A stretch of DNA of 64,000 nucleotides from Microcella indica. Lineage in GTDB: Bacteria; Actinomycetota; Actinomycetes; Actinomycetales; Microbacteriaceae. This document shows, piece by piece, positions 1-64,000 of the stretch. The translations under genes were made by a program, and so were the position numbers. Numbering within the stretch: the first letter of the stretch is position 1; each line of letters opens with the position of its first letter. Under the pieces are notes generated by a model. The model made no database searches. It was given only the letters and a program-made list of their open reading frames with translations, and was not told where the DNA came from. Where the stretch lies: NCBI RefSeq assembly GCF_013414345.1, contig NZ_CP058670.1, positions 1,612,001-1,676,000 of the forward strand, read 5' to 3'.

Positions 1-380
1 GGCTTGCCGACCTGCACGAGGTTGCGCTCGGGGCCGGGCACGTAGAAGACGGGGCGAAGCTCGCGGTAGCGGCCGCTCTCTTCGTTGTACGAGGCGATGC
101 GGTGCCGCATGAACTCGCGGAAGACGAAGATCGGCGCCTGCACGTAGAAGGTGAACGAGTTGTGCTCGAAGGGCGAGCCGTGGCGGTCGCGCATGAGGTA
201 GTTGATAAGCCCGCGGTCGCGATCGGTCGCCTCGGCGCCGCTCGCGGCCGACTCGAGGGTCTGCTCCCCCTGCGTGGACACGCGCGCCGCGAAGAGGACG
301 TCGGAGTCGTGGGCGGCCGAGCGCACGAGCTCGACCGTCACATCGGAGCGGAACTGGATGTCGTCGGCAGCCTCGGTCAC
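1..380 (-). CDS. thyX: FAD-dependent thymidylate synthase ThyX, 3' end outside window
   Basis: Makes dTMP from dUMP using FAD, NADPH and methylene-tetrahydrofolate. The minus strand translates without a stop from a GTG at 380 to the window edge, about 126 residues. It contains RHRIASYNEESGRY, the diagnostic ThyX motif (RHRxxSxNExSxR), followed by YRELRPVFYVP as expected. A GTG at 389 in the same frame is an alternative start; 380 is preferred because AGGGTGA lies a normal distance upstream of it, while nothing suitable lies before 389. The C-terminal half is missing only because the window starts here. dapB lies about 3 kb away on the same strand, and thyX and dapB are often close in actinobacteria. 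Confidence 0.93.
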   Translation of the reverse strand, partial: MTEAADDIQFRSDVTVELVRSAAHDSDVLFAARVSTQGEQTLESAASGAEATDRDRGLINYLMRDRHGSPFEHNSFTFYVQAPIFVFREFMRHRIASYNEESGRYRELRPVFYVPGPERNLVQVGK

Positions 381-464
381 GCTCGTCACCCTATCGGGGC
401 GCGGGAGCGTCACACGGCGTCACACTCGGGAATAGGAACACCCCCTTGCCTAGTTTCGACTGAC

Positions 465-887
465 ATGGACATCATCTCGGCCCTCGTGGTCATCGCTCTT
501 CTGCTCGTGGGGGCCACCGCCCTCGGTGTCGTCGTGCGCGCGCGCAGCGCACGGGTCGCGAGCGGCTGCGGCGGCGACGAGCACGACCTCTCGGTCGACG
601 GCGCCGACGTCACCCTCGTGCAGCTCTCGAGCCCCGTGTGCTCGGCGTGCGTGGCGATGCGGCGCGTGCTCGGCGAGCTCGCGGCCGACGACGCGACGGT
701 CGCGCACCGTGAGCTCGACGTGACCGATCACGCCGACGTCGCCCAGCGCCACTCGGTCTACTCGACGCCGACGACCCTCGTTCTCGACGCGCAGGGCCGC
801 GTGCGGTCGCGCCTCATCGGCGCCGTACGACCCGACGAGGTACGCCGCGCCGTCGATGCCGCGCGCGGTGCGCTGGTGACGGCATGA
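465..887 (+). CDS. Membrane-anchored thioredoxin-fold protein
   Basis: Probable thiol-disulfide oxidoreductase, 140 aa. Residues 3-24 form one N-terminal membrane segment, after which a thioredoxin-like domain carries the CSAC redox motif (Cys59 and Cys62) and the cis-proline segment YSTPTT. One extra Cys (35) sits in the linker after the membrane segment. The start is the ATG at 465; a possible TAGTTT -10 box 8 nt upstream hints at a leaderless message. The next gene (DUF4395 membrane protein) overlaps by 4 bases (ATGA), and an OsmC peroxidase follows, so the three probably act together in thiol or peroxide homeostasis at the membrane. The substrate cannot be told from sequence. Confidence 0.85.
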   Translation: MDIISALVVIALLLVGATALGVVVRARSARVASGCGGDEHDLSVDGADVTLVQLSSPVCSACVAMRRVLGELAADDATVAHRELDVTDHADVAQRHSVYSTPTTLVLDAQGRVRSRLIGAVRPDEVRRAVDAARGALVTA

Positions 888-1396
888 GCGCCCCCGAGGC
901 GCCGTCTGGCGCGGATGCCCGGCTCATCGACGCGCGCGGCCCCCGCTTCGGCGCCGCCGTGACGTCGGTTCTTCTGCTCGTCGTCATCCTGCTGGGTCTC
1001 ACGCGCCCGCTCTCGGGCTCGGTGCTCGAGCGGCTGACCGAGCCGGGCGCCCTGCTGCTCACCGCCCTCGTGGCTCTTTTCGCCTGGGGAGCGCTCGCGG
1101 GCGTGCACCGGCACCCCTACGGCATCGTCTTCCGAGCGGTCGTCGCGCCTCGGCTCGGCCCGCCTGCTGAGCGCGAGGACCCCGCTCCCCCGACGTTCGC
1201 ACAGCTCATCGGGCTGCTCGTGACCGCGACGGGCCTCGCCCTGCACCTCGCGGGTGTTCCCGGTGCCCTGGTGGTCGCGGCCGCGGCGGCCTTCGTCGCC
1301 GCCTTCCTCAACGCGGCCTTCGCCTACTGCCTCGGCTGCCAGTTGTACGTGCTGCTCGTGCGCGCGGGGCTGGTTCGCCGCCGCCCCGCCGCTTAG
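884..1396 (+). CDS. DUF4395 family integral membrane protein
   Basis: 170 aa with about four membrane helices (near 22-40, 52-70, 105-125 and 128-150). The DUF4395 hallmarks are visible: an N-terminal DARGPRFGAA segment, HPYG after helix 2, and FAYCLGCQLY in the last helix with a CLGC cysteine pair. The family has no established biochemical function. It is translationally coupled to the upstream thioredoxin (overlap 884-887). The CLGC pair in the membrane next to a CxxC thioredoxin suggests electron or disulfide transfer across the membrane, similar in logic to DsbD or CcdA; this is inference. Confidence 0.85.
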   Translation: MSAPEAPSGADARLIDARGPRFGAAVTSVLLLVVILLGLTRPLSGSVLERLTEPGALLLTALVALFAWGALAGVHRHPYGIVFRAVVAPRLGPPAEREDPAPPTFAQLIGLLVTATGLALHLAGVPGALVVAAAAAFVAAFLNAAFAYCLGCQLYVLLVRAGLVRRRPAA

Positions 1397-1435
1397 GCTG
1401 AGGGAATCCCGCCCGCGACAACGAGGAGCACGCTC

Positions 1436-1861
1436 ATGGCTGTGACCAGCGAAGCAACGACCCTGTGGTTCGGATCGCTCACGGAGGGTCACGGCACGAC
1501 ATCCCTGGACTCGTCGGACGCCGCCGAGTTCCCCGTGACGTGGGCGGCGCGCTCGGAGGGCGAGAGCGGCAAGACGAACCCCGAAGAGCTGCTGGGCGCC
1601 GCGCACTCCGCGTGCTACTCGATGGCGCTCTCGCACGCCCTCTCGGGCGCCGGGCACGCGCCGGAGAGCCTGCAGGTGACTGCTGCCGTCACGTTCGTGC
1701 CGGGTGAGGGCATCACGGGCAGCCACCTCCTCGTGAGCGCCAAAGTGCCGGGGTTGAGCGCCGAAGAGTTCCAGACCTTCGCCGAGGACGCCAAGACGGG
1801 GTGCCCCGTCTCCGCCGCTCTCACGGGCACGTCGATCACGCTCGAAGCGTCGCTCGCCTAG
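1436..1861 (+). CDS. OsmC family peroxiredoxin
   Basis: 141 aa, normal length for OsmC/Ohr proteins, which reduce organic hydroperoxides with a cysteine pair. The two conserved cysteines are present: Cys60 in AHSACYSMAL and Cys123 in KTGCPVSAAL. The start ATG at 1436 is preceded by GAGGAG at good spacing. It follows the thioredoxin/DUF4395 pair by 39 bp and is probably the peroxidase end of that cassette. A second, divergent OsmC-like protein is encoded at 22235. Confidence 0.93.
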   Translation: MAVTSEATTLWFGSLTEGHGTTSLDSSDAAEFPVTWAARSEGESGKTNPEELLGAAHSACYSMALSHALSGAGHAPESLQVTAAVTFVPGEGITGSHLLVSAKVPGLSAEEFQTFAEDAKTGCPVSAALTGTSITLEASLA

Positions 1862-1878
1862 TGGGCGCGCCGCAACCG

Positions 1879-2793
1879 ATGCGCGTCCTCATCGGGGGCG
1901 CCTCGGGGATGATCGGCTCCGAGCTGCAGCGTCAGCTGCGCGCCGACGGCCACGAGGTGCTCACGCTCGTGCGGCGCAAGCCCGCCCACGAGAACGAGTT
2001 CGCGTGGGCCCCGGACTCGCGCGTTCTGGACTTCCGGATTCTCGACACGGTCGACGCCGTCGTCAACCTGTCTGGAGCCTCGATCGCGCGCATCCCGTGG
2101 ACCCGACGCTACCGCCGCGAGATTCTCGAGTCGCGCGTGCAGGCCACGCGCGCGCTCGCCGAGGCGATGTCGATGGCGCGCACGCCGCCCGCCGTGTTCC
2201 TGAGCGGATCGGCTGTCGGGGTCTACGGCGACCGACCTGGTGAGCGCCTCACGGAGGACTCTCCCGCCGGCGAGGGCTTCCTCGCCGAGGTGGTGCAAGC
2301 GTGGGAGGAGGCGGCGAGCCTCGCCCCTGAGGCGACGCGAACGGTGTTCCTGCGCACGGGGCTCGTCGTCGGGCCCGGAGGCGCGATGACGCCGCTGCGC
2401 CTGCTCACGGCCCTCGGTGCGGCTGCGCGCATCGGCACGGGCGGTCAGCACTGGCCGTGGATCAGCCTGCACGACGAGGCGGCGGCGATCCGCCACCTGC
2501 TCACCTCGCGCGTGAGCGGAGCGGTCAACCTCGCGGGGCCCACCCCCAGCACGAGCGATCGCATGACGCGCGCGCTCGCGTCGGCCATGCGCCGCTGGCA
2601 CCTCTTCGCCCTGCCCGAGCGGCTCATCGGGCTCGCGATGGGCGATGCCGGCCGCGAGCTGCTGCTCGCGAGTCAGAAGGTCGTGCCGGCGAAGCTTCTC
2701 GACGACGGCTTCGTGTTCCGCGATCGCACGGTCGAGGAGGCGATCGCCGCGCTCACGACGAAGGGGTCTCGCGACTCGGAGTCTCGCCCCTAG
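1879..2793 (+). CDS. TIGR01777 family NAD(P)-binding epimerase
   Basis: 304 aa from this ATG. An extended short-chain dehydrogenase of the TIGR01777/YfcH group: nucleotide-binding MRVLIGGASGMIGSEL at the N terminus, LSGSAVGVYG in the active-site region, then a C-terminal DUF1731-like segment ending near DGFVFRDRTVEEAI. The physiological substrate of the family is not established. An in-frame GTG at 1861 overlapping the osmC stop is possible, but the Rossmann motif begins right at the ATG and no Shine-Dalgarno is visible for either. The 3' end overlaps the convergent gene at 2753 by 41 bp. Confidence 0.88.
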   Translation: MRVLIGGASGMIGSELQRQLRADGHEVLTLVRRKPAHENEFAWAPDSRVLDFRILDTVDAVVNLSGASIARIPWTRRYRREILESRVQATRALAEAMSMARTPPAVFLSGSAVGVYGDRPGERLTEDSPAGEGFLAEVVQAWEEAASLAPEATRTVFLRTGLVVGPGGAMTPLRLLTALGAAARIGTGGQHWPWISLHDEAAAIRHLLTSRVSGAVNLAGPTPSTSDRMTRALASAMRRWHLFALPERLIGLAMGDAGRELLLASQKVVPAKLLDDGFVFRDRTVEEAIAALTTKGSRDSESRP

Positions 2794-3247
2794 GGTTCTG
2801 CCGCTCCTGGCGCTCGAGCCTGATCGCCGTGCGCACGGCCCAGCGGGCGCGGCGACGGTCGCGTGAGGCGTCGTACGCGAGAGCGAGACGGAACCAGTGC
2901 TGCCACGATTCGGGATGCTCGCGCACCTCGTCCGCGTACCGCGCGAATACGGCCTCCCGGTCGTCGCCCTCGGCGCCTGGGTGCTCGCCGTGCCCGGTCT
3001 GCCCCTCCCGCGGGATGCCGCCCTCGGCTTCGAGCAGGCGCGCGAGCCGCTCGGCGCGGACGCCGAAGAGCAGTTCGGCGGCGAGCGCCCAGGCGCCGAG
3101 CAACGGCAGCACGATGAGAGCCCAGCCGATGCCGCGCACGATGGGCAGCGGGTCGGTGACGAGCGTGACAGCGTAGAAGGTGATGAGCACGAGGTAGAGG
3201 GCGAGGAGCACGGCCATGCCGAGCGCCGCCCAGCGCGCGCGGGTCAT
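2753..3247 (-). CDS. Small membrane protein with soluble helical C-terminal domain, downstream of dapB
   Basis: 164 aa. Two membrane helices near residues 7-27 and 38-62 are followed by a charged linker and a helical tail with a TPR-like look (HPESWQHWFRLALAYDASRDRRRARWAVRTAIRLE). No family with known function is recognised. It starts inside the dapB stop (ATGA overlap at 3244-3247) and is therefore co-translated with dapB. Its 3' end overlaps the end of the convergent epimerase gene by 41 bp. Confidence 0.75.
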   Translation of the reverse strand: MTRARWAALGMAVLLALYLVLITFYAVTLVTDPLPIVRGIGWALIVLPLLGAWALAAELLFGVRAERLARLLEAEGGIPREGQTGHGEHPGAEGDDREAVFARYADEVREHPESWQHWFRLALAYDASRDRRRARWAVRTAIRLERQERQNPRGETPSRETPSS

Positions 3248-4029
3248 CCTGCGTCGCCCGCGTCGCCGGCGTCGTCGACGTCGCCGCCGGACACGGTCGA
3301 CGCGAGGTCGATGAGCCGGTCGAGCCCGACGATGAGCCCCGTGCTCGTGGCGGCCGCGCGCAGGGCGAGCAGCATGCCGGCCTCGTAGGCGCTCGTGCCG
3401 AGCGTCTCGTGGCTGAGGGTGAGCACTTCGCCGTCGCCGCCGAAGTGAACCGACTGTCGGGCGGCGACTCCCTGCAGGCGCAGGGAGTGGATGGGCACGC
3501 TCGCGACCTGCTGCCCTCGGGCGCTCTGATCGATGTGCGGGGCGAGGACGGGCCCGATGTCGGCGCGGGCGTGGCCGATGAGCTCGGCGGTGCGGACGGC
3601 TGTGCCCGACGGCGAGTCGACCTTCGCGGCGTGGTGCGCCTCGACGATCTCGATGGACTCGTAGTACCGCGCGGCGATGGTCGCGAAGTGGGTGGCGAGC
3701 ACAGAGCCGAGGGAGAAGTTGGGCACGACGATGACGCCCGCCTCGGGCGAGGCCTCGAGGAGGGGGCGCAGGGCCCGCTGGCGCTCCTCGCTCCACCCGC
3801 TCGTGCCGACCACGACGCTCAGCCCGTTGCGCACGGCGTGGTCGACGACGGTGGGCGAGACGCCGGGTGTCGTGACGTCGAGCACGACGTCGGCGCCGAG
3901 CATCTCGCCGAGGTCGCTGCTCGAGTCGAGCTGCGCGACGAGCGCGAGGTCGGACTGCTGCTCGATGAGGCGGCAGGCGGCGCCCCCGAGACGACCGGTT
4001 GCTCCGACGACGGCGACACGCGTGACCAT
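3244..4029 (-). CDS. dapB: 4-hydroxy-tetrahydrodipicolinate reductase
   Basis: Second committed step of lysine/meso-diaminopimelate synthesis, NAD(P)H dependent, cytoplasmic. 261 aa: VAVVGATGRLGG is the nucleotide-binding loop, VVGTSGWSEE the middle segment, and EAHHAAKVDSPSGTA the catalytic signature with the active-site His pair and Lys. The C terminus carries an unusual repeated acidic tail, GDVDDAGDAGDAG, beyond the normal fold. The start ATG at 4029 is 6 nt from a TAGACT -10 box at 4041-4036, so the message is probably leaderless. Confidence 0.96.
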   Translation of the reverse strand: MVTRVAVVGATGRLGGAACRLIEQQSDLALVAQLDSSSDLGEMLGADVVLDVTTPGVSPTVVDHAVRNGLSVVVGTSGWSEERQRALRPLLEASPEAGVIVVPNFSLGSVLATHFATIAARYYESIEIVEAHHAAKVDSPSGTAVRTAELIGHARADIGPVLAPHIDQSARGQQVASVPIHSLRLQGVAARQSVHFGGDGEVLTLSHETLGTSAYEAGMLLALRAAATSTGLIVGLDRLIDLASTVSGGDVDDAGDAGDAG

Positions 4030-4035
4030 GGCCCC

Positions 4036-4045
4036 AGTCTAGGCT
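4036..4045. promoter_or_regulatory. Overlapping divergent -10 boxes for dapB and the GNAT gene
   Basis: Only 23 bp separate the two start codons. Plus-strand TAGGCT (4040-4045) lies 7 nt before the ATG at 4053, and minus-strand TAGACT (4041-4036) lies 6 nt before the dapB ATG at 4029. The two hexamers share two bases. There is no room for an untranslated leader on either side, so both transcripts should be leaderless and polymerase cannot occupy both promoters at once. No clear -35 boxes are visible. Confidence 0.5.
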
Positions 4046-4052
4046 GGGCCGC

Positions 4053-4547
4053 ATGGTGACCTGGCGCGAGGCCCGCACGACCGACGATGCGGCACTCGTG
4101 CTGCTCGATCAGTACTTCTCGGCCCGCGAGCACGGCTTTCCGCCCGACCAGGGCCGCTACCGACGGGTGCACCCCGACCCCGAGCAGTTCACTCCCCCGC
4201 GCGGCGTCTTCCTCCTCGTGGAGGGCGAGAACCTCTCGGGCGAGCCCGCCGATGTCGGCTGCGGGGGCGTGCGCCGCATCGACGACGGCCCGCACGGGGC
4301 GCGCTTCGAGCTCAAGCACCTGTGGGTGCAGCCGCACGCGCGCCGCATCGGCCTGGGCCGCGCCCTCGTCGCCGAGCTCGAGCGGCGCGCGGTCGAGCTC
4401 GGGGCAGCGGAGCTCGTCCTCGACACGAACGACAGCCTCGCCGAGGCCGCGGCGCTCTACCGCTCGCTGGGCCTCGCCCCGATCGAGCCGTTCAACGACA
4501 ACCCGAATGCGACGGTCTGGCTGGGCAAGCGCCTCCAGTCCTCCTGA
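4053..4547 (+). CDS. GNAT family N-acetyltransferase
   Basis: 164 aa, one GNAT domain. The acetyl-CoA-binding motif A is HARRIGLGRALVAELE (Q/RxxGxG/A form), preceded by the LKHLWVQP strand and followed by LVLDTNDSLAEAAALYRSLGL, the usual motif B. Acetyl acceptor unknown. Divergent from dapB with overlapping -10 boxes. The N-terminal half is richer in charged residues than usual for small-molecule GNATs but gives no substrate clue. Confidence 0.88.
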   Translation: MVTWREARTTDDAALVLLDQYFSAREHGFPPDQGRYRRVHPDPEQFTPPRGVFLLVEGENLSGEPADVGCGGVRRIDDGPHGARFELKHLWVQPHARRIGLGRALVAELERRAVELGAAELVLDTNDSLAEAAALYRSLGLAPIEPFNDNPNATVWLGKRLQSS

Positions 4548-4577
4548 GCGTGCCGTCCTCCTGAGGATGCTCGCGCC

Positions 4578-4847
4578 TCAGGCGAGGCTCAGGAACAGCT
4601 TCTCCAGGTCGGCCATCTCGACGTCCGCCTTCTCTCCGGTCTCGTCGCGCATGCAGTCCTTCATGGCCGCAGCGATGATCGCGAACCCCGCGCGGTCCAG
4701 TGCGCTCGAGACGGCGGCAAGCTGCGTGACGATGTCGCGGCAGTCGCGCTCCTCCTCGACCATGCTGAGCACGGCCCCGAGCTGGCCCTGAGCGCGCCGG
4801 AGGCGATTGGCGATCTTCTTCGCCTCGCTCGCGGGCACGCCGCTCAT
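4578..4847 (-). CDS. CsoR/RcnR-family repressor, CstR-like persulfide sensor
   Basis: 89 aa all-helical repressor. It has the RLRRAQGQLGAVLSM helix of the family, Cys36 (ERDCRDI) and Cys65 (MKDCMRD). Copper-sensing CsoR uses Cys-His-Cys with His at the position that is Ala61 here; loss of that His with both Cys kept is the pattern of CstR, where the two Cys form a per- or polysulfide bridge. The downstream genes in the same coupled operon are a rhodanese (ATGA overlap at 4844) and, upstream on the strand, a CoA-disulfide-reductase/rhodanese fusion, which supports sulfide sensing. Matching palindromes lie at 6872-6887 and 56184-56205. Confidence 0.88.
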   Translation of the reverse strand: MSGVPASEAKKIANRLRRAQGQLGAVLSMVEEERDCRDIVTQLAAVSSALDRAGFAIIAAAMKDCMRDETGEKADVEMADLEKLFLSLA

Positions 4848-5161
4848 GCCGCGCTCCCGCGCTCTACGTCGAGGCCGCGCTGCACCCAGGCGGAGGTCCC
4901 GCCGGCGACGGAGACCGCGTCGACCCCGACGCTCAGCAGGTAGTCGGCCGCCCGGAGGCTGCGGGCCCCTGAGTGGCAGATGACGTACACGGTCTCGTCG
5001 CGGGGAAGGCTGTCGGCCTCGTCGGGGATGGTCGCCAGGGGGATGAGGCGCACGCCGGGCACGTGAGCCGCCGCGTACTCGTCGGGCTCGCGCACATCGA
5101 TGATGGGGTGCCCCTGCTCGCGCAGCAGCACGAGCTCGTCGACGTCGATCTCTCTCGCCAT
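4844..5161 (-). CDS. Single-domain rhodanese
   Basis: 105 aa rhodanese, probable sulfurtransferase or persulfide carrier in the cytoplasm. IDVREPDEYAAAHVPG is the N-terminal rhodanese motif and CHSGAR (Cys62) the six-residue active loop typical of thiosulfate/persulfide rhodaneses. It sits between the CoA-disulfide-reductase fusion (49 bp upstream) and the CstR-like repressor (4-base overlap), so it should be co-transcribed with both. Confidence 0.93.
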   Translation of the reverse strand: MAREIDVDELVLLREQGHPIIDVREPDEYAAAHVPGVRLIPLATIPDEADSLPRDETVYVICHSGARSLRAADYLLSVGVDAVSVAGGTSAWVQRGLDVERGSAA

Positions 5162-5210
5162 GATGGTCTTCCGTTTCGCTGGAGGTCGGGGGGGTGCTGG
5201 TGGTGGCCGC

Positions 5211-6860
5211 TCAGGCGGGCTGGGGCGCGAGCGAGCGGGACGCGGTGCCGGAGCGCCACGTGGTGTACCCGCCGTCGAGGTTGGCCACGGTCACACCGTA
5301 CTGCCGCAGGAGGGCAGCTGCGGTGTGGCCGCGCTGGCCGACCTTGCAGTGCACGATGACGCGCTCGCCGCGCAGCGACTCGGCGTGCTCGCGCAGGCCA
5401 TCGAGCGGCATGAGCTCGGTACCGGGAATCGCGCCGTCCGCGTTCTCCTGCTCGGTGCGCACGTCGACCAGTCGCCAGCCCTCGGCGAGCCGAGCGTCGA
5501 GCTCGTGCCACTGCACGCTGTCCTCACCGTCGAGCAGGTTGTCGTCGACGTAGCCGAGCATGTTGACCGGGTCCTTTGCCGAGGCGTACTGCGGCGCGTA
5601 GGCGAGCTCGAGGTCGGCGAGCCCGCGTGCGGGGATACCACCGGCCATCGCGGTCGCGATGATGTCGATGCGCTTGTCCGCTCCTCCCCCGATGGCCTGC
5701 GCGCCGAGGATCCCGTCGGTGCGAGCGTCGACGATCAGTTTGAGGGCGAGAGCGCTCGCGCCCGGGTAGTAGCCGGCGTGATCGCTCGGGTGGGTGTGGA
5801 TGACGCGCAGCTCGCGCCCCTCCTCGCGCAGCTCCTGCTCCGTGCGGCCGACGGCCGCGGCGGTGAGCCCGAAGAGCCCGATGACGGCGGTGCCGAGCGC
5901 GGGTACGGCGGCGTGCGGGCGGCCCGCGATGGCGTCGGCGGCGAGTCGGCCGTGACGGTTGGCGAGGCCGGCGAGCCACACGGGTGAGGCGGGGCCGTCG
6001 GCGCGCTGCTTGACGACGGCGTCGCCCACGGCGTAGATGTGCGAGTCGCTCGTGCGCTGGTGCTCGTCCACGACGATGTAGCCGCGAGGGTCGAGGTCGA
6101 GACCTGCCTCGGCGGCGAGGGCGCTCTCGGGGCGCACGCCGACGGAGAGCACGACGAGGTCGGCGGGCAGCTGCTCGGCGCCGCTGTCGAGCTCGACGCC
6201 CGAGTCGGTGATGGCGCTCAGCGCCGCACCGAGACGCACGGTCACGCCGTGGGCGCGCAGGTGCTCGGTGACGATCTGGGCCATCTCGGGGTCGAGAGGG
6301 CGCAGCAGCTGGGGCAGCATCTCGACGACCGTCACGTCGAGACCCGCGTGGACGAGGTTCTCGGCGAGCTCGAGGCCGATGAAGCCGCCGCCGGCGACGA
6401 CGGCGCGCCGGGCATCCCTCGCCGCAGCGATGATGGCGTCCATGTCGGCGAGGTCGCGCAGCACGAGGCCGCGCTCGACGCCGGGGATGGGGATGCGCAC
6501 GGGGCTCGCGCCCGGGCTGAGGATGAGAGCGTCATAGGGCAGGGAGGTCTCCTCCCCCGTGCGCACGTCGCGCACCGCCACCGTGCGGGCGTCCCGGTCG
6601 ACGGTGAGCGCCTCGGTGCGCACGCGCACGTCGAGGGCGAAGCGTGCCGCGAGCGACTCGGGGGTCTGCAGGATGAGGGCGTCGCGATCGTCGATGACGC
6701 CCCCGACGTGGTACGGCAGACCGCAGTTGGCGAAGGAGACGTGCTCGCCGCGTTCGATGACGGTGATGCGAGCCGACTCGTCGAGGCGGCGCAGTCGGGT
6801 GGCGGCCGACATGCCGCCGGCGACGCCGCCGATGATGACGTAGGAGCGAGGTGAGGTCAT
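5211..6860 (-). CDS. CoA-disulfide reductase-type flavoprotein fused to a rhodanese domain
   Basis: 549 aa. Residues 1-430 are a pyridine-nucleotide-disulfide oxidoreductase: FAD loop IIGGVAGGMSAA (9-20), single active cysteine Cys46 in SFANCGLPY, NAD loop VVAGGGFIGLELAE, and the C-terminal dimerisation region with KRIDIIATAM. The last ~100 residues are a rhodanese with active loop CKVGQR. This CoADR-RHD architecture is known to reduce CoA-persulfides or polysulfides with NAD(P)H. The ATG at 6860 is chosen because the flavin domain starts there; a start 13 codons upstream would run through the operator. Heads the operon that ends with the CstR-like gene. Confidence 0.92.
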   Translation of the reverse strand: MTSPRSYVIIGGVAGGMSAATRLRRLDESARITVIERGEHVSFANCGLPYHVGGVIDDRDALILQTPESLAARFALDVRVRTEALTVDRDARTVAVRDVRTGEETSLPYDALILSPGASPVRIPIPGVERGLVLRDLADMDAIIAAARDARRAVVAGGGFIGLELAENLVHAGLDVTVVEMLPQLLRPLDPEMAQIVTEHLRAHGVTVRLGAALSAITDSGVELDSGAEQLPADLVVLSVGVRPESALAAEAGLDLDPRGYIVVDEHQRTSDSHIYAVGDAVVKQRADGPASPVWLAGLANRHGRLAADAIAGRPHAAVPALGTAVIGLFGLTAAAVGRTEQELREEGRELRVIHTHPSDHAGYYPGASALALKLIVDARTDGILGAQAIGGGADKRIDIIATAMAGGIPARGLADLELAYAPQYASAKDPVNMLGYVDDNLLDGEDSVQWHELDARLAEGWRLVDVRTEQENADGAIPGTELMPLDGLREHAESLRGERVIVHCKVGQRGHTAAALLRQYGVTVANLDGGYTTWRSGTASRSLAPQPA

Positions 6861-6871
6861 GCGACCACGAT

Positions 6872-6887
6872 ATACCCCCAGGGGTAT
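6872..6887 (-). promoter_or_regulatory. CstR-type operator upstream of the sulfur operon
   Basis: Perfect inverted repeat with arms ATACCCC and GGGGTAT around two bases. In the direction of transcription the core reads ATACCCC-TG-GGGGTAT, identical to the core of the site at 56184-56205. It lies 12 bp before the start codon at 6860, close to a TGGACA-like -35 and TATATC-like -10, where bound repressor would block polymerase. The G/C-tract flanked by TAT arms matches the known style of CsoR/CstR sites. Confidence 0.8.
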
Positions 6888-6962
6888 TTTGTCCAGCATG
6901 GTCGGCGCTGCTCCCAGGCTACGCGCGACGGTCGCTCAGAACGATGTGCGACAGTCGGCTTC

Positions 6963-7733
6963 GTGCAGCGGCCCGCCTTCCTCACCCGCGCCCGCGGGCG
7001 CATCCTCACTCTCTTCTCGGGCGACCCCGCGGGAGCGCCGGCCTGGGTTCAGGCCCTCGAGACGGGAGACGATGCCGGGTACTTCGGCCCCGACTCCGCC
7101 GTCTGGGAGGTGCACAGCGGCATCCCCACGGTCGTCGCAGGCGTGCGCGCGCTCCTCATGCAGACGCTGCATCCCGGCGCGATGGCGGGCGTGCACGATC
7201 ATTCCCGGTATCGCGACGACCCTCTCGGTCGCCTCTCCGGCACCGTCCGCTGGGTGCTCACGACGACCTTCGCCGACACCGAGCAGGCGCGCGCCGGCTG
7301 CGCGTGGGTCTCGCACCTGCACGACGGAGTCTCCGGCACCTATACCGTGTCGACCGGCGAGGAGCGCTCGTACGCGGCCGGTGACGCCGAACTCCTCACC
7401 TGGGTGCACTGCGTCTTCGCCGACGCCTTCCTCGGCTGCCACGAGACGTGGGGCGGGCCGATACCCGGCGGCTCCGACCGCTACGTCGCCGAGTGGGCGC
7501 GCGCTGGCGAGCTCATGGGGGTCGAGAACCCGCCGCGCTCACGCGCCGAGCTCGATGCCGCGATCGCCGCCTACCTGCCCGTGCTGCGCCGCGACGACCG
7601 CGTCGACGACGCCGTGCGGTGGCTGCGGAATCCCCCGCTCGGGCGCGGCATCGGGCCGGCCTACCGCGTCCTCTTCGCGGGCGCGGTCGCGTCGCTGCCC
7701 GATCGCTATCGTCGCCTCCTCGGCTTGCGCTGA
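6963..7733 (+). CDS. DUF2236 (MpaB/latex-clearing-like) oxygenase family protein
   Basis: 256 aa from a GTG start. Recognised by the DUF2236 core: LLMQTLHPGAMAGVHDHS, DDPLGRLSGTVRWVLTTTFAD and WVHCVFADAFL, with conserved His residues that bind haem in the characterised members (latex-clearing protein, MpaB). Substrate unknown. A GACAGT -10-like box at 6950-6955 lies 7 nt upstream, so the message may be leaderless. It is divergent from the sulfur operon; the operator there is nearer the other gene, and joint control is possible but not shown. Confidence 0.85.
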   Translation: MQRPAFLTRARGRILTLFSGDPAGAPAWVQALETGDDAGYFGPDSAVWEVHSGIPTVVAGVRALLMQTLHPGAMAGVHDHSRYRDDPLGRLSGTVRWVLTTTFADTEQARAGCAWVSHLHDGVSGTYTVSTGEERSYAAGDAELLTWVHCVFADAFLGCHETWGGPIPGGSDRYVAEWARAGELMGVENPPRSRAELDAAIAAYLPVLRRDDRVDDAVRWLRNPPLGRGIGPAYRVLFAGAVASLPDRYRRLLGLR

Positions 7734-7852
7734 CCGTGGTGGCCGGCGCTGACCGGGACCCGCGTCCTCTTGATCGGGATGCGCGCGCTCCTGGGCCGCG
7801 AATCGTCCAGCCGCGCGTACACGCGCCGCCGGCTCGATCGGCTCGGCCTCGC

Positions 7853-8455
7853 CTAGAAGGGCTGATCGACCGGCAGGCCCGTGCGCAGCTCGGCAGGAAG
7901 GTGCCCGAGGTCGTTGTGCGTCACGAGAACAGGCGGCTTCGCCGAGCGGACCCTGATGATCGTCAGCCCGCAGTTGGCCTGGTTGACACCCATCCAGCGC
8001 CAGGCGGGGGCTCCGAAGACCTCCCGCACGAACCAGGCGATGACGAAGTTGTGCGTGATGAGCAGCTCGTGCCGGTCATCCCGCGAGGGCGACAGCCACT
8101 CGGCGACCGCGTCGGCCATCTGCGCCTCGCCCGCGACGATCTCCTCCTCCGTCACGCCGCCGAAGAACGACTCGAAGGCGTGCGGCATGTCGGCGGTGGG
8201 GCCGGTCGGGATGCAGTCCATGAGCAGAGCCGAGATCTCGGGCTCCATCGCCGGCATGAGCTCGGTCATGTATGAGGCCGTCTCGACAGCCCGCTGGAGG
8301 GGCGAGGTGTGCACGCTCGCGAAGGGAACCCCGCTCAGGCGCTCGGCGATCGCCCGCGCCTGGCGCTGACCGCGACCGCTCAGGGGCCCGTCGGGAAGCC
8401 CATGCTCGGCATCCTGCTGCTCCCCATGACGAATCAGGTACACGTACCGCGACAC
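7853..8455 (-). CDS. Histidine phosphatase (phosphoglycerate-mutase-like) family protein
   Basis: 200 aa. LIRHGEQ carries the phospho-accepting His, followed by SPLQRAVET with the second conserved Arg and ITHNF with the second catalytic His. The GTG at 8455 is preceded by AAAGGAG, which decides the start against longer readings. Substrate cannot be assigned: this superfamily holds mutases, sugar phosphatases and protein phosphatases. Divergent from a TetR regulator with a strong palindrome in between (8526-8547). Confidence 0.88.
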   Translation of the reverse strand: MSRYVYLIRHGEQQDAEHGLPDGPLSGRGQRQARAIAERLSGVPFASVHTSPLQRAVETASYMTELMPAMEPEISALLMDCIPTGPTADMPHAFESFFGGVTEEEIVAGEAQMADAVAEWLSPSRDDRHELLITHNFVIAWFVREVFGAPAWRWMGVNQANCGLTIIRVRSAKPPVLVTHNDLGHLPAELRTGLPVDQPF

Positions 8456-8525
8456 AACGCTCAACTCCTTTGACGACCCCGTCGAGCCTAGGCCATGCGC
8501 GCACCGTCCCCCCGGACAGTTCTGC

Positions 8526-8547
8526 GGACAGACAACCTTGTCTGTCC
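8526..8547. promoter_or_regulatory. Palindromic operator, probable TetR site
   Basis: Arms GGACAGACAA and TTGTCTGTCC are a perfect 10-bp inverted repeat around CC. It lies in the 173-bp gap between the histidine phosphatase start (8455) and the TetR start (8629). A TACAGT hexamer (8555-8560) follows just downstream, so bound regulator would overlap the TetR gene's own promoter. Autoregulation is the simple reading; control of the divergent phosphatase is possible. Confidence 0.7.
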
Positions 8548-8628
8548 CCTCTGCTACAGTTGTCCAGACGCCCTCCCCCCGAACGGCGTCCAGACGGCAC
8601 TGTCGCCGCACGAACAAGGAGGCACGCC

Positions 8629-9231
8629 GTGTCGGTCACTACCCCCCTCGCGCCGACGCGGCGTGTCGCCCCCGCGAAGGCGCGCATCCTGGAGACCGCG
8701 ATCACGCGCTTCTACCAGGACGGCATCCGCAGCGTCGGCGTCGACCGGCTGATCGAGGAGTCCTCGGTCACGAAGGCGACCTTCTACAAGCACTACGGCT
8801 CGAAAGACCGCCTGATCAGGGACTACGTCGACGCCCTCGCTCATCGGGCCCTGGACGACTTCGATGAGCGCGCGAGCGAGGCCTCCACGCCCGAGCAGCT
8901 GCTGCGGGCATGGACCGACCACCTCGTCGACTACGTGCACGGCGACACCTTCCGGGGCGACCCCTTCCTCAACGCCGCGGCCGAGTTCGCCGACCCCGCG
9001 CATCCCGTGCGCGAGCGCATCACCGAGCACTTCGAGACCATGACGGAGCGGTTCGCGAGCGTGCTCGAGCGACTCGGCCACCCCATGCCGGGAGCCGCTG
9101 CCGATCGCCTCCTCCTCGCGACCCTCGGCCTCGAGGCGTGGAGCTACACGGGCGACGTCATCGCGGCCTCCGCGGCCTTCCGCAGCGCCGTCGACCGCCT
9201 CATCGCCGAAGCCACGACCACGCCCCTGTGA
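8629..9231 (+). CDS. TetR/AcrR family transcriptional regulator
   Basis: 200 aa from a GTG behind AAGGAGG (8616-8622). N-terminal helix-turn-helix: ARILETAITRFYQDGIRSVGVDRLI then SSVTKATFYKHYGSKDRLI, the TetR recognition helix. The C-terminal domain resembles the regulators of oxidoreductase or efflux genes but has no diagnostic ligand motif. The palindrome 82 bp upstream is its likely operator. The aldo/keto reductase on the opposite strand is convergent and therefore not under this promoter. Confidence 0.92.
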   Translation: MSVTTPLAPTRRVAPAKARILETAITRFYQDGIRSVGVDRLIEESSVTKATFYKHYGSKDRLIRDYVDALAHRALDDFDERASEASTPEQLLRAWTDHLVDYVHGDTFRGDPFLNAAAEFADPAHPVRERITEHFETMTERFASVLERLGHPMPGAAADRLLLATLGLEAWSYTGDVIAASAAFRSAVDRLIAEATTTPL

Positions 9232-9264
9232 GGCGGTCGTCCGCACACGCGAGCGTCGGCCGAG

Positions 9265-10245
9265 CTACTCGCTCACCCGGTCCAGCTCGGTGAGCTGCTG
9301 GCGACTGAGCAGCAGGTGAGGCGCGGCCATCGCGACGTCGAGCTGAGCGGGCGCGCTCACCGACACGACGGGCGCGACGATGTGCGGGCGACTCAGCAGC
9401 CAGGCGAGCGACACCGTTGCCACCGCGCTCTGCGTGTCGGCCGCGATGCGGTCGATTGCGTGCAGAATGCGCAGGTTGCGGCGCGTGAGCATCGCGGCGA
9501 CCTCCCGGCCGCGACGATGCCGCTCCAGATCGGCGCGCGTGCGGTACTTGCCCGAGAGGAACCCCGAGGCGAGCGCGAATCGCGGCATCACGCCCAGGTC
9601 CAGCTGGGCGGCCACGCGAGCGAGCTGCGCCTCGTACTCCTCACGGTGCACGAGGTTGTAGTGCTGCTGCAGGGCGACCATGTGGGCGACGCCGGACTGC
9701 GCCGCCGCGATGCGCGCTTCGATCAGCCGGTTGCCGGTGTGGTCGCTGCCGCCGAAGTAGCGCACCTTACCCGAGCGGATGAGCTCATCCACGGCGAGCA
9801 GCGTCTCGTCGAAGGGAACCGACGGGTCGTCGATGTGCAGGTACAGCAGGTCGATCGCGTCGACGCGCAACCTCTGCAGCGACTGCTCGACGGCGCGCTC
9901 GATCGACCGGGCGGAGAGACCCGGGTTGTCGGGGTTCTTGCCGACCTTGGTCGCGATGGTGAAGGCGTCGCGGTCGCTGCGGCCGTGCATCCAGTTGCCG
10001 ATCATGATCTCGCTGCGCCCGCCGGCGTAGGAGTCAGCAGTGTCGATGTAGGTGCCGCCGAGCTCGGCGAAGCGGTCGAGGATGCCCGTGGTCGTCGGCC
10101 CATCGGCCGTCCATCCGAAGACGGTGCCGCTGAGCGCGAGGGGGAAGACGCTGAGCTCGCTCGGCCCGATGCGGCGCGGGAGAGGCGTCGGCCCGGTTTC
10201 CAGCGCGACGGCACCCGGCTCGGGGGCGCTCGTGCGGTCGTTCAC
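9265..10245 (-). CDS. Aldo/keto reductase
   Basis: 326 aa NAD(P)H-dependent (beta/alpha)8-barrel oxidoreductase. Catalytic residues are visible: Asp and Tyr in YIDTADSYAGGRSE, Lys in IATKVG and His in LLYLHIDD. The closest-looking subgroup is the AKR11/12-like family often annotated as sugar or voltage-channel-beta-like reductases. GTG start at 10245 with no clear Shine-Dalgarno; an unannotated leader of about 200 bp precedes it. Substrate unknown. Confidence 0.92.
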   Translation of the reverse strand: MNDRTSAPEPGAVALETGPTPLPRRIGPSELSVFPLALSGTVFGWTADGPTTTGILDRFAELGGTYIDTADSYAGGRSEIMIGNWMHGRSDRDAFTIATKVGKNPDNPGLSARSIERAVEQSLQRLRVDAIDLLYLHIDDPSVPFDETLLAVDELIRSGKVRYFGGSDHTGNRLIEARIAAAQSGVAHMVALQQHYNLVHREEYEAQLARVAAQLDLGVMPRFALASGFLSGKYRTRADLERHRRGREVAAMLTRRNLRILHAIDRIAADTQSAVATVSLAWLLSRPHIVAPVVSVSAPAQLDVAMAAPHLLLSRQQLTELDRVSE

Positions 10246-10382
10246 GCTGCTGCGTCTTTCTCGGTGCCCGAAGAGGGGGCTCCGTGGTCGATGATGCGAG
10301 GGTAGCGCGCGGCGGAGGTCGACCCCGCCAGAGGCTCACGATCGTTACCGTGCCGTGTTGCGCACTGCCGACGCCGAAGAGC

Positions 10383-10425
10383 GCTGCGGGCGAGAGCGCA
10401 CCGGGGGTGCGATCCCGCCCGCAGC
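10383..10425 (-). terminator. Nested hairpin downstream of the rhodopsin gene
   Basis: Outer 10-bp stem GCTGCGGGCG/CGCCCGCAGC encloses an inner stem CGCACC/GGTGCG with loop GGG. It lies 30 bp after the rhodopsin stop codon on the minus strand. There is no strong T-tract, so termination rather than mRNA 3'-end protection is only probable. The rest of the 209-bp gap to the aldo/keto reductase holds nothing else recognisable. Confidence 0.55.
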
Positions 10426-10454
10426 ATCAGTTGAGCCAGGGTGATGCGGAGCGC

Positions 10455-11201
10455 CTAGACGCCCTGCACCTTCTTGACGCCCGCAGTCTCCTCGACGCTG
10501 GTCTGCTTGGCCGCGCGCACGGCGACGATGCCGAAGCCGACCTTGTTGAGCACGTCCGCGATCACGTAGATGATCGCGGCGACGCCGATCGCGAGGGCCG
10601 CGTCGCCGCCGCTGACCTCGATGAACTCCTGCGTCGCGGTTCCGATCGGGTAGATCGACCAGCCCACGATGACGAACCACTTCATGATCGTCACCGCGCG
10701 CTTGACGTGCGCGGGGCCCGTCGACACGTTCACCGTGAAGACGATGTACACGATGTAGAGCCACGCGAGCACGGAGAGGATGAAGAAGATGTAGTTGCCG
10801 GCCGATCCGGGCTCGCCCACCTCACCCAGGTATCCGAACACGATCATCGCGATGTCGGCGATGATGAGCTTCGTCAGGAGACCCTTCTTGAGCGCTCCGG
10901 CGATCGCGACGATGAGAGCGAACTCCACGAGCAGGAGCGGCGTCGTGAGCAACCAGTCGATGTAGCGCAGCGGCAGGGTGGCTTCGATGTCGTCGGACGT
11001 GGCGTTGCCGCCCGGGAACAGCACGACGTCCTTCATGACGTAGTACATGATCGCGGGGATGAACGTGATGACCGCCGCGTAGGTGGCCACCGACCTCAGT
11101 TCGGGCTTGAGGTCATTGCGCTCGAGGTAGAACGACAGGGTGCCGGCCGCCAAGGCGACGAAACCGAGCATGAAAAAGGCCTGGACGACTTGGATGTCCA
11201 C
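10455..11201 (-). CDS. Microbial rhodopsin, proteorhodopsin-like light-driven proton pump
   Basis: 248 aa, seven membrane helices. Helix C RYIDWLLTTPLLLVEF gives Arg79, Asp82 (counterion and proton acceptor), Thr86 and Glu93 (donor), the DTE motif of proton pumps. Leu90 is at the tuning site where Leu gives green absorption. VGWSIYPIG is helix F and Lys220 in ADVLNKVGFG binds retinal. The His of helix B that pairs with the counterion in proteorhodopsins appears to be Met52. The GTG at 11201 is the start: AAGGAG precedes it, and longer readings add a non-membrane segment. No retinal or carotenoid synthesis gene is in the window, so retinal must come from elsewhere. Confidence 0.95.
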   Translation of the reverse strand: MDIQVVQAFFMLGFVALAAGTLSFYLERNDLKPELRSVATYAAVITFIPAIMYYVMKDVVLFPGGNATSDDIEATLPLRYIDWLLTTPLLLVEFALIVAIAGALKKGLLTKLIIADIAMIVFGYLGEVGEPGSAGNYIFFILSVLAWLYIVYIVFTVNVSTGPAHVKRAVTIMKWFVIVGWSIYPIGTATQEFIEVSGGDAALAIGVAAIIYVIADVLNKVGFGIVAVRAAKQTSVEETAGVKKVQGV

Positions 11202-11226
11202 AATTCTCCTTCGAATGGCGCCGACC

Positions 11227-11243
11227 GTCCGCGGAGCGCGGAC
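11227..11243 (-). promoter_or_regulatory. 5' leader hairpin of the rhodopsin gene
   Basis: Perfect 7-bp stem GTCCGCG/CGCGGAC with a 3-base loop, ending 25 nt before the GTG start at 11201. Upstream of it (about 11260-11285) is an AT-rich stretch, uncommon in this DNA, that probably contains the promoter (TATTCA-like box). The remaining gap up to 11446 shows no gene. Confidence 0.4.
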
Positions 11244-11446
11244 CGACAGCGTGCAGAGTGAATACGATGAATTTTCATTCTTCGACACACACTGGGAACG
11301 GGACCAGTGCGTTTCGGAGCATTGCTGGCTCTACGTCGCTAACCGGCACTGCGAGCAGGGAGTTCGCCGGGAGTCGGTGGCGCGTTGGCTGACAGCCCCG
11401 GCCGGTCCGCACCGGCGGCGGACGCTGCCTCGCCCTTGCGCGCGTT

Positions 11447-11480
11447 TGAACAAGCGTTTAGGATGCTGAACATGCGTTCA
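11447..11480 (+). promoter_or_regulatory. Twin operator-like repeats upstream of the TetR/ABC exporter operon
   Basis: Two 14-bp half-palindromes: TGAACAAGCGTTTA (11447-11460) and TGAACATGCGTTCA (11467-11480), exactly 20 bp apart, that is two helical turns on one face. The second is a perfect TGAAC/GTTCA palindrome and covers the start codon of the TetR gene. TNAAC-N4-GTTNA is a common TetR half-site style, so this is the likely autoregulatory operator. Confidence 0.65.
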
Positions 11481-12146
11481 CCCAACCCCGACCTCACGAC
11501 GCGCGCCCGCATTCGGCATGCCGCGCTCGCGCTGTTCGGCGCACACGGCTTCGACGGCACGAGCGTGCGGGCGATCGCCGCGAGCGCCGGCGTGAGCGCC
11601 GCCCTCGTCATGCACCACTTCGGCAGCAAGGAAGCGCTGCGCGCAGCGTGCGACGCCGCCATCGTCGACGAGATCATGGGGCGCAAGGAGAGCATGCTGA
11701 GCGAGGGCGACCTCTCGAGCACGATGCGCCGCTGGCTCGCCGACATCGACACCTTCCGCCCGAGCCTCGACTACCTCGCGCGCATGATCATCGACGGCGG
11801 GGAGGCGGGGCAGGGCCTCTTCGACCAGCTCGTCGACCGCACCGAGGCGATGATCAGCCAGGGCGTGGCGGAGGGCATCATGACCGCGCCGAGCGACCTG
11901 CGCACCACGGCCGTGATCGTCGCATCCCACGGCATCATGCCCCTCCTGCTCGAGCGACATATCGGGCGCGCTCTCGGCGGCACAGGTCTCGGCGGCACAG
12001 GTCTCAGCGGCTCCGGCCTCAGCCTCGACGTCGTGCGGCGCCTCACCCTCCCGACCCTCGAGCTCTACACCCACGGGCTCTACGCGGACGATTCCGCACT
12101 CTCCGCCGCACGAGCGGCACTGCAGGAAAGGACACCAGGGGAATGA
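11472..12146 (+). CDS. TetR family regulator of the adjacent ABC exporter
   Basis: 224 aa. HTH: RARIRHAALALFGAHGFDGTSVRAIAASAGVSAALVMHHFGSKEAL. The ATG at 11472 has AGGA 8 nt upstream; an in-frame ATG at 11463 lacks a ribosome site. Residues near 169-183 are a short Gly/Leu/Ser repeat encoded by 15-bp tandem units at 11976-12020. It overlaps the ABC ATPase gene by 4 bases (ATGA), which makes it the first gene of a regulator-ATPase-permease operon and the likely repressor of it. Confidence 0.92.
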   Translation: MRSPNPDLTTRARIRHAALALFGAHGFDGTSVRAIAASAGVSAALVMHHFGSKEALRAACDAAIVDEIMGRKESMLSEGDLSSTMRRWLADIDTFRPSLDYLARMIIDGGEAGQGLFDQLVDRTEAMISQGVAEGIMTAPSDLRTTAVIVASHGIMPLLLERHIGRALGGTGLGGTGLSGSGLSLDVVRRLTLPTLELYTHGLYADDSALSAARAALQERTPGE

Positions 12147-13093
12147 CCCCAGCCATCGACATCTCGGCGCTCACGAAGCGCTACGGACGCACCACCGCCC
12201 TCCACGGCGTCGATCTCGCGATCGAGCCCGGGCGCGTGTTCGGCGTCATCGGCCCGAACGGGGCCGGCAAGACCACGACCATGCGGATTCTGCTCGACAT
12301 CATCCGCCCGACCTCCGGCACGGTGCGCGTGCTCGGCGAGGACCCCCGGGAGGCCGGGCCCGCACTGCGTCGTCGCATCGGATACCTGCCGGGTGAGCTC
12401 GCGATGGACACGCGTGTGAGCGGCCGAGGCCTCCTGACCCACTACGCGCACCTCAACGGGTCGAGCGATCGCGCGCGCATCTCCGCGCTCGCCGAGCGCC
12501 TCGGGCTCGACCTCGGGCGACCCGTGCGCTCGCTCAGCAAGGGCAACAAGCAGAAGGTCGGGCTCGTGCAGGCCTTCGCCCACTCCCCCGACCTCCTGGT
12601 GCTCGACGAGCCCACGAGCGGGCTCGACCCGCTCGTGCAGCAGGAGTTCCTCTCGATGGTGCGCGAGGCCAGGGCCGCCGGCCAGACGGTGTTCTTGAGC
12701 TCGCACGTCATCAGCGAGATCGAGCAGGTCGCCGACGAGGTCGCCGTCCTGCGCGACGGCCGCATCATCGACGTGAGCACGGTGGAGCGGCTGCGCGCCG
12801 CCGCCCTGCGCGACATCCGTGTGACGGTGCCGTCCGCGGCGGGCGAGACCTTCGCGGCGGAGCTCACGCGCCTCGACTCGGCGCACGACGTCACCGTCGC
12901 GGCGTCGGCGGAAGGAGACCTCGTGAGCGCGCGCCTGCGCGACGGCATTCCGGCCTTCCTGGCCGCGCTCTCCGGAACGGAGGTGCTCGACCTCGTCGTG
13001 CAGGAGCCCGACCTCGAGCGAGCGGTGCTGCAGTTCTACGGCGGCGACACCGGCGGTTCCGCCGGCAGCCAGGCCGAGGAGGTGTCGGCATGA
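12143..13093 (+). CDS. ABC exporter ATP-binding subunit
   Basis: 316 aa. Walker A GPNGAGKTT, Q-loop, signature LSKGNKQK (a variant of LSGGQ frequent in drug/antibiotic exporters of the CcmA/DrrA kind), Walker B LLVLDEPTSGLD and switch His in SSHVISE. A C-terminal domain of about 90 residues follows, also typical of DrrA-like subunits. Overlaps the permease start by 4 bases. Export substrate unknown; a hydrophobic drug or lipid is the usual guess for this class. Confidence 0.93.
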   Translation: MTPAIDISALTKRYGRTTALHGVDLAIEPGRVFGVIGPNGAGKTTTMRILLDIIRPTSGTVRVLGEDPREAGPALRRRIGYLPGELAMDTRVSGRGLLTHYAHLNGSSDRARISALAERLGLDLGRPVRSLSKGNKQKVGLVQAFAHSPDLLVLDEPTSGLDPLVQQEFLSMVREARAAGQTVFLSSHVISEIEQVADEVAVLRDGRIIDVSTVERLRAAALRDIRVTVPSAAGETFAAELTRLDSAHDVTVAASAEGDLVSARLRDGIPAFLAALSGTEVLDLVVQEPDLERAVLQFYGGDTGGSAGSQAEEVSA

Positions 13094-13884
13094 GCGCCCT
13101 CCCCCTGTTCCGCCGTGCCCTCGCCGACTCGTGGCGCGGCCTCCTCGGCTGGATGCTCGGCCTCGCGGCCGTCGTGGGCATGTACCTGCCCCTCTACCCG
13201 TCGATCGGCGGCAACCCGGAGTTCATCGCGATCATCGAGAGCCTGCCGCCGGAGCTCGTGACCGCCCTGAGCTACGACCAGATCACCACCGGTTCGGGCT
13301 ACACGCTCGGCACCGTGCACGGCCTCATCGGCTTCGTGCTGCTGACCATCGCCGCCGTCGGCTGGGGCGCGAGCGCCATCGCCGGCGACGAGGAGCGCGG
13401 CACGCTCGAGCTCACCCTCGCGCACGGGGTGAGCCGGCACCAGCTCGTGCTCGAGCGCCTCGCGGCGATCGTCGTCAAGCTCGTCGCCCTCACGGCGTGG
13501 GTCACGCTCCTCGTGGCCGCTCTCAACGGGCCGAGCGAGCTCGACATCAGCACCGAGGGCATACTGGCCGGCGGGGTGGCCCTGCTCGGCACCGGTCTCG
13601 TGACGGCGACGATCGGGCTCATGGCCGGCGCTCTCACCGGGCGGCGCATGATCGCGATCGGCGCGGGGGCAGGAATCGCGGTGCTCGGGTACGCGCTCAA
13701 CGCGCTCGGCAACCAGAACAGCGACCTGGAGTGGCTGCACGCCCTCTCGCCCTACCAGTGGGCGTACGGCACGAACCCGCTCGAGAGCGGGTTCGACGCG
13801 AGCGTGGGGCTGCTCTACGCCGTCGCAGCGCTCGCCAGCGCGGTGGCCGTGCTCGCCTTCCGGCGGCGCGACGTGGGCGTGTAG
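13090..13884 (+). CDS. ABC-2 type exporter permease
   Basis: 264 aa with about six membrane helices and large outer loops. The segment SAIAGDEERGTLELTLAHGVSRHQLVLERL is the cytoplasmic coupling loop found in ABC-2 permeases (DEERGTLE). The sequence ends in RRRDVGV. Translated from the ATGA overlap with the ATPase gene; both need each other to form the exporter. The operon ends at the hairpin 13907-13951. Confidence 0.9.
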   Translation: MSALPLFRRALADSWRGLLGWMLGLAAVVGMYLPLYPSIGGNPEFIAIIESLPPELVTALSYDQITTGSGYTLGTVHGLIGFVLLTIAAVGWGASAIAGDEERGTLELTLAHGVSRHQLVLERLAAIVVKLVALTAWVTLLVAALNGPSELDISTEGILAGGVALLGTGLVTATIGLMAGALTGRRMIAIGAGAGIAVLGYALNALGNQNSDLEWLHALSPYQWAYGTNPLESGFDASVGLLYAVAALASAVAVLAFRRRDVGV

Positions 13885-13906
13885 CGCTCCCCGACCGCGG
13901 CCGCGA

Positions 13907-13951
13907 ACGACGGATGCCCGCCCCGATCACTCGGGGCGGGCATCCTGTCGT
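13907..13951. terminator. Strong bidirectional terminator hairpin
   Basis: A 15-bp perfect stem (left arm 13912-13926, right arm 13931-13945) with loop TCAC, extended by ACGAC/GTCGT after one bulged base. It stands between the convergent ends of the ABC permease (13884) and pnp (13972) and can serve both. Confidence 0.8.
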
Positions 13952-13971
13952 TCTGCGGGAGCGAGCGGCGG

Positions 13972-16239
13972 TTAGCCGTCCTCGCCCTCGGCGGGCACGT
14001 CGCCACCCTCGCCCTCGGCGAGCACCGGGGCGAGCGAGAGCTTGCCGCGGTCGTCGGTCTTCGTGATCTCGACGAGGATCTTCTGACCCACGCCCAGCAC
14101 ATCCTCGACGTTCTCCACACGCTTGCCACCGGCGAGCTTGCGCACCTCGCTGATGTGCAGGAGGCCGTCCTTGCCCGGGAGGAGCGAGACGAACGCACCG
14201 AAGGCGGCGATCTTGACGACCGTGCCCAGGTACTGCTCGCCGACCTCCGGGTTGACGGGGTTCGCGATCGCGTTGACCTGCAGGCGGGCAGCCTCGGCCG
14301 AGGGGCCGTCGACCGCACCGATGTAGACGGTGCCGTTCTCCTCGATGGAGATCTGCGCACCCGTCTCATCCTGGATCGAGTTGATCGTCTTGCCCTTGGG
14401 CCCGATGAGCTCGCCGATCTTGTCGACGGGGATCTGCACGCTGATGACGCGGGGCGCCGTGGGCGCCATCTCGTCGGGAGCGTCGATCGCCTGGTGCATG
14501 ACGTCGAGGATCGCGTGGCGGGCCTCGCGAGCCTGCGTGAGCGCACCCTGCAGCACCGACGACGGGATGCCGTCGAGCTTCGTGTCGAGCTGGATCGCCG
14601 TCACGAACTCGCGCGTACCGGCGACCTTGAAGTCCATGTCGCCGAGGGCATCCTCGGCGCCGAGGATGTCGGTGAGGGCCGCGTAGCGGGTCTCACCATC
14701 CACGACGTCGCTGATGAGGCCCATCGCGATGCCCGCGACAGGCGCCTTGAGGGGCACACCCGCGTTGAGCAGCGAGAGGGTCGACGCGCAGACGGAGCCC
14801 ATGGAGGTCGAGCCGTTCGAGCTCAGCGCCTCGGAGACCTGACGGATCGCGTAAGGGAACTCCTCGCGGCTCGGCAGCACCGGTACGAGAGCGCGCTCGG
14901 CGAGGAAGCCGTGCCCGATCTCGCGACGCTTGGGGCTGCCCACACGGCCGGTCTCGCCGGTCGAGTACGGCGGGAAGTTGTAGTGGTGCATGTACCGCTT
15001 GCTCGTGACCGGACCGAGCGAGTCGATCTGCTGCTCGAGCTTGAGCATGTTGAGCGTCGTGACGCCCAGGATCTGCGTCTCGCCGCGCTGGAACACGGCC
15101 GAGCCGTGCACGCGCGGGATGACCTGCACCTCGGCGTCGAGCGCGCGGATATCCGCGAGCCCGCGACCGTCGATGCGCACGCCCTCGGTGAGCACGCGCT
15201 GGCGCATGATCTGCTTCGAGACCGACTTGTAGGCGGCGCTGAAGTCCTTCAGTGCCTCCTCGTCGAGTTCGCCCGCGGCGACCTTGCCCTCGATCGCGAC
15301 CTTGGTGCGCGCCTTGAGCTCGTCGTCGGCCGTCTGACGCTCGACCTTGTCGGCGATCTGGTAGACCTTCGCGAGCTCGTCGTGCGCGAGCGCGTCGACC
15401 GCGGAATACAGCTCGTCGCTGTAGCTGAGGAAGACCGGGTAGTCCTGGATCTCCTTCGCCGACTGCGCGGCGAGCTCCTGCTGCGCCTTGGCGAGCTTCA
15501 TGATGAAGGGCTTCGAGGCCTCGAGGCCCTCGGCCACGACGTCCTCGCTCGGCTTCACGGCGCCGCCCTGGATGAGGCCCCAGCTGTTCTCGGTGGCCTC
15601 GGCCTCGACCATCGTGATCGCGACATCCTCGCTGCCATCGGCAGCCGTCACGACGCGGCCGGCGACGATGATGTCGAAGACGGCCTCCTCGAGCTCGTGG
15701 TGCTTGGGGAACGCGACCCACTGGCCACCCCCGTTGTTGTCGGGCATGAGCGCGAGGCGCACCGAGGCGATCGGGCCGCTGAAGGGCAGGCCCGAGATCT
15801 GGGTGGAGGCGCTCGCGGCGTTGATCGCGAGGGCGTCATAGAACTCGCCGGGAGCGATGCTCATGACCGTGATGACGATCTGCACCTCGTTGCGCAGTCC
15901 CGTGACGAACGTCGGGCGCAGCGGGCGGTCGATGAGGCGGCACACGAGGATCGCCTCGGTCGAGGGGCGACCCTCCCGGCGGAAGAACGAGCCGGGGATC
16001 TTGCCGGCGGCGTACGAGCGCTCCTCGACATCCACCGTGAGGGGGAAGAAGTCGAAGCCCTCGCGAGGGTGCTTGCCGGCGCTCGTCGCGCTCAGCAGCA
16101 TCGTCTCCTCGTCGAGGTACGCGGCCACGGCGCCCTGCGCCTGCTGCGCGAGACGACCGGTTTCGAATCGGACGGTGCGGGTGCCGTACTTGCCGTTGTC
16201 GAGCACGGCTTCGGCGAACTTGATTTCAGGACCTTCCAC
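13972..16239 (-). CDS. pnp: Polyribonucleotide nucleotidyltransferase (PNPase, GPSI)
   Basis: 755 aa. 3'-5' phosphorolytic exoribonuclease; in actinobacteria also a (p)ppGpp-synthesising GPSI-type enzyme. Two RNase PH domains (N-terminal [17 protein letters not shown]; second [18 protein letters not shown] with catalytic residues), a KH domain at [18 protein letters not shown], and an S1 domain at [27 protein letters not shown]. The GTG at 16239 has AAAGGAG upstream and the protein begins with the family's VEGPEI. Acidic tail [14 protein letters not shown]. rpsO, its usual neighbour, is 3.4 kb upstream with five genes in between. Confidence 0.97.
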
Positions 16240-16264
16240 GAGGTCTCTCTCCTTTGCGTCTGTG

Positions 16265-16293
16265 CGCACCCTCCCCGTATGGGAGGGCGTGCG
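16265..16293 (-). promoter_or_regulatory. Hairpin in the pnp 5' leader
   Basis: Stem CGCAC plus CCTCCC pairs with GGGAGG and GTGCG across a two-base bulge, loop CGTAT; it ends 25 nt before the pnp GTG. In E. coli a leader stem-loop lets RNase III and PNPase control pnp mRNA decay; the same role here is inference. The leader region from 16294 to 16520 contains no gene; a TACTGT-like -10 is visible on the minus strand near 16385-16390. Confidence 0.45.
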
Positions 16294-16520
16294 AGAACGC
16301 GCAGAGCAGGAGCGGGCAGGAAGGGACGGTGTCGGCGAGGGACGGTGTTGACGTGTGTCGCCGGACGTCTGTTTCTGGCCAACAGTAGACATCCACCGAA
16401 TCGAGAGAGTCGGGAGATCACCACCGGTGACCAGCTTCGAGCCGGCCTGCTCCGTGCGGTTTTCAGTTGATGGCGCAGGACTGCGCCGTCGCACAGGCTA
16501 CCAGCACGACTCGTGCGTTC

Positions 16521-17327
16521 CTAGTGAACGACGCGCTCGCGGAGCGCCGTGATCGTGGCGGTGTCCAGCCCGCGATCGCGCAGGAGGTCGACGATGCTGC
16601 CGTGCTCGTGCCGCATGACCCGCAGCATCGTCGCCATCGTCTCCGCCGGTGCGGCGAAGAGGGCTCCCCCCGCAGCGGGATCCAGGCGAGGCGCGTCGTG
16701 GTCGCGCACGACCGCCTGCATCATGGGCGAGATGCGGTGCATGATCGCGGGCATGACGGCGTCGGTGCGCGCGTAGTCCTCGATGATGACCTCATCGTCG
16801 GCGCCGAGCACTCCGAGCACGGCGGCCGTGAAGACGCCCGTGCGATCCTTGCCGGCCGCGCAGTGGAAGAGCGCGGCGCCCGAGGCTGAGGCCGCGACGC
16901 GCAGGCCGGTGATGAGCTGCGGCGCGGTCTGCTCGGCGATCTGCACGTACCACGTGCCGACCCCCTCGGGCGTGAGAGAGGACACCGCGGCGGGGCTCAT
17001 GCCGGGTGCCGCGGCGGTCGCGCTCAAGGGCAAGTGGTGGTAGCCGACCGGGTAGCGCCGCAGCGGCCCGCGACCCGCGACCTGCGCCTCGTGGGGCGAT
17101 CGCAGGTCGAGCACATCGCTCAGGCCCGTCTCGTGCAGCCGCCGCGCCTCGCCCTCGGGGATCGTCGAGACGTCATCGCTGCGCCACAGGACCCGCTCGC
17201 GCACCGTTCCCTCGGAGACCGTGAGCCCCCCGAGATCGCGCCAGTTCGCCAGCGGGGAGGTCGGCAGCCCTGAATCGGCGTCGGCCGGGTGATTCTGGGA
17301 GGATCGTGCGGAATCGGTGAAGGTCAC
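16521..17327 (-). CDS. Tyrosine/dual-specificity protein phosphatase (PtpB-like family)
   Basis: 268 aa. Active loop HCAAGKDRTGV (Cys156, Arg162; CX5R) and N-terminal NWRDLGGL and VLDLRSPHEAQ mark the bacterial Y_phosphatase3 family, whose member PtpB of M. tuberculosis acts on phosphotyrosine, phosphoserine and phosphoinositides. GTG start behind GGAAAG. No signal peptide seen. A shorter paralogue with HCVAGKDRTGV lies at 62488. Separated by 69 bp from the upstream PH-like gene on the same strand. Confidence 0.92.
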   Translation of the reverse strand: MTFTDSARSSQNHPADADSGLPTSPLANWRDLGGLTVSEGTVRERVLWRSDDVSTIPEGEARRLHETGLSDVLDLRSPHEAQVAGRGPLRRYPVGYHHLPLSATAAAPGMSPAAVSSLTPEGVGTWYVQIAEQTAPQLITGLRVAASASGAALFHCAAGKDRTGVFTAAVLGVLGADDEVIIEDYARTDAVMPAIMHRISPMMQAVVRDHDAPRLDPAAGGALFAAPAETMATMLRVMRHEHGSIVDLLRDRGLDTATITALRERVVH

Positions 17328-17396
17328 GAGAAGCTTTCCGGTCGGTGCGGGTCGTCGAGCGCGTCGTCATCGCCATCGGTGTCGACAGAGGCTGGG

Positions 17397-17879
17397 TCAC
17401 TCGGGTTCTGTGTCATCGGGCCCGGGCGGGGGGCCTTCGTGGTCGATCACTCTCAGACTGATGACACCCGCGAAGGCTTCGATGCGCGCGGAACCCAGTC
17501 TGCCACTGAGCGGTGCAAGCGGCCTGTGCCCGTCGAGCACCCACAGTCTCGGCCGCTGACGCCGATCGAGCCAGCGGCCGATCGAGAGTCCCTCGTGGAA
17601 GGGAATGACGCTCGCGCCGAGCGGCCCCCGCACGACGAGAGCTTCGCCATCGGAGCGCACGCTCGTGCGCCACCGAAGCGTGACGGCCCACACTGCGACC
17701 ACGAGCCAGCCGAGGGAGAGCAGCGCTGCGGCCGCGACCACGAGTCGACCGGGTGGCGGCACCACGCCATCGAGGGCGAGCGCGACCGCGCCGACAACGA
17801 CCGCGCTGACAGCAAGGATGAGGGCGGCGCCCCACTGTCCCAACGGGGCCCGCAGCACGGCGTGCGGTCGCCCTGTCAC
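17397..17879 (-). CDS. Membrane protein with PH-like C-terminal domain
   Basis: 160 aa. Two membrane helices (about 15-36 and 44-67) followed by a beta-rich segment (EALVVRGPLGASVIPFHEGLSIGRWLDRRQRPRLWVLDG) of bacterial PH type. Function unknown. The GTG start at 17879 overlaps the stop of the upstream lipoprotein gene (GTGA), so translation is coupled to two paralogous lipoproteins. It may form a membrane complex with them. Confidence 0.7.
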   Translation of the reverse strand: MTGRPHAVLRAPLGQWGAALILAVSAVVVGAVALALDGVVPPPGRLVVAAAALLSLGWLVVAVWAVTLRWRTSVRSDGEALVVRGPLGASVIPFHEGLSIGRWLDRRQRPRLWVLDGHRPLAPLSGRLGSARIEAFAGVISLRVIDHEGPPPGPDDTEPE

Positions 17880-18535
17880 GGCCCCGCCGCGCCCGACTCG
17901 CCCGTCGGCAGTCGCGGGACGCTCTCGAGAAGACTCGAGGGGTGCGGGCACAGCGCGCTCAACCGGGCGCGCTCGGCGGCGTTGCCGCGCGCAGCCGCGT
18001 ACGGATCCCACCCCGGGGTGACCCCTCCGGAAACGATCGCGAAGGGGCCCTCGGGGACGGGCGGTGCGTGCACGCCGCTGCGGCGGAGGCACGAGGGCAG
18101 GCCGACGCGCACATACTGCGTGACCCACGCCACCTCGATCGGCCCCGGACCGTTCACCGCGAGGCTCGGCGGCGGAAACCGCGACTCGCAGCTGTACGTC
18201 GCGAGGTCGAGTGCGCGAGCAGCGTCGGTCTGCTCCGTCGCCCCGTCGGTCAGGCCCGTCGCCTCGTAGATGCACCGGGCGAACACGAGCTGCCACTGAC
18301 CCGGCTCGAGCCACGCCTCGACCTCGTGCTCGGACAGCTGCACCGACGGCCAGCGGCTGAGCAGGTACTCCGCATGGCTCTCGAGCAGCACCTCGACGCG
18401 ACTCTCCAGACGCCCATGGCGCTCCGTCGCCACGTCGTCGAGGTCGAGCTGTGCGGTGGGCGGCGGGGCGCAGCCCGCGAGGAGCACGCCGAGGGTGACC
18501 ACGAGCATCCCGACCGCACCGGTGCGCCCCGTCAC
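17876..18535 (-). CDS. Secreted lipoprotein, paralogue of the next gene upstream
   Basis: 219 aa. Signal peptide with lipobox LLAGC ends at about residue 22. The mature part is mostly soluble with four further Cys that line up with the neighbouring lipoprotein: FARCIYE, YSCESRFP, LPSCLRR and ALCPHPSSLL. The WDPYAAARGNAAERARLSALCPHPSSLLE end matches its neighbour's WDPFAALAG segment closely. No known domain. GTG start overlapping the upstream gene's stop (GTGA). Confidence 0.75.
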   Translation of the reverse strand: MTGRTGAVGMLVVTLGVLLAGCAPPPTAQLDLDDVATERHGRLESRVEVLLESHAEYLLSRWPSVQLSEHEVEAWLEPGQWQLVFARCIYEATGLTDGATEQTDAARALDLATYSCESRFPPPSLAVNGPGPIEVAWVTQYVRVGLPSCLRRSGVHAPPVPEGPFAIVSGGVTPGWDPYAAARGNAAERARLSALCPHPSSLLESVPRLPTGESGAAGP

Positions 18536-19230
18536 GGCGCACCCTCGAGAAGCGCCTCGGGAGGCGGGCACTGCGCGCGGGCGCGCTGCTCGCGCACCGG
18601 GTCGCCGGCGAGCGCCGCAAACGGATCCCACGCGTCGACGGCGCCCCACTGCTCGACGAACTCCGACTCGGAGGGCAGCGACGGTGGCCGGTAGCCGGAG
18701 GCGAGCAGGCACGGTACGAGCACCTCGCCGGCGTACTGCCACGCCCACGGCGCCTCGATGTCGGCGACCTCGGCGGAGTACCAGACTCGGGAGGGGTACC
18801 GGGACTGGCAGACGAGAACGGCGACATCGGCGAGGAAGAGCTCGCGCGGACCCTCGGCGCTGACCCCACTGAAGTCGACCCTCTCGCCGTCGTCGGCGGG
18901 GCGAGCGCCGACGACGCCCTCATCCTCGAGGCAGTCCGACATGATCTGCGCCCACTCGCTCGCACCCACCCAGCGCTCGACCGAGGTCTCCGGCAGCGCG
19001 ACGGGGCCCCAGCGATCGCGCAAGTACCGTGCGGCCCGCTGGAGGTCGACCTCGAACGACTCCGCGGCGGCGCGATCGCGGTCGCGCACCGTCTCCGCGA
19101 GCGAGTCCTCCGCCTCACCCGCGGGCGACGCGCAGCCGGCGACGAGGGCGAGCAGGAGCAGGGACGCCACGGCAGCGGCGGCACGACGGCGTGTACCACC
19201 GCCACGCTCGGACGCCGCACCGCGAAGCAT
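18532..19230 (-). CDS. Secreted lipoprotein, first of a tandem pair
   Basis: 232 aa. Arg-rich N terminus, hydrophobic stretch and lipobox VAGC (about residue 33). Conserved features with the following paralogue: SVERWVGASEWAQIMSDCL, CQSRYPS, VPCLLASGYRPP, WDPFAALAGDPVREQRARAQCPPPEALLE. The conserved Cys suggest two disulfides outside the membrane. GAGCCT lies 6 nt before the ATG at 19230, compatible with a leaderless message. No recognised family. Confidence 0.75.
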   Translation of the reverse strand: MLRGAASERGGGTRRRAAAAVASLLLLALVAGCASPAGEAEDSLAETVRDRDRAAAESFEVDLQRAARYLRDRWGPVALPETSVERWVGASEWAQIMSDCLEDEGVVGARPADDGERVDFSGVSAEGPRELFLADVAVLVCQSRYPSRVWYSAEVADIEAPWAWQYAGEVLVPCLLASGYRPPSLPSESEFVEQWGAVDAWDPFAALAGDPVREQRARAQCPPPEALLEGAP

Positions 19231-19313
19231 GACGCCAGGCTCGCACGACAGGCGCCGAATCTGCTGACAACGGTCGCGCCCCACGGTCGGCACGCCGCCC
19301 GAACCGTGCGCGC

Positions 19314-19520
19314 TCAGCGACGGCGCTTCTGCACCCACTCGATCGCGTAGCTGAGAACGATCGCCACGGCACCGATCACCAGCAGGACGCGGAAGAAGCC
19401 GCGGAACGGCCCCAGCCAGTTGGCGAACGCCAGCGCAACGGTCACGAGGAGGATCGTCACGATCACGATGCGCACAGCGCTCAGGCGCCGTAGCGGGGAT
19501 CGTGCTCGGTCGCGGGCCAC
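19314..19520 (-). CDS. Small membrane protein, function unknown
   Basis: 68 aa with two membrane helices (about 17-35 and 39-60), a basic N terminus and KRRR at the end. Start uncertain: the GTG at 19520 has a Shine-Dalgarno-like GGGGAG directly abutting it, and a GTG at the codon for the VRIVIVTI segment is an alternative. It lies between the rpsO terminator and the tandem lipoprotein genes. Confidence 0.5.
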   Translation of the reverse strand: MARDRARSPLRRLSAVRIVIVTILLVTVALAFANWLGPFRGFFRVLLVIGAVAIVLSYAIEWVQKRRR

Positions 19521-19566
19521 CTCCCCATCGTGGCAGACCCCACGATCGGCCTACGTCCCGAGACGA

Positions 19567-19603
19567 CGAAGGCCGCCTCCCGACGGTGCGGGGGCGGCCT
19601 TCG
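19567..19603 (-). terminator. Terminator after rpsO
   Basis: Perfect 11-bp stem CGAAGGCCGCC/GGCGGCCTTCG with a 15-base loop, 26 bp past the rpsO stop. This would end most rpsO transcripts and separate rpsO from the genes leading to pnp. Confidence 0.7.
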
Positions 19604-19629
19604 CGCAAGAAGTTCGCGGTGTCTCTCGA

Positions 19630-19899
19630 CTAGCGGCGCAGACCCAGTCGTTCGATCAGCGAGCGGTAGCGCTCGATGTCGACATCCTGCAGGTAGCCCA
19701 GCAGGCGGCGGCGCTGGCCAACGAGCAGCAGCAGGCCACGACGTGAGTGGTGGTCGTGCTTGTGCTCCTTGAGGTGCTCCGTGAGGTCCTTGATGCGACG
19801 CGTGAGCATCGCCACCTGGACCTCGGGGGACCCAGTGTCACCGGGGTGGGTTGCGTACTCGTCGATGATCGCCTTCTTGACGTCTGCTTCGAGTGCCAT
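19630..19899 (-). CDS. rpsO: 30S ribosomal protein S15
   Basis: 89 aa, standard length. Binds 16S rRNA in the central domain; [16 protein letters not shown] and [25 protein letters not shown] are the S15 signature. ATG at 19899 behind AGGAAGGGG. In many bacteria rpsO and pnp form one operon; here a terminator and several genes intervene. Confidence 0.98.
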
Positions 19900-19995
19900 A
19901 GATGGGATCCCCTTCCTGCTCGTTGCGCGGCGCCCTGGGCGGGATGCCCGAGCTCTCTTTGTCCGCGGCCGTTGGACGGCAACCTTCAGATACTA
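19900..19995 (-). promoter_or_regulatory. rpsO promoter and leader
   Basis: A TAGTAT -10 box on the minus strand (19995-19990) predicts a leader of about 80 nt. The leader can fold around GGGC-atccc-GCCC. S15 represses its own mRNA through leader structures in several bacteria, so this is a candidate binding region; the fold itself is not conserved enough to identify by eye. Confidence 0.35.
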
Positions 19996-20025
19996 CCAGT
20001 CACCCGGCGCGGCGAGATCGGCGCG

Positions 20026-20047
20026 GCACCGTCTCCGGCAACGGTGC
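20026..20047 (-). terminator. Hairpin directly after the CWB2 protein gene
   Basis: Stem GCACCGT/ACGGTGC, loop of 8, starting one base after the stop codon of the surface-protein gene. No T-tract. Possible terminator separating it from rpsO. Confidence 0.4.
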
Positions 20048-20048
20048 G

Positions 20049-21731
20049 CTAGCAGGAGGACAGGTTGCGCACTCCGTTGGTCAGCACCGCTGTGCCCCCG
20101 AGCAACCAGATCTTCTCGACGTTCATCGTCGCGAACAGGTCGAGCACGTCCTCGGGAACGCAGTTCCTCGGCACCGTGAAGAGCGGGGCCGAACCCGGCT
20201 GGGCGCTGGCGAGGGGTGCGCCGGCGAGGGCGTCGGCGAACCCCGTGCCCACGGCGAAGAACGCGTTCGCGTCGTCGCCGACATCCTGCGTGACGAACAC
20301 CTCCTCGTTGATGATGAGCGAGGTCGCATAGCGATCGGTGCCCCCGAGACGCGTGACGTTCTCAACGGAGTCGATTCCCTCCAGCGACGCCTTCACTCCG
20401 TTCGACACGACAGCCGTGCCGCCCGCGATGTAGACGTCCGTCACGCCCAGCCCGCTCGAGCCGATGAGCGAACGAGTCGCCGACGGCGCCGATGACGCCG
20501 TGCCGTCGACGAGGATGACCGGGGCCGACTTCTTCGCCGCCGCAGCGGTCGCCGCGAGGGCGTCGGGGAAGTTCGCGCCGGTCGCGATGAAGGCGTTCTC
20601 TGCACTCGGGAACGCGTCCTCGACGAGCAGGCGCGATGTCTCGTACCGGTTCGCACCGCCGATGCGCACGACCGTGTCGACGACCGCGTCGATCGCCGAC
20701 TTCACCGAGTTGGAGACGACCGCGGTGCCGCCCGCGATGATCACGGTCTCGGGCTGCAGGCGGATGAGCTCGTTGCGCACTGCCGTGGGCAGACTGCCGC
20801 CCTCGGTGAGGAGGAGGGGTGCGTTGCGATGAGCGGCAGCGGGGCCGGCGCTCAGCGCATCCGGGTAGTTCGCGCCGTTCGCGACATACACGTAGCTTCC
20901 CTCGGCGCCGCCGAACGAGTCGAACTGCTGCGAGACGGCGACGGCCGTCTCGTAGCGGTTCGCGCCGGCGAGCCGCTGGTTCGTCACGGGCCCCAGGGTG
21001 CTCAGCGTCACCGTCGGAAGAGCGAAGGTCTCACCCGGGCCGACGGTGATGTCAACGGCATCCTCAGCACTGAAGACGTCGTCGTAGTACTCGTCTCGGT
21101 AGCTGTTGGGCCCGTCGGGCCGCTGATCGACGAACCGCACGCGGTAGGTGCCTGCCGGCACCGAGTAGCTGTCGACGAAAGTCGGGGTGTCCCAGGTTCG
21201 TCCGCCGCCGCCGGCGTAGCCGGTGTACACGCCCGCGTCGTAGCCGTAGATGTACACCTGAAGGGTCGCATCGCTCTGACCGTTCTCGCCGACCACGTTC
21301 ACGGAGATGGTCGCCTCCGCCTCGAGCTCGGCATCGACCTGAAGTGCCTCGCTCTCCGCGAGATCGAACGTGGTCGCCGAGGCGAAGGAGTTGCCGCTCG
21401 GGTACCACTCCGACTGGTAGTCCGACAGCGGAGGAAGAGCACCCGTATAGATGAAGAGCTTGTAGGTGCCGGCATCGAGGTCGGGGATCGAGTACGCGCC
21501 CGAAGAATCGGTCGTGTCTGACCCGACCAGGGTGAGGGGGGCGGTCGGAAGGTACAGCTGGACGGCCACGCCCTCGAGCGGTGTGCCGGAGCCCGCGGCC
21601 GTGACCGTGCCCGAAATGCTCGCCGTGCCCGCGGCATGCGCTGCCGCCGGGGCGATGATCAGGCTGCCCAGCACTCCGGCCAGTACCGCGAGAGGAAGGA
21701 AACGTCGTCGAAGAGGTCGTGTCTGAGTCAT
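20049..21731 (-). CDS. Secreted surface protein with three cell-wall-binding repeats (CWB2)
   Basis: 560 aa. Signal peptide (residues 1-34, ending AHAAGTAS). Residues ~36-120 resemble a carboxypeptidase-regulatory/SpaA-like beta-sandwich (ISGTVTAAGSGTPLEGVAVQLY, SGAYSIPDLDAGTYKLFIY), residues ~125-240 a second beta-rich domain, and the C-terminal half three CWB2 repeats beginning RLAGANRYETA, RIGGANRYETS and RLGGTDRYATS, each with a YVANGANYPDALSA-like and an IIAGGTAVVSN-like strand. CWB2 repeats bind anionic wall polymers non-covalently. ATG behind GGGAG. The last Cys of the protein could pair with that in NCVPEDV. Role unknown; structural or adhesive. Confidence 0.88.
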   Translation of the reverse strand: MTQTRPLRRRFLPLAVLAGVLGSLIIAPAAAHAAGTASISGTVTAAGSGTPLEGVAVQLYLPTAPLTLVGSDTTDSSGAYSIPDLDAGTYKLFIYTGALPPLSDYQSEWYPSGNSFASATTFDLAESEALQVDAELEAEATISVNVVGENGQSDATLQVYIYGYDAGVYTGYAGGGGRTWDTPTFVDSYSVPAGTYRVRFVDQRPDGPNSYRDEYYDDVFSAEDAVDITVGPGETFALPTVTLSTLGPVTNQRLAGANRYETAVAVSQQFDSFGGAEGSYVYVANGANYPDALSAGPAAAHRNAPLLLTEGGSLPTAVRNELIRLQPETVIIAGGTAVVSNSVKSAIDAVVDTVVRIGGANRYETSRLLVEDAFPSAENAFIATGANFPDALAATAAAAKKSAPVILVDGTASSAPSATRSLIGSSGLGVTDVYIAGGTAVVSNGVKASLEGIDSVENVTRLGGTDRYATSLIINEEVFVTQDVGDDANAFFAVGTGFADALAGAPLASAQPGSAPLFTVPRNCVPEDVLDLFATMNVEKIWLLGGTAVLTNGVRNLSSC

Positions 21732-21830
21732 GGGGGCTCCCGCGTCGGCTTGGCTAGTCCATCTCCTCCTATCGAACATAATCCACCGCATTCTCGTGCA
21801 CCAGAGGCCAATACCGACGAGAATCGACTC

Positions 21831-22223
21831 ATGCTGCTGCCCGCGATCATCCTCATCACCCTCGCCCTCGTGCTCTACTCGGTCGGCGTGTGGGCCGAAC
21901 GCGCGCAGAAGGTGCTCAAGCCCTGGCACGCGGTGTTCTTCGGCCTGGGCCTCGCCGCGGACGCGAGCGGCACCTACCTCATGAGCCTCATCGCCGAGAG
22001 TAATCGCGAGGCGGGCGTCGAGCCGGGCATCCTCACCCAGATCATGGCCGTCAGCGGAGTCATCGCCCTCGTGCTCATGGCCGTGCACTTCGTCTGGGCG
22101 ATCGTCGTGCTCGTGCGCGATCGGGAGGCCGAGAAGCACCGCTTCCACCGGTTCTCCGTCGTCGTGTGGGCGATCTGGCTCGTGCCGTACCTGACGGGCG
22201 CGATCGGCTCGAGCCTCGGCTGA
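21831..22223 (+). CDS. HsmA/TIGR03987 family membrane protein
   Basis: 130 aa with four membrane helices. Hallmarks of the TIGR03987 family: LYSVGVWAERAQKVLKPWHAVFFGLGLAADASGTYLM and HFVWAIVVLVRDREAEKHRFHRFSVVVWAIWLVPYLTGAI. No defined biochemical role; the many conserved His suggest haem or metal. GAGAAT lies 6 nt before the ATG. It precedes an OsmC-like gene by 11 bp on the same strand. Confidence 0.8.
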   Translation: MLLPAIILITLALVLYSVGVWAERAQKVLKPWHAVFFGLGLAADASGTYLMSLIAESNREAGVEPGILTQIMAVSGVIALVLMAVHFVWAIVVLVRDREAEKHRFHRFSVVVWAIWLVPYLTGAIGSSLG

Positions 22224-22234
22224 GGAGGGATTCC

Positions 22235-22660
22235 GTGACGACGGCACCCCTCGCCTACCGCGTGAGCGCCCGCGCCAACGCCGCTTCGGCCAGCGTGCAC
22301 GCCGCTGGCGACGAGCTGCCCCTCGACACCCGATGGCAACCCGCGGAGCCGAGCGGTCACCCCGGGCCCGCCGAGCTGCTTGCGAGCGCCTTCGCGGCGT
22401 GCCTGCTCAAGAACGTCGCCCGCTCGAGCGCACTGCTGCCATTCGCCTACGAGAGCGTGGAGGCCACGGTCGTGATGCATCGGCAGGATGCTCCGCCGCG
22501 GTTCACCGCCCTCGAGTACGCCCTGCACCTGGTCACGAGCGAGCCCGCGCACCGCGTCGAGCTGCTGCACCGCAACCTGCAGAAGTTCGGAACGGTGTAC
22601 AACACCCTCGCCGCCGTGTGCGAGGTCACCGGAACCGTGACAAGCAGCCCGCCCGCCTAG
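22235..22660 (+). CDS. OsmC family protein
   Basis: 141 aa from a GTG behind GGAGGGA. Cys56 (FAACLLKNVARS) is the conserved peroxidatic position; the second Cys is late, at Cys129 (AAVCEVTG), the layout of the YhfA/OsmC-like group rather than classic Ohr. Probable peroxide or thiol-related function. Distinct from the OsmC at 1436. Confidence 0.85.
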   Translation: MTTAPLAYRVSARANAASASVHAAGDELPLDTRWQPAEPSGHPGPAELLASAFAACLLKNVARSSALLPFAYESVEATVVMHRQDAPPRFTALEYALHLVTSEPAHRVELLHRNLQKFGTVYNTLAAVCEVTGTVTSSPPA

Positions 22661-22681
22661 TGCGCCGGTAGCCTGGGCCGC

Positions 22682-22711
22682 GTGACTGCGCCCCCGCCGA
22701 GTGAGCCGTGA
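22682..22711 (+). CDS. Nine-codon leaderless upstream ORF (MTAPPPSEP)
   Basis: GTG at 22682 follows TAGCCT (22669-22674) by 7 nt, the spacing of leaderless starts across this window. The ORF reads MTAPPPSEP and its TGA overlaps the GTG start of the membrane protease gene (GTGA at 22708-22711). The Pro-Pro-Pro run is a known cause of ribosome slowing relieved by EF-P. It may set the rate of protease synthesis by coupled re-initiation. Confidence 0.45.
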   Translation: MTAPPPSEP

Positions 22712-23892
22712 CGGCCGCACTGCCGCTCGTCGTGGACGTGCTGCTCCTCCTCGCTCTCGTGGCCGCCGTCGTGCGCGGTGCGCGCGCCGGCTTCGTCTTC
22801 ACGCTCGGCTCGACGATCGGCGCGATCGTGGGCGCCGTCGCGGCCGTCGTGCTCGTGCCCGTGCTCGCAGCCTGGGTGCCCGACCCGCAGTGGCGCATCG
22901 CCGCCGTCTTCGCCGCCATCGCGCTCCTCGTGATCGGAGGCCTGAGCCTCGGCGAGGCGATCGGCCACCACTGGAAACGGCGCGTGCGCAAGCGGCTGCG
23001 AGCGGTCGACCGGGTCGTCGGCGCGGTCGCGGGCGGTGCGGTCGGCGTGCTCGTCGTGAGTCTGCTCGGCTCGACCGTCACCGCACTCGGCATTCCCCTC
23101 GTCTCGCCCGCCGTCGCGAGCTCGACCGTGCTCAGCACGATCGAGCGGTACACACCCGACCCGCTCGCGCGAGCGCTCGGGCAGGTGCGCGGGCTCGTCG
23201 TGAGCGAGGGCATCCCGCGCATCGCCGACGCCCTCGGCGCACTCGACTCCGGCCCGCCGCCGACCATCGATGGCGGGAGCCCGGCCCTCACGGAGGCCGC
23301 GCAGTCCGTCGGACGGGTGACCGGCGCCGCCTACGCGTGCGGGCAGACGCAGTCGGGCAGCGCCTTCGTGATCGCCGACGACCGACTGCTCACCAACGCC
23401 CACGTCGTCGCGGGCGTCACCGAGCCGACGGTCGAGCTGCCCGGCGTCGGGGGCGTCGCGGGGCGCATCGTGTACTTCGACGCCCAGCAGGACGTGGCCG
23501 TGATCGCCATCGACGGGCTCAGCACGGCGCCCCTCGCGCTCGGGGAGACCCTGCCCGATGGCACCGTCGCCGTGCAGGGCTACCCCTTCGGCGGCCCCTT
23601 CGCCTCGACGGGGGCGGAGATCGTCGACGTGAGCACGATCGAGGCATCCAGCATCGACGGCGGCTCGCGCGCGGCGCGCGAGTCGTACACGCTCGCCGCC
23701 GACGTCAACCCGGGCAACTCGGGCGGGCCCGTGCTCGACCTCGACGGCCGCGTCATCGGCATGGTCTACGCGCGCTCCGCCACGCGCGACGACATCGGCT
23801 ACGCGCACACCATGGCGGAGCTCGATGACGTCATCGCCGCGGCGCCGCAGCTGACCGACGCGGTCGGCTCCGGGCGCTGCACGACCCGATAG
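22708..23892 (+). CDS. MarP-like membrane serine protease (CvpA + trypsin-like domains)
   Basis: 394 aa. Four membrane helices in residues 1-125 form a CvpA/colicin-V-production-like domain, followed by an extracytoplasmic chymotrypsin-fold domain with catalytic His232 (TNAHVVAG), Asp262 (QQDVAVI) and Ser338 (PGNSGGPV). Cys211 and Cys391 match the redox-sensitive disulfide of mycobacterial MarP (Rv3671c), which protects against acid and oxidative stress by activating a peptidoglycan hydrolase. Translation is coupled to the 9-codon uORF before it. Confidence 0.92.
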   Translation: MTAALPLVVDVLLLLALVAAVVRGARAGFVFTLGSTIGAIVGAVAAVVLVPVLAAWVPDPQWRIAAVFAAIALLVIGGLSLGEAIGHHWKRRVRKRLRAVDRVVGAVAGGAVGVLVVSLLGSTVTALGIPLVSPAVASSTVLSTIERYTPDPLARALGQVRGLVVSEGIPRIADALGALDSGPPPTIDGGSPALTEAAQSVGRVTGAAYACGQTQSGSAFVIADDRLLTNAHVVAGVTEPTVELPGVGGVAGRIVYFDAQQDVAVIAIDGLSTAPLALGETLPDGTVAVQGYPFGGPFASTGAEIVDVSTIEASSIDGGSRAARESYTLAADVNPGNSGGPVLDLDGRVIGMVYARSATRDDIGYAHTMAELDDVIAAAPQLTDAVGSGRCTTR

Positions 23893-23916
23893 GCAGGCCG
23901 CGACGGCGCACCGCGC

Positions 23917-24873
23917 TCAGGGGACGAGGACGATCTTGCCGCGCAGGTGCCCCGACTCGAGCCGCGTGAAGGCCTCGCGCACCTCGACGAGCGGGTAGCG
24001 TGCCGCGATCGGCACCTCCACCTCCCCCGAGCCGACAAGGGCGACGAGCGCCCGCAGGGTCGGAGCGTGCACGGCCCCGCGACCCACGCGGCGCACGCCG
24101 AAGGGCTCGGGATCGGTCGCGATCGTGTTGATGCGCTCGGGCGGCACGCCGAGCTCGAGCGCCGCGCGGATCGTCTCAGGGCCGTGCTGGTCGAACACGG
24201 CCGTGATGCCGTCGGCAGCAGCATCCCGCAGCCTCTCGGCCAGCCCCTCGCCGTACAGGACCGGCACGACGCCGCGCTCGGCGAGCCACGCGTGATTGCT
24301 CTCGCTCGCCGTGCCGATGACGCGCAGGCCCCGGGCGACCGCGAGCTGGCACAGGATGCCGCCCACTCCCCCCGCCGCCGCGGAGACGACGATCGTGTCG
24401 CCCTCGGCGAGGGTCTGCGACTCGAGCGCGTCCCACGCCGTCTGGCCGGCGAGCGCGAGACCGCCCGCGACCTCGAGGTGCACGTCGTCGGGCACCGGGG
24501 CGATCGCCTCGACCGGTGCCAGCACCAGGTCGCACGCCGCCCCGCTCGGAATCGAGCCGAAGACACGGTCCCCCACGGCGATGTCGCTCACGTCGCCCCC
24601 CACCGACTCCACGACTCCGGAGAACTCGCGCCCGACTGTCGTGGGCAACGACGCTGCGACGTGCGACGTGCCCCGCCGGATCTTGTAGTCGACCGGGTTG
24701 AGGCCCGCGGCCGCGAGCCGGATGCGCACCTCGCCCTCCCCGGGAGCCGCGACCGTGATCGTCTCGACGTTGATCACCTCGGGGCCGCCGACCGAGTGGT
24801 AGCGAGCGGCCCGGGCGGGCACAGGCTCGGAGGTCGACGAGTCGGCGGTCGGTGCGTCAGTGCGAGAACTCAT
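23917..24873 (-). CDS. NADP-dependent quinone-oxidoreductase-like alcohol dehydrogenase family protein
   Basis: 318 aa medium-chain dehydrogenase/reductase without zinc ligands: N-terminal GroES-like domain (LNPVDYKIRRG, VGREFSGVVESVG, GDRVFG), nucleotide-binding VSAAAGGVGGILCQLA, and the HLRGKIVLVP end. Typical of zeta-crystallin-like quinone reductases. The ATG at 24873 is chosen over an upstream GTG at 24891 because TACAGT (24886-24881) lies 7 nt before it, predicting a leaderless transcript. Confidence 0.9.
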   Translation of the reverse strand: MSSRTDAPTADSSTSEPVPARAARYHSVGGPEVINVETITVAAPGEGEVRIRLAAAGLNPVDYKIRRGTSHVAASLPTTVGREFSGVVESVGGDVSDIAVGDRVFGSIPSGAACDLVLAPVEAIAPVPDDVHLEVAGGLALAGQTAWDALESQTLAEGDTIVVSAAAGGVGGILCQLAVARGLRVIGTASESNHAWLAERGVVPVLYGEGLAERLRDAAADGITAVFDQHGPETIRAALELGVPPERINTIATDPEPFGVRRVGRGAVHAPTLRALVALVGSGEVEVPIAARYPLVEVREAFTRLESGHLRGKIVLVP

Positions 24874-24987
24874 GCTCTCCACTGTAGGCACACCTCGTGC
24901 GCGACATCGGGACCTTCGCCCCTACCCCTGCGGCGCCCGCCGGTCTGAGATAGGGGAATCGGTACACGCAACGACGGGAGGGCGATC

Positions 24988-25410
24988 ATGGTCATGGGAT
25001 TCGGGGAGATCAGCGAGCTCGATACCGAGGACTGCTGGCAGATTCTCAGCGCGACCGAGCTCGGGCGCATCGCCGCGAGCGCGGGCGACTCGATCGACAT
25101 CTTCCCCGTCAACTTCGCGGTCGACGGTCACGCCATCGTGTTCCGCACCGCTCCCGGCACGAAGCTGCTCGAGCTCGCGATCAACGACCGGGTGGCCTTC
25201 GAGGTCGACGGGCACGACGAGGCCACAGCGTGGAGCGTCGTCGTCAAGGGCCGTGCCGAGCGCGTCGAGCGGCAGAGCGACATGGATGCCGCCGAGGAGC
25301 TCGGGCTCACGCCGTGGATTCCGACCCTCAAGTACCGCTGGGTGCGCATCGAGCCCACCGAGGTGACGGGCCGACGTTTCGCGCGCGGGCCGGAGCCCGA
25401 GCGGTTCTGA
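24988..25410 (+). CDS. Pyridoxamine-5'-phosphate-oxidase-fold flavin-binding protein
   Basis: 140 aa split-barrel protein: ELGRIAASAGDSIDIFPVNFAVDGHAIVFRTAPGTKL is the typical start of the small actinobacterial group that binds FMN or F420. ATG behind GGGAGGG. Ends 6 bp from the convergent anti-sigma gene. Substrate unknown. Confidence 0.88.
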   Translation: MVMGFGEISELDTEDCWQILSATELGRIAASAGDSIDIFPVNFAVDGHAIVFRTAPGTKLLELAINDRVAFEVDGHDEATAWSVVVKGRAERVERQSDMDAAEELGLTPWIPTLKYRWVRIEPTEVTGRRFARGPEPERF

Positions 25411-25416
25411 CGACCG

Positions 25417-26148
25417 TCAGGCGCCGAGAGGGCCGCGCACGATCGAATCGCCCGAGTGCGTCGGGTCGCCGTCGAGCGGCTCCAGGCTGACGTCGACGAT
25501 CGAGAAGCGCTCGAGATCGACCGAGTCGGGTACGACGAACTCGCCCTCACTGCCTTCGAGGAGCCCGAGGCTGATGAGCCCGTCGACCGCTTCCGTGAGC
25601 AACCAGACCTCGCGCACCCCGTCGCCTGTCGCGCTGGTCTCGAGGGAGACACGCAGAACGCGCTCCCCCGACGCGGTCTGCGCGAGCTCGGCCGACCCCG
25701 TCGAATCGGTCCACTGGGGCAGGGCCTCGAGCTCAGCGCTCGCGAGCAGCTGCTCGCCGAGGCGCGGTGACGCGGCGTTCCAGGTGAGCACGGCACCGAC
25801 GATGAGCGCGGCGGCCGCGGCGACGCCGATGAGTGGGGCGACGACGCGGCGTGCGCGCGACGAGCGGCGCTCGCGCGCATCGGCGAGCGACAGCACGGGC
25901 GGCGACGCAGAGGGAGCGACCTCGGCAGACAGGCCCAGTTCGCGCTGGATGCCCTGCCACACACGCGCGGGCGGCTCCTGCAGCTCTGCCTCACCGAGGG
26001 ACGAGCGAGCCACCGTGACGGTCTCCTGGAGCTCGGCGACCTCGTGGCGGCACGCGGCGCACGCCTCTAGGTGGGCGCGCTCGGACGCGCTCGTGGACTG
26101 CTCGCCGAGCGCGAGCAGGGCCGCGGTCTCCGGGTCAAGATGCCTCAT
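25417..26148 (-). CDS. Membrane-bound anti-sigma factor (RskA-like, zinc-finger)
   Basis: 243 aa. N-terminal anti-sigma domain with zinc motif HLEACAACRHEV (HX3CX2C), one membrane helix near residues 98-120 (VVAPLIGVAAAAALIVGAVL), and an outer RskA/anti-sigma-K-like domain (SAELEALPQWTDSTGSAELAQTASGERVLRVSL and DPTHSGDSIVRGPLGA at the end). It overlaps the sigma gene by 14 bp and is co-translated with it. It should hold the sigma factor inactive until a membrane signal triggers its proteolysis. Confidence 0.92.
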   Translation of the reverse strand: MRHLDPETAALLALGEQSTSASERAHLEACAACRHEVAELQETVTVARSSLGEAELQEPPARVWQGIQRELGLSAEVAPSASPPVLSLADARERRSSRARRVVAPLIGVAAAAALIVGAVLTWNAASPRLGEQLLASAELEALPQWTDSTGSAELAQTASGERVLRVSLETSATGDGVREVWLLTEAVDGLISLGLLEGSEGEFVVPDSVDLERFSIVDVSLEPLDGDPTHSGDSIVRGPLGA

Positions 26149-26773
26149 GGCTCACCTCCAGTCGTCCTCTCAGTCTCACCAGACTGCGTCTGATGTGCGA
26201 TTTCACCGTTCCGATCGGCATCTGCAGCCGTTCGGCGATCTGCGTGTGGGTCAGATCGTCGAAGAACGCCAGATGCACGACGGCTCGCGCCGTCGGTTCG
26301 AGCTTCGCCATCTCGTCCGCGATGAGGAGACGGTCGGCGAGGTCGTCGTCCGACGCCGGTGCGACCTCCTCGCGCGTGATGGCGGTGACCTCGGCCGTGA
26401 TGGTGCGCTCCCGGCCTCGTGACGCGTGCATGTCGGCGATCGTGTGCCGCGTGATGCCGACGAGCCAGGCCCCGAGGGCCGAACGATCGGGGTCGTAGCG
26501 ATGCCGCCCCTGCCACGCGGCCACGAAGACCTTCTGCGTGACGTCCTCGGCATCCGTCGCGTCGCCGAGCGACCGCACCCCGAGCGAGTACACGAGGGAT
26601 GCCCAGCGCGAGTACATCTCGGCGAGCGCCTTCTCATCGCCGGCCGCGAAGCGTCGGGCGAGTTCGACTGCGGCCTCGTCCGTCGTCGTCACCGCGGTGT
26701 ACCGCCTCTGGTCGTCCTGCCGGGTCGGGGCCGGCTCGCTCGTGCGGGCCATCGTAGCCTGCGCGGCTGTCAT
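26135..26773 (-). CDS. ECF RNA polymerase sigma factor, SigK-like
   Basis: 212 aa. Region 2 contains EMYSRWASLVYSLGVRSLGDATDAEDVTQKVFVAAW, and region 4 LTHTQIAERLQMPIGTVKSHIRRSLVRLR. The ATG at 26773 overlaps the sortase stop (ATGA) and has GGAG 8 nt upstream; a longer reading would run into the sortase gene. Partner of the RskA-like anti-sigma factor encoded next. Upstream genes in the operon (sortase, DUF4397 surface protein) are the likely targets; a clear consensus could not be identified in their promoter. Confidence 0.93.
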   Translation of the reverse strand: MTAAQATMARTSEPAPTRQDDQRRYTAVTTTDEAAVELARRFAAGDEKALAEMYSRWASLVYSLGVRSLGDATDAEDVTQKVFVAAWQGRHRYDPDRSALGAWLVGITRHTIADMHASRGRERTITAEVTAITREEVAPASDDDLADRLLIADEMAKLEPTARAVVHLAFFDDLTHTQIAERLQMPIGTVKSHIRRSLVRLRGRLEVSHEAS

Positions 26774-27405
26774 GAGACCCGCTCCGCCGTCACGATGTAG
26801 TTGTCGAGGTACTGCCCCGCCCCCCGCCAGTCGTACTCGCCGCCGCAGGTGACGAGCACCAGGTGCGGATCGCCCGTCGCGGTGAACACGCGGTCGAGGG
26901 GAACCTCGTCCTTGTCGATGCGCTCGACCGAGACGACGCGGTAATCGTGGACCGTGCCGGCATCGTCCGTCACCGAGATTGCCATTCCCTCTCGGGACTC
27001 GCGGAGACCTGCGAACGGCCCGACTCCCTCGGGCAGGGAGTCGACGTGCGCCGCAATCACGGTCGCGCCCATGCGGCTGTCGGGTGCGGACCCGTAGGCG
27101 TACCACCCGGCGACGAACGGACTGTCGGGGAGCGACATGGTGCCATCGCTCTCGATGCCGTGGGCCTCAACGCGCATGTCGATGCCGAGGTCGGGCATCC
27201 GCACTCGCGCCGGCGGAGTCGTCTTCTGCTGCAGGAGCTCCAGGGTGGACACGGTCTCGACGTCGGTGAGCACGATCGTGGTCTCGCGCGCGGAGACGCC
27301 CCGCTCCCGGACTTCTGAGGATCCGAGAGCGGAGCATCCGGAGAGAAGCAGAAGGCTGGCCATGGTGAACCCGATCGTCTGGGCCAGCCCCCTGCTTCGG
27401 CTCAT
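26770..27405 (-). CDS. Lipoprotein sortase, class F-like
   Basis: 211 aa. Transpeptidase that would attach proteins to the wall. Signal peptide with lipobox LLSGC (Cys24), which is unusual because most sortases have a plain membrane anchor. Catalytic His120 (VIAAHVDS) and Cys187 (LVTCGG) are present; Arg194 (YDWRG) is the likely third residue, although its place is not certain. ATG at 27405 has AAGGAG 11 nt upstream, and that AAGGAG overlaps the stop codon of the preceding DUF4397 gene, so the two are translationally linked. Confidence 0.85.
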   Translation of the reverse strand: MSRSRGLAQTIGFTMASLLLLSGCSALGSSEVRERGVSARETTIVLTDVETVSTLELLQQKTTPPARVRMPDLGIDMRVEAHGIESDGTMSLPDSPFVAGWYAYGSAPDSRMGATVIAAHVDSLPEGVGPFAGLRESREGMAISVTDDAGTVHDYRVVSVERIDKDEVPLDRVFTATGDPHLVLVTCGGEYDWRGAGQYLDNYIVTAERVS

Positions 27406-27420
27406 GGTCGGCACAGCTCC

Positions 27421-28275
27421 TTAGCGCTGGGCCGACACGGTCTGGCGACGCACGAGGATGCCCGCGGCGACGAGGACCATCAGGAGGAGCGCGGCTCCAC
27501 CAGCGGCCCAGCCGAAGCCGGCACCGGCGCCCTCGTCGACGAGACCCGCGTTACCGGCGGGAACGCCGTCGGGGGTCGTGAGACCACCGATGGTGAACAC
27601 GACGGCCGAGAAGGCGTCGCTGTCGGGTCCGAAGGCGTGCACGAGGATGTTCGTGCCGGCAGGGAGGACGACGTCACCGAGATCGATAGCGTCGGTCGCA
27701 CCCTCGGGGCCAGCGGTGACAGCCGGGTAGGTGGCTGCGGCGACGTCGAGGACAGCCTCGTCGGGGTTCGCGAGCGGGCCGGCGAGCTCGGTGCCGTCGG
27801 AGAAGATGTTCACCGCGCCGACGTTTGCCGTGTGGCGGACGGTGATGAGACCGTTGCCGGCCTCGCTCGTCGTCAGCTGGTTCTCGAAGACCGACACGGT
27901 GAAGTCACCGGCAGGCTCGGTCGGGTGCGCCACAACGGTGTACGACGTGCCGGCGGCGAGGGTGAGGTCGTCGTTGAACAGCTCCGAGTCGTCGGCGGTG
28001 TTCGTGATCACGACGTTGTAGTCGCCCGGTGCGAGGCCGCCGAGGGCGTCGACGCCCACGTTGGGGCTCGCGAGACCGGGGCCTGCCGCGACGCCGGGGC
28101 CGACGTCGTCGAGCGTGATGGCGCCCGAGGCGATGGTGATGTCGACCGTCGCGCCCGGGAAGGCGTGGACGATGTACACGTCGGCCGTGTCATCGGTCAC
28201 GGCGTTCGCCGGGGCCGCAAGGCCGACGGTGGCGAGGGTGGCTGCACCCAGGCCAGCGAGAATTCGATTGCGCAT
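27421..28275 (-). CDS. Secreted DUF4397 domain surface protein with C-terminal membrane anchor
   Basis: 284 aa. Signal peptide to ANAVTDD. Two DUF4397 beta-sandwich repeats (DVYIVHAFPGATVDITI..., then TVRHTANVGAVNIFSDGTELAG...), a Gly-rich linker, a hydrophobic segment (GGAALLLMVLVAAGIL) and a basic tail (VRRQTVSAQR). This end looks like a sortase sorting signal, but no LPxTG or LAxTG precedes the hydrophobic part; the nearest text is GNAGLVDEGAG. First gene of the operon DUF4397-sortase-sigma-anti-sigma; ATG behind AAGGAGG. Confidence 0.88.
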   Translation of the reverse strand: MRNRILAGLGAATLATVGLAAPANAVTDDTADVYIVHAFPGATVDITIASGAITLDDVGPGVAAGPGLASPNVGVDALGGLAPGDYNVVITNTADDSELFNDDLTLAAGTSYTVVAHPTEPAGDFTVSVFENQLTTSEAGNGLITVRHTANVGAVNIFSDGTELAGPLANPDEAVLDVAAATYPAVTAGPEGATDAIDLGDVVLPAGTNILVHAFGPDSDAFSAVVFTIGGLTTPDGVPAGNAGLVDEGAGAGFGWAAGGAALLLMVLVAAGILVRRQTVSAQR

Positions 28276-28294
28276 GGTTCCTCCTTGATCTGTG

Positions 28295-28320
28295 CCTCGC
28301 GCCGGAACGACCCGGCGAGG
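28295..28320 (-). promoter_or_regulatory. Leader hairpin of the DUF4397 operon
   Basis: CCTCG and CCGG pair with CCGG and CGAGG across a two-base bulge, loop of 6, 19 nt before the start codon. Upstream to 28405 no gene is seen; this stretch should hold the operon promoter. Confidence 0.35.
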
Positions 28321-28405
28321 CTGTCGGCGGAAGTGCCTTCACTCATCACTTCCCCAGGAGGACCCCGAACGGATGCGCTTCAACCTGGCAACCCGCTGAG
28401 AACGT

Positions 28406-28443
28406 GCGCTCAGGTGAGGATCGCGCGCTCAGGTGAGGATCGC
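28406..28443. repeat. Perfect 19-bp tandem duplication at the end of the zinc-ribbon gene
   Basis: GCGCTCAGGTGAGGATCGC occurs twice in direct succession (28406-28424 and 28425-28443). The second copy contains the gene's last codons and stop, so a copy of the 3' end including the stop codon lies just behind the gene. Confidence 0.85.
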
Positions 28444-29115
28444 GGAGTACCGCACGAGGGTGACGCCCAGACCCACGATCCACAGCACGAGGTTCACGGC
28501 TCCCGTCGCGAGACCCGCGACCGCGAAGGGGCGACCCGTCATTGCACCGCTCCGGGTCTGACGCAGACCACGACGCCCGAGCACACCGCACAGCGCGAGC
28601 AGCACGGCGTTGGCGAGGAAGAGCAGGGTCAGCGTGGTGAGGAACGGCGCCCACGCGCCCTCGGGCCGCCCCGCGTTGATCGCCTCCACCGCCTGGACGC
28701 CGAACCGGGAGGCGAGCGCATTGCCCCCGACGGAGACGAGGAGCGGCGCCACGCCCGCGAGGAGCGAGCCGACGGCTGCCCGGCTGAGGGGGGCGGCAGC
28801 GGGCACGGGAGCCGGTATGCGCGCGGGAATCGCCGTCTCGCGTGCCGCGAGCGAGGAGACGGCGGGCGCCGGCGCGGCAGGGCTCGCGGCAGTGACAGGG
28901 CTCGCGGCAGTGACGGGGCTCGCGGGCGGCGCAGCACTCGCCGGGGCGGCAGGGCTCGCCGGCATGCTCGGCGCCGCCGCAACCTCGAGCACGGGAGGAG
29001 GGGGCGCATCCTCGACGAACTCGATCTCGGGGCGCGGGGCGACAGCCGTGCCGCAACGCGTGCAGAACCGCGCGCCGTCGCGCAGGGGGCTCGCGCAGGC
29101 GATGCACGTATCCAT
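28429..29115 (-). CDS. Zinc-ribbon membrane protein with Ala/Pro-rich linker
   Basis: 228 aa. Zinc ribbon CIACASPL...FCTRCGT in the first 25 residues, an Ala/Pro/Ser-rich linker (~35-110) with internal repeats ASPVTA, then three membrane helices (~113-135, 155-180, 197-222) similar to DUF4190-type proteins. Function unknown. The linker repeat reflects 18-bp units at 28880-28915. The gene is upstream of, and on the same strand as, the DUF4397 operon but separated from it. Confidence 0.72.
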   Translation of the reverse strand: MDTCIACASPLRDGARFCTRCGTAVAPRPEIEFVEDAPPPPVLEVAAAPSMPASPAAPASAAPPASPVTAASPVTAASPAAPAPAVSSLAARETAIPARIPAPVPAAAPLSRAAVGSLLAGVAPLLVSVGGNALASRFGVQAVEAINAGRPEGAWAPFLTTLTLLFLANAVLLALCGVLGRRGLRQTRSGAMTGRPFAVAGLATGAVNLVLWIVGLGVTLVRYSAILT

Positions 29116-29334
29116 GCCTGCCCCCTGCTCCCCCGTGTCGACCCGGTGTCGGCGCTCCCGAGCATGCGATGCTCCCTGTCGGTCAGGCTAGCAACGCACT
29201 GCCCCTTGACGACCGTCCCCAAGAGGGGGACGATGATGCGTAGATCAACTCGCCGCCCAGGCGCGCCGGAGGCATCGCCCCGCCACTGGGCGGCGAGTCT
29301 GTTAACCGCGGTCTCGCCGTGCCAGCATGAGCGC

Positions 29335-29646
29335 ATGGATCGCACGATCGACTACCTGCCGCTCTTCACCCCGGTAGAGCGGCACGAGGTGCAGGACTAC
29401 CGTCGACGCACCCTCGCCGAGCGCGACCAGAGCGCGGCGGTCATCCAGACCGTCCTGCGGGTTGTCGTGATCGGTGTAGTGGTGATCGTGACGGCGGGCG
29501 TCATCGGCCCGTTCCTCGCACTCTCGATCGGCAGCGTGCTCTCGGGAGACCCCGTCGGCGTGGCCGGGCTGGCCGTACCCCTCATCATCCTGGGCGGTGT
29601 CGGCATCGCCGCCTGGCGTCTCGTGCGCGGCGCCGCGCCGCAGTAG
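29335..29646 (+). CDS. Small membrane protein, function unknown
   Basis: 103 aa: charged N terminus (TPVERHEVQDYRRRTLAERDQSAA) and two membrane helices (~40-65 and 76-95). Ends 9 bp before the next gene on the same strand, so the two form a pair. No recognised family. Confidence 0.6.
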   Translation: MDRTIDYLPLFTPVERHEVQDYRRRTLAERDQSAAVIQTVLRVVVIGVVVIVTAGVIGPFLALSIGSVLSGDPVGVAGLAVPLIILGGVGIAAWRLVRGAAPQ

Positions 29647-29655
29647 GAGCAGCGC

Positions 29656-30393
29656 TTGCGCATGCACCGCTTCGCCGAGGCGAACGGGCTCGTCTACGAG
29701 ATGGCGAGCCCGGCGCCGAACTATCCGGGCGCGATCTTCGATCAGGGGCGCTCCCGTCGCGAGAGCGACCACTTCCGCACGGCCGACGGCCGCTTCCTCG
29801 ACTTCGGCAACTACCGCTACGTGACGGGCAGCGGCAAGAACAGCACGACGCACCACTGGGGATTCCTGGCCCTGCATCTCGACCGGGCGCTGCCCCACAT
29901 GCTTCTGGACTCCCGGGCCAACAACGGGATGTTCGGCGCGAGCAACCTGCCCACGAGCTTCCGCCGCGACCAGGTGCTGTCGCTCGAGGGGGACTTCGAT
30001 CGCTCCTTCACGCTGTACTGCCCGCGCGAGTACGAGCGCGATGCGCTCTACGTCTTCACGCCCGACCTCATGGCGTTCCTCATCGACGAGGCGGCGCCCT
30101 ACGACGTGGAGATCGTCGATCGCTGGCTGTTCGTCTACGCGGCGCGACCTTTCCCCCTCGCCGACGCGCACACCTACCAGCGCCTGCTGCGCATCGTCGA
30201 CACGGTCGGCCGCAAGACGCTCTCGCAGACGGACCGCTACCGCGACGAGCGCGTGGGCGACTTCGCGCTCAATGTTGTGGCCCGACCGGGGCGCCGCCTG
30301 CGCGCGGGTGTTCCCCTCGCGACGGTCATCATCGGCGTGATCGTCGCCGCGCTCTGGGGCTTCTCGTTCTTCGGCGGTCTGCTCGGCGGATGA
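29656..30393 (+). CDS. Conserved membrane-anchored protein, DUF3137-like, function unknown
   Basis: 245 aa from a TTG start with AGGAG 6 nt upstream; an ATG two codons later is the alternative but sits 12 nt from that site. Mostly soluble (YPGAIFDQGRSRRESDHFR, FDRSFTLYCPREYERDALYVFTPDLMAFLIDEAAPYDVEIVDRWLFVYA) with one C-terminal membrane helix (ATVIIGVIVAALWGFSFF). The core resembles DUF3137-type proteins by eye. Pair with the small membrane protein upstream; ends one base before the convergent PrsW gene. Confidence 0.65.
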   Translation: MRMHRFAEANGLVYEMASPAPNYPGAIFDQGRSRRESDHFRTADGRFLDFGNYRYVTGSGKNSTTHHWGFLALHLDRALPHMLLDSRANNGMFGASNLPTSFRRDQVLSLEGDFDRSFTLYCPREYERDALYVFTPDLMAFLIDEAAPYDVEIVDRWLFVYAARPFPLADAHTYQRLLRIVDTVGRKTLSQTDRYRDERVGDFALNVVARPGRRLRAGVPLATVIIGVIVAALWGFSFFGGLLGG

Positions 30394-31644
30394 TCAGGCC
30401 CCGCGAGTCGGCGCCGTGCCGCCCTCGCGCAGCGCGTGGCGCGAGCGCGCGAGAGCTGCGAGGAGCGCCGCTTCATCGGCTCGAGCCCCGATCGCATCGC
30501 GGTCGCCGAGGATGCGCTGCCGCGCGTAGGCCAAGCGCGTCGCGTCGCGGATGAACGCCGCCATGAGCGCCGCCACCCCATGCCGCTGCGCCCACGCCTT
30601 CGCCTGCCGACGCCCCGCGGAGCTCGCGATCATCGCCACCTCCTGCGGGTGCAGCCAACCGACCGCGGCGTACTCGGCGAGCCGCTCCTCGGTGAGCCGC
30701 TTCTCCTGCCCGCGCAGCATGACGACGATGCCGACCCCGATGAGGAAGAGCGGCACCTGCACGAGGAGGTAGTAGCCGTAGAAGTCGCCGACGAAGAACA
30801 GGGCGCCGTTCCAGAAGGCGTGCAGGAGCACGGCCGGGATGAGGCCGAGCACGAAGTACCCGAGCACCCCGAACGCGCCCGTGCGCCGTGCGGCGACGCC
30901 GAGGGCGGCACCGAGGCACGCTGAGAACATGACGTGCGCGAACGGTGACATGAGCCCGCGCACGACGAAGGTCTCCACGGTCATCGCGGTCGAGCCGTCG
31001 AGGAGCGACTGCCCGAAGTAGAGGATGTTCTCGGTGAAGGCGAACCCGCCGCCCACGCACGCCGCGTACACGATGCCGTCGACAGGCCCGTCGAAGTGCC
31101 GCCGCACCGCCCAGAAGAGGATGAGCACGCCGAGGCCCTTGCCGACCTCCTCGACGATGGGTGCCTGCACGGCGGCGCCGAAGAAGTCGAAGCCGGGCCC
31201 GGGGCCGCCGACCGCCGCGACCGCGTTCTGAATCTCTGCGTCGACGGCGAGAGCGATGAGCACGCTGGCTCCCGCGCCCCACAGGAAGGCGAAGGCGAGC
31301 GCAGTGCGCGGCTCCGGCTCCCAACGGTCGATCCACCGGATGCCGAGCAGGACGATGGCGAGCGGCACGAGCGCGAGCAGACCGCCGACGACCGCGCCCG
31401 CTGTGCCGAGCGCGATGATCAGGTAGGCGAGCACGACCAGCAGCACGAGAGCGAGTGCGATGAACCCGAGAACAGCGAGCACGACCAGGAACGGATTCGT
31501 ACGCCGCGGGGCGACGGCGAAGCCGGGCTGCGCGACGCTCGCCGCCTCCGTTCGCACCGACTCGGGTGCGCGCGAGACCTCGGGGGCGGGCGCTCGCCCC
31601 TGCCCGGTCGCGGTGTAGTCGGGCAGTCGACGAGACTCGGTCAT
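30394..31644 (-). CDS. PrsW family intramembrane metalloprotease
   Basis: 416 aa. N-terminal cytoplasmic Pro/Ala-rich segment, then about eight membrane helices. The four PrsW motifs are visible: VEEVGK (EExxK), GFAFTENILYF (FxxxEN), SPFAHVMFSA (HxxFS) and HAFWNG. PrsW of Bacillus cleaves the anti-sigma factor RsiW; a membrane anti-sigma factor is encoded 4 kb away (25417), which makes it a conceivable substrate, without proof. TACAGT (31657-31652) 7 nt before the ATG predicts a leaderless transcript. A C-terminal helical cytoplasmic tail of ~100 residues is longer than in RsiW-cleaving PrsW. Confidence 0.92.
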   Translation of the reverse strand: MTESRRLPDYTATGQGRAPAPEVSRAPESVRTEAASVAQPGFAVAPRRTNPFLVVLAVLGFIALALVLLVVLAYLIIALGTAGAVVGGLLALVPLAIVLLGIRWIDRWEPEPRTALAFAFLWGAGASVLIALAVDAEIQNAVAAVGGPGPGFDFFGAAVQAPIVEEVGKGLGVLILFWAVRRHFDGPVDGIVYAACVGGGFAFTENILYFGQSLLDGSTAMTVETFVVRGLMSPFAHVMFSACLGAALGVAARRTGAFGVLGYFVLGLIPAVLLHAFWNGALFFVGDFYGYYLLVQVPLFLIGVGIVVMLRGQEKRLTEERLAEYAAVGWLHPQEVAMIASSAGRRQAKAWAQRHGVAALMAAFIRDATRLAYARQRILGDRDAIGARADEAALLAALARSRHALREGGTAPTRGA

Positions 31645-31740
31645 GTGCGCCACTGTAGCCGTGCACATGACTCTCGACCGGTCGACAGTCGTGTCCGATT
31701 CCCGCTGGTGCGCGGCCAGCGCACCTGCCACGCTGGCACC

Positions 31741-33213
31741 GTGCCCTCCCTCGACCACGACCGCTGCTATCGAGTTCTCGCCGCGCGCGACGCACGATTC
31801 GACGGGCAGTTCATCGCCGGTGTGCACTCGACGGGAATCTACTGCCGGCCCAGCTGCCCCGCGATGACGCCTCGTGAGCACAACGTGCGCTTCTACCCGA
31901 CGGCGGCCGCTGCGCACGAGGCCGGTCTGCGGGCCTGCAAGCGCTGCCAGCCCGACGCGACCCCCGGCAACCCGCAGTGGAACCTGCGCGACGATCTCGT
32001 GGGGCGCGCGATGCGGCTCATCCTCGACGGCGTGATCGAGCGTGATGGCGTCCCAGGCCTCGCCGCGCACCTCGGCTACAGCCCGCGCCATCTCACGCGC
32101 GTCATGACGGCGGAGCTCGGCGCCGGCCCGCTCGCTCTCGCCCGCGCGCACCGCGCCGAGACGGCCCGCACGCTGCTCGCCGGCACCGATCTGCCCGCCG
32201 CCCAGGTGGCGTTCGCGAGCGGGTTCCGCAGCATCCGGCAGTTCAACGACACCGTGCGGGAGGTCTACGACCTGACCCCGAGCGCGCTGCGCTCCCTCGC
32301 ACGCCGGGAGTCCCGCCCCGCGACAGAGGCGGGTGACGGCACCGGCACGACCGTCACGCTGCGCCTCGCCGCTCGCGCACCCTTCGACGGCACTGGTGCT
32401 CTGAGCTACCTCGCCGACCACGCGGTGCCGGGGGTCGAGCGGGTCACCGACGACGGCATCGAGCGCTGGGTGCGCCTGCCCGGCGGTCTCGCCCACGTGC
32501 ACGTGCGTCTCGACGTCGAGCGCCCCGGCGTGCGCTGCACGGCGACGCTCGCTTCGCTCCAGGATGTCGGGCCGCTCACCGCGCGCGTGCGCCGCTGGTT
32601 CGATCTGGACGCCGACGCGACCGCGATCGACGAGTCTCTGGCTCGGGATGCCCTGCTCGCGCCCCTCGTCGCCGCCGTGCCGGGCATCCGTCTCCCGGGA
32701 GGGCTCGACCCTGCCGAGACCCTGCTGCGCACGATGGTCGGCCAGCAGATCTCCCTCGCCGCCGCGCGCACGGTGCTCGGGCGGATCGCCGCCGAGGTCG
32801 CCGCGCTCGACGGCCATCCCGCCGCCGATGGCGCACTGCTGCCCTTCCCGACGGCCGCGCAGCTCGCCGAGCACGGCGCCCACGTGCTGCGCGGCCCAGC
32901 ACCGCGCGTGCGGTCGGTCATCGCCGTGAGCCAGGCGCTCACGACGGGCGATCTCGTGCTCGACGTCGGGCTCTCCGCGAGCGAGCTGCGCGCACGGCTG
33001 CTCGCGCAGCCCGGCATCGGGCCGTGGACGGCCGACTACGTGACCATGCGCGTGCTGGGCGCGCCGGACATCCTGCTCGCGAGCGATCTCGTGCTGCTCG
33101 CCGCGCTGCGCCGACGCGGGCTCGCGGCCACGCCGAGCGAGGCCGCGGCGCTCGGCGAGCGCTGGGCCCCCTGGCGCAGCTACGCGACGCTGCACCTGTG
33201 GCGCGCCCGGTAG
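31741..33213 (+). CDS. Ada/AlkA fusion: alkylation sensor-regulator with 3-methyladenine DNA glycosylase
   Basis: 490 aa. Residues 1-75 are the Ada metal-binding/methyl-acceptor domain with zinc cysteines 35, 39, 66 and 69 (YCRPSCPA, ACKRCQP; Cys35 is the methyl acceptor position), residues ~95-190 an AraC-type HTH domain (VPGLAAHLGYSPRHLTRVM, AFASGFRSIRQFNDTVRE), residues ~200-490 an AlkA glycosylase with HhH motif LAQPGIGPWTADYV and catalytic Asp in ILLASDLVLL. It removes alkylated bases and probably activates its own gene when methylated. No separate Ogt domain is fused. Confidence 0.95.
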   Translation: MPSLDHDRCYRVLAARDARFDGQFIAGVHSTGIYCRPSCPAMTPREHNVRFYPTAAAAHEAGLRACKRCQPDATPGNPQWNLRDDLVGRAMRLILDGVIERDGVPGLAAHLGYSPRHLTRVMTAELGAGPLALARAHRAETARTLLAGTDLPAAQVAFASGFRSIRQFNDTVREVYDLTPSALRSLARRESRPATEAGDGTGTTVTLRLAARAPFDGTGALSYLADHAVPGVERVTDDGIERWVRLPGGLAHVHVRLDVERPGVRCTATLASLQDVGPLTARVRRWFDLDADATAIDESLARDALLAPLVAAVPGIRLPGGLDPAETLLRTMVGQQISLAAARTVLGRIAAEVAALDGHPAADGALLPFPTAAQLAEHGAHVLRGPAPRVRSVIAVSQALTTGDLVLDVGLSASELRARLLAQPGIGPWTADYVTMRVLGAPDILLASDLVLLAALRRRGLAATPSEAAALGERWAPWRSYATLHLWRAR

Positions 33214-33305
33214 GTCGGGTGGCGCGCGGCGCGAGGGCCGAGCACAATGGTGCGCACGCCGGCCCCGGCGTCTCGAGGAGCACCCCACCCGAGCGGGAGG
33301 ACAGC

Positions 33306-33470
33306 ATGGACCGCGAGTACGAGCCGAACAGCGACGACGAGCGCGAGGTCGATCTCGACGCGAGCGAGGAGACTCTGCCGCCGCCGACGATCGATCCGGA
33401 CGAGCGCGTCGAGCGCCCGGAGGTCGAGCCAGACGAGCGGCCGGTCGACGAGGACGACCGGCCGGCCTGA
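33306..33470 (+). CDS. Small acidic protein, function unknown
   Basis: 54 aa, about 40 percent Asp/Glu, with repeated short units (DPDERVERPEVEPDERPVDEDDRP). Probably disordered. ATG behind GGGAGGAC. Lies between the Ada/AlkA gene and the convergent aspA end. Composition rather than homology supports it, so existence is moderately certain. Confidence 0.55.
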   Translation: MDREYEPNSDDEREVDLDASEETLPPPTIDPDERVERPEVEPDERPVDEDDRPA

Positions 33471-33485
33471 GCGGACCGCCGCGCC

Positions 33486-35018
33486 TCAGTCTTCGGGAGG
33501 CACCATGGGCAGCGCGATCGCGCCCGTCGCCGGCACGACGCCGCTGAGCCGTTCGGGCGACAGGACCTTCGCGATCTCGGCCTCGGTCATGAGCCCGCGC
33601 TCGATGACGAGCTGCCGCACCGGCACGTCGGAGCTGAGCGCCTCGTACGCGAGTGCCGCCGAGCGCTGGTAGCCGATGTACGGCGTGAGAGCGGTGACGA
33701 CCCCGACGCTCGACTCGACCATGCTCGAGAGCCTCTCCTTGTTCGCCGTGATGCCGTCCACGCAGTTGAGACGCAGCGTGCGGCACGCGTTCGTCATCCA
33801 GGCGAGCGACTGCAGGATGCTCGAGGCGATGACCGGCTCGAAGGCGTTGAGCTGCAGCTGCCCGCCCTCCGCCGCCGCGGTCACGGTCGCGTCGGCGCCG
33901 ATGATCGAGAACGCGACCTGGTTGACGACCTCGGGGATGACCGGGTTGACCTTGCCCGGCATGATCGACGAGCCCGCCTGGCGGTGCGGCAGCGAGATCT
34001 CACCGAAGCCCGCCTGGGGCCCGCTCGAGAGCAGGCGCAGGTCGTTGCAGATCTTCGAGAGCTTCACCGCGGCGCGCTTGAGCGTGCCCGACACGGTCAT
34101 GAAGACGCCCGTGTCGCTCGTGGCCTCGATGAGGTCCGGCGCCGTGACCATCGTGTAGCCGCTGATCTCGCTCAGGTGACGCCGAACCGACTCGGCGTAG
34201 CGCGGGTCGGCCGTGATGCCCGTGCCGATGGCCGTGGCACCCATGTTGATCTCGTTGAGCCAGGGGATGATCTCGCCGAGCCGCTCCTGATCTTCGCCGA
34301 GGGTCGTCGCGAAGCCCCGGAACTCCTGCCCCAGGGTCATGGGCACGGCGTCCTGGAGCTGCGTGCGGCCGACCTTGAGGATCGAGGCGAACTCCTGCCC
34401 CTTGGCCGTGAAGGACTCGATGAGCAGCCGGTGCTCGTCGAGCAGGCTGCGCAGGCTGAACACCATGGCGAGCTTGATCGCCGTCGGGTAGACGTCGTTC
34501 GTCGACTGGCTGCGGTTGACGTGGTCGATCGGGTGGAAGCTGTCGTAGTCGCCCTTCGGCAGCCCCATGAGCTCGAGGCACCGGTTGGCGATGATCTCGT
34601 TCGCGCACATGTTGGTGCTCGTGCCCGCCCCGCCCTGCAGCACGCCGAGCACGAACTGGTCGTGGAGGTCGCCCTCGATGATCTCCTGGCACACCTGGTC
34701 GATGAGGTCGGCGCGCTCGGGCCTCAGAACACCGAGCTCCTTGTTCGCGCGCGCCGCCGCCTGCTTGACCATCGCGAGGGCGATGACGAGGTTGGGGTGG
34801 TTGGAGAGCGCTCGGCGCGTGATGGGGAAGTTCGTGAGAGCCCGGGCAGTGTGGATGCCCCAGTACGCGTCAGCGGGAATCGGCATCTCGCCGAGAGAGT
34901 CGTGCTCGACGCGCATCTCGCGCGGAGCATCCTCGTCCTCGTCCAGCCCGGGTCGGTAGACGGGCTCTCCGTTGTCGCTCGTCATGAAGCTGGGGCCGGG
35001 GCCGGTTGTGCGCACCAT
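33486..35018 (-). CDS. aspA: Aspartate ammonia-lyase
   Basis: 510 aa member of the fumarase/aspartase superfamily; converts aspartate to fumarate and ammonia. Signature GSSIMPGKVNP, plus GGAGTSTNMCANEIIANR and HPIDHVNRSQSTNDVYP, the aspartase rather than fumarase pattern. The ATG at 35018 has GAGG upstream; an ATG at 34985 lacks one. The first ~35 residues (MVRTTGPGPSFMTSDNG...) are extra compared with the usual enzyme and probably disordered. Confidence 0.93.
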   Translation of the reverse strand: MVRTTGPGPSFMTSDNGEPVYRPGLDEDEDAPREMRVEHDSLGEMPIPADAYWGIHTARALTNFPITRRALSNHPNLVIALAMVKQAAARANKELGVLRPERADLIDQVCQEIIEGDLHDQFVLGVLQGGAGTSTNMCANEIIANRCLELMGLPKGDYDSFHPIDHVNRSQSTNDVYPTAIKLAMVFSLRSLLDEHRLLIESFTAKGQEFASILKVGRTQLQDAVPMTLGQEFRGFATTLGEDQERLGEIIPWLNEINMGATAIGTGITADPRYAESVRRHLSEISGYTMVTAPDLIEATSDTGVFMTVSGTLKRAAVKLSKICNDLRLLSSGPQAGFGEISLPHRQAGSSIMPGKVNPVIPEVVNQVAFSIIGADATVTAAAEGGQLQLNAFEPVIASSILQSLAWMTNACRTLRLNCVDGITANKERLSSMVESSVGVVTALTPYIGYQRSAALAYEALSSDVPVRQLVIERGLMTEAEIAKVLSPERLSGVVPATGAIALPMVPPED

Positions 35019-35116
35019 GGAATGACTGCCTCTTCCTTGCAGATCGGGGAACAGTGCGGTGGCGAGCCTCACTCTAGACCCTGGCGACACCCCGCGGGCT
35101 TGCTACAGTCTGCGAC

Positions 35117-35584
35117 GTGCCGACAACTGATCCCCTCGCCCGCGCCCTCGACCTCGCCGCGCGCAACGTCGCCGCCGGTGGGGGCCCCTTCGGGGCCGTC
35201 ATCGTGCTGCCCGACGGCAGCATGGTCGACGGCGTCAACCGCGTGACGCTCGACAACGACCCGACCGCGCACGCCGAGGTGGTCGCGATCCGGGCGGCCT
35301 CGGCACGCCTGGGCACCTTCGATCTGAGCGGATGCACGCTCTACAGCTCGTGCGAACCGTGCCCCATGTGCGGCGCCGCCGCCCTGTGGGCCCGACTCGA
35401 CACGGTCGTCTTCGCCGCCGACCGGCACGATGCCGCCGCCGCGGGCTTCGACGACTCCGCGTTCTACGCTCTCTTCGAGCAGCCCGGCGGCGAGTGGCCG
35501 ACCGTGCTGCGGCACGAGGCCTCCCCCGAGCGGCTCGCGCCGTTCGAGGCCTGGGCGCGGTTCGCGGAGCGCACCGAGTACTGA
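35117..35584 (+). CDS. Nucleoside/nucleobase deaminase (guanine-deaminase-like)
   Basis: 155 aa cytidine-deaminase fold: HAEVVAIR provides the zinc His and proton-shuttle Glu, and SCEPCPMC the two zinc Cys. Similar to small bacterial guanine deaminases and to TadA; the C-terminal FDDSAFYALFEQPGGEW fits the guanine-deaminase group. GTG start 7 nt after TACAGT (35104-35109), predicted leaderless. Confidence 0.88.
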   Translation: MPTTDPLARALDLAARNVAAGGGPFGAVIVLPDGSMVDGVNRVTLDNDPTAHAEVVAIRAASARLGTFDLSGCTLYSSCEPCPMCGAAALWARLDTVVFAADRHDAAAAGFDDSAFYALFEQPGGEWPTVLRHEASPERLAPFEAWARFAERTEY

Positions 35585-35620
35585 GCGCGCCGTACCGAGC
35601 GCAGCGCGCGGAGCGGATGA

Positions 35621-37309
35621 CTAGCGCGTGGCGGTGACGCGCACGCGCCGGGTCACGAGCCGATCGGGCACGGGGGTGTGCGAGATGATGACGACCGCGC
35701 GGTCGTCGCCGATCGCGCTCACGAGCTCGAGCAGCAGCGACTCAGCCAGCGCGGGGTCGACGTTCGCGGTCGGCTCGTCGACGACGAGCACCGGAGCCGA
35801 CGAGAGCAGCGCGCGAGCGAGAGCGATGCGCTGGGCCTCACCGCCGGAGACGAGCCTGCCGCGCTCGCCGACCGCGGCGTCGAGCCCGCCGCGCTCGCGG
35901 CACCAGTCGCCGAGGCCGACCCGGTCGAGCACGTCGAGCAGTTCGTCATCGCTCGCCGTGTCGCGGGCGAAGAGCAGGTTCTGGCGGATGCTCGTGTCGA
36001 ACAGGTGCGGCGCCTGCTCGCACAGCACGACGTGGCGGCGCACCTCGTCCGGGTCGAGTCTGCGCACGTCGACGCCGCCCAGGAGGTACTCGCCCTCGTG
36101 GTCGAGGAACCGCACGAGCACGTGCGCGAGCGTCGACTTGCCGGCTCCGCTCGGCCCTTCGACGACGACGCGGTCGCCGGGCCCGAGCTCGAGGTCGAGT
36201 GGTGCCATCGCAGGGGCGGACTGCCCCGGCCAGCGCGCCGTCACGGCGCGCAGGGTGAGCGGCGTGGCCGTCAGCGGCGGCGCGGCGGGCTCGGCGGGCG
36301 CGCGCGGAATCTCGCTCGGCACGATCTCGGGCACGGCGGCGACGATGCGGTCGGCGCTCGCTCGCACGCGCCACCACGCGGTCATGGCGAGGGGAAGTGC
36401 CGCCGCCACCTCGAGCACGGCGAGCGGCACGAGCACGAGCAGCGCGAACTGCGGCCCGCTGAGGGCTCCGCCGCTTAGCACGGGCTCCACCGAGACGAGG
36501 GTGGCGAGCGCCGTGGCCCCCGCGCCGAGCGTGAAGAGCGCGGCGACGCTCCCCGCGGCGGCCGACTGACGCGTCTGCGCGCGCCGCAGCGCGCCATCGA
36601 GGAACAGGATGCTCGCCCGTCGCTCCTCGGCAGCACCGAAGGCGTTCAGCACCTCCCAGCGCGTGACGTACTCGAGCACGGCGTCCGCGAGGCGCGCGCG
36701 CAACGGTGCGATGCGGGCGTCAGCGGCACGGCTCAGCAGGTGCAGTATGCCGAGCGCGGCGGCGATCGTCACCACGAGGCCGAGCGCGAGCACGGCCGCC
36801 GCCACGGGCGAGAGCCACACGACCCCCACGACGGCGAGCCCGGCCACGACGCCGCCGCTCACGAGCGGCTGCGCGACGCGCAGCGGCAGATCTTGCAGGG
36901 TGTCGACGTCGCGCACGAGCGTGGTGAGCAGGTCACCGCGCCGCACGCCGCGCACCCCGTCGGGGGCGAGTGGCAGCAGCCGCCGGAAGATCGCGACCCG
37001 CAACGACGCGAGCGATCGGAAGGCGCCGTCGTGCGCCACGGTGCGCTCGAGATAGCGGAACACCGCGCGGCCGAGCGCGAAGGCGCGTACGCCCACGATC
37101 GCGAAGCCGAGGAAGAGGATGGGCGGCTGCTCGGCGGCGCGCGCGATGAGCCACGACGAGGTCGCGAGCAGGGCGACCGCGGAACCCGCGGCGAGCACTC
37201 CGAGCGCGAGCGCGGCGAGCAGGCTCGCCCGCGCGGGCATCGCGGCGCGCAGCACGGGCCGGCGGCGGTCGCGGGTCGCGCGCGCACCCTCGCGAACTGT
37301 CACGCTCAT
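35621..37309 (-). CDS. cydC: CydC, cysteine/glutathione exporter subunit for cytochrome bd assembly
   Basis: 562 aa ABC half-transporter: six membrane helices (~25-310), Walker A GPSGAGKST, signature VSGGEAQR, Walker B LVVDEPTANVD and switch His ISHTPV. With CydD it exports cysteine or glutathione, needed for bd oxidase assembly. Last gene of cydABDC, overlapping cydD by 4 bases (ATGA). Confidence 0.95.
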   Translation of the reverse strand: MSVTVREGARATRDRRRPVLRAAMPARASLLAALALGVLAAGSAVALLATSSWLIARAAEQPPILFLGFAIVGVRAFALGRAVFRYLERTVAHDGAFRSLASLRVAIFRRLLPLAPDGVRGVRRGDLLTTLVRDVDTLQDLPLRVAQPLVSGGVVAGLAVVGVVWLSPVAAAVLALGLVVTIAAALGILHLLSRAADARIAPLRARLADAVLEYVTRWEVLNAFGAAEERRASILFLDGALRRAQTRQSAAAGSVAALFTLGAGATALATLVSVEPVLSGGALSGPQFALLVLVPLAVLEVAAALPLAMTAWWRVRASADRIVAAVPEIVPSEIPRAPAEPAAPPLTATPLTLRAVTARWPGQSAPAMAPLDLELGPGDRVVVEGPSGAGKSTLAHVLVRFLDHEGEYLLGGVDVRRLDPDEVRRHVVLCEQAPHLFDTSIRQNLLFARDTASDDELLDVLDRVGLGDWCRERGGLDAAVGERGRLVSGGEAQRIALARALLSSAPVLVVDEPTANVDPALAESLLLELVSAIGDDRAVVIISHTPVPDRLVTRRVRVTATR

Positions 37310-38964
37310 GCCCGCACCTCCGCCGCCACGGGCTGCAGGTCGAGGTGCACATCGGCCGCAACGACGACCGAGCGACGGTGGGAGACGACGAGCACGAGTC
37401 GGCCCTCGTCGGCGAGCTCGCGCACGCTCGCGAGCACGGCGCCCTCCGTCGCGCTGTCGAGCGCCGACGTCGGCTCATCGAGAATGACGATCCGGCAGTC
37501 GCGCTCTCGTGCGCGGTAGACGGCCCGCGCGAGCGCGAGTCGCTGCGCCTGCCCTCCCGACAGCCCGTCACCCGCGGGGCCCAGCACGGTGTCGCGCGGC
37601 AGGTCCTGCACCCGCGCCCACTGCAGAGCCGCGTCGACCGCGGCAGGATCGACGCTCGCTGCGCCGAGCGCGACGACCTCGTCGAGAGTGCCTTCGGTGA
37701 GCTCGGCGGATTGCGGCGACCAGGCGATGCGGGCTGCCCGCTGCGCGGGCTCGAGACGCTCGCCGGTCACGACCACCGCGCCCTCGGCCTCGTGCAACCC
37801 CAGGATCGCGAGGAGGAGCGACGTCTTGCCGGTGCCGCTGGGCCCCGTGATCGCGACGACCTGCCCGGCCCGCCAGCTCGCCGAGAGCCGCTCGACGACG
37901 ACACGATCGCCGCGGCGCACGGTGAGGTCGCGCAGCCCGAGCGCTGGTGCATCCTCGGCGCGCGCGAGCGGAGCCGCGAGGGGCGCCTGGACGCCCTCCG
38001 CAGGCGCCTCGTCGGCCTGCTCGAGAAGCGCGAGCACATCATCCGCGGCGGCGATGCCCTCCGCGGCCGCGTGGTACTGCGCGCCCACCTGGCGCAACGG
38101 CAGGTACGCCTCGGGCACCAGGACGAGCACGAAGAGACCGAGAGCGAAGGCGATGTCTCCGTCGATGAGGCGCACGCCGATGGACACGGCGACGACGGCG
38201 ACCGAGAGGCTCGCGGCGAGCTCCAGAGCGAAGCCGGAGAGGAACGAGAGCCTCAGCACGCGCATCGTGCGCTGGCGGTACTGCTCGGTGACGGCCTCGA
38301 TGCGCGGCGTCTGGCGGTGCTGGCGCCCGAAGATCATGAGAGTCGAGAGCCCGCGCACCACCTCGAGGAAGCCCTGCGAGAGCGTGCCGAGCGCCTCCCA
38401 CTGCCGCCGCTGCATCGCCTGCGTGGCGAGACCGATGAGGATCATGAAGAGCGGGATGAGCGGCAGCGTCAGGATGACCGCGATGCCCGTGGCGAGATCG
38501 GCGGTGAGCAGGGCGAGCACGACGAGGGGCGTGGCGACCGCGGTGAGGATGAGCTGCGGCAGGTAGCGACCGACGTAGCCGTCGAGCGCGTCGAGGCCCT
38601 GGCCGATGAGGGTGGCGAGGCGCGCACTCGAGGTCGTGCCGAGCAGCGCCGAACCTCCGCGGTCGAGCCCCGCCAGAACGCGACGGCGCAGCTGGCTCTT
38701 GACGACTGCTGCCCCACGCACGGCGAGCCCGTCGAGGAGAGCCTGCGTGCCCGCGCGGGCGAGGATGCTGACCGCCGTCGCGAGGACGGGCACGGCGAGC
38801 TGCTCGAGGGACTCCCCCGCGATGAGGCCGGCGATGCTGTGGGCGAGGAACCAGCTGAACGCGATGATGCTCGCCGTGTGCACGACCGCGACGGCCGACC
38901 CGATCACGAGGAGCGATCGGGCCGCCGTCGCCGTGCGCAGCAGTCGCGGGTCGAGCGGCTTCAG
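37306..38964 (-). CDS. cydD: CydD, cysteine/glutathione exporter subunit for cytochrome bd assembly
   Basis: 552 aa ABC half-transporter: membrane domain, Walker A GPSGTGKTS, signature LSGGQAQR, Walker B IVILDEPTSALD, switch VVSHRR. The reading frame stays open far upstream through cydB, but the family N terminus (KPLDPRLLR) begins at a CTG (38964-38962) overlapping the cydB stop as CTGA. No ATG, GTG or TTG occurs in frame at a sensible place before the first helix; the next GTG would cut into helix 1. A CTG start, coupled to cydB, is the best reading. Confidence 0.93.
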   Translation of the reverse strand: MKPLDPRLLRTATAARSLLVIGSAVAVVHTASIIAFSWFLAHSIAGLIAGESLEQLAVPVLATAVSILARAGTQALLDGLAVRGAAVVKSQLRRRVLAGLDRGGSALLGTTSSARLATLIGQGLDALDGYVGRYLPQLILTAVATPLVVLALLTADLATGIAVILTLPLIPLFMILIGLATQAMQRRQWEALGTLSQGFLEVVRGLSTLMIFGRQHRQTPRIEAVTEQYRQRTMRVLRLSFLSGFALELAASLSVAVVAVSIGVRLIDGDIAFALGLFVLVLVPEAYLPLRQVGAQYHAAAEGIAAADDVLALLEQADEAPAEGVQAPLAAPLARAEDAPALGLRDLTVRRGDRVVVERLSASWRAGQVVAITGPSGTGKTSLLLAILGLHEAEGAVVVTGERLEPAQRAARIAWSPQSAELTEGTLDEVVALGAASVDPAAVDAALQWARVQDLPRDTVLGPAGDGLSGGQAQRLALARAVYRARERDCRIVILDEPTSALDSATEGAVLASVRELADEGRLVLVVSHRRSVVVAADVHLDLQPVAAEVRA

Positions 38965-39977
38965 TGCGCGTCCGCCGGAATCAGATCGCGGGTGAGCCGC
39001 TTGCGGAACACCCAGTACGTCCAACCCTGGTACGCGAGCACGAGCGGCATCGCGAACAGCGCCAGCCAGGTCATGATCTGCAGGGTATACGTCGAGCTCG
39101 ACGCGTTCTCGATCGTGAGGCTGAAGGCGGGGTCGGTCGTCGACGGCATGACGTTCGGGTACATCGCCGCGAGGATCGTGCCCACGGCGAGGGCGATCGT
39201 CGTCGCCATGAGACCGAAGGCCCAGCGCTCGCGCCCACCCGCGTTGGCGAGCCAGGACCCGATGAGGGCGACGGCGGCCCCACCGGCGAGGGCGAGGATG
39301 AGGGGCAGGTGCGCGACATCCAGGTGCTGCACGGCGGTCCACACGAGGAAGGCCGCGGCCACGACGATCGTGAGCAGCCCCGAGCGCTTCGCGAGGGCGC
39401 GGGCCCGCTCGCGCATCTCGCCCTCCGTCTTGAGTGCCACGAACTGCACACCGTGCGTGAAGAACAGCAGCAGCGTCGTGAGGCCGCCGAGGATCGCGTA
39501 GACGTTGAGCAGGTCGAACAGCGAGCCCGTGTAGGTGCCGGACTCGTCGATCGCCACGCCCTGCACGATGTTGGCGAACGCGACGCCCCACAGCAGCGCG
39601 GGAACCGCGGAGCCGACCACGATCATCCCGTCGAACCAGGCCTTCCACCGGGGCGACTTGCCCAGACGGCGGTACTCGAACGACACCCCGCGAGCGATGA
39701 GCGCGAGCAGGATGAGCAGCAGTGCGAGGTAGAAGCCGTCGAAGAGCGTCGCGTACCAGTACGGGAAGGCGGCGAAGAGCGAGGCACCTGCCACGATGAG
39801 CCACGTCTCGTTGAGATCCCAGACGGGGCCGATCGTGTTGATGAGCAGGCGCTTGTCGGTGTCGTCCTTCGCGAGGAAAGGCATCGACATGCCGACGCCG
39901 AAGTCGAAGCCGTCGAGCACGAAGTAGCCGATGAAGAGGAATCCGACGATGCCGAACCAGAGGAGTGCGAGATCCAT
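38961..39977 (-). CDS. cydB: Cytochrome bd ubiquinol/menaquinol oxidase subunit II
   Basis: 338 aa, eight or more membrane helices. FVLDGFDFGVGM and GPVWDLNETWLIV are the CydB signatures. Second subunit of the high-affinity terminal oxidase. 33 bp behind cydA, and overlapping cydD at its stop. Confidence 0.96.
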   Translation of the reverse strand: MDLALLWFGIVGFLFIGYFVLDGFDFGVGMSMPFLAKDDTDKRLLINTIGPVWDLNETWLIVAGASLFAAFPYWYATLFDGFYLALLLILLALIARGVSFEYRRLGKSPRWKAWFDGMIVVGSAVPALLWGVAFANIVQGVAIDESGTYTGSLFDLLNVYAILGGLTTLLLFFTHGVQFVALKTEGEMRERARALAKRSGLLTIVVAAAFLVWTAVQHLDVAHLPLILALAGGAAVALIGSWLANAGGRERWAFGLMATTIALAVGTILAAMYPNVMPSTTDPAFSLTIENASSSTYTLQIMTWLALFAMPLVLAYQGWTYWVFRKRLTRDLIPADAH

Positions 39978-40010
39978 GATGTGTCCTGACTAGGTATACG
40001 AGACGACGGG

Positions 40011-41426
40011 CTAGTAGACGGTCGCGAGGGAGCGGGGGTCGACCGTGCCGCCATCCTCTTCGGCGTCGTACTTCTCCCAGTCCTTCGGGCCCTCGACGGC
40101 GGCCTTGACGATGAGCTTGAACTCGACCACCGCGAGCGCTCCGTAGATGAGAGTGAACGCGACGAGGGAGAGCAGCACCTCGAAGCCCGTCACACCCGGT
40201 GAGACGCCGTCCTCGGTCTTCATGAGACCGAACACGATCCACGGCTGCCGGCCCATCTCGGTGAAGATCCACCCGACGAGGCTCGCCACGAGCGGCAGCG
40301 GCGCCGACCAGATGGCGACCTTCCAGGCCCAGCCCGCCGGGGTGCGGCCGCCACGGGTCAGCCAGAGGCCGACGACCGAGATGAGCGCTGCGAGGGCCCC
40401 GAGGCCGATCATCCAGCGGAAGCTCCAGTAGGTGACCCAGATGATGGGCGTGTAGTCGCCGGGGCCGAACTCCGACTGGTACTGCGCTTGCAGGTCGTTG
40501 ATGCCCTCGACCGTTCCCATGAAGTCGTGCGTCGAGAGGAACGAGAGCACGTACGGGATGCGGATCGAGAAGAGCTCGCTCGAGCCGTCGGGCGTCCCCC
40601 ACGTGAAGATCGAGAAGGATGCCCCCGCCGTCGTCGTGTAGAGCGCCTCGGCCGCGGCCATCTTCATGGGCTGCGTCTCGACCATGATGAGGCTCAGCTG
40701 ATCGCCCGTGAGAGCGACGCCGGCGAAGCACACGATGTTGGTGATGAGGCCGAACCTCAGTGCCGTGCGCATCTCGTCGATGTACTGACCTCGCGAGAGG
40801 TGGAAGGCCGCGACGGCGACCATGACGACCGCGGCGAACATCGTCGCGGCGAAGATCGTGTGCGGGAACTGCGCGAGCGCGACGGGGTTGGTGAGCACCG
40901 CGACGATGTCGGTGAGCTCAGCGCGACCGCGCTCTTCGTTGATCGCGAACCCGACCGGGTTCTGCATGAACGCGTTGGCCGCCAGGATGAAGTACGCCGA
41001 GAGGGTCGTGGAGATCGCGAGCAGCCAGATCGTCGCCAGGTGGAGCCTGGCGGGCAGCTTGTCCCAGCCGAAGATCCACAGACCGATCATCGTGGCCTCG
41101 AGGAAGAAGGCGAGCAGCCCCTCCATCGCGAGCGGTGCCCCGAAGACGTCGCCGACGAAGCGCGAGTAGTCGCTCCAGTTCATGCCGAACTGGAACTCCT
41201 GCACGATGCCCGTCACGACCCCCATCGCGAAGTTGATGAGGAAGATCTTGCCGAACAGGCGGGTCAGGTGCAGGTACTTGAGATTGCCCGTCCGCACCCA
41301 CGCCGTCTGCATGATGGCGACGAGCACGACCATGCCGATCGTGAGCGGAACGAAGAGGAAGTGGTACAGGGTCGTGAGACCGAACTGCCAGCGCGCCAGC
41401 AGCAGCGGGTCGAGCCATTCGAGCAC
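40011..41426 (-). CDS. cydA: Cytochrome bd oxidase subunit I
   Basis: 471 aa, about nine membrane helices. Carries the haem and quinol sites: His in LYHFLFVPLTIG, the FQFGMNWSDYSRFVGDVFG segment, MVETQPMKM, and GRQPWIVFG. The Q-loop is short, as in actinobacteria. GTG at 41426 with GGAAGG 9 nt upstream decides the start against an upstream GTG. First gene of cydABDC; divergent from the dedA-like gene. Confidence 0.96.
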   Translation of the reverse strand: MLEWLDPLLLARWQFGLTTLYHFLFVPLTIGMVVLVAIMQTAWVRTGNLKYLHLTRLFGKIFLINFAMGVVTGIVQEFQFGMNWSDYSRFVGDVFGAPLAMEGLLAFFLEATMIGLWIFGWDKLPARLHLATIWLLAISTTLSAYFILAANAFMQNPVGFAINEERGRAELTDIVAVLTNPVALAQFPHTIFAATMFAAVVMVAVAAFHLSRGQYIDEMRTALRFGLITNIVCFAGVALTGDQLSLIMVETQPMKMAAAEALYTTTAGASFSIFTWGTPDGSSELFSIRIPYVLSFLSTHDFMGTVEGINDLQAQYQSEFGPGDYTPIIWVTYWSFRWMIGLGALAALISVVGLWLTRGGRTPAGWAWKVAIWSAPLPLVASLVGWIFTEMGRQPWIVFGLMKTEDGVSPGVTGFEVLLSLVAFTLIYGALAVVEFKLIVKAAVEGPKDWEKYDAEEDGGTVDPRSLATVY

Positions 41427-41565
41427 GAGGGGCGACCTTCCAAGAGCGAGTGAGGGGGACGATTCGACAGTACGAGCCACCCTCGCGGGCAGGTAAGGGC
41501 CGAAGGTCCCGACTGCGCGGCCCGTGCTCAGCGCACCACCGGGGCGCCTCGATAGGCTCGCGATC

Positions 41566-42237
41566 GTGAACGAATTGCTCGACGACCTGCTCGGCTACGT
41601 CCAGGCCGTCGACCCCGTTCTGCGCACGCTCCTCGCTGGCCTGTTCATCTTCCTGGAGACGAGCGTGCTCGTCGGCCTCGTCGTGCCGGGTGACACGGTC
41701 GTGCTCGTCGCGAGCACCGCCGTCGACTCCCCGCTCGGCTACTTCTCGCTCGTCACGATCGCGATCGTCGGAGCGCTCGGGGGCGCCTCGGTCGGGTTCG
41801 CGATCGGCCGCTTCTTCGGCCCCCGGCTGCGCGCCTCACGGCTCGGCGCACGCATCGGCGAGAAGAACTGGCGCCGTGCCGAGAACTTCCTCGACCATCG
41901 CGGCGGCATCGCCGTCTTCATCTCGCGGTTCCTGCCCGTGCTGCACTCGCTCACGCCCCTCGTCGTCGGCATGAGCGCGCTGCGCTACCGCACCTTCATG
42001 CTGTGGCTCGCACCCGCCTGCGTCATCTGGTCGTTCGCCTACGTGTCGGTGGGGTCGGCCGCTGCGGAGGGTTACCGCTCCCTCTCGGGCCAGCTGAGCT
42101 CGGCCGCCTACTTCTTCGTCGCCGCGATCCTCGGCTTCTGGCTGCTCGTCTACGCGGTCAAGCGGCTGCTCGACCGCTACGTCGCGCGCTTCGCCGACCG
42201 GGCGGGCGACGGCGACGCGACCACCCGCGAGGACTGA
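41566..42237 (+). CDS. DedA/SNARE-associated family membrane protein
   Basis: 223 aa, four or more helices. VVPGDTVVLVAS and FISRFLPVLHSLTPLVVGMSALRYRTF (the DedA R-x-x-P region) define the family, now seen as undecaprenyl-phosphate or phospholipid flippases. TAGGCT (41553-41558) lies 7 nt before the GTG, predicting a leaderless message. Confidence 0.9.
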   Translation: MNELLDDLLGYVQAVDPVLRTLLAGLFIFLETSVLVGLVVPGDTVVLVASTAVDSPLGYFSLVTIAIVGALGGASVGFAIGRFFGPRLRASRLGARIGEKNWRRAENFLDHRGGIAVFISRFLPVLHSLTPLVVGMSALRYRTFMLWLAPACVIWSFAYVSVGSAAAEGYRSLSGQLSSAAYFFVAAILGFWLLVYAVKRLLDRYVARFADRAGDGDATTRED

Positions 42238-42267
42238 TCGCCGCGCGAGGGCTGGCCGCGACGCGAG

Positions 42268-42327
42268 TCACGCCGTTCGTGACACGTCACGCCGAACGTT
42301 TCGTCCCACTTGTCACAAACGGCGTGA
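42268..42327. repeat. Imperfect long inverted repeat in intergenic DNA
   Basis: TCACGCCGTTCGTGACA (42268-42284) and TGTCACAAACGGCGTGA (42311-42327) are inverted copies with one mismatch in 17. The middle carries a third related piece, CGTCACGCCGAACG (42285-42298). It stands behind the dedA-like gene in a 227-bp gap and resembles a dispersed repeat or a foldable 3' element rather than a simple terminator. Confidence 0.6.
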
Positions 42328-42409
42328 GTGGGGTGGGCGGGCGGGGCCGGTAGGCCCGCGGGCGCAACGGCGCACACGACAGGCGCGGACGCCGCGGCGC
42401 ACACGCGAA

Positions 42410-42439
42410 AGGGGCGGACGCCCGTAGGCGCCCGCCCCT
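42410..42439. terminator. Terminator between dedA-like gene and the betaine transporter operon
   Basis: AGGGGCGG and CGCC pair with GGCG and CCGCCCCT, one internal A/C mismatch, loop CGTA. It serves the convergent end of the betaine transporter operon (42465) and possibly the dedA side. Confidence 0.7.
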
Positions 42440-42464
42440 GTCGATGCGGGATGCTGGGTCTCGT

Positions 42465-43385
42465 CTAGCCGAGGAACCCGTTCTCGGTGAGCCACTGCGT
42501 CGCGATGACGGCCGAGGAGTCCTCGTCGACGGTGCTCTGCACGTTGAGAGCCACGAGGCCCTCCGCAGTGAGCGCGGCGCTGATCTCGTTGATGACCTCG
42601 ACGGCCTCCGCAGGGAGGTCGGCCGAGGCGAGCGGCACGACGTTCGAGGCCAGGAAGAGGCCCTCGGGGTCGTCGAGCGTCACGAGATCGTTCTCGCCGA
42701 TGCGCGGGTCGGCGCTGAAGACGTTGGCCACGTTCACGAGGCCGTCGAGCAGCGCGGGCACGGTCGTGTCACCCGTCGCCTCGAACTCGACGGTCACGCC
42801 GTAGACCTCCTGCAGGCCGGTCGGGCCGTAGGGGCGCTCCTCGAGCTCGGGGAAGCCGCCGAGCACGAGCCCGTCGACGCCCGCGAGGTCGCCGATGGAG
42901 CTGAGACCGTTGGCCTCGGCGAAGTCGGCGGTCACGTTGTAGGAGTCCTGGTCGCTCGCCGAGGACTGGTCGAGCACCTGCAGGCCCTCGGGAAGGGCAT
43001 CCTGCAGCTCGGCGTAGACGTCATCCGACTGCGTCGCCGTCGTGTCGGGGCTGTAGAACTGCAGCAGGTTGCCCGTGTACTCGGGGAAGAGGTCGACCTC
43101 GCCGGCCTCGATCGCGGGAATGTACGCGTCGCGCTGACCGATCTGGAAGTTGCGGTCGACATCGAAGCCGGCCTCCTCCAGTGCCTGCGCGTAGATCTCG
43201 GCGATGATCTCGTTCGAGTAGTACGCCTGCGAACCGACGGTGATCGTCTCGCTCGACATGTCACCGTCAGAGCCCGTGTCCGGCTCCTCCAGCGGGTCGC
43301 CCGTTGCACACCCTGCCAGGGCCAATGACACCCCGACCACGGTCGCGCCGAGCGCGAACCGGCCCTTGTTCCTTGCTGTGAACAT
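42465..43385 (-). CDS. OpuC/ProX-like glycine betaine/choline substrate-binding lipoprotein
   Basis: 306 aa. Lipobox ALAGC after a signal peptide, then a periplasmic-binding fold of the OpuAC/YehZ group: ITVGSQAYYSNEIIAEIYAQALEEAGFDV, FPEYTGNLL and ATQWLTENGFLG at the end. Binds quaternary ammonium osmolytes or related compounds for the two permeases and ATPase of the same operon. ATG at 43385 is chosen over the adjacent GTG. 15 bp behind the permease gene. Confidence 0.92.
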   Translation of the reverse strand: MFTARNKGRFALGATVVGVSLALAGCATGDPLEEPDTGSDGDMSSETITVGSQAYYSNEIIAEIYAQALEEAGFDVDRNFQIGQRDAYIPAIEAGEVDLFPEYTGNLLQFYSPDTTATQSDDVYAELQDALPEGLQVLDQSSASDQDSYNVTADFAEANGLSSIGDLAGVDGLVLGGFPELEERPYGPTGLQEVYGVTVEFEATGDTTVPALLDGLVNVANVFSADPRIGENDLVTLDDPEGLFLASNVVPLASADLPAEAVEVINEISAALTAEGLVALNVQSTVDEDSSAVIATQWLTENGFLG

Positions 43386-43400
43386 CACACACTCTCTTTC

Positions 43401-44138
43401 CTAGGTGGTGGCGGAAGCCTCCGCCGTCGCGCGGCGTCCGGATGACGCCGTGCGAACGTCTGGGATGCGGCCGGCGCGCACACCGCGCGGCACCGCGAAG
43501 CGCTCGAGGATCGCGAAGATCGCATCGAGCAGGAGGGCGAGCACGATGATGAGGATCGCGCTGCCGAGCATCTGGTCGTAGCTGCGCAGAGCGATGCCCT
43601 GCACGATCTCGTACCCGAGACCGCCGAGCCCCACGAAGGCGACGAGCACGACGGTCGCGACGACCTGAAGAGTCGCACTGCGCAACCCGCCGATGAGGAG
43701 CGGGAGGCCGAGCGGCACCTCGACCTTCCAAAGGATCTGCCACTCCGTCATGCCCATCGCCCGCGCGGCATCGATCACGCGACGGTCGATGACCTCGAGA
43801 CCGGAGTACGCCCCCGCGAGAATTGGCGGAATCGCGAGGAGCACGAGAACGAAGATCGTCGAGGGCTCTCGGTTGAGCACGCCCGCGATCATGACGAACA
43901 GGAACAGCAGGCCGAACGACGGCAGTGCGCGCGCGGCGCCGGTGATGGCGACGGCGATGTCGCGCCCGCGCCCGGTGTGGCCGATGAGCCAGCCGAGGGG
44001 CACGGCGATCGCCGAGGCGACGGCCATCGCCGCGAACGTGAAGTAGAGCTGCTCGCCGATGCGCTGCGGTATCGAGCCGCGGCCCTCCCAGTTGGCGGGG
44101 TCGAGGATCCAGGCGAAGGCGTCGAGGAAGAGGTTCAC
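43401..44138 (-). CDS. Betaine ABC transporter permease
   Basis: 245 aa, six helices. Coupling loop EVIDRRVIDAARAMGMTEWQILWKVEVPLGLPLL is the EAA motif. GTG at 44138 overlaps the previous permease's stop (GTGA). With the paired permease it forms the membrane channel of the OpuC-like importer. Confidence 0.92.
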   Translation of the reverse strand: MNLFLDAFAWILDPANWEGRGSIPQRIGEQLYFTFAAMAVASAIAVPLGWLIGHTGRGRDIAVAITGAARALPSFGLLFLFVMIAGVLNREPSTIFVLVLLAIPPILAGAYSGLEVIDRRVIDAARAMGMTEWQILWKVEVPLGLPLLIGGLRSATLQVVATVVLVAFVGLGGLGYEIVQGIALRSYDQMLGSAILIIVLALLLDAIFAILERFAVPRGVRAGRIPDVRTASSGRRATAEASATT

Positions 44139-44806
44139 GAGGCCGCTCCCTGCTGCCCCGAGGGCGCCCGAACGGTCGAGCGCGTCCACGGCATGAGCAC
44201 CCGCCCGAGGGCGACGAGGATGCGGTCGATGAGGAGCGCGATGAGCACGGTCACGACGACGCCCGCGAGCACCGAGGCGAGGATGCCCCTCTGGTAGCCG
44301 TTCGTGAAGAGGTAGCCGAGCGTGTCGATGCCGATGACGACGCCGATCGTGAGCAGGCTCACCGTGCTCACGGCGACGACGCGCACTCCCGCGAGCACGA
44401 CGGGGCCGGCGAGGGGGAACTCGACCGCCCAGAACCGCCGCCAGGGCGAGTAGCCGACGGCGGTCGCGGCCTGCTTGATGTCGCGATCGACGCTGCCCAG
44501 GGCATCCGCGATCGATCGCGCCATGATGGCGACCGCGTAGATGGTGAGCGCGATGATGACGTTGAGCTCGCTCGTGTAGCGGATGCCGAGCAGCGGCGGC
44601 AGTGCGACGAAGAGCGCGAGCGAGGGGATCGTGTACAGAAGCCCCACGACGGTGAGCACGATGCCGCGCGTCAGGCGATAGCGGTAGGCGACCCAGCCCA
44701 GCGGCAGGGCGAGCACGAAACCGAGCAGGATCGGGATGGCGCTCAAGCGCAGGTGCTCGAGCGAGAGGCGGCCGATGAGGTCGAGGTTCTCCCACACCCA
44801 GGTCAC
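44135..44806 (-). CDS. Betaine ABC transporter permease
   Basis: 223 aa, six helices. EAA-type loop ALGSVDRDIKQAATAVGYSPWRRFWAVEFPLAGPVVLAG. Shorter than its partner and paralogous to it. Overlaps the ATPase gene stop by 4 bases. Confidence 0.92.
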   Translation of the reverse strand: MTWVWENLDLIGRLSLEHLRLSAIPILLGFVLALPLGWVAYRYRLTRGIVLTVVGLLYTIPSLALFVALPPLLGIRYTSELNVIIALTIYAVAIMARSIADALGSVDRDIKQAATAVGYSPWRRFWAVEFPLAGPVVLAGVRVVAVSTVSLLTIGVVIGIDTLGYLFTNGYQRGILASVLAGVVVTVLIALLIDRILVALGRVLMPWTRSTVRAPSGQQGAAS

Positions 44807-45627
44807 GCCGGGCCCTCCTCCGTGAGCGCGCCAGCGACGTTGCCGTCGCCATCGACGAGGATGCTCGAACCGTCCACCTCGCGGATGCTCAACGAGCGCT
44901 TGCCGCGGTCGGCGCCGATGAAGCTCGCGACGAAGTCGCTCGCGGGGTTGGCGAGAATCTCCTCGGGCGAGCCCTTCTGCGCGATGCGGGCGCCCTTCTC
45001 GAGGATGACGACCTGGTCGCCGAGCAGGAACGCCTCGTCGATGTCGTGGGTGACGAAGACGACAGTCTTGTCGAGCTCGCGCTGCAGGCGCAGCAGCTCC
45101 TGCTGCAGGTCGGCGCGCACGATCGGGTCCACCGCGCCGAAGGGCTCGTCCATGAGGAGGATGTTGGGGTCGACGGCGAGGCCGCGCGCGACGCCGACGC
45201 GCTGCTGCTGGCCGCCCGAGAGCTGCGCGGGGTAGCGCTCGGCCATGCTGCGGTCGAGCCCCACGGTGTCCATGAGCTCGAGGGCGCGCGCGTGCGCCTC
45301 CTTCTTGGGCACGCCATTGAGGCGCGGCACGGTCGCGATGTTGTCGATCACGCGACGGTGCGGCAGCAGCCCCGAGTTCTGCATGACGTAGCCGATGCGG
45401 CGGCGCAGCTTGACCGGTTCGATCGTGGAGATGTTCTCGCCGTCGATCTCGAGCTCGCCGCTCGAGGCGTCGACCATGCGGTTGATCATGCGCAAGAGAG
45501 TCGTCTTGCCGCAGCCGCTCGAGCCGACGAACACGGTCGTCTGGTGGGAGGGGAGCACGAGGCTGAAGTCCTCCACCGCGGTCGTGCCGTCGGGGAACGT
45601 CTTCGAGATGGAGCGGAACTCGATCAT
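44803..45627 (-). CDS. Betaine ABC transporter ATP-binding protein
   Basis: 274 aa. Walker A GSSGCGKTT, signature LSGGQQQR, Walker B LLMDEPFGAVD and switch THDIDEA, of the OpuCA/ProV group. A short C-terminal extension (SLSIREVDGSSILVDGDGNVAGAL) is too short for a full CBS pair. First gene of the four-gene operon. The 170-bp gap upstream holds phased repeats (45658-45760). Confidence 0.94.
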   Translation of the reverse strand: MIEFRSISKTFPDGTTAVEDFSLVLPSHQTTVFVGSSGCGKTTLLRMINRMVDASSGELEIDGENISTIEPVKLRRRIGYVMQNSGLLPHRRVIDNIATVPRLNGVPKKEAHARALELMDTVGLDRSMAERYPAQLSGGQQQRVGVARGLAVDPNILLMDEPFGAVDPIVRADLQQELLRLQRELDKTVVFVTHDIDEAFLLGDQVVILEKGARIAQKGSPEEILANPASDFVASFIGADRGKRSLSIREVDGSSILVDGDGNVAGALTEEGPA

Positions 45628-45657
45628 GCGGGTCTCCTCACGGCAGCGCGCACGCCA

Positions 45658-45760
45658 TTCAGCGCCCGTTCAGTCAAGCAGGTTGCTCCGACGACGACAC
45701 AACCCGGGCCGCCCATTCTCGGCTGTTACGCAGTACCGCCCAGCCAACGTTCAGCCAACG
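45658..45760. promoter_or_regulatory. Phased short repeats in front of the betaine transporter operon
   Basis: TTCAG occurs at 45658 and 45669, 11 bp apart, and CAGCCAACG at 45741 and 45752, also 11 bp apart; GTTCAGTCAA and GTTCAGCCAA are near copies between the two clusters. One-turn spacing suggests binding sites on one face of DNA, possibly for the TetR regulator encoded just upstream or an osmotic regulator. Confidence 0.35.
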
Positions 45761-45797
45761 CGCAGTTCCCCTGCGGCGCGGCGAGCGCCCCCTGGAC

Positions 45798-46439
45798 TCA
45801 GAGCCGACCGGCGACGACCGCTGCGACTGAGCGCCGCGCCTCCGCGAGCAGAGCCTCGTCGCCCGTCGACGACCGCGCGAAGGCGCGAGCGACGAGAGCA
45901 TCGGCGACCTCGACGGCCGAACCGACAGCGAGGCGCACCTCGAGGGTGTCCGCCACGCCGAACCGCTCGACGAGGGCGTCGCCCACCGCGGTGGTCACGA
46001 CGACCGAGGCAGGCTCCTCCGTGGTCGGCGGGAGCAGATCGAGCACGTCACCCGCGCGCAGCGAGCGGAACCCCGGCTCGGTGCGGAACAGCTCGACCAT
46101 GATGTCGACGACGGCGAGCAGGGCATCCTGAGCAGAGGCGTGCTCGGCACGGGAGAGCTCCTCCGAGACGCGCACCATGAGCCGCTCGAGGTTGCGCGAG
46201 GCGAGGGACTGCAGCACGGCGATGCGGTCGGGGAAGTAGCGGTAGACGGTGCCGATGGAGGCACCCGCGCGCTCGGCGACCATGGCCGTCGTGAGCTTCT
46301 CGTAGCCGATCTCGTCGATCACCGCGGCCGCGGAGTCGAGCAGGGTGGCGAGTCGCGCGGTGCTGCGAGCCTGCACGGGCTCGTTGCGGATCAGCGCCGA
46401 AGCGCCGGGGTGCAGAGTGTAGGTATCTGAGTTCGACAC
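45798..46439 (-). CDS. TetR family transcriptional regulator
   Basis: 213 aa from a GTG behind AAAGGA. HTH: STARLATLLDSAAAVIDEIGYEKLTTAMVAERAGASIGTVYRYFPDRIAVL. It lies directly upstream of the betaine transporter operon on the same strand, 170 bp away; control of that operon is likely but not shown. Confidence 0.9.
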   Translation of the reverse strand: MSNSDTYTLHPGASALIRNEPVQARSTARLATLLDSAAAVIDEIGYEKLTTAMVAERAGASIGTVYRYFPDRIAVLQSLASRNLERLMVRVSEELSRAEHASAQDALLAVVDIMVELFRTEPGFRSLRAGDVLDLLPPTTEEPASVVVTTAVGDALVERFGVADTLEVRLAVGSAVEVADALVARAFARSSTGDEALLAEARRSVAAVVAGRL

Positions 46440-46552
46440 GATGGGGTCCTTTCGCTCGACCGATGCCCACAGTAGCGCTCCACCTGAGCAGAACGCACAT
46501 AGCTCCCAGGGTGCGTCGCGTTTGGACTCAGGGGCTCTGACAGACTGGACCG

Positions 46553-47596
46553 GTGACGGATGAGACGCCGGACCCCTCCGCGCCCTCCCGGTGGGCGACC
46601 TGGGCCTCGGGCCTCGAAGACCGATTCCACCGCTTCCGCGAGCGGCGCGCCCGCAAGCGCGGGCTCGTGCCCACGGTCATCCCGTACAGCGGCTACGGCA
46701 ACGACGGATGGATCCGCGTGCTGTGCCGCGTGCTCCTCACGAAGCCGCAGACCTCCTCGAAGGCGGCGAAGAAGTCAATCCGCGGCTGGCGCAGCTTCGT
46801 GAGCATCCCGGTCGCGGACGCGGCCGTGACCGTGCGCGCCGACGGCCAGGAGATCACGGTGCACGCCGATCGCGGCGGCGTCGTCGACGCGGAGATCCCC
46901 GTGAGCCTCGCCCCGGGGCTGCGCAGCATCACGCTCGAGACCGAGGGATCCGAACCGGTATCCGCGAACATCTACGTCGTGAATCCGGATGCTCGGCTCG
47001 GGGTGCTCTCCGACATCGACGACACCGTCATGGTCACGGCACTCCCCCGGCCCTTCCTCGCGGCGTGGAACACGTTCGTGCTCGACGAGCACGCGCGTCG
47101 ACCCGTGCCGGGCATGGCCGTGCTGCTCGAGCGCATCACGCAGGAGCACGCGGGCTGCCCCGTCGTGTACCTCTCCACGGGAGCGTGGAACGTCGCCCCC
47201 ACGCTCGACCGGTTCATGGGCCGGCACCTCTACCCGCGCGGCACCCTGCTGCTGACGGACTGGGGGCCGACCCACGACCGGCTCTTCCGCAGCGGACGGG
47301 ACCACAAGCGCGAGAGCCTCGAGCGGCTCGCGCGGGAGTTCCCCGCCGTGAGCTGGGTCCTCATCGGCGATGACGGGCAGCACGACGAGGAGCTCTACCG
47401 AGCCTTCGCCGAATCGCATCCCGAGAACGTCGCCGCCGTCGCTATCCGGCAGCTCTCCACGCCCGAGGCCGTGCTCGCCGGCGGGCGCCGACACATCGAT
47501 GCGCCCGACGGCGCGGCGCCGTGGGTGTGGGCGCCCGACGGCGCCGGGCTCGCGAAGAAGCTCGCCGAGGTCGGGATTCTGCGCCGCTACCGCTGA
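46553..47596 (+). CDS. APP1-like (DUF2183) phosphatidate phosphatase family protein
   Basis: 347 aa. Residues ~30-130 are a beta-sandwich; the DUF2183 catalytic domain follows with LSDIDDTVMVT (DxDxT nucleophile motif), YLSTGAWN, DHKRESLERL and VLIGDDGQHDEELY. Characterised member: yeast Pah-like phosphatidate phosphatase App1. GTG start; a CAGACT box lies 6 nt upstream. No signal peptide. Confidence 0.9.
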   Translation: MTDETPDPSAPSRWATWASGLEDRFHRFRERRARKRGLVPTVIPYSGYGNDGWIRVLCRVLLTKPQTSSKAAKKSIRGWRSFVSIPVADAAVTVRADGQEITVHADRGGVVDAEIPVSLAPGLRSITLETEGSEPVSANIYVVNPDARLGVLSDIDDTVMVTALPRPFLAAWNTFVLDEHARRPVPGMAVLLERITQEHAGCPVVYLSTGAWNVAPTLDRFMGRHLYPRGTLLLTDWGPTHDRLFRSGRDHKRESLERLAREFPAVSWVLIGDDGQHDEELYRAFAESHPENVAAVAIRQLSTPEAVLAGGRRHIDAPDGAAPWVWAPDGAGLAKKLAEVGILRRYR

Positions 47597-47626
47597 GCAC
47601 CTCCCACCGTGAGGCACGCGCTACTA

Positions 47627-47642
47627 TCGAACACACGTTCGA
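47627..47642 (+). promoter_or_regulatory. LexA (SOS) box
   Basis: TCGAAC-ACAC-GTTCGA is a perfect match to the actinobacterial SOS box TCGAAC-N4-GTTCGA. It abuts a TACTAT -10 box (47622-47627) and precedes the OB-fold gene start at 47676 by 33 bp, so LexA binding would block this promoter. No other perfect box was found in the window. Confidence 0.85.
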
Positions 47643-47675
47643 CGGCGGCAGGGTGACGAGGTGAGGAGGGCGGCC

Positions 47676-48131
47676 ATGGTGCAGCGCCTGACGCGCAGGG
47701 CGAGCCCCGAGCATCCTGTGCTGTTCGCGAGCGAGGCCGACTTTCCGCCTGCGCCGGTTCTGCCCGACCCGGATGCGGCAGACGAGCTCGACCCCTATCG
47801 TGCGCTGCTGGACGAGGTCGAGGCGATCGCGCTCGCCGCTGCTGCCGAGGCTCCCTCCGGGCGGGAGGTCGTCGTCGCGGGGCGGTGCGAGGCGACCGTC
47901 GACGACGCCGCAGCGATTCTCGACGACGGCACCGCGCGCGTGCCGCTCGTGCTCGCATCGGCGGCGAGCGCCGCTCTGCGGGAGAGCCTGCGCGCACGCG
48001 TGCTTCTCGTGAGTGCCACGACCTCGCGCGCCGACGGCACGACGGTGCTCCGGGTGAGCGCGGCGCACGATCTGCGCCGCCTCGGGGCCGAGCGCGAGGC
48101 CCTCGTGCGCGCGGCCGGCGCCCGGCGCTGA
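47676..48131 (+). CDS. Predicted SOS-controlled OB-fold-like protein
   Basis: 151 aa. Residues 1-60 are Pro/Ala/Asp-rich and probably flexible. The rest looks like an OB-fold: REVVVAGRCEATVDDAAAILDDGTARVPLVL, then LRARVLLVSATTSRADGTTVLRVSAAHDLRRLG. The pattern is like the C-terminal OB domain of DnaE-type polymerases (DGTxxVxxxxF, then an AxxLRxL end). ATG at 47676 is chosen because GAGGAGGG lies 5-6 nt upstream; the GTG at 47661 has no good site. Its perfect SOS box puts it in the DNA-damage response. Function is unknown; a single-strand-DNA or polymerase accessory role is a hypothesis. Confidence 0.72.
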   Translation: MVQRLTRRASPEHPVLFASEADFPPAPVLPDPDAADELDPYRALLDEVEAIALAAAAEAPSGREVVVAGRCEATVDDAAAILDDGTARVPLVLASAASAALRESLRARVLLVSATTSRADGTTVLRVSAAHDLRRLGAEREALVRAAGARR

Positions 48132-48153
48132 CGCATGAGAGTCCTCTCATGCG
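48132..48153 (+). promoter_or_regulatory. Inverted repeat upstream of the histidine kinase gene
   Basis: Perfect 10-bp arms CGCATGAGAG and CTCTCATGCG around TC, beginning the base after the OB-fold gene's stop. Its core TGAGAG-NN-CTCTCA recurs at 50803-50816. A GATAAT -10 (48178-48183) 6 nt before the kinase ATG follows, so this is probably a response-regulator site, most simply for the neighbouring regulator. Confidence 0.6.
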
Positions 48154-48189
48154 AGGTCTGCTCGCCTGCGCACCGCCGATAATGGGGGG

Positions 48190-49695
48190 ATGCGCTCGCC
48201 CCTGCTCCGCGTCTCGGTGCGCTCGCGCATTCTCGCCGTCATCCTCGTCGTCACGGCGCTCGGCATGACGGTGGCCGGCCTGAGCGCCTACCTCGTGCAG
48301 CGCGACCGCGTGCTGGCGAGCATCGACACCGAGCTCATCTCCTCGGTCGAGGCGGCCCGATCGATCGTCACGGGCGAGTCGACGGCGAACGAGGGAGCGG
48401 CGACGGCGACTCCCGAGACCGCCCCTGCCGCGTTCGCGACGGTCGAGGATGCGCTCGCGGCGATCATGTCGAGGCTCGTGCCGGGGCGCAACGAGAGCAG
48501 CGTCGCGCTCATCGATGGCGAGGCTCGCCTCATACCGGGCACGCGCATCGCCTTCCACCTGGAGGACGACCCGGCCTTCATCGACCGGGCGTGGCAGGAG
48601 GCGAGCGGCGGGGTCGTGACGCTCGGCACCGCGGTGACGCAGGTCGGCACGCTGCGCTACATCGCCGCGCCCGTCTCGGTGACCGACGACGAGCAGGTGG
48701 GCGTGTACGTGACCGCGGTGGATGCTCAGGCTGCCGTCGACGAGGTCGGCGGCGCCTTCCTGACCTACGCGGGCCTGGCCGTGCTCTCCCTCGCGGCCAT
48801 CGGCGTCGCCGGCTGGTTCGTCGCCGGCCGGCTTCTCGCCCCGCTGCGGCATCTCACCGAGACGGCCTCGCGCATCACGGCGGAAGACCTGAGCGAGCGT
48901 ATTCCCGTCCACGGCAACGACGACGTCTCCGCACTCACGGAGACCGTCAACGCGATGCTCGAGCGGCTCGACGACTCGCTCACCGCGCAGCGCCAGCTGC
49001 TCGACGACGTGCGGCACGAGCTCAAGACTCCGCTGACGATCGTGCGCGGGCACCTCGAGCTCATGGACGCGAGCAGCCCCGCCGATGTCGACTCCGCGCG
49101 CCAGATCGCGATCGACGAGCTCGACCGCATGAGCGAGCTCGTCGAGGACATCGACGCGCTCGCCCGCGCCGAGAAGGCGCAGCTGCTGACCGAGCCGACC
49201 GATGTGGCCGACTTCACGGCTCTCGTCTTCAGCAAGGCCACAGCGATGAGCGGTCATGACTGGCAGCTCGCGGAGACAGCGGAGGCGATCGCCCTCCTCT
49301 CCCCCTCGCGGCTCACCCAGGCCTGGTTGCAGCTCGCCGACAACGCGGCCAAGTACTCACCGGCGGGTTCGACGATCCGCCTCGGCAGCACGGCCTATGC
49401 CACAGCGGTCGAGTTCTGGGTCGCCGACGAGGGCCCCGGGATTCCGGAGGGAGCGGAGGAGCGCATCTTCGAGCGCTTCGGCCGCGCCGATACCGGGCGC
49501 GGCATCGCCGGCTCGGGGCTCGGCCTGCCGATCGTCGCCGCGATCGCACGCGCTCACGGCGGTTACGTGACGCTCGACAGCTCGGAGGCCGGCGCCCGCT
49601 TCGGCATCGTCGTGCCCACGGAGGCAGAGCAGGATGCCCCTCCCCCGCCCGCGGCCGGCTTCGACGGCACCGACATCCCGAGGAGCGAAGCGTGA
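48190..49695 (+). CDS. Sensor histidine kinase (OmpR/PhoR class)
   Basis: 501 aa. Membrane helices near 12-34 and 190-212 border an outer sensor domain of ~155 residues; HAMP (~213-265); HisKA with phospho-acceptor His276 (VRHELKTPLT); HATPase with N box LADNAAKYSP, G1 DEGPGIP, F box and G2 GSGLGLPI. The C terminus is Pro-rich. Coupled to the response regulator (4-base overlap). GATAAT at 48178-48183 lies 6 nt upstream. Stimulus not known. Confidence 0.95.
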   Translation: MRSPLLRVSVRSRILAVILVVTALGMTVAGLSAYLVQRDRVLASIDTELISSVEAARSIVTGESTANEGAATATPETAPAAFATVEDALAAIMSRLVPGRNESSVALIDGEARLIPGTRIAFHLEDDPAFIDRAWQEASGGVVTLGTAVTQVGTLRYIAAPVSVTDDEQVGVYVTAVDAQAAVDEVGGAFLTYAGLAVLSLAAIGVAGWFVAGRLLAPLRHLTETASRITAEDLSERIPVHGNDDVSALTETVNAMLERLDDSLTAQRQLLDDVRHELKTPLTIVRGHLELMDASSPADVDSARQIAIDELDRMSELVEDIDALARAEKAQLLTEPTDVADFTALVFSKATAMSGHDWQLAETAEAIALLSPSRLTQAWLQLADNAAKYSPAGSTIRLGSTAYATAVEFWVADEGPGIPEGAEERIFERFGRADTGRGIAGSGLGLPIVAAIARAHGGYVTLDSSEAGARFGIVVPTEAEQDAPPPPAAGFDGTDIPRSEA

Positions 49696-50363
49696 GCAGC
49701 ATTCTGGTCGTCGAGGACGAGGCCCGCATCTCGACCTTCGTGGAGAAGGGTCTCACCGCCGCGGGCTACACGACGACGGTCGTGACCGACGGGCGCAGCG
49801 CGCTCGACTACCTCGCGACGGGGTCGTTCGATCTCGTGCTGCTCGATGTCGGTCTGCCGGGGCTCGACGGCTTCGAGGTGCTGCGCCGCTTCCGGGCGGG
49901 CGGCGCGACCACTCCGGTGATCATGCTCACGGCACGCACGAGTGTCGACGACACCGTGACGGGCCTCGACGGCGGCGCCAACGACTACTTGCCGAAGCCC
50001 TTCAAGTTCGACGAGCTGCTCGCGCGCATCCGCGTGCGCTTGCGCGAAGCCGGCCAGCAGGGCGCTGCGGAGACCGTGCTGCGGCACGGCGCGCTCACTC
50101 TCGACCTGCGGGCACGGCGCATCACGGTCGACGGCACCACACTCGATCTCTCGGCGCGCGAGTTCGGGCTCGCCGAGCAGTTTCTGCGCCACCCCGATCA
50201 GGTGCTGTCGCGCGAGCAGCTGCTCAGCCGCGTCTGGGGGTTCGACTTCGACCCTGGTTCGAACGTCGTCGACGTCTACGTGCGCTACCTGCGCGCCAAG
50301 ATCGGTGCCGATCGCATCGAGACCGTGCGGGGCATGGGCTACCGCCTCGCGCCTGCCGGCTGA
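49692..50363 (+). CDS. OmpR/PhoB-type response regulator
   Basis: 223 aa. Receiver domain: acidic pair in VVEDE, phosphorylated Asp52 (LVLLDVGLPG), conserved Lys in LPKPF; then a winged-helix DNA-binding domain (LSAREFGLAEQFLRHPDQVLSREQLLSRVWG ... NVVDVYVRYLRAKI). Probably binds the TGAGAG-NN-CTCTCA repeats found on both sides of the pair. Confidence 0.96.
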   Translation: MSSILVVEDEARISTFVEKGLTAAGYTTTVVTDGRSALDYLATGSFDLVLLDVGLPGLDGFEVLRRFRAGGATTPVIMLTARTSVDDTVTGLDGGANDYLPKPFKFDELLARIRVRLREAGQQGAAETVLRHGALTLDLRARRITVDGTTLDLSAREFGLAEQFLRHPDQVLSREQLLSRVWGFDFDPGSNVVDVYVRYLRAKIGADRIETVRGMGYRLAPAG

Positions 50364-50377
50364 CGGAGCCGCCGCGC

Positions 50378-50767
50378 TCAGTCGGCGGAGTCGACCGAGT
50401 CAGGGCTGTCGACGGAGGCCGGGCTCGCGGCCGATGCGGGGGCGACCGGCTGCGGCGCGGGGGCCGGGGCCTGCACGACCTCCGGTGCCGAGCTGGCACT
50501 CGGGGTGGGGGTTGCCGTCGGGGAGGCCGTCGGCGTCGCACCGACGCTCGCTCCAGCACCACTGACTCCCTTGACCTCCTCGAGAGCGATGCTCGAGATG
50601 GGGGGAACCGACGACTCGGTCGTCGAGTCCACGAGCGGCATGGCCCCCGCGATCGACGCGGCACTCGCGGCGACGAGACCCAGCCCGAGCGCCGAGGCGG
50701 CTCCGACAGCGAGCCATCCGCGTGCGGCGCCGTGCGCTCGGGGAGTTCCGGTCGGCGACGAGGTCAT
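50378..50767 (-). CDS. Membrane-anchored Pro/Ala/Ser-rich exported protein, function unknown
   Basis: 129 aa. One membrane/signal segment (~20-42, GWLAVGAASALGLGLVAASAASIAGAM) and a disordered outer tail rich in Ala, Pro, Ser and Thr (TASPTATPTPSASSAPEVVQAPAPAP). Encoded convergently behind the response regulator, with only 14 bp between. GATACT (50779-50774) is 6 nt before the ATG, and the TGAGAG-NN-CTCTCA repeat sits 22 bp further up, so it is the best candidate target of the two-component pair. Confidence 0.62.
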   Translation of the reverse strand: MTSSPTGTPRAHGAARGWLAVGAASALGLGLVAASAASIAGAMPLVDSTTESSVPPISSIALEEVKGVSGAGASVGATPTASPTATPTPSASSAPEVVQAPAPAPQPVAPASAASPASVDSPDSVDSAD

Positions 50768-50801
50768 GCTTCCAGTATCGACGGCGCAGCCGGGCCTGTG
50801 G

Positions 50802-50817
50802 GTGAGAGTTCTCTCAC
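50802..50817 (-). promoter_or_regulatory. Second TGAGAG-NN-CTCTCA inverted repeat
   Basis: GTGAGAG and CTCTCAC, 7-bp arms around TT. Shares the core with the repeat at 48132-48153. It is 22 bp upstream of the GATACT -10 box of the exported-protein gene (50767) on the minus strand. Confidence 0.6.
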
Positions 50818-50845
50818 GGAAGCGCCCGCCTTGCGGCACGCACCG

Positions 50846-52078
50846 CTACCAGGTGGAGGTCGTGAGCGGCCGCTCATCGGCGGTGACGATGCGCTCCGCC
50901 CGCTCGAGCAGCAGCTGAGCATCCTCCGACCCCGCCGCCGAGCGTGCGAGAGCGTGACCGAGAAGCTGCGTGCCGGCGATCGCGTGCGCACGGTCGGCGA
51001 AACCAGGCTCGCGGGAGCCGAACCAGCGCCGTCGCCACCCGTCCGCGAGCACCGAGCTGCGGCGTGCGCGCACCGTGGCCGCGCTGCCCCCGTCGTGGAT
51101 GACGGTCGCGATGAGGTGGGCGTAGAGTGCTGCGGCATCATCGGCCGGGTCGCCCCACCCGGAGGTGTCGATATCGAGCACGCCCGTGATGCGGCTCGGT
51201 TCGCTCGGGTCTACGAGCAACTGCGCGAGGTGCAGATCGCCGTGCACTGTGCGCGAGGGGGGCGGTTCGCCTCCCGCGCGATACCGGGCGGCGATCGCCC
51301 GCGACGTGCGCTCGATGCGCGAGTCGTGGTCGGGCAGCTGGTCGAGCAGCCGCTCCTCGTACCAGTCGAGGCGGCGCACGAGCGAGGAGCGCGCGGGCGC
51401 CTCGGAGGGCACCGACGCGATCTGCACGACAAGGCGCGCGAGCTCATCGAGCAGCGCGCGCGGATCGGTCGCCCGGTCGAGGACGCTGATGAGCTCGGCT
51501 CCCGCGAGGGCTTCGAGGGCCACGAGCCCCTCCTCGCTCCACCCGAGCACGGAGGGAACGGGAACCCCGTGCTGGCGCCACTGGGTGTGCTTGCGCTGCA
51601 GAGGCTCGGCCGTCGAGGGGCGCACGACCTTCAGGAAGTACGCGGTGCCCGAGGTGTCGACGCGCACGACCGCGCGCTTGCCCGGCCGGTAGGCGGCGAG
51701 GGAGACCTTGAGGTCGTCGACGGGCAGGCCGAGTCGGCCCAGCACGACCCCGGCCGCCTCGGCGTAGACCGCCGTGCGCAGTGCCGGCAGGGCGGGGTCG
51801 GCGGGGTACACCCAGACATCGACGCGGTCGCCCGATCCCGGCTGCGTCAGCGTGAGCACGCCGGGTCGCGTCGTGTCGGGAGGCGAGGTCTCGACGAACA
51901 CGGTGTGGTCGGCGCTCTTCCCCGCGGCATCCGTGAGTGAGACGCGGTAGCCATGGGTGAAGCCCTGCCCGGTCGGCTCCACCTGCAGCGCTGTCACCTC
52001 GCCGAGCGTCGAGCCGAGGGACGACGCCACGGCGGTGAGCACATCGTGGTGCGGAAGGGGGCGCGCGGTCGTCGACAT
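50846..52078 (-). CDS. Kinase-fold phosphotransferase (APH/choline-kinase-like)
   Basis: 410 aa. C-terminal APH domain: VHGDLHLAQLLVD (Brenner motif; the usual Asn after HGDLHxx is Gln here) and VLDIDTSGWGDPADDAA (metal-binding DxD region). The N-terminal ~130 residues form a beta-rich domain (TALQVEPTGQGFTHGYRVSL ... VDVWVYPADPALPALR), and the whole layout resembles maltokinase/aminoglycoside-phosphotransferase-type proteins of actinobacteria. CAGAAT lies 7 nt before the ATG. Substrate unknown. Confidence 0.85.
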   Translation of the reverse strand: MSTTARPLPHHDVLTAVASSLGSTLGEVTALQVEPTGQGFTHGYRVSLTDAAGKSADHTVFVETSPPDTTRPGVLTLTQPGSGDRVDVWVYPADPALPALRTAVYAEAAGVVLGRLGLPVDDLKVSLAAYRPGKRAVVRVDTSGTAYFLKVVRPSTAEPLQRKHTQWRQHGVPVPSVLGWSEEGLVALEALAGAELISVLDRATDPRALLDELARLVVQIASVPSEAPARSSLVRRLDWYEERLLDQLPDHDSRIERTSRAIAARYRAGGEPPPSRTVHGDLHLAQLLVDPSEPSRITGVLDIDTSGWGDPADDAAALYAHLIATVIHDGGSAATVRARRSSVLADGWRRRWFGSREPGFADRAHAIAGTQLLGHALARSAAGSEDAQLLLERAERIVTADERPLTTSTW

Positions 52079-52081
52079 CGT

Positions 52082-52396
52082 TCACATTCTGTCGGATGTC
52101 TCGGTCAGCACGTCAATCCGCCGCACCGGGTTGACGCGGCGGCATCGGGTCCAGTAGCGACACCGACTCACTCCCTCCCCCGATGTGGGGGGGGCCACGA
52201 TTGCTGGAGAGCAGACCGGCACCGGCGTAGGGTGTACCCGTCGTGTCCCCCCTTTGGCGGACACCGCGAGCGCACCACACCCCCGCACCACACCCCAACT
52301 CCACACCCCCGAGACCCACCCCTTCGGCACCCGCCCCCCACGGGTCGCCCGCACCACCCGAGAGGGTTCCTTCACCCGAAAGGAAGGACCGTCAGC
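52082..52396 (+). promoter_or_regulatory. C-rich, G-poor leader region upstream of a small membrane-protein gene
   Basis: A 318-bp gap without a gene. Positions ~52260-52350 are dominated by C and A on the plus strand (runs of CCCC/CACACC) with few G, out of keeping with the window. Close to the next gene, TTCCTT (52367-52372) can pair with AAGGAA (52380-52385), which is part of the Shine-Dalgarno of that gene, loop CACCCGA. The promoter is not identified. Confidence 0.45.
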
Positions 52397-52624
52397 ATGC
52401 CCGCACTCCTCGTCACCGCCATCGTCGTCTCCCTCGAGCGGCACCGCCGCCTCACGCCCGTCACCGCGATCCTCACCGGCCTGTCGACGCTCGCGATCGT
52501 CGGCGGCGCCATCCTCGTCACCTTCTCGGCGACCGCTCCCGCCCTCGCGAGCGACTTCGCGCCGCGCGGTGTGGGCGAGAGCTCGCTCGAGCGCGTCGAC
52601 GCGCTGCAGCTGCCCACCCTCTAG
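52397..52624 (+). CDS. Small exported/membrane protein, function unknown
   Basis: 75 aa. Basic N terminus (VVSLERHRRLTP), one membrane segment (~20-46, TAILTGLSTLAIVGGAILVTFSATAPALA) with a possible signal cleavage at PALA, and a short tail (SSLERVDALQLPTL). ATG behind AAGGAAGGA, which can be masked by the leader hairpin. No homologue recognised. Confidence 0.6.
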   Translation: MPALLVTAIVVSLERHRRLTPVTAILTGLSTLAIVGGAILVTFSATAPALASDFAPRGVGESSLERVDALQLPTL

Positions 52625-52673
52625 GGCGCCGCTCGCCCCCGCGCAGACACGGCCACGCAGCGGCCGACCGCGC

Positions 52674-53906
52674 CTACTCCTGCCCGCGGGGCGACTGGCC
52701 CCAGCACTTCGGCCCGCAGTCCCGGTACGGCCCCGACTCGCCGGACGCCGCACGCCGGGTGCTGATGAGGCGCCGCACGGAGTCGTCGACCGAGGCCTGC
52801 GAGACGGTGCCATCCTCGACCGAGGCGACCAGAGCATCCAGGAGGGATTCGGGGTCGATGCCGACCGATCGGGGATCGCCGGGCAGCACGTAGAGCAGCA
52901 GGTCGTTGCCGGCGGCGAGCGCGCGCACGGCGTTGCGTTCGGGGTCGGCGTACTCGGCGAGGCCCGAGCGCTGCAGCATGAGCATGTCGTCGGTGACGAC
53001 GATGCCGTCGAACCCGAGCTCGTCGCGCAGAATCGTGATCCACTCGCTCGAGAGCGTCGCGGGCACGGCGCTGATGCTGTCGAACTGCAGGTGGCCCGTC
53101 ATGACGAGCGGGGCGCCCGCCTCGATGCCCGCGATGAAGGGCACGGCGTGCGTGCGCCGCCACTCCTCGAGGCTGATGCTCGAGCGGGGCACGCTCACGT
53201 GCGAATCGTCAGGGCTCGCCCCGTGCCCGGGAAAGTGCTTGAGCGTGGAGAGCGCGGCGCCGCTCTCACCGCGCACGGCGGCCGCGACCCGCTCGGCGCT
53301 CGCGGTGGGCGATTCGCCGAGGGTGCGCGGGCCGATGAAGCTCGAGCCGTCTGGCGAGACGTCCGCGACCACGCCGAAGTTGATGAGCACCCCCGCCTGG
53401 TCGACGAGACCCGCCCTCTCACGAAAGGCGGCCTCCGTCGCGGACGGTGGCGCCGTCCACAGGGCGCGCCCGGCCGGCGCGTCGTCGGCGAGGAGCCGCC
53501 GCACGATGCCGCCCTCCTGGTCGATGGCGGTGAGGATCGGCAGGCCCGGCTCGGCGTGCAGCGCGGCAGTGAGTCTCGAGACGGTCGTTGCCGAGCCGCC
53601 GACGTTGTCGCCCATGAGGATGACGCCACCGAAGCCGTGCCGCTCCACGACCGAGCGGATGCGTGAGGCATCCGTGCCCGGCACGTGGATCATGACCTGG
53701 GCGGCGAGCTTCTGTCGCAGGGTCATGTCGGCGAGCCGTTGGTCGACGTAGAGGGCGGCGGGGTCGAGCAGCGGCGGCGCCCCGGCAGAGCGGGCCTCGG
53801 GCGCGCGCGGTGCCGCCCCGTAGGAGACGCAGCCGGCGAGGACGAGCACGGCGAGGGCGGCCGCTGCGGCGAGGAGCGCGCGCGGTCGGCTCGAGCGTCG
53901 TCGCAT
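52674..53906 (-). CDS. Glycoside hydrolase family 3 lipoprotein (NagZ-like)
   Basis: 410 aa. Signal peptide with lipobox LVLAGC. GH3 barrel with the NagZ motif KHFPGHGASPDDSH (general acid-base His/Asp pair), TAIDQEGGIVRR and nucleophile region VVTDDMLM. Cuts N-acetyl-beta-hexosaminides, probably wall fragments. Start at 53906 (MRRRSSRP) is supported by TACCAT 6 nt upstream on the minus strand. A late C-rich tail (RDCGPKCWGQ) is unusual. Confidence 0.93.
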   Translation of the reverse strand: MRRRSSRPRALLAAAAALAVLVLAGCVSYGAAPRAPEARSAGAPPLLDPAALYVDQRLADMTLRQKLAAQVMIHVPGTDASRIRSVVERHGFGGVILMGDNVGGSATTVSRLTAALHAEPGLPILTAIDQEGGIVRRLLADDAPAGRALWTAPPSATEAAFRERAGLVDQAGVLINFGVVADVSPDGSSFIGPRTLGESPTASAERVAAAVRGESGAALSTLKHFPGHGASPDDSHVSVPRSSISLEEWRRTHAVPFIAGIEAGAPLVMTGHLQFDSISAVPATLSSEWITILRDELGFDGIVVTDDMLMLQRSGLAEYADPERNAVRALAAGNDLLLYVLPGDPRSVGIDPESLLDALVASVEDGTVSQASVDDSVRRLISTRRAASGESGPYRDCGPKCWGQSPRGQE

Positions 53907-53947
53907 CTGACGATGGTAGCCCGGGCGGGTCGACATACGATGGCCGC

Positions 53948-54778
53948 ATGCTGACTCGCGCGCGTGCCCTGCTGGGTGCCGCGCACCTCGGGCCGAGCGT
54001 CGTCGTCACGGTGGTCTCGGTGGCGCTCGGCGTCGTCTCGGGCCTGCCGCTCGAACGGGTGGCGCTGCTCGGTGCGGTCATCCTGGCCAACCAGCTGTCG
54101 ATCGGCTGGTCGAACGACGCCCTCGATGCGGAGCGCGACCGTGATGCCGCCCGCGCCGACAAGCCGACGGTGCGCGGGGACGTCTCACCCCGCACCCTGC
54201 TGGTGTGCGCCGTGGCGAGCGCGACCCTGGCGATCGCCCTCTCCCTCCTGCTGGGCCTGGCGGCGGCCGCCGCGCACCTGGTCTTCCTCGCCTCCGGCTG
54301 GGCCTACAATGCGGGGCTCAAGCGCACCTTCTGGGCGACCGCCTGCTACGTGGTGGGCTTCGCGAGCCTGCCGCTCATCGTGACGCTCGCGCGCGAGACG
54401 CCGCAGCCGGCGGCGTGGTGGGCGGTCGGCATCGGCGGGATGCTCGGCCTCGCCGCCCACGTGGCGAACGTGCTGCCCGATCTCGTGGATGACGCCCGGC
54501 ACGGCATCCGCTCGTTGCCCCATGCGCTCGGCGCCCGCGCGTCGGGCGTCGTGGCCCTGCTGGCTCTCGCGGCGGCAGCGGCGCTCGGCGCGCTCGGGCC
54601 GCCGACCCTCACCCCGGTCGGCATCACTGGTCTCGCCGCCTCGGCGGCGCTCCTCGTGGCGGGGCTCGTCGTCGTGGCCCGCCTGCCCGGCTCGCGCGCG
54701 CTGTTCCGCATCATCATGGCATCGGCGCTCACCGCGGTCGTGACGCTCGCGGGCGCCGGGTCAGCGATTCTCGGCTGA
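53948..54778 (+). CDS. UbiA family prenyltransferase
   Basis: 276 aa, about eight helices. The first Asp-rich motif NDALDAERDRDAARADKP (NDxxDxxxD) and second DLVDDARHG bind Mg and prenyl diphosphate. Acceptor unknown (candidates are quinone or lipid precursors). Divergent from the NagZ-like gene; TACGAT (53936-53941) is 6 nt before the ATG. The end overlaps the convergent exporter by 18 bp. Confidence 0.88.
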   Translation: MLTRARALLGAAHLGPSVVVTVVSVALGVVSGLPLERVALLGAVILANQLSIGWSNDALDAERDRDAARADKPTVRGDVSPRTLLVCAVASATLAIALSLLLGLAAAAAHLVFLASGWAYNAGLKRTFWATACYVVGFASLPLIVTLARETPQPAAWWAVGIGGMLGLAAHVANVLPDLVDDARHGIRSLPHALGARASGVVALLALAAAAALGALGPPTLTPVGITGLAASAALLVAGLVVVARLPGSRALFRIIMASALTAVVTLAGAGSAILG

Positions 54779-56137
54779 GGCCGTCTCCTCGGCCGGCGCG
54801 GGGTCGTTGCGGATGCCGATCGCCGAGGTGATGGCACCGGCGGCGAGCAGTGCCGCGCACAGGATCAGTGCGCGGTCGAACCACGCGCCGTCCACCTCGG
54901 TGCCGATGACGAGCCCGAGCACGGCGATCGCGATGAGCCCGGCGACGCGCGAGACGGCGTTGTTGGTCGCGGAGGCGATGCCCGACTGCCGCGGGTCGAT
55001 CGCGCCGAGGATCGCCGAGGTGAGCGGCGCGATCGTCATGGTGAGCCCGAAGCCGAAGAGCAGCACGCCGGGCAGTGCCTGCGTGACGAAGTCGAAGGGC
55101 TCGTCGATCGCGAGCATCAGCAGAAAGCCGACGGAGGCGAGTGCGGGCCCGCCGGCCATGAACCATCGGGAGCCGTACCGCCCGGCGAGCGTGCCGAACC
55201 AGGAGGAGAGGGCGATGTTGAAGATGGTGACGGGCAGCAGCACGAGCCCCGCGAGGGTGGCTGAGAGGCCGATGCCCTGCTGCAGGTAGATCACGATGAC
55301 GAGCGACCCGACGGCGAGGGCGGCGTAGATGGTGACGGTCGCGAGGTTGCCGACGGCGAAGTTGCGGGAGCGGAAGAGCCCGAGGGGCAGCATGGGATGC
55401 GCGGCACGGCGCTCGCGGACGAGGAAGCCCGCGAGGCACAGCACGCCGACGATGAGCGGGACGAGCACGATGGGGTCGGCCCAGCCGTAGTTGGCCTGCT
55501 CGATGAGGCCGAAGACGAGCCCGCCGAGCCCGACCGCGCCGAGCAGTGCGCCGAGGTAGTCGATGGGCACGCGCGTCTCGGCGGGCTCGTTGCGCATGGG
55601 CAGCATGAGGATGAGCGTCGCCGCAATGGGGATGACGTTGATGACGAAGACCCATCGCCAGCTCGCGAGGTCGGTAAGCACCCCGCCGATGAGGGGGCCG
55701 GCGAGGAAGGCGGCGGAGGTCCACGCCGTCCAGATGCCGATCGCCTTCGCCTGCGTCGCGCCGCGGTGCGTGCTCATGATGAGCGCGAGCGAGCTGGGCA
55801 CGAGAAGCGCTCCGGCGACGCCTTGCGCGGCACGCGCAACGATGAGTAGCTCTGCCGTGGGGGCGAGCCCGCACGCGATCGAGGTGACCCCGAAGCCGAT
55901 GAGGCCGATGCGCAGGATCGCGACGCGGCCGAAGAGGTCGCTGAGCGAGCCGGCGAGCAGGATCAGGGCGCCGAGCGTGATGAGGTAGGCGTCGACGACC
56001 CACTGCTGCACGGGCAACCCCCCACCGAGCTCATCCGTGATGGCGGGCAGAGCCACGTTGATGACGGTCCCGTCGAGGAACGCGACGAAGGCGGCGAGAA
56101 TCGCGACGGCGAGAGCGCGGCGGTTGAGGGGGTTCAC
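54761..56137 (-). CDS. DHA2 family MFS exporter (14 helices)
   Basis: 458 aa. Motif A LLAGSLSDLFGRVAIL, motif C WRWVFVINVIPI and FLDGTVINVALP (motif D1) identify the DHA2/EmrB-like drug:proton antiporters. GTG start at 56137. It is divergent from the rhodanese lipoprotein, with the CstR-type operator (56184-56205) between. That operator also carries a TATAAC -10-like half on this strand, so the exporter may belong to the sulfide regulon. Confidence 0.92.
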   Translation of the reverse strand: MNPLNRRALAVAILAAFVAFLDGTVINVALPAITDELGGGLPVQQWVVDAYLITLGALILLAGSLSDLFGRVAILRIGLIGFGVTSIACGLAPTAELLIVARAAQGVAGALLVPSSLALIMSTHRGATQAKAIGIWTAWTSAAFLAGPLIGGVLTDLASWRWVFVINVIPIAATLILMLPMRNEPAETRVPIDYLGALLGAVGLGGLVFGLIEQANYGWADPIVLVPLIVGVLCLAGFLVRERRAAHPMLPLGLFRSRNFAVGNLATVTIYAALAVGSLVIVIYLQQGIGLSATLAGLVLLPVTIFNIALSSWFGTLAGRYGSRWFMAGGPALASVGFLLMLAIDEPFDFVTQALPGVLLFGFGLTMTIAPLTSAILGAIDPRQSGIASATNNAVSRVAGLIAIAVLGLVIGTEVDGAWFDRALILCAALLAAGAITSAIGIRNDPAPAEETASAENR

Positions 56138-56183
56138 ACGGATGAGTCAATCACAGGCGAAGTGCAAGTAGAAGTGCCAACCC

Positions 56184-56205
56184 GTTATACCCCTGGGGGT
56201 ATAAC
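56184..56205. promoter_or_regulatory. CstR-type operator between exporter and rhodanese lipoprotein
   Basis: Perfect 10-bp arms GTTATACCCC and GGGGTATAAC around TG. The inner 16 bases equal the operator at 6872-6887. TATAAC at 56200-56205 is a plausible -10 for the rhodanese gene (start 56249), and the same hexamer reads on the other strand toward the exporter. Confidence 0.8.
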
Positions 56206-56248
56206 GTGTACTCTGGTGGGCGACCCCCACCGAAACGGAGCCCGTGCC

Positions 56249-56614
56249 ATGCGCCGCACCCTCAGCACCCTCGCCCTCAGCCTCACTCTCGCTCTCGGCC
56301 TCGCGGCCTGCGCTCCGAGCGCCGAGCCGCTCGACCTCGAGGAGGGCACCGTGCTGCTCGACGTTCGCACCCCGGGCGAGTTCGCCTCCGGCCACCTCGC
56401 GGGCGCACTCAACATCGACGTGCAGGCCGCCGACTTCGAGGCGCGCGTCGCCGAACTCGACCCCGACGCCGCGTACGTCGTCTACTGCCGCACGGGCAAC
56501 CGCTCGGGTCAGGCCATCGCGCGCATGGAGGCGCTCGGCTTCACCGACCTCACCAACGGCGGCAGCGTCGAGGGCGCGGCTGCGGCCACGGGCATCCCGA
56601 TCATCACCGACTGA
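56249..56614 (+). CDS. Rhodanese lipoprotein
   Basis: 121 aa. Lipobox LAAC (Cys21), then a rhodanese domain with LLDVRTPGEFASGHLAGALN and active loop CRTGNR (Cys80). Anchored outside the membrane, so it would act on extracellular sulfide or thiosulfate. The operator 43 bp upstream links it to the CstR-like repressor at 4578, 52 kb away. Confidence 0.94.
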   Translation: MRRTLSTLALSLTLALGLAACAPSAEPLDLEEGTVLLDVRTPGEFASGHLAGALNIDVQAADFEARVAELDPDAAYVVYCRTGNRSGQAIARMEALGFTDLTNGGSVEGAAAATGIPIITD

Positions 56615-56630
56615 GCGGAGCGCCTCGCGC

Positions 56631-57704
56631 TCAGGCGACGGGCGCGGATGCCTCGGCCACGAGCTCGCGCACGCGCGGCATGACCTGCGTGCCGTAGAGC
56701 TCGATCGCGTGCATGAGCTTGTCGTGGCTCATCGGGCCGGTGCTGTACTTCATGTCGAAGCGTTGCACACCGAGGCCCGTGACGGTCGCGGCGATCTTGC
56801 GCGCGACGGTCTCGGGCGAGCCGACGTAGAGCGAGCCGTGGGCGATCTCGGCATCGAACTGCGCGCGCGTCGTGGGGCCCCAGCCGCGCTCGCGCCCGAT
56901 GCGCGAGTACATGACCTCGTAGTGCGGCCACAACTCTTCGGCCGCCTGCTCGTCGGTGTCGGCGACGTAGCCGGGCGAGTGCACGCCGATGGGCTGCATC
57001 GGCTGCTCGAGCTGCGTGAGCGCGCGGTGGTAGAGGTCCACGTACGGCGCGAAGCGCGCGGGCTCGCCGCCGATGATCGCGAGCATGAGGGGGAACCCGT
57101 ACCGTGCGGCGCGCACAACCGACTCGGGGCTGCCGCCGACGCCGACCCACGTGCGAATGCTGCCGCTCTCCGTCGTCGGGTACACCTGCACGCCGTTCAG
57201 CGGCGGGCGGATGGTGCCCTCCCACGTGACGGGCTGCTCCTTGACCACCTCGGCGAAGAGGTTGAGCTTCTCCTCGAAGAGCACCTCGTAGTCCTTCAGC
57301 TCGAGGCCGAACAGCGGGAAGGACTCGGTGAACGAGCCGCGGCCCATGATGATCTCGGCGCGCCCGTTCGAGACCGCGTCAAGCGTCGCGAAGCGCTGGT
57401 GCACGCGGATCGGGTCGTCGGAGCTCAGCACGGTCACGGCGGTGCCGAGCTTGATGCGCTCGGTCTGCGCGGCGATCGCCGTGAGCACGACGTCGGGTGC
57501 GGAGACGGCGAAGTCGTCGCGATGATGCTCGCCGATGCCGAAGAAGTCGACGCCGACCGTGTCGGCGAGAACGCCCTCCTCGACGACGTCGCGGATCACC
57601 TGCGGGTAGCTGACGTACTCGCCGGCGGCGTCCTTGCTGCGGTCGCCGAAGGTCTCGAGCCCGAATTCGAGGGAGCCGCTCGTGGCGGCGTCTGCAGTGC
57701 TCAT
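56631..57704 (-). CDS. LLM-class flavin-dependent oxidoreductase
   Basis: 357 aa luciferase-like TIM barrel: FFGIGEHHRDDFAVSAP, DDPIRVHQRFATLDAVSNGRAEIIMGRGSF and WVGVGGSPESVVRAARYGFPLMLAIIGG. The family uses FMN or F420. Substrate not assignable. It ends 16 bp from the convergent rhodanese lipoprotein. Confidence 0.92.
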   Translation of the reverse strand: MSTADAATSGSLEFGLETFGDRSKDAAGEYVSYPQVIRDVVEEGVLADTVGVDFFGIGEHHRDDFAVSAPDVVLTAIAAQTERIKLGTAVTVLSSDDPIRVHQRFATLDAVSNGRAEIIMGRGSFTESFPLFGLELKDYEVLFEEKLNLFAEVVKEQPVTWEGTIRPPLNGVQVYPTTESGSIRTWVGVGGSPESVVRAARYGFPLMLAIIGGEPARFAPYVDLYHRALTQLEQPMQPIGVHSPGYVADTDEQAAEELWPHYEVMYSRIGRERGWGPTTRAQFDAEIAHGSLYVGSPETVARKIAATVTGLGVQRFDMKYSTGPMSHDKLMHAIELYGTQVMPRVRELVAEASAPVA

Positions 57705-57832
57705 CGTTCCTGTCCGTCCCGAGCGGGGTGTCCGCTCATCTCCCTAGTCGCGTCGTGCCGTTGAAATGCAGTCAATTCACACGCATTGACATCACGAACG
57801 CGAGGATGCGCGCTGCTATTCCCGCACGCCCG

Positions 57833-58522
57833 TCACGGCTGCAGGCGCCCCAGCTGCCACTCCCCGCTCGCGTCGCGCGTGTAGACGAGGCGGTCGTGCA
57901 AGCGCGAGGTGCGGCCCTGCCAGAACTCGACGCGGTGCGGCACGATGCGGAAGCCTCCCCAGCGCTCGGGCCGCGGCACGGTCTCGACCCCCTCGAAGCG
58001 CTCCTCGGCCTCGCGCACCTTGCGCTCGAGACCCTCGCGCCCGTCGATGGGCTGCGACTGGTCGCTCGCCCACGCCGCGACCTGCGCGCCGCGGGGCCGG
58101 TTCGCGAAGTAGTCGTCGCTCGCCTGCTGCTCGACCGGCCGCGCCTCGCCGTAGAGCATGACCTGCCGGTGCAGCGAGTACCAGGGGAACACCGCCGAGA
58201 TGCCCGGGTTCGCGAGCAGCGCCCGGCCCTTGCGCGAGGTGTAGTCGGTGTAGAACTCGAACCCGCGCTCGTCGACGCCGCGCAGCAGGACGGTGCGCAC
58301 CGAGGGTGCGCCATCCGGGTCGATCGTGCCGACGACCATCGCGTTCGGCTCGTACACCTCCCGCTCGGCCGCCTCGGCGAGCCAGGCGCGGAACTGCGTC
58401 ACCGGGTCGGCGGCCGCGTCGGCCTCCTCAAGCTTCTCAACCCCGTAGTCGGTGTGCGTGCGCAGAGCGGCGGTGAGGTCGGCGGCCACAGGGTGCGTGC
58501 GTGTCTCGGGGCTCTCGCTCAT
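57833..58522 (-). CDS. pdxH: Pyridoxamine 5'-phosphate oxidase
   Basis: 229 aa, normal length. Makes pyridoxal 5'-phosphate from the pyridoxamine or pyridoxine form with FMN. FMN-binding PSVRTVLLRGVD, NPGISAVFPW and the WGGFRIVPHRVEFWQGRTSRLHDR C-terminal signature are all present. The ATG at 58522 lies 6 nt after TACGCT, predicting a leaderless transcript; a longer reading of 42 codons lacks family sequence. Confidence 0.96.
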   Translation of the reverse strand: MSESPETRTHPVAADLTAALRTHTDYGVEKLEEADAAADPVTQFRAWLAEAAEREVYEPNAMVVGTIDPDGAPSVRTVLLRGVDERGFEFYTDYTSRKGRALLANPGISAVFPWYSLHRQVMLYGEARPVEQQASDDYFANRPRGAQVAAWASDQSQPIDGREGLERKVREAEERFEGVETVPRPERWGGFRIVPHRVEFWQGRTSRLHDRLVYTRDASGEWQLGRLQP

Positions 58523-58694
58523 GCCGTCAGCGTAGGCGGCGAAGGCCGAGAAGTCGCCCGATGCGCAGCTCGTCTGTTCGACGGGCCAGCGGAGACTGGT
58601 CTTCTGGACCGTGACGCGTTCGGCGTGGTCTCTCTGCGGGAGGGCCACAAGGGGTCGAGACCGCTAGGGTCGAGACTGACCCTGGAGGAGCCCC

Positions 58695-59669
58695 ATGACA
58701 TCACCCGCCCGGATACTCCTGCTCGCCGCGAGTATCGGCGTCCTCGTTGTCGGGGGTAGCCAGGCGGCCGCCGCCGACCCCGTCGACTACGTCGATCCTG
58801 ACCCCGCCGATCCGGCGTTCGTCATCGCGGTCGACCCGACGGACGGCACCACCGACTTCCTCGAGCGAGAATTCACGGTCGGGGCAGGAACAGTGGCGAG
58901 CACGACCCTTACCCTCGACTGGGAGGCGCAGGGTGTCGGCGACTCCTGTGGCGAAGCATCCTCCTCCGGCTTCGCCGACGAACTCGGCCTCAGTCTGACC
59001 TCGCCCGAGGGGACGACCGTCGTGCTGCACCCCGAGTACTCCGACAACCTCTACGAGTCGGGGAATGCCCCTCGAGTGCAGGTGACCTTCGACGACCTCG
59101 CGGCTGAGCTTGTCGGATCCACGAACGGCGGCATCCCCGAGACGGGCGAGTTCCGACCGCACGAACCGCTCTCGAGTTTTGCCGGCGAGGACGCCGCAGG
59201 CGTGTGGACGCTCACGCTCGTCGACAACTTCGACGGCGGCGCGCAGTGCTACTACGGCGCGCAGTTGACGGTCGATTTCGGCACCGCGCCCGAGCTCGAC
59301 AGCGGGGCGCTCGACGACGCGACGGTGAATGAGTCCTACAGTGCGCGTGTGCCCGTCGCCGCAGGGGACTCGCCGATGACCTTCGAGCTCACCTCCGGAG
59401 CGCTCCCTCCCGGCATCACGCTCGATCCCAGCACGGGCCTCGTGAGCGGAGTGCCCACGGCCGCGGGAAGCTACTCGTTCGCGATAACAGCGACGAACGC
59501 ATACGGCACCTCGACGGAAGCATCCTTCACCGTTGCGGTGACGACGAGCGCGCTCGCAGCTACCGGCGCCGAATGGACATGGGTCGCCGCTGCCGCGTTT
59601 CTCGCAGTCTCGAGCGGACTGGTCGGCGTTCTGCTGTACTGGCGGCGAGGAAAGACCCTCACCAGCTGA
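58695..59669 (+). CDS. Secreted protein with P/proprotein-convertase-like and Ig-like domains and LAATG wall anchor
   Basis: 324 aa. Signal peptide (1-28, SQAAAADP). Residues ~55-195 resemble a P-domain (jelly-roll: LSLTSPEGTTVVLHPEYSDNL, EDAAGVWTLTLVDNFDGGAQCYYGAQLTVDF), residues ~200-280 a putative Ig (He_PIG) domain (ALPPGITLDPSTGLVSGVPTAAGSYSFAITATN). The end reads ALAATGAEWTW, a hydrophobic segment, then WRRGKTLTS, that is a LAxTG-type sortase signal. ATG behind GGAGGAG. Exact function unknown. Substrate for a class E-like sortase by motif. Confidence 0.85.
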   Translation: MTSPARILLLAASIGVLVVGGSQAAAADPVDYVDPDPADPAFVIAVDPTDGTTDFLEREFTVGAGTVASTTLTLDWEAQGVGDSCGEASSSGFADELGLSLTSPEGTTVVLHPEYSDNLYESGNAPRVQVTFDDLAAELVGSTNGGIPETGEFRPHEPLSSFAGEDAAGVWTLTLVDNFDGGAQCYYGAQLTVDFGTAPELDSGALDDATVNESYSARVPVAAGDSPMTFELTSGALPPGITLDPSTGLVSGVPTAAGSYSFAITATNAYGTSTEASFTVAVTTSALAATGAEWTWVAAAAFLAVSSGLVGVLLYWRRGKTLTS

Positions 59670-59701
59670 CGCTTGAGCAGGGCCGACCGTCGTGACGCGG
59701 G

Positions 59702-62347
59702 TCAGAACAGGCGGCGCCGGCCGAGAAGTCGCCTCACGAACTTGTCGAGTTCGACGATGACGAGCACGCTCGAGGCGGCGATCGCGCAGCCCGCCCACTC
59801 GGCGAGGGTGAGCGGCACGAGCCCGAGCACGGCCGCCGCAGGGCCCCACGTCATGACGATCGCCTGTAGGCCGATCGCGCCGAGCGCGGTGGCGATGAGG
59901 AACGGATTGCTGAACGGGCTCACTGTGAACAGGGAGCGGTGCTCGGTGCGCGCGCTACCCGACTGGAAGAAGCTCATGATGACGAAGAGGGTGAGCACGA
60001 GGGTGCGCGCGTGGTCGAGCGCGTAGCCGCTGTTCAGCGCCCAGGCGAAAGCGAGCAGCAGCACGACGGCCATCCAGATCGCGGTGACGACCGTGCGCCC
60101 CCACAGCGCCCTCGAGAGGATGCCCTCGCTCGACGGCCGCGGAGGCCGCCGCAGCTCGTCCCCCTCCTCGGGCTCGAAGGCCAGTGCGACGTCCTGCAGG
60201 CCGCTCGTGACGACGTTGAGCCACAGCACCTGGATGGGGAGGAACAGCAGCGGCTGGTCGAGGAAGACGCTCACGGCGACGGCAAGCATGATGCCGAAGC
60301 CCGTGGAGAGGAGGAAGAAGGTGGCTTTGCGGATCGCCGAGAACGTCACGCGGCCCTGCCGCACGGCTTCGACGATCGTCGCGAAGCGGTCGTCGGTGAG
60401 CACGACGTCGGAGGCTTCGCGGGCGACATCGGTGCCCGCGCGGCCCATCGCGACGCCGATCGCCGCCGCCTTGAGGGCGGGCGCGTCGTTGACGCCGTCG
60501 CCCGTGACGGCGACCGTGTGGCCGAGCTGCTGCAGCGCGCGCACGATGCGCAGCTTGTCGGTCGGCGAGACGCGCGCCGCGACCGTGGCGGTGCGCAGGC
60601 GCTCGCGCAGGGCGTCGTCGTCGAGGTCGCCGACCTCGACCCCCGTGATGACGCCGCCCTCGACGGCGATGCCGAGCCGGTCGGCGATGGTCGTGGCCGT
60701 GAGCGGGTGGTCGCCGGTGATCATGATGACGCGCAGGCCGGCGGCGCGGCACTGCTCGATCGACGCGCGCGCCTCGGGCCGGGGCGGGTCGGTCATGGCG
60801 ACGAGGCCGAGCAGTTCGAGCTCGCTCGGGTGCGGCAGCTCGGGGCCGTGCGGGGCACTCTCGGGCGACTCGCCGCTCGGGTAGCGGCGCCGGGCGAGGG
60901 CGAGCACGCGGTACCCCTCGCGGGCGAGCTCAGCATTGGCCTCGAGCACGCGCTCGCGCGTGGCCGCGAACGGCTGCTCGGCGCCCGCGACGCTCGAGCA
61001 CATGGCGAGGACGAGCTCGGGGGCTCCCTTGACGTGCAGCACGAAGCCGTCGGGCTCGTCGCGCAGGGACTGCGCGTAGCCGTTCTGCGGCTCGTACGGC
61101 AGGTGGGCGAGCTGCTCGGGCAGCTCGACGTCGGCGCCGACGACGGTCGTGTCGCGCGCGGCGACCGCGAGCGCCACGTCGACCGTGTCGCCGAGGAAGC
61201 CCGCTTCGCTGTCGGCGTTCACGTGGCACTCGTTGACGAGCGCCCCCGTGCGCAGTGCGGCTCGAGCGGTCTCGTCGAGCTCGGGCGGAGCATCCACGAT
61301 GTCGGCGACGCCGCGCGCCGTCCACAGGCGCTCGGCGGTCAGGCGGTTCTGGGTGAGCGTGCCCGTCTTGTCGCTCGCGATGACGGTCGTCGACCCGAGG
61401 GTCTCGACCGCCGGCAGGGTGCGCACGATCGCGTTGCGGGCCGCCATGCGCCGCACGCCGATCGCGAGCGCGATCGTGAGCACCACGGGCAGGGCTTCGG
61501 GAATCGTCGCGACGGCCATGGAGACGGCGGAGAGGAAGATCTCCTCGAGCTCCTCGCCGAGGAGAGCGCCGGCGACGAAGACGATGGCGGCGACGAGGCC
61601 GACGAACAGGCCGATGCGCCGCTCGAGGCGGCGGACGATGAGCTGCAGGGGCGTGGGATCGGGGGCGCCCTGCACGAGCTCGTTGATGACGCCGAGCTCG
61701 GTGTCGGCGCCGATCGCGACGACGACGCCGTGCGCGCGGCCGGAGGTGGCGAAGGTGCCGCTGAAGAGCATGCTCGTGCGGTCGGCGACCTCGGTGTGCG
61801 CGGCGACCGGGTCGGCGGTCTTGTGCACGGACTCTGACTCGCCGGTGAGCATGGACTCGTCGACGAGCAGGGCGTGCGCGTCGAGCAGCCGCAGGTCGGC
61901 CGGCACGCGTTCGCCGCTCTCGAGGGCGACGACGTCGCCCGGCACGAGCTCGGTGGCGCTCACGCTGCGCACGTGGCCGTCGCGCACGACGCGCGCGGCG
62001 GGCACGGTGAGCGAGGCGAGCGCACGCATCTCGCGGTCGGCCCGCAGCTCCTGCCAGAACCCGATCGTCGCATTGAGCACGAGAACGATGAGGATCGCGA
62101 TCGCGTCGACGTAGTCCTGCAACAGGAGCGTGACCGCCGCGGCGACGATCAGGATCGCGATGAGCGGCGAGCGGAATTGCCGCAGCACGATCTTCCACGC
62201 CGGGTCGGGCGGCCGCGCGGTGAGCGCATTGGGCCCGAACCGCTGCTGCCGCTCCCCCGCGTCCCCCGCCGTCAGCCCGCGCGGACTCGACGCGAGCTCG
62301 TCGAGCACCGCAGCCGCGTCGCGCGCGTGCCACAGAAGTGCGCTCAT
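59702..62347 (-). CDS. P-type cation-transporting ATPase (P2-type, Ca-like)
   Basis: 881 aa. Actuator motif LTGES, phosphorylated Asp in ASDKTGTLTQN, nucleotide-domain KGAPELVLAM, GDGVNDAPALKAA and a C-terminal four-helix domain; the membrane site VATIPEALPVV replaces the PEGLP of SERCA and the C-terminal transport residues are atypical, so ion choice is unclear (Ca, H or Na). Start ATG at 62347 rather than an upstream ATG, because the family begins at LLWHARDAAAVL. GC is higher here than in the next 1.5 kb. Confidence 0.93.
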   Translation of the reverse strand: MSALLWHARDAAAVLDELASSPRGLTAGDAGERQQRFGPNALTARPPDPAWKIVLRQFRSPLIAILIVAAAVTLLLQDYVDAIAILIVLVLNATIGFWQELRADREMRALASLTVPAARVVRDGHVRSVSATELVPGDVVALESGERVPADLRLLDAHALLVDESMLTGESESVHKTADPVAAHTEVADRTSMLFSGTFATSGRAHGVVVAIGADTELGVINELVQGAPDPTPLQLIVRRLERRIGLFVGLVAAIVFVAGALLGEELEEIFLSAVSMAVATIPEALPVVLTIALAIGVRRMAARNAIVRTLPAVETLGSTTVIASDKTGTLTQNRLTAERLWTARGVADIVDAPPELDETARAALRTGALVNECHVNADSEAGFLGDTVDVALAVAARDTTVVGADVELPEQLAHLPYEPQNGYAQSLRDEPDGFVLHVKGAPELVLAMCSSVAGAEQPFAATRERVLEANAELAREGYRVLALARRRYPSGESPESAPHGPELPHPSELELLGLVAMTDPPRPEARASIEQCRAAGLRVIMITGDHPLTATTIADRLGIAVEGGVITGVEVGDLDDDALRERLRTATVAARVSPTDKLRIVRALQQLGHTVAVTGDGVNDAPALKAAAIGVAMGRAGTDVAREASDVVLTDDRFATIVEAVRQGRVTFSAIRKATFFLLSTGFGIMLAVAVSVFLDQPLLFLPIQVLWLNVVTSGLQDVALAFEPEEGDELRRPPRPSSEGILSRALWGRTVVTAIWMAVVLLLAFAWALNSGYALDHARTLVLTLFVIMSFFQSGSARTEHRSLFTVSPFSNPFLIATALGAIGLQAIVMTWGPAAAVLGLVPLTLAEWAGCAIAASSVLVIVELDKFVRRLLGRRRLF

Positions 62348-62487
62348 CGACGTGGCCACATTCTTCAGGCTACTCTCGCTGCTCGACTGCGCCCCAGGGC
62401 CAGAAGTCCCTTCCCAGACAGGCCGACACCATGGAGCGAACGTTGACACGAGAAGTCTTCAATATGGTGGGCCACTCGCTCCCGCAG

Positions 62488-63189
62488 TCATGCAGGGAGG
62501 AGCCGAACCTTGAGTAGCGTAATGGTGTCGGTGTCGCCTCCAGCGTCCCGAAACCAGCCCACCACGCCGTGCGGATGGTCGTCCCAACGGTCCATCGCTG
62601 CCTCCAGAAGGGCGCGCGGCGCCTGCACGTTGTCGACCGTGACGGGACGCGTGCCATCGCGAAACGACATCCGTTTGTGGTGGCTCCTCAGGCGGTGCAC
62701 GAGTTCGCCGGCGATCCGGTTCGTCAAGAGGTACTCCTCGATTACCTGCTCCCGCGAAATGCCGAGGAGGCGCAACGCGAGCGCAACTGTCACCCCTGTG
62801 CGGTCTTTACCCGCCACGCAGTGAATCAGAGTCGGTCCGTCGCATGTAGCGATGACCCCGACCGCAGACGCCATACCGGTAGCTGCCGCCGGGCTGAGGA
62901 GCGCACCGTAGAACGCTCGGAGACCATCAGTGTCAGCAGACTCGGGATGAGGCTGCTGGGTGGGATCGACGAGAGAGAACCGATGAACTCGTGCGTACGC
63001 CTCGAAGGGGTGGACCGGGCCCGCTTCGCTCTGATGTCGAAGGTCAATGATCGTCGATGGGGGCCACGCCGTGTTCGTCGGCACACTGTCTTCCTCAAGA
63101 GGGGCATCGCTACGTAGCAGGACATCTTCACGAATGGTGCCGGGGGGAAGCCCGTGGCTCACGTCGCGGAGGTTTACGAAAGCGTTCAC
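62488..63189 (-). CDS. Tyrosine/dual-specificity phosphatase family protein
   Basis: 233 aa. Active loop HCVAGKDRTGV (Cys124, Arg130), VLLRSDAP and TIIDLRHQSEAGPVHPFE resemble the first half of the phosphatase at 16521, with the same family logic. GTG start, 4 bp after the stop of the ABC permease gene, so it belongs to that operon. A sugar-transport operon tail is an unusual place for such an enzyme. GC content is lower than in neighbours by eye. Confidence 0.9.
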   Translation of the reverse strand: MNAFVNLRDVSHGLPPGTIREDVLLRSDAPLEEDSVPTNTAWPPSTIIDLRHQSEAGPVHPFEAYARVHRFSLVDPTQQPHPESADTDGLRAFYGALLSPAAATGMASAVGVIATCDGPTLIHCVAGKDRTGVTVALALRLLGISREQVIEEYLLTNRIAGELVHRLRSHHKRMSFRDGTRPVTVDNVQAPRALLEAAMDRWDDHPHGVVGWFRDAGGDTDTITLLKVRLLPA

Positions 63190-63193
63190 TCGA

Positions 63194-64000
63194 TCAGCCC
63201 CGCAGTCCGCTCATCGCCATCGTGTTCTTGAGATGCCTCTCGATGACGAGGAAGACCACGATGGCGGGCGCGGCCACGAGCGCGGACGCGGCCATCATGA
63301 GGGGCCAGTCCGTTCCCACCTCGTCGGTGAAGAGAGACAGCCCCACCGTCACCGTCCGCATCTCCATCGATCTCGTGACGACGAGCGGATACAGGTAGCT
63401 GTTCCACGAGCCAAGAAAGGTGAAAAACGACGAGACGGCGATCGCGGGCAGCGCCAGCGGCACGACGACGTGGCGAAGCACCCGCAGCGGGCCGGCACCA
63501 TCGATGATCGCCGCTTCTTCGAGCTCGCGGGGGATCGTCTCGAAGAACTGCTTGAGGAGAAAGATCACGAACGCGTTCGCGATGAAGGGCACGATGAGTG
63601 CGGGATACGCATCGATCCAGCCCCACTCGCTCAGGAGGACGAACAGTGGCACGAGGAGCACCTCGCCAGGAATCATGAGACTCGCGAGCACGAGCAGGAA
63701 AAGAGCGTTCTTGCCCCTGAAGCGCATGCGGGCGAAGGCAAAAGCCGCCGGGATGCCGACGAACAGGTTTCCGAGAACCGTGGCGATCGCCACGATGGCG
63801 CTGTTGAGGAACCAGCGCGCAAACTCGCCTCTCGCAAGCACCTCGCCGAAATTCTCCCAGTCCCAGGTCTGCGGAAGGATCGACGGCGGCCAGGAGATCG
63901 CCTCATCTTGGGGCTTGAGAGCGGTCAACAGCATCCAGAGGACAGGGAACAGCACGATGACCGCGAGCAGGATGCGCAACGCGGCCAAACCGGGAGTGCG
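63194..64000 (-). CDS. Carbohydrate ABC transporter permease, 5' end outside window
   Basis: At least 265 aa, MalG/UgpE family. EAA loop EEAAIIDGAGPLRVLRHVVVPLALPAI, C-terminal MMAASALVAAPAIVVFLVIERHLKNTMAMSGLRG. The open frame runs to the right edge without a certain start (MAALRIL at 63988 is one possibility, but a few residues upstream RTPGL are also in frame). Part of a sugar uptake system whose other genes lie beyond the window. Confidence 0.93.
   Translation of the reverse strand, partial: RTPGLAALRILLAVIVLFPVLWMLLTALKPQDEAISWPPSILPQTWDWENFGEVLARGEFARWFLNSAIVAIATVLGNLFVGIPAAFAFARMRFRGKNALFLLVLASLMIPGEVLLVPLFVLLSEWGWIDAYPALIVPFIANAFVIFLLKQFFETIPRELEEAAIIDGAGPLRVLRHVVVPLALPAIAVSSFFTFLGSWNSYLYPLVVTRSMEMRTVTVGLSLFTDEVGTDWPLMMAASALVAAPAIVVFLVIERHLKNTMAMSGLRG

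Follow-up and report, generated by a model that had tools for sequence, protein, structure and literature searches.

Several published repressors of the CsoR family resemble the regulator reported below. CstR of Staphylococcus aureus senses persulfides and represses sulfurtransferase genes; its targets are cstA, cstB and sqr, and a single direct operon was inferred in that paper (PMC5480029). In Streptomyces coelicolor the repressor ScCsoR (SCO0620), which has two cysteines, senses persulfides and has the X8 operator ATACCn6GGTAT. It has a rhodanese among its targets, in one compact four-gene circuit with a persulfide dioxygenase and a sulfite transporter (PMC7533328). The copper-sensing CsoR of Streptomyces lividans acts on copper ATPase and chaperone genes through an operator one base pair longer, TAC-X9-GTA (PMC3902906). 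In Thermus thermophilus the CstR-like repressor TTHA1953 controls a dispersed sulfur regulon, including sulfur-oxidation genes, from the operator TACNNTACNNNNGTANNGTA, which has no G tracts; a change of one nucleotide either way between the repeats lowered affinity 10-15-fold (PMC10318464).

The 64-kb stretch of Microcella indica DNA analysed here (the window) encodes an 89-aa protein with features of each of these. It is predicted, by analogy with CstR and ScCsoR, to sense persulfide, it shares its family and operator arms with the copper sensor of S. lividans, and its regulon appears to be dispersed like that of TTHA1953. Unlike the ScCsoR circuit, there are six scattered sites, a persulfide dioxygenase was not found with the one query used, and a thioredoxin, a small Cys protein and a lipoprotein are present. 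The original prediction knew of no description of such a regulon in this form. That is half right: ScCsoR is already in print as a persulfide sensor, with the same X8 operator and, beside the rhodanese, a persulfide dioxygenase and a sulfite transporter. The features of the two loci are given in Table 1.

Table 1. Features of the two loci, in window coordinates.
Feature	Position	Strand	Basis or remark
CstR-type CsoR/RcnR-family predicted repressor, 89 aa, operon gene 3	4578..4847	-	PF02583, tree, residue table
Single-domain rhodanese, operon gene 2	4844..5161	-	Pfam PF00581, E 3e-16
CoA-disulfide-reductase-like flavoprotein with C-terminal rhodanese domain (CoADR-Rhd)	5211..6860	-	Pfam Pyr_redox_2, Pyr_redox_dim, Rhodanese
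CstR-type putative operator ATACCCC-TG-GGGGTAT (X8/N2 spacing)	6872..6887	-	11 bp ahead of CoADR start codon
MpaB/Lcp-type oxygenase-domain gene, divergent from CoADR-Rhd, conserved neighbour	6963..7733	+	PF09995, E 7e-49
DHA2-family MFS exporter, divergent from lipoprotein, uncertain regulon member	54761..56137	-	TIGR00711, barely above cut-off
CstR-type putative operator, 24-bp perfect palindrome, core 56187-56202	56183..56206	.	Between two divergent genes
Rhodanese lipoprotein, 46 bp 3' of operator	56249..56614	+	PF00581; lipobox LAAC and CRTGNR loop identified by eye

Firstly, the gene content of both loci was as predicted, ie a CoADR-rhodanese, a rhodanese and a PF02583 protein within 4578-6860, and, at the second locus, a DHA2-family MFS protein beside a lipobox-bearing rhodanese. 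The best NCBIfam model for CoADR-Rhd is CoA-disulfide reductase, with a score under the model's cut-off, and translation most probably begins at the ATG at 6860 rather than at the start of the longer listed ORF. Both operators carry the same core, ATACCCCTGGGGGTAT, read toward the rhodanese genes, with 7-bp arms free of mismatches; at the second site the arms extend to 11 bp. There is no other match in the window, even allowing two mismatches, and dinucleotide shuffling, repeated 100 times, produced 0.02 matches on average. Of the 15 congeneric genomes read, 14 have a counterpart of the first site 11 or 17 bp ahead of the start of the CoADR orthologue, and 11 have one of the second site at the orthologue of the lipoprotein gene. 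The MpaB/Lcp-type gene stands opposite the CoADR site in 14 of the 15, one of them with its 5' part unmatched. The exporter, proposed earlier as a regulon member, lies opposite the site in just four of the 11 congeneric lipoprotein loci; as the gene across that site differs between congeners, it was rejected in general as a core member.

The 89-aa protein scores 83.6 bits against PF02583 (gathering score 22.8), which places it in the CsoR/RcnR (DUF156) family. Cys36, Ala61 and Cys65 are present as originally predicted, and with Ala at position 61 the C-H-C copper site is missing. The residues at 36/61/65 are CAC in 27, CSC in two and CTC in one of the 30 members of the CstR clade, and CHC in all 30 of the copper clade. 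One branch of the tree separates the 30 CstR-like from the 30 copper-like rows (support 96/74; recovered in 100% of 200 bootstrap trees), in an alignment of few columns in which the solved chain 7mq3, the best solved relative of the 89-aa protein, sits on a long branch. Tree and residues thus agree with the earlier assignment to the CstR rather than the copper pattern. The three staphylococcal proteins that were read have Asn at position 61, where this one has Ala. The regulator gene also shares its operon with two rhodanese-domain genes.

A scan of the whole genome for the core gave five exact sites, one with one mismatch and one with two, where chance expectation is near zero. The regulon is therefore not confined to two loci, as had been thought; it has six sites. 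The additional ones lie ahead of a DUF4395 gene, a gene for the small Cys protein, a lipoprotein/glutathione-peroxidase pair and a thioredoxin gene. The two-mismatch site, at genome position 57029 between hemA-like and hemE-like genes, has an imperfect left arm and was left uncounted. The lipoprotein at genome 2.367 Mb has no Pfam or NCBIfam match, and the name DUF4439 was discarded for it. A CofE-like gene 3' of the small Cys gene was set aside; among the sites read, this genome and its near twin G420 are the only ones to have it in that place. Of 70 sites read in the genus, 64 fit the expected target families. CoADR recurs in 14 of the 15 congeners, the small Cys protein in 14, thioredoxin in 13 and the rhodanese lipoprotein in 11; DUF4395 (six of 15) and the lipoprotein of the glutathione-peroxidase pair (two of 15) recur poorly. 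The outcome that the original prediction named as its refutation, a core carried by many unrelated genes, did not occur: 56 of the 64 sites outside the genus, fetched by sequence pattern, have a target family of this genome within 260 bp, compared with 46 of 1055 random positions in the same loci.

These results support the view that one common operator marks a sulfur regulon under a CstR-type, non-copper regulator. The description of the regulon as a complete sulfide-detoxification system is not supported, as a single Cellulomonas persulfide dioxygenase-rhodanese query matched the genome three times, in each case through its rhodanese part. On that search, control of a persulfide dioxygenase, which would characterise a cst-type sulfide oxidation regulon, was not found. 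The target set looks reductive and sulfur-relaying. The 89-aa protein might instead sense a wider thiol stress (electrophiles, HNO or disulfide stress), with persulfide as one inducer among several. A thioredoxin and a glutathione-peroxidase-like gene among the targets and the outcome of the dioxygenase search fit that possibility, as does the induction of cst by HNO through CstR in S. aureus (PMC5480029). Rhodanese genes are present, however, in two of the six target units, and the CstR-type regulators of relatives are paired with persulfide dioxygenase, TusA, DsrE or TauE, and we consider a general thiol sensor unlikely, if deserving of attention.

The commonest target of the sites in the genomes read is an unnamed protein of 37-62 aa with the motif MC-x4-C-x2-C-x4-W-x-GCG-x-H, possibly a sulfane carrier or sink. 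The structure predicted for a Propioniciclava member (25 rows; mean pLDDT 78, pTM 0.50) consists of a short helix and two short strand pairs. Foldseek of this model against the PDB, with E values up to 10 allowed, returned 10 matches, none of them at 0.001, and a profile search of PDB sequences gave one weak, chance-like match (E 0.08); these comparisons assign neither a fold nor a function to the family.

The genome encodes three proteins above the PF02583 cut-off, the 89-aa protein and two further CsoR paralogues, and the loci of these two copper-type paralogues have identical arms around a 3-bp spacer (N3). The only two exact N3 sites in the genome are both ahead of these loci. The presence of two CsoR paralogues with a near-identical operator made the spacer the point of interest. 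Among 80 named CstR loci there are 133 copies of TACC-N6-GGTA in 72 loci versus 16 of TACC-N7-GGTA in 10, and in four of the five CstR loci whose N7 copies were read these were ahead of a copper-type csoR, and in the fifth they were not. Thirty copper loci contain 28 N7 copies in 22 loci and no N6, the other eight having neither form. In Actinomycetes and a small Bacillota sample TAC-X8-GTA is the form of most CstR loci and TAC-X9-GTA that of most copper loci; three plasmid-borne staphylococcal cst loci have the X8 spacing too. The published operators of ScCsoR (PMC7533328) and S. lividans CsoR (PMC3902906) conform. There are counterexamples: genome G059 has an X9 site ahead of CoADR, Deinococcus NW-56, whose C-Y-C regulator gene adjoins MBL/rhodanese/TauE genes, has X9 only, and in Streptomyces locus L128 an X9 adjoins an X8. 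A literature search for a published X8/X9 rule found CsoR, CstR, operator and spacer together in one paper, PMC3902906, and the contrast may already be in print.

The sites follow the regulator across genomes. At the family level (120 genomes) N2 sites occur in 37 of the 51 genomes that have CstR and in none of the 69 that lack it (p=1e-19), and N3 sites show no association with CstR (p=0.19). At the class level a looser pattern gave 99/145 with CstR vs 9/151 without (p=2e-31), and the 17-bp form is mildly commoner with CstR (101/145 vs 73/151, p=2e-4); all these p-values are overstated because related genomes are not independent. When 12 of the 14 CstR genomes that have no exact N2 site were opened, a looser X8 was seen near cstR in nine and none in three.

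These counts bear on two further explanations. All three CsoR-family repressors could share the sites in a joint copper/sulfur stress regulon, given the identical arms, the three paralogues in one genome and the induction of copAZ and cst alike by HNO in S. aureus (PMC5480029). Yet none of the 69 genomes lacking CstR has an N2 site, and 37 of these genomes gave just a lower-identity CsoR-family match. Among the listed sites no more than 3 kb from a CsoR-family match, 34 N2 sites are by CstR and none by CsoR, whereas 23 N3 sites are by CsoR and one by CstR. The same paper states that S. aureus CsoR is unresponsive to sulfide, and a joint regulon seems improbable. That the palindrome is a structural or chance G-tract element with no regulator has a negligible likelihood. 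Palindromic G/C tracts may recur by chance, and a reversed control pattern matched 4 of 296 genomes, but chance expectation of the core is near zero, its spacing is tight, its targets are consistent, its occurrence depends on CstR, and the family table already resembles site loss after CstR loss.

We regard it as probable that the 89-aa protein acts as a repressor of the CstR type and senses persulfide, with a dispersed N2-site regulon separate from the X9 copper regulons. The sites, their spacing, targets and co-occurrence, and the clade of the regulator are observed here; the binding, the ligand, the direction of regulation and the spacer as cause of the separation are our inference. In a profile of 102 one-sided sites the ...GGGTAT of the right arm is followed at +1 by A in 48% and at +3 by T in 51%, giving TATAnT, and the -35 region shows a faint TTG (T 28%, T 30%, G 37%). 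The reduced repressor would bind ATACCCC-N2-GGGGTAT palindromes within target promoters; the right arm would supply the first bases of the -10, so that bound repressor would block transcription. A build-up of persulfide or polysulfide, by analogy with CstR and ScCsoR, would link Cys36 and Cys65 of adjacent subunits, and the linked repressor would release the DNA. The scattered regulon would then comprise the CoADR-rhodanese/rhodanese/cstR operon, the rhodanese lipoprotein, thioredoxin, the 54-aa Cys-rich protein, the DUF4395 gene and the lipoprotein/glutathione-peroxidase pair. The two copper-type CsoR loci have the common arms with one extra central base pair (TAC-X9-GTA vs TAC-X8-GTA). Judged from sequence, a single central base pair seems to separate persulfide switches from near-identical copper switches, and this difference is most likely the cause that keeps the CstR and copper regulons apart. 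We lean towards the combined proposition that an X8/X9 code separates CstR from CsoR on common arms in Actinomycetes, and seemingly in Bacillota, and that the small Cys protein is a new reactive-sulfur protein.

Several CsoR paralogues with a nearly identical DNA box are often present in one bacterium, and a 2022 review calls the information on DNA recognition by CstR limited (PMC9774590). If the code is true, counting bases would let annotators separate copper from persulfide sites, and one indel would be enough to place a promoter under the other stress response. The results suggest that CstR is able to run a dispersed regulon, and they point to the unnamed small Cys-rich protein as a core component of the actinobacterial reactive-sulfur response.

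The two predicted operators of the window were both in place with perfect arms on checking the sequence, and a pattern scan of the 64 kb allowing up to two mismatches gave no third copy. The whole genome (2.59 Mb, single contig) was scanned with ATACCCC-N2-GGGGTAT (16 bp, core TAC-X8-GTA), which returned five exact sites, one with a single mismatch and one with two mismatches, the last being left out of the site count; the reversed pattern, used as a control, had no matches in the genome. The regulon originally predicted, of two loci, was therefore too small.

Operator sites and associated features. Bare positions refer to the window; L-numbers are fetched loci. DUF4395, LON, F420_ligase, thioredoxin and GSHPx (glutathione peroxidase) near the additional sites are Pfam matches. 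CoADR, CoA-disulfide-reductase-like flavoprotein.
Feature	Coordinates	Neighbours and remarks
Exact site	6872-6887	11 bp upstream of CoADR-rhodanese ATG; downstream order CoADR-rhodanese, rhodanese, 89-aa PF02583 protein
Exact site	56187-56202	Flanked by DHA2-family exporter and lipobox-bearing rhodanese
Exact site		9 bp upstream of DUF4395 gene; LON-domain gene on other flank
Exact site		Upstream of 54-aa Cys-rich protein gene, with F420_ligase gene behind it
54-aa protein	genome 1995704; L015 about 4000-4171 (-)	MCxxxTCxxCGKTTWxGCGQHV...
Exact site		Upstream of lipoprotein gene, then glutathione-peroxidase-like gene
One-mismatch site		Upstream of thioredoxin gene
Genes about 2 kb past thioredoxin gene	L017 6976-8481	Presumably serine acetyltransferase- and cysteine synthase-like
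Two-mismatch site	genome 57029-57044; L007 1501-1516	TTCCCCCAGGGGGTAT; neighbours presumably divergent hemA-like and hemE-like genes
Exact 17-bp sites	genome 377528 and 669419	Each upstream of one copper-type locus
C-H-C regulator locus	L012, genome 375000-386000	Copper-type ATPase and CsoR; GC 62% versus 71% in window
C-H-H regulator locus	L013	Regulator gene upstream of P-type ATPase (label by eye); 70% GC
X9 site, genome G059	L257 3566-3582	Upstream of CoADR-rhodanese
X9 sites, Deinococcus NW-56	L377 2191 and 2387	Beside MBL/rhodanese/TauE set; regulator C-Y-C
CoADR gene behind site, genus genome G425	L346 2041-2850	Fragmented in assembly

Three proteins of the genome lie above the PF02583 cut-off: the window protein, with C-A-C at residues 36, 61 and 65, a C-H-C protein and a C-H-H protein. 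In a tree of 63 sequences one branch separates 30 CstR-like from 30 copper-like rows, the former carrying CAC (27), CSC (2) or CTC (1) and the latter CHC throughout. The closest solved structures to the window protein are 7mq1-7mq3, and 7MQ2 is named CstR in the available text of PMC9774590. The C-H-C protein adjoins a P-type ATPase in a locus with transposase-like genes (both labels read by eye), and because of these genes and its low GC content the locus may have been acquired. Exact sites with the same arms and one more base pair (N3, X9) occur in the genome solely before copper-type loci, and therefore the spacer measures 2 bp at the six sulfur-side sites (total length 16 bp) but 3 bp at the two on the copper side (17 bp).

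The same division was seen across 120 genomes of the family, taking at least 45% identity to the window protein as CstR-like. N2 sites were present in 37 genomes, all among the 51 with a CstR-like gene and none among the 69 without (Fisher p = 1e-19, which overstates independence because the genomes are related); of those 69, 37 had just lower-identity CsoR-family matches and 32 had none. N3 sites occurred in 69 genomes, 33/51 with CstR and 36/69 without (p = 0.19). There were at least 75 sites of each kind and, among the matches listed, N2 sites within 3 kb of a CsoR-family match favoured CstR over CsoR by 34 to 0, N3 sites CsoR over CstR by 23 to 1, and 41 N2 and 51 N3 sites had no such match in that distance. 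At the class level (296 genomes), ATACCC-N4-GGGTAT was found in 99/145 genomes with CstR versus 9/151 without, the link being far weaker for the 17-bp form (101/145 versus 73/151).

Spacing was also counted at the regulator loci themselves. In one scan of genome contigs, the best 80 of 569 CstR loci (Streptomyces, Nocardia, Arthrobacter, Cellulomonas, Microbacterium, Cryobacterium and others) contained ATACCCC arms 52 times at a 2-bp distance and not once at the other distances between 0 and 7 bp. The looser core TACC/GGTA occurred there as 133 N6 copies in 72 loci and 16 N7 copies in 10 loci, with a few of other lengths. Twelve of the 16 N7 copies sit in six loci (L140, L142, L147, L162, L171 and L167); the one read in each of L140, L142, L147 and L167 lies upstream of a copper-type csoR, opposite a copZ-like gene in three of the four. 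The copy read in a fifth locus, L128, is not before a copper-type csoR but is an X9 beside an X8. In thirty more CstR loci from the class search N7 was absent, and 16 of them carried 23 N6 copies between them. Among the best copper CsoR loci from a search of 98 genomes (30 loci), 22 carried 28 N7 copies between them; N6 was absent, N5 occurred once, and eight loci had neither N6 nor N7. In 20 plasmid loci picked by hand from 40 listed matches, regulators lacking His at 61 had X8 in 10/12, X9 in one and neither in one; the ten were three staphylococcal cst loci, Enterococcus, Lactiplantibacillus, Paenibacillus, Leuconostoc, a record labelled Stenotrophomonas and two Rhodococcus. The C-H-C regulators had X9 in 4/8, neither in 3/8 and a poor, remote X8 in 1/8. 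For Bacillota in this set, X8 was found in 7/7 without His, and the two C-H-C loci had one X9 and one neither. Two Rhodococcus plasmids (L373, L378) carry MMPL-family transporters together with C-G-C regulators with X8 and MBL, rhodanese or TauE genes.

The sole clear exception seen in the family is the 1.6-Mb genome G059, in which a search with the window protein found no copper CsoR. Exact N2 is missing from 14/51 CstR genomes, of which 12 were opened and nine had a looser X8 near cstR. The Deinococcus locus, which is of persulfide type, breaks the rule outside Actinomycetes and Bacillota. Given these exceptions and L128, the predicted rule is strong in Actinomycetes and fits the small Bacillota sample, but is not universal. 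Copper operators are X9 in PMC3902906 and that of ScCsoR is X8 in PMC7533328, as far as the available texts go; literature searches found no publication contrasting the two, although two S. aureus papers may do so. An explanation by the spacer would be plausible, since a CstR-like protein loses 10-15-fold affinity when its repeats are one nucleotide closer or further apart (PMC10318464, available text).

All 26 genus genomes searched contain 16-bp sites, 1-10 each. Seventy sites were read in 15 genomes, two added ones being incomplete assemblies, and 64 stand at a gene of the target set: by genome, CoADR-rhodanese in 14, the small Cys gene in 14, thioredoxin in 13, the rhodanese lipoprotein in 11, DUF4395 in six and the second lipoprotein (glutathione-peroxidase pair) in two. 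The DHA2 exporter faces a site in four. The distance to the start is 11 bp (12 genomes) or 17 bp (two) for CoADR and 25-27 bp for thioredoxin. Outside the genus, 56/64 sites fetched by pattern (29 genomes) have a target family within 260 bp, compared with 46/1055 random positions in the same loci. A wider count, biased towards the regulator because loci fetched by it are included, gave a core target at 125/141 sites in 47 genomes; some of the other 16 are upstream of OsmC, SLAC1 or YgaP-TM genes. The predicted regulon is conserved by these counts.

The commonest target in the genomes read is the small Cys protein (53 site-sides), for which neither a Pfam or NCBIfam model (54-aa protein), a literature search on the motif nor a search with the predicted structure gave a match. 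By length the family splits into members of 37-44 aa and members of 51-62 aa, and it is present in the fetched stretches of 26 of the best 80 CstR loci, where 25/28 members share ten invariant positions, including M1, C2, C7, C10, C18, H21 and C35.

At 102 sites with a single target side, A occupies the first position past the right arm in 48% and T the third in 51%. Arm and flank thus read TATAnT, with a faint TTG 17 bp upstream at the -35 place, which puts the predicted operator within the promoter, where a repressor would be expected to bind. By analogy with CstR and ScCsoR (available texts of PMC7533328, PMC5480029 and PMC9774590), persulfide would link the two cysteines and release the repressor from DNA. 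A complete sulfide detoxification, as first proposed, is unsupported because a persulfide dioxygenase query of this genome matched rhodanese stretches alone. From family knowledge, the CoADR-rhodanese, thioredoxin and rhodaneses would fit the reduction and relay of sulfane sulfur.
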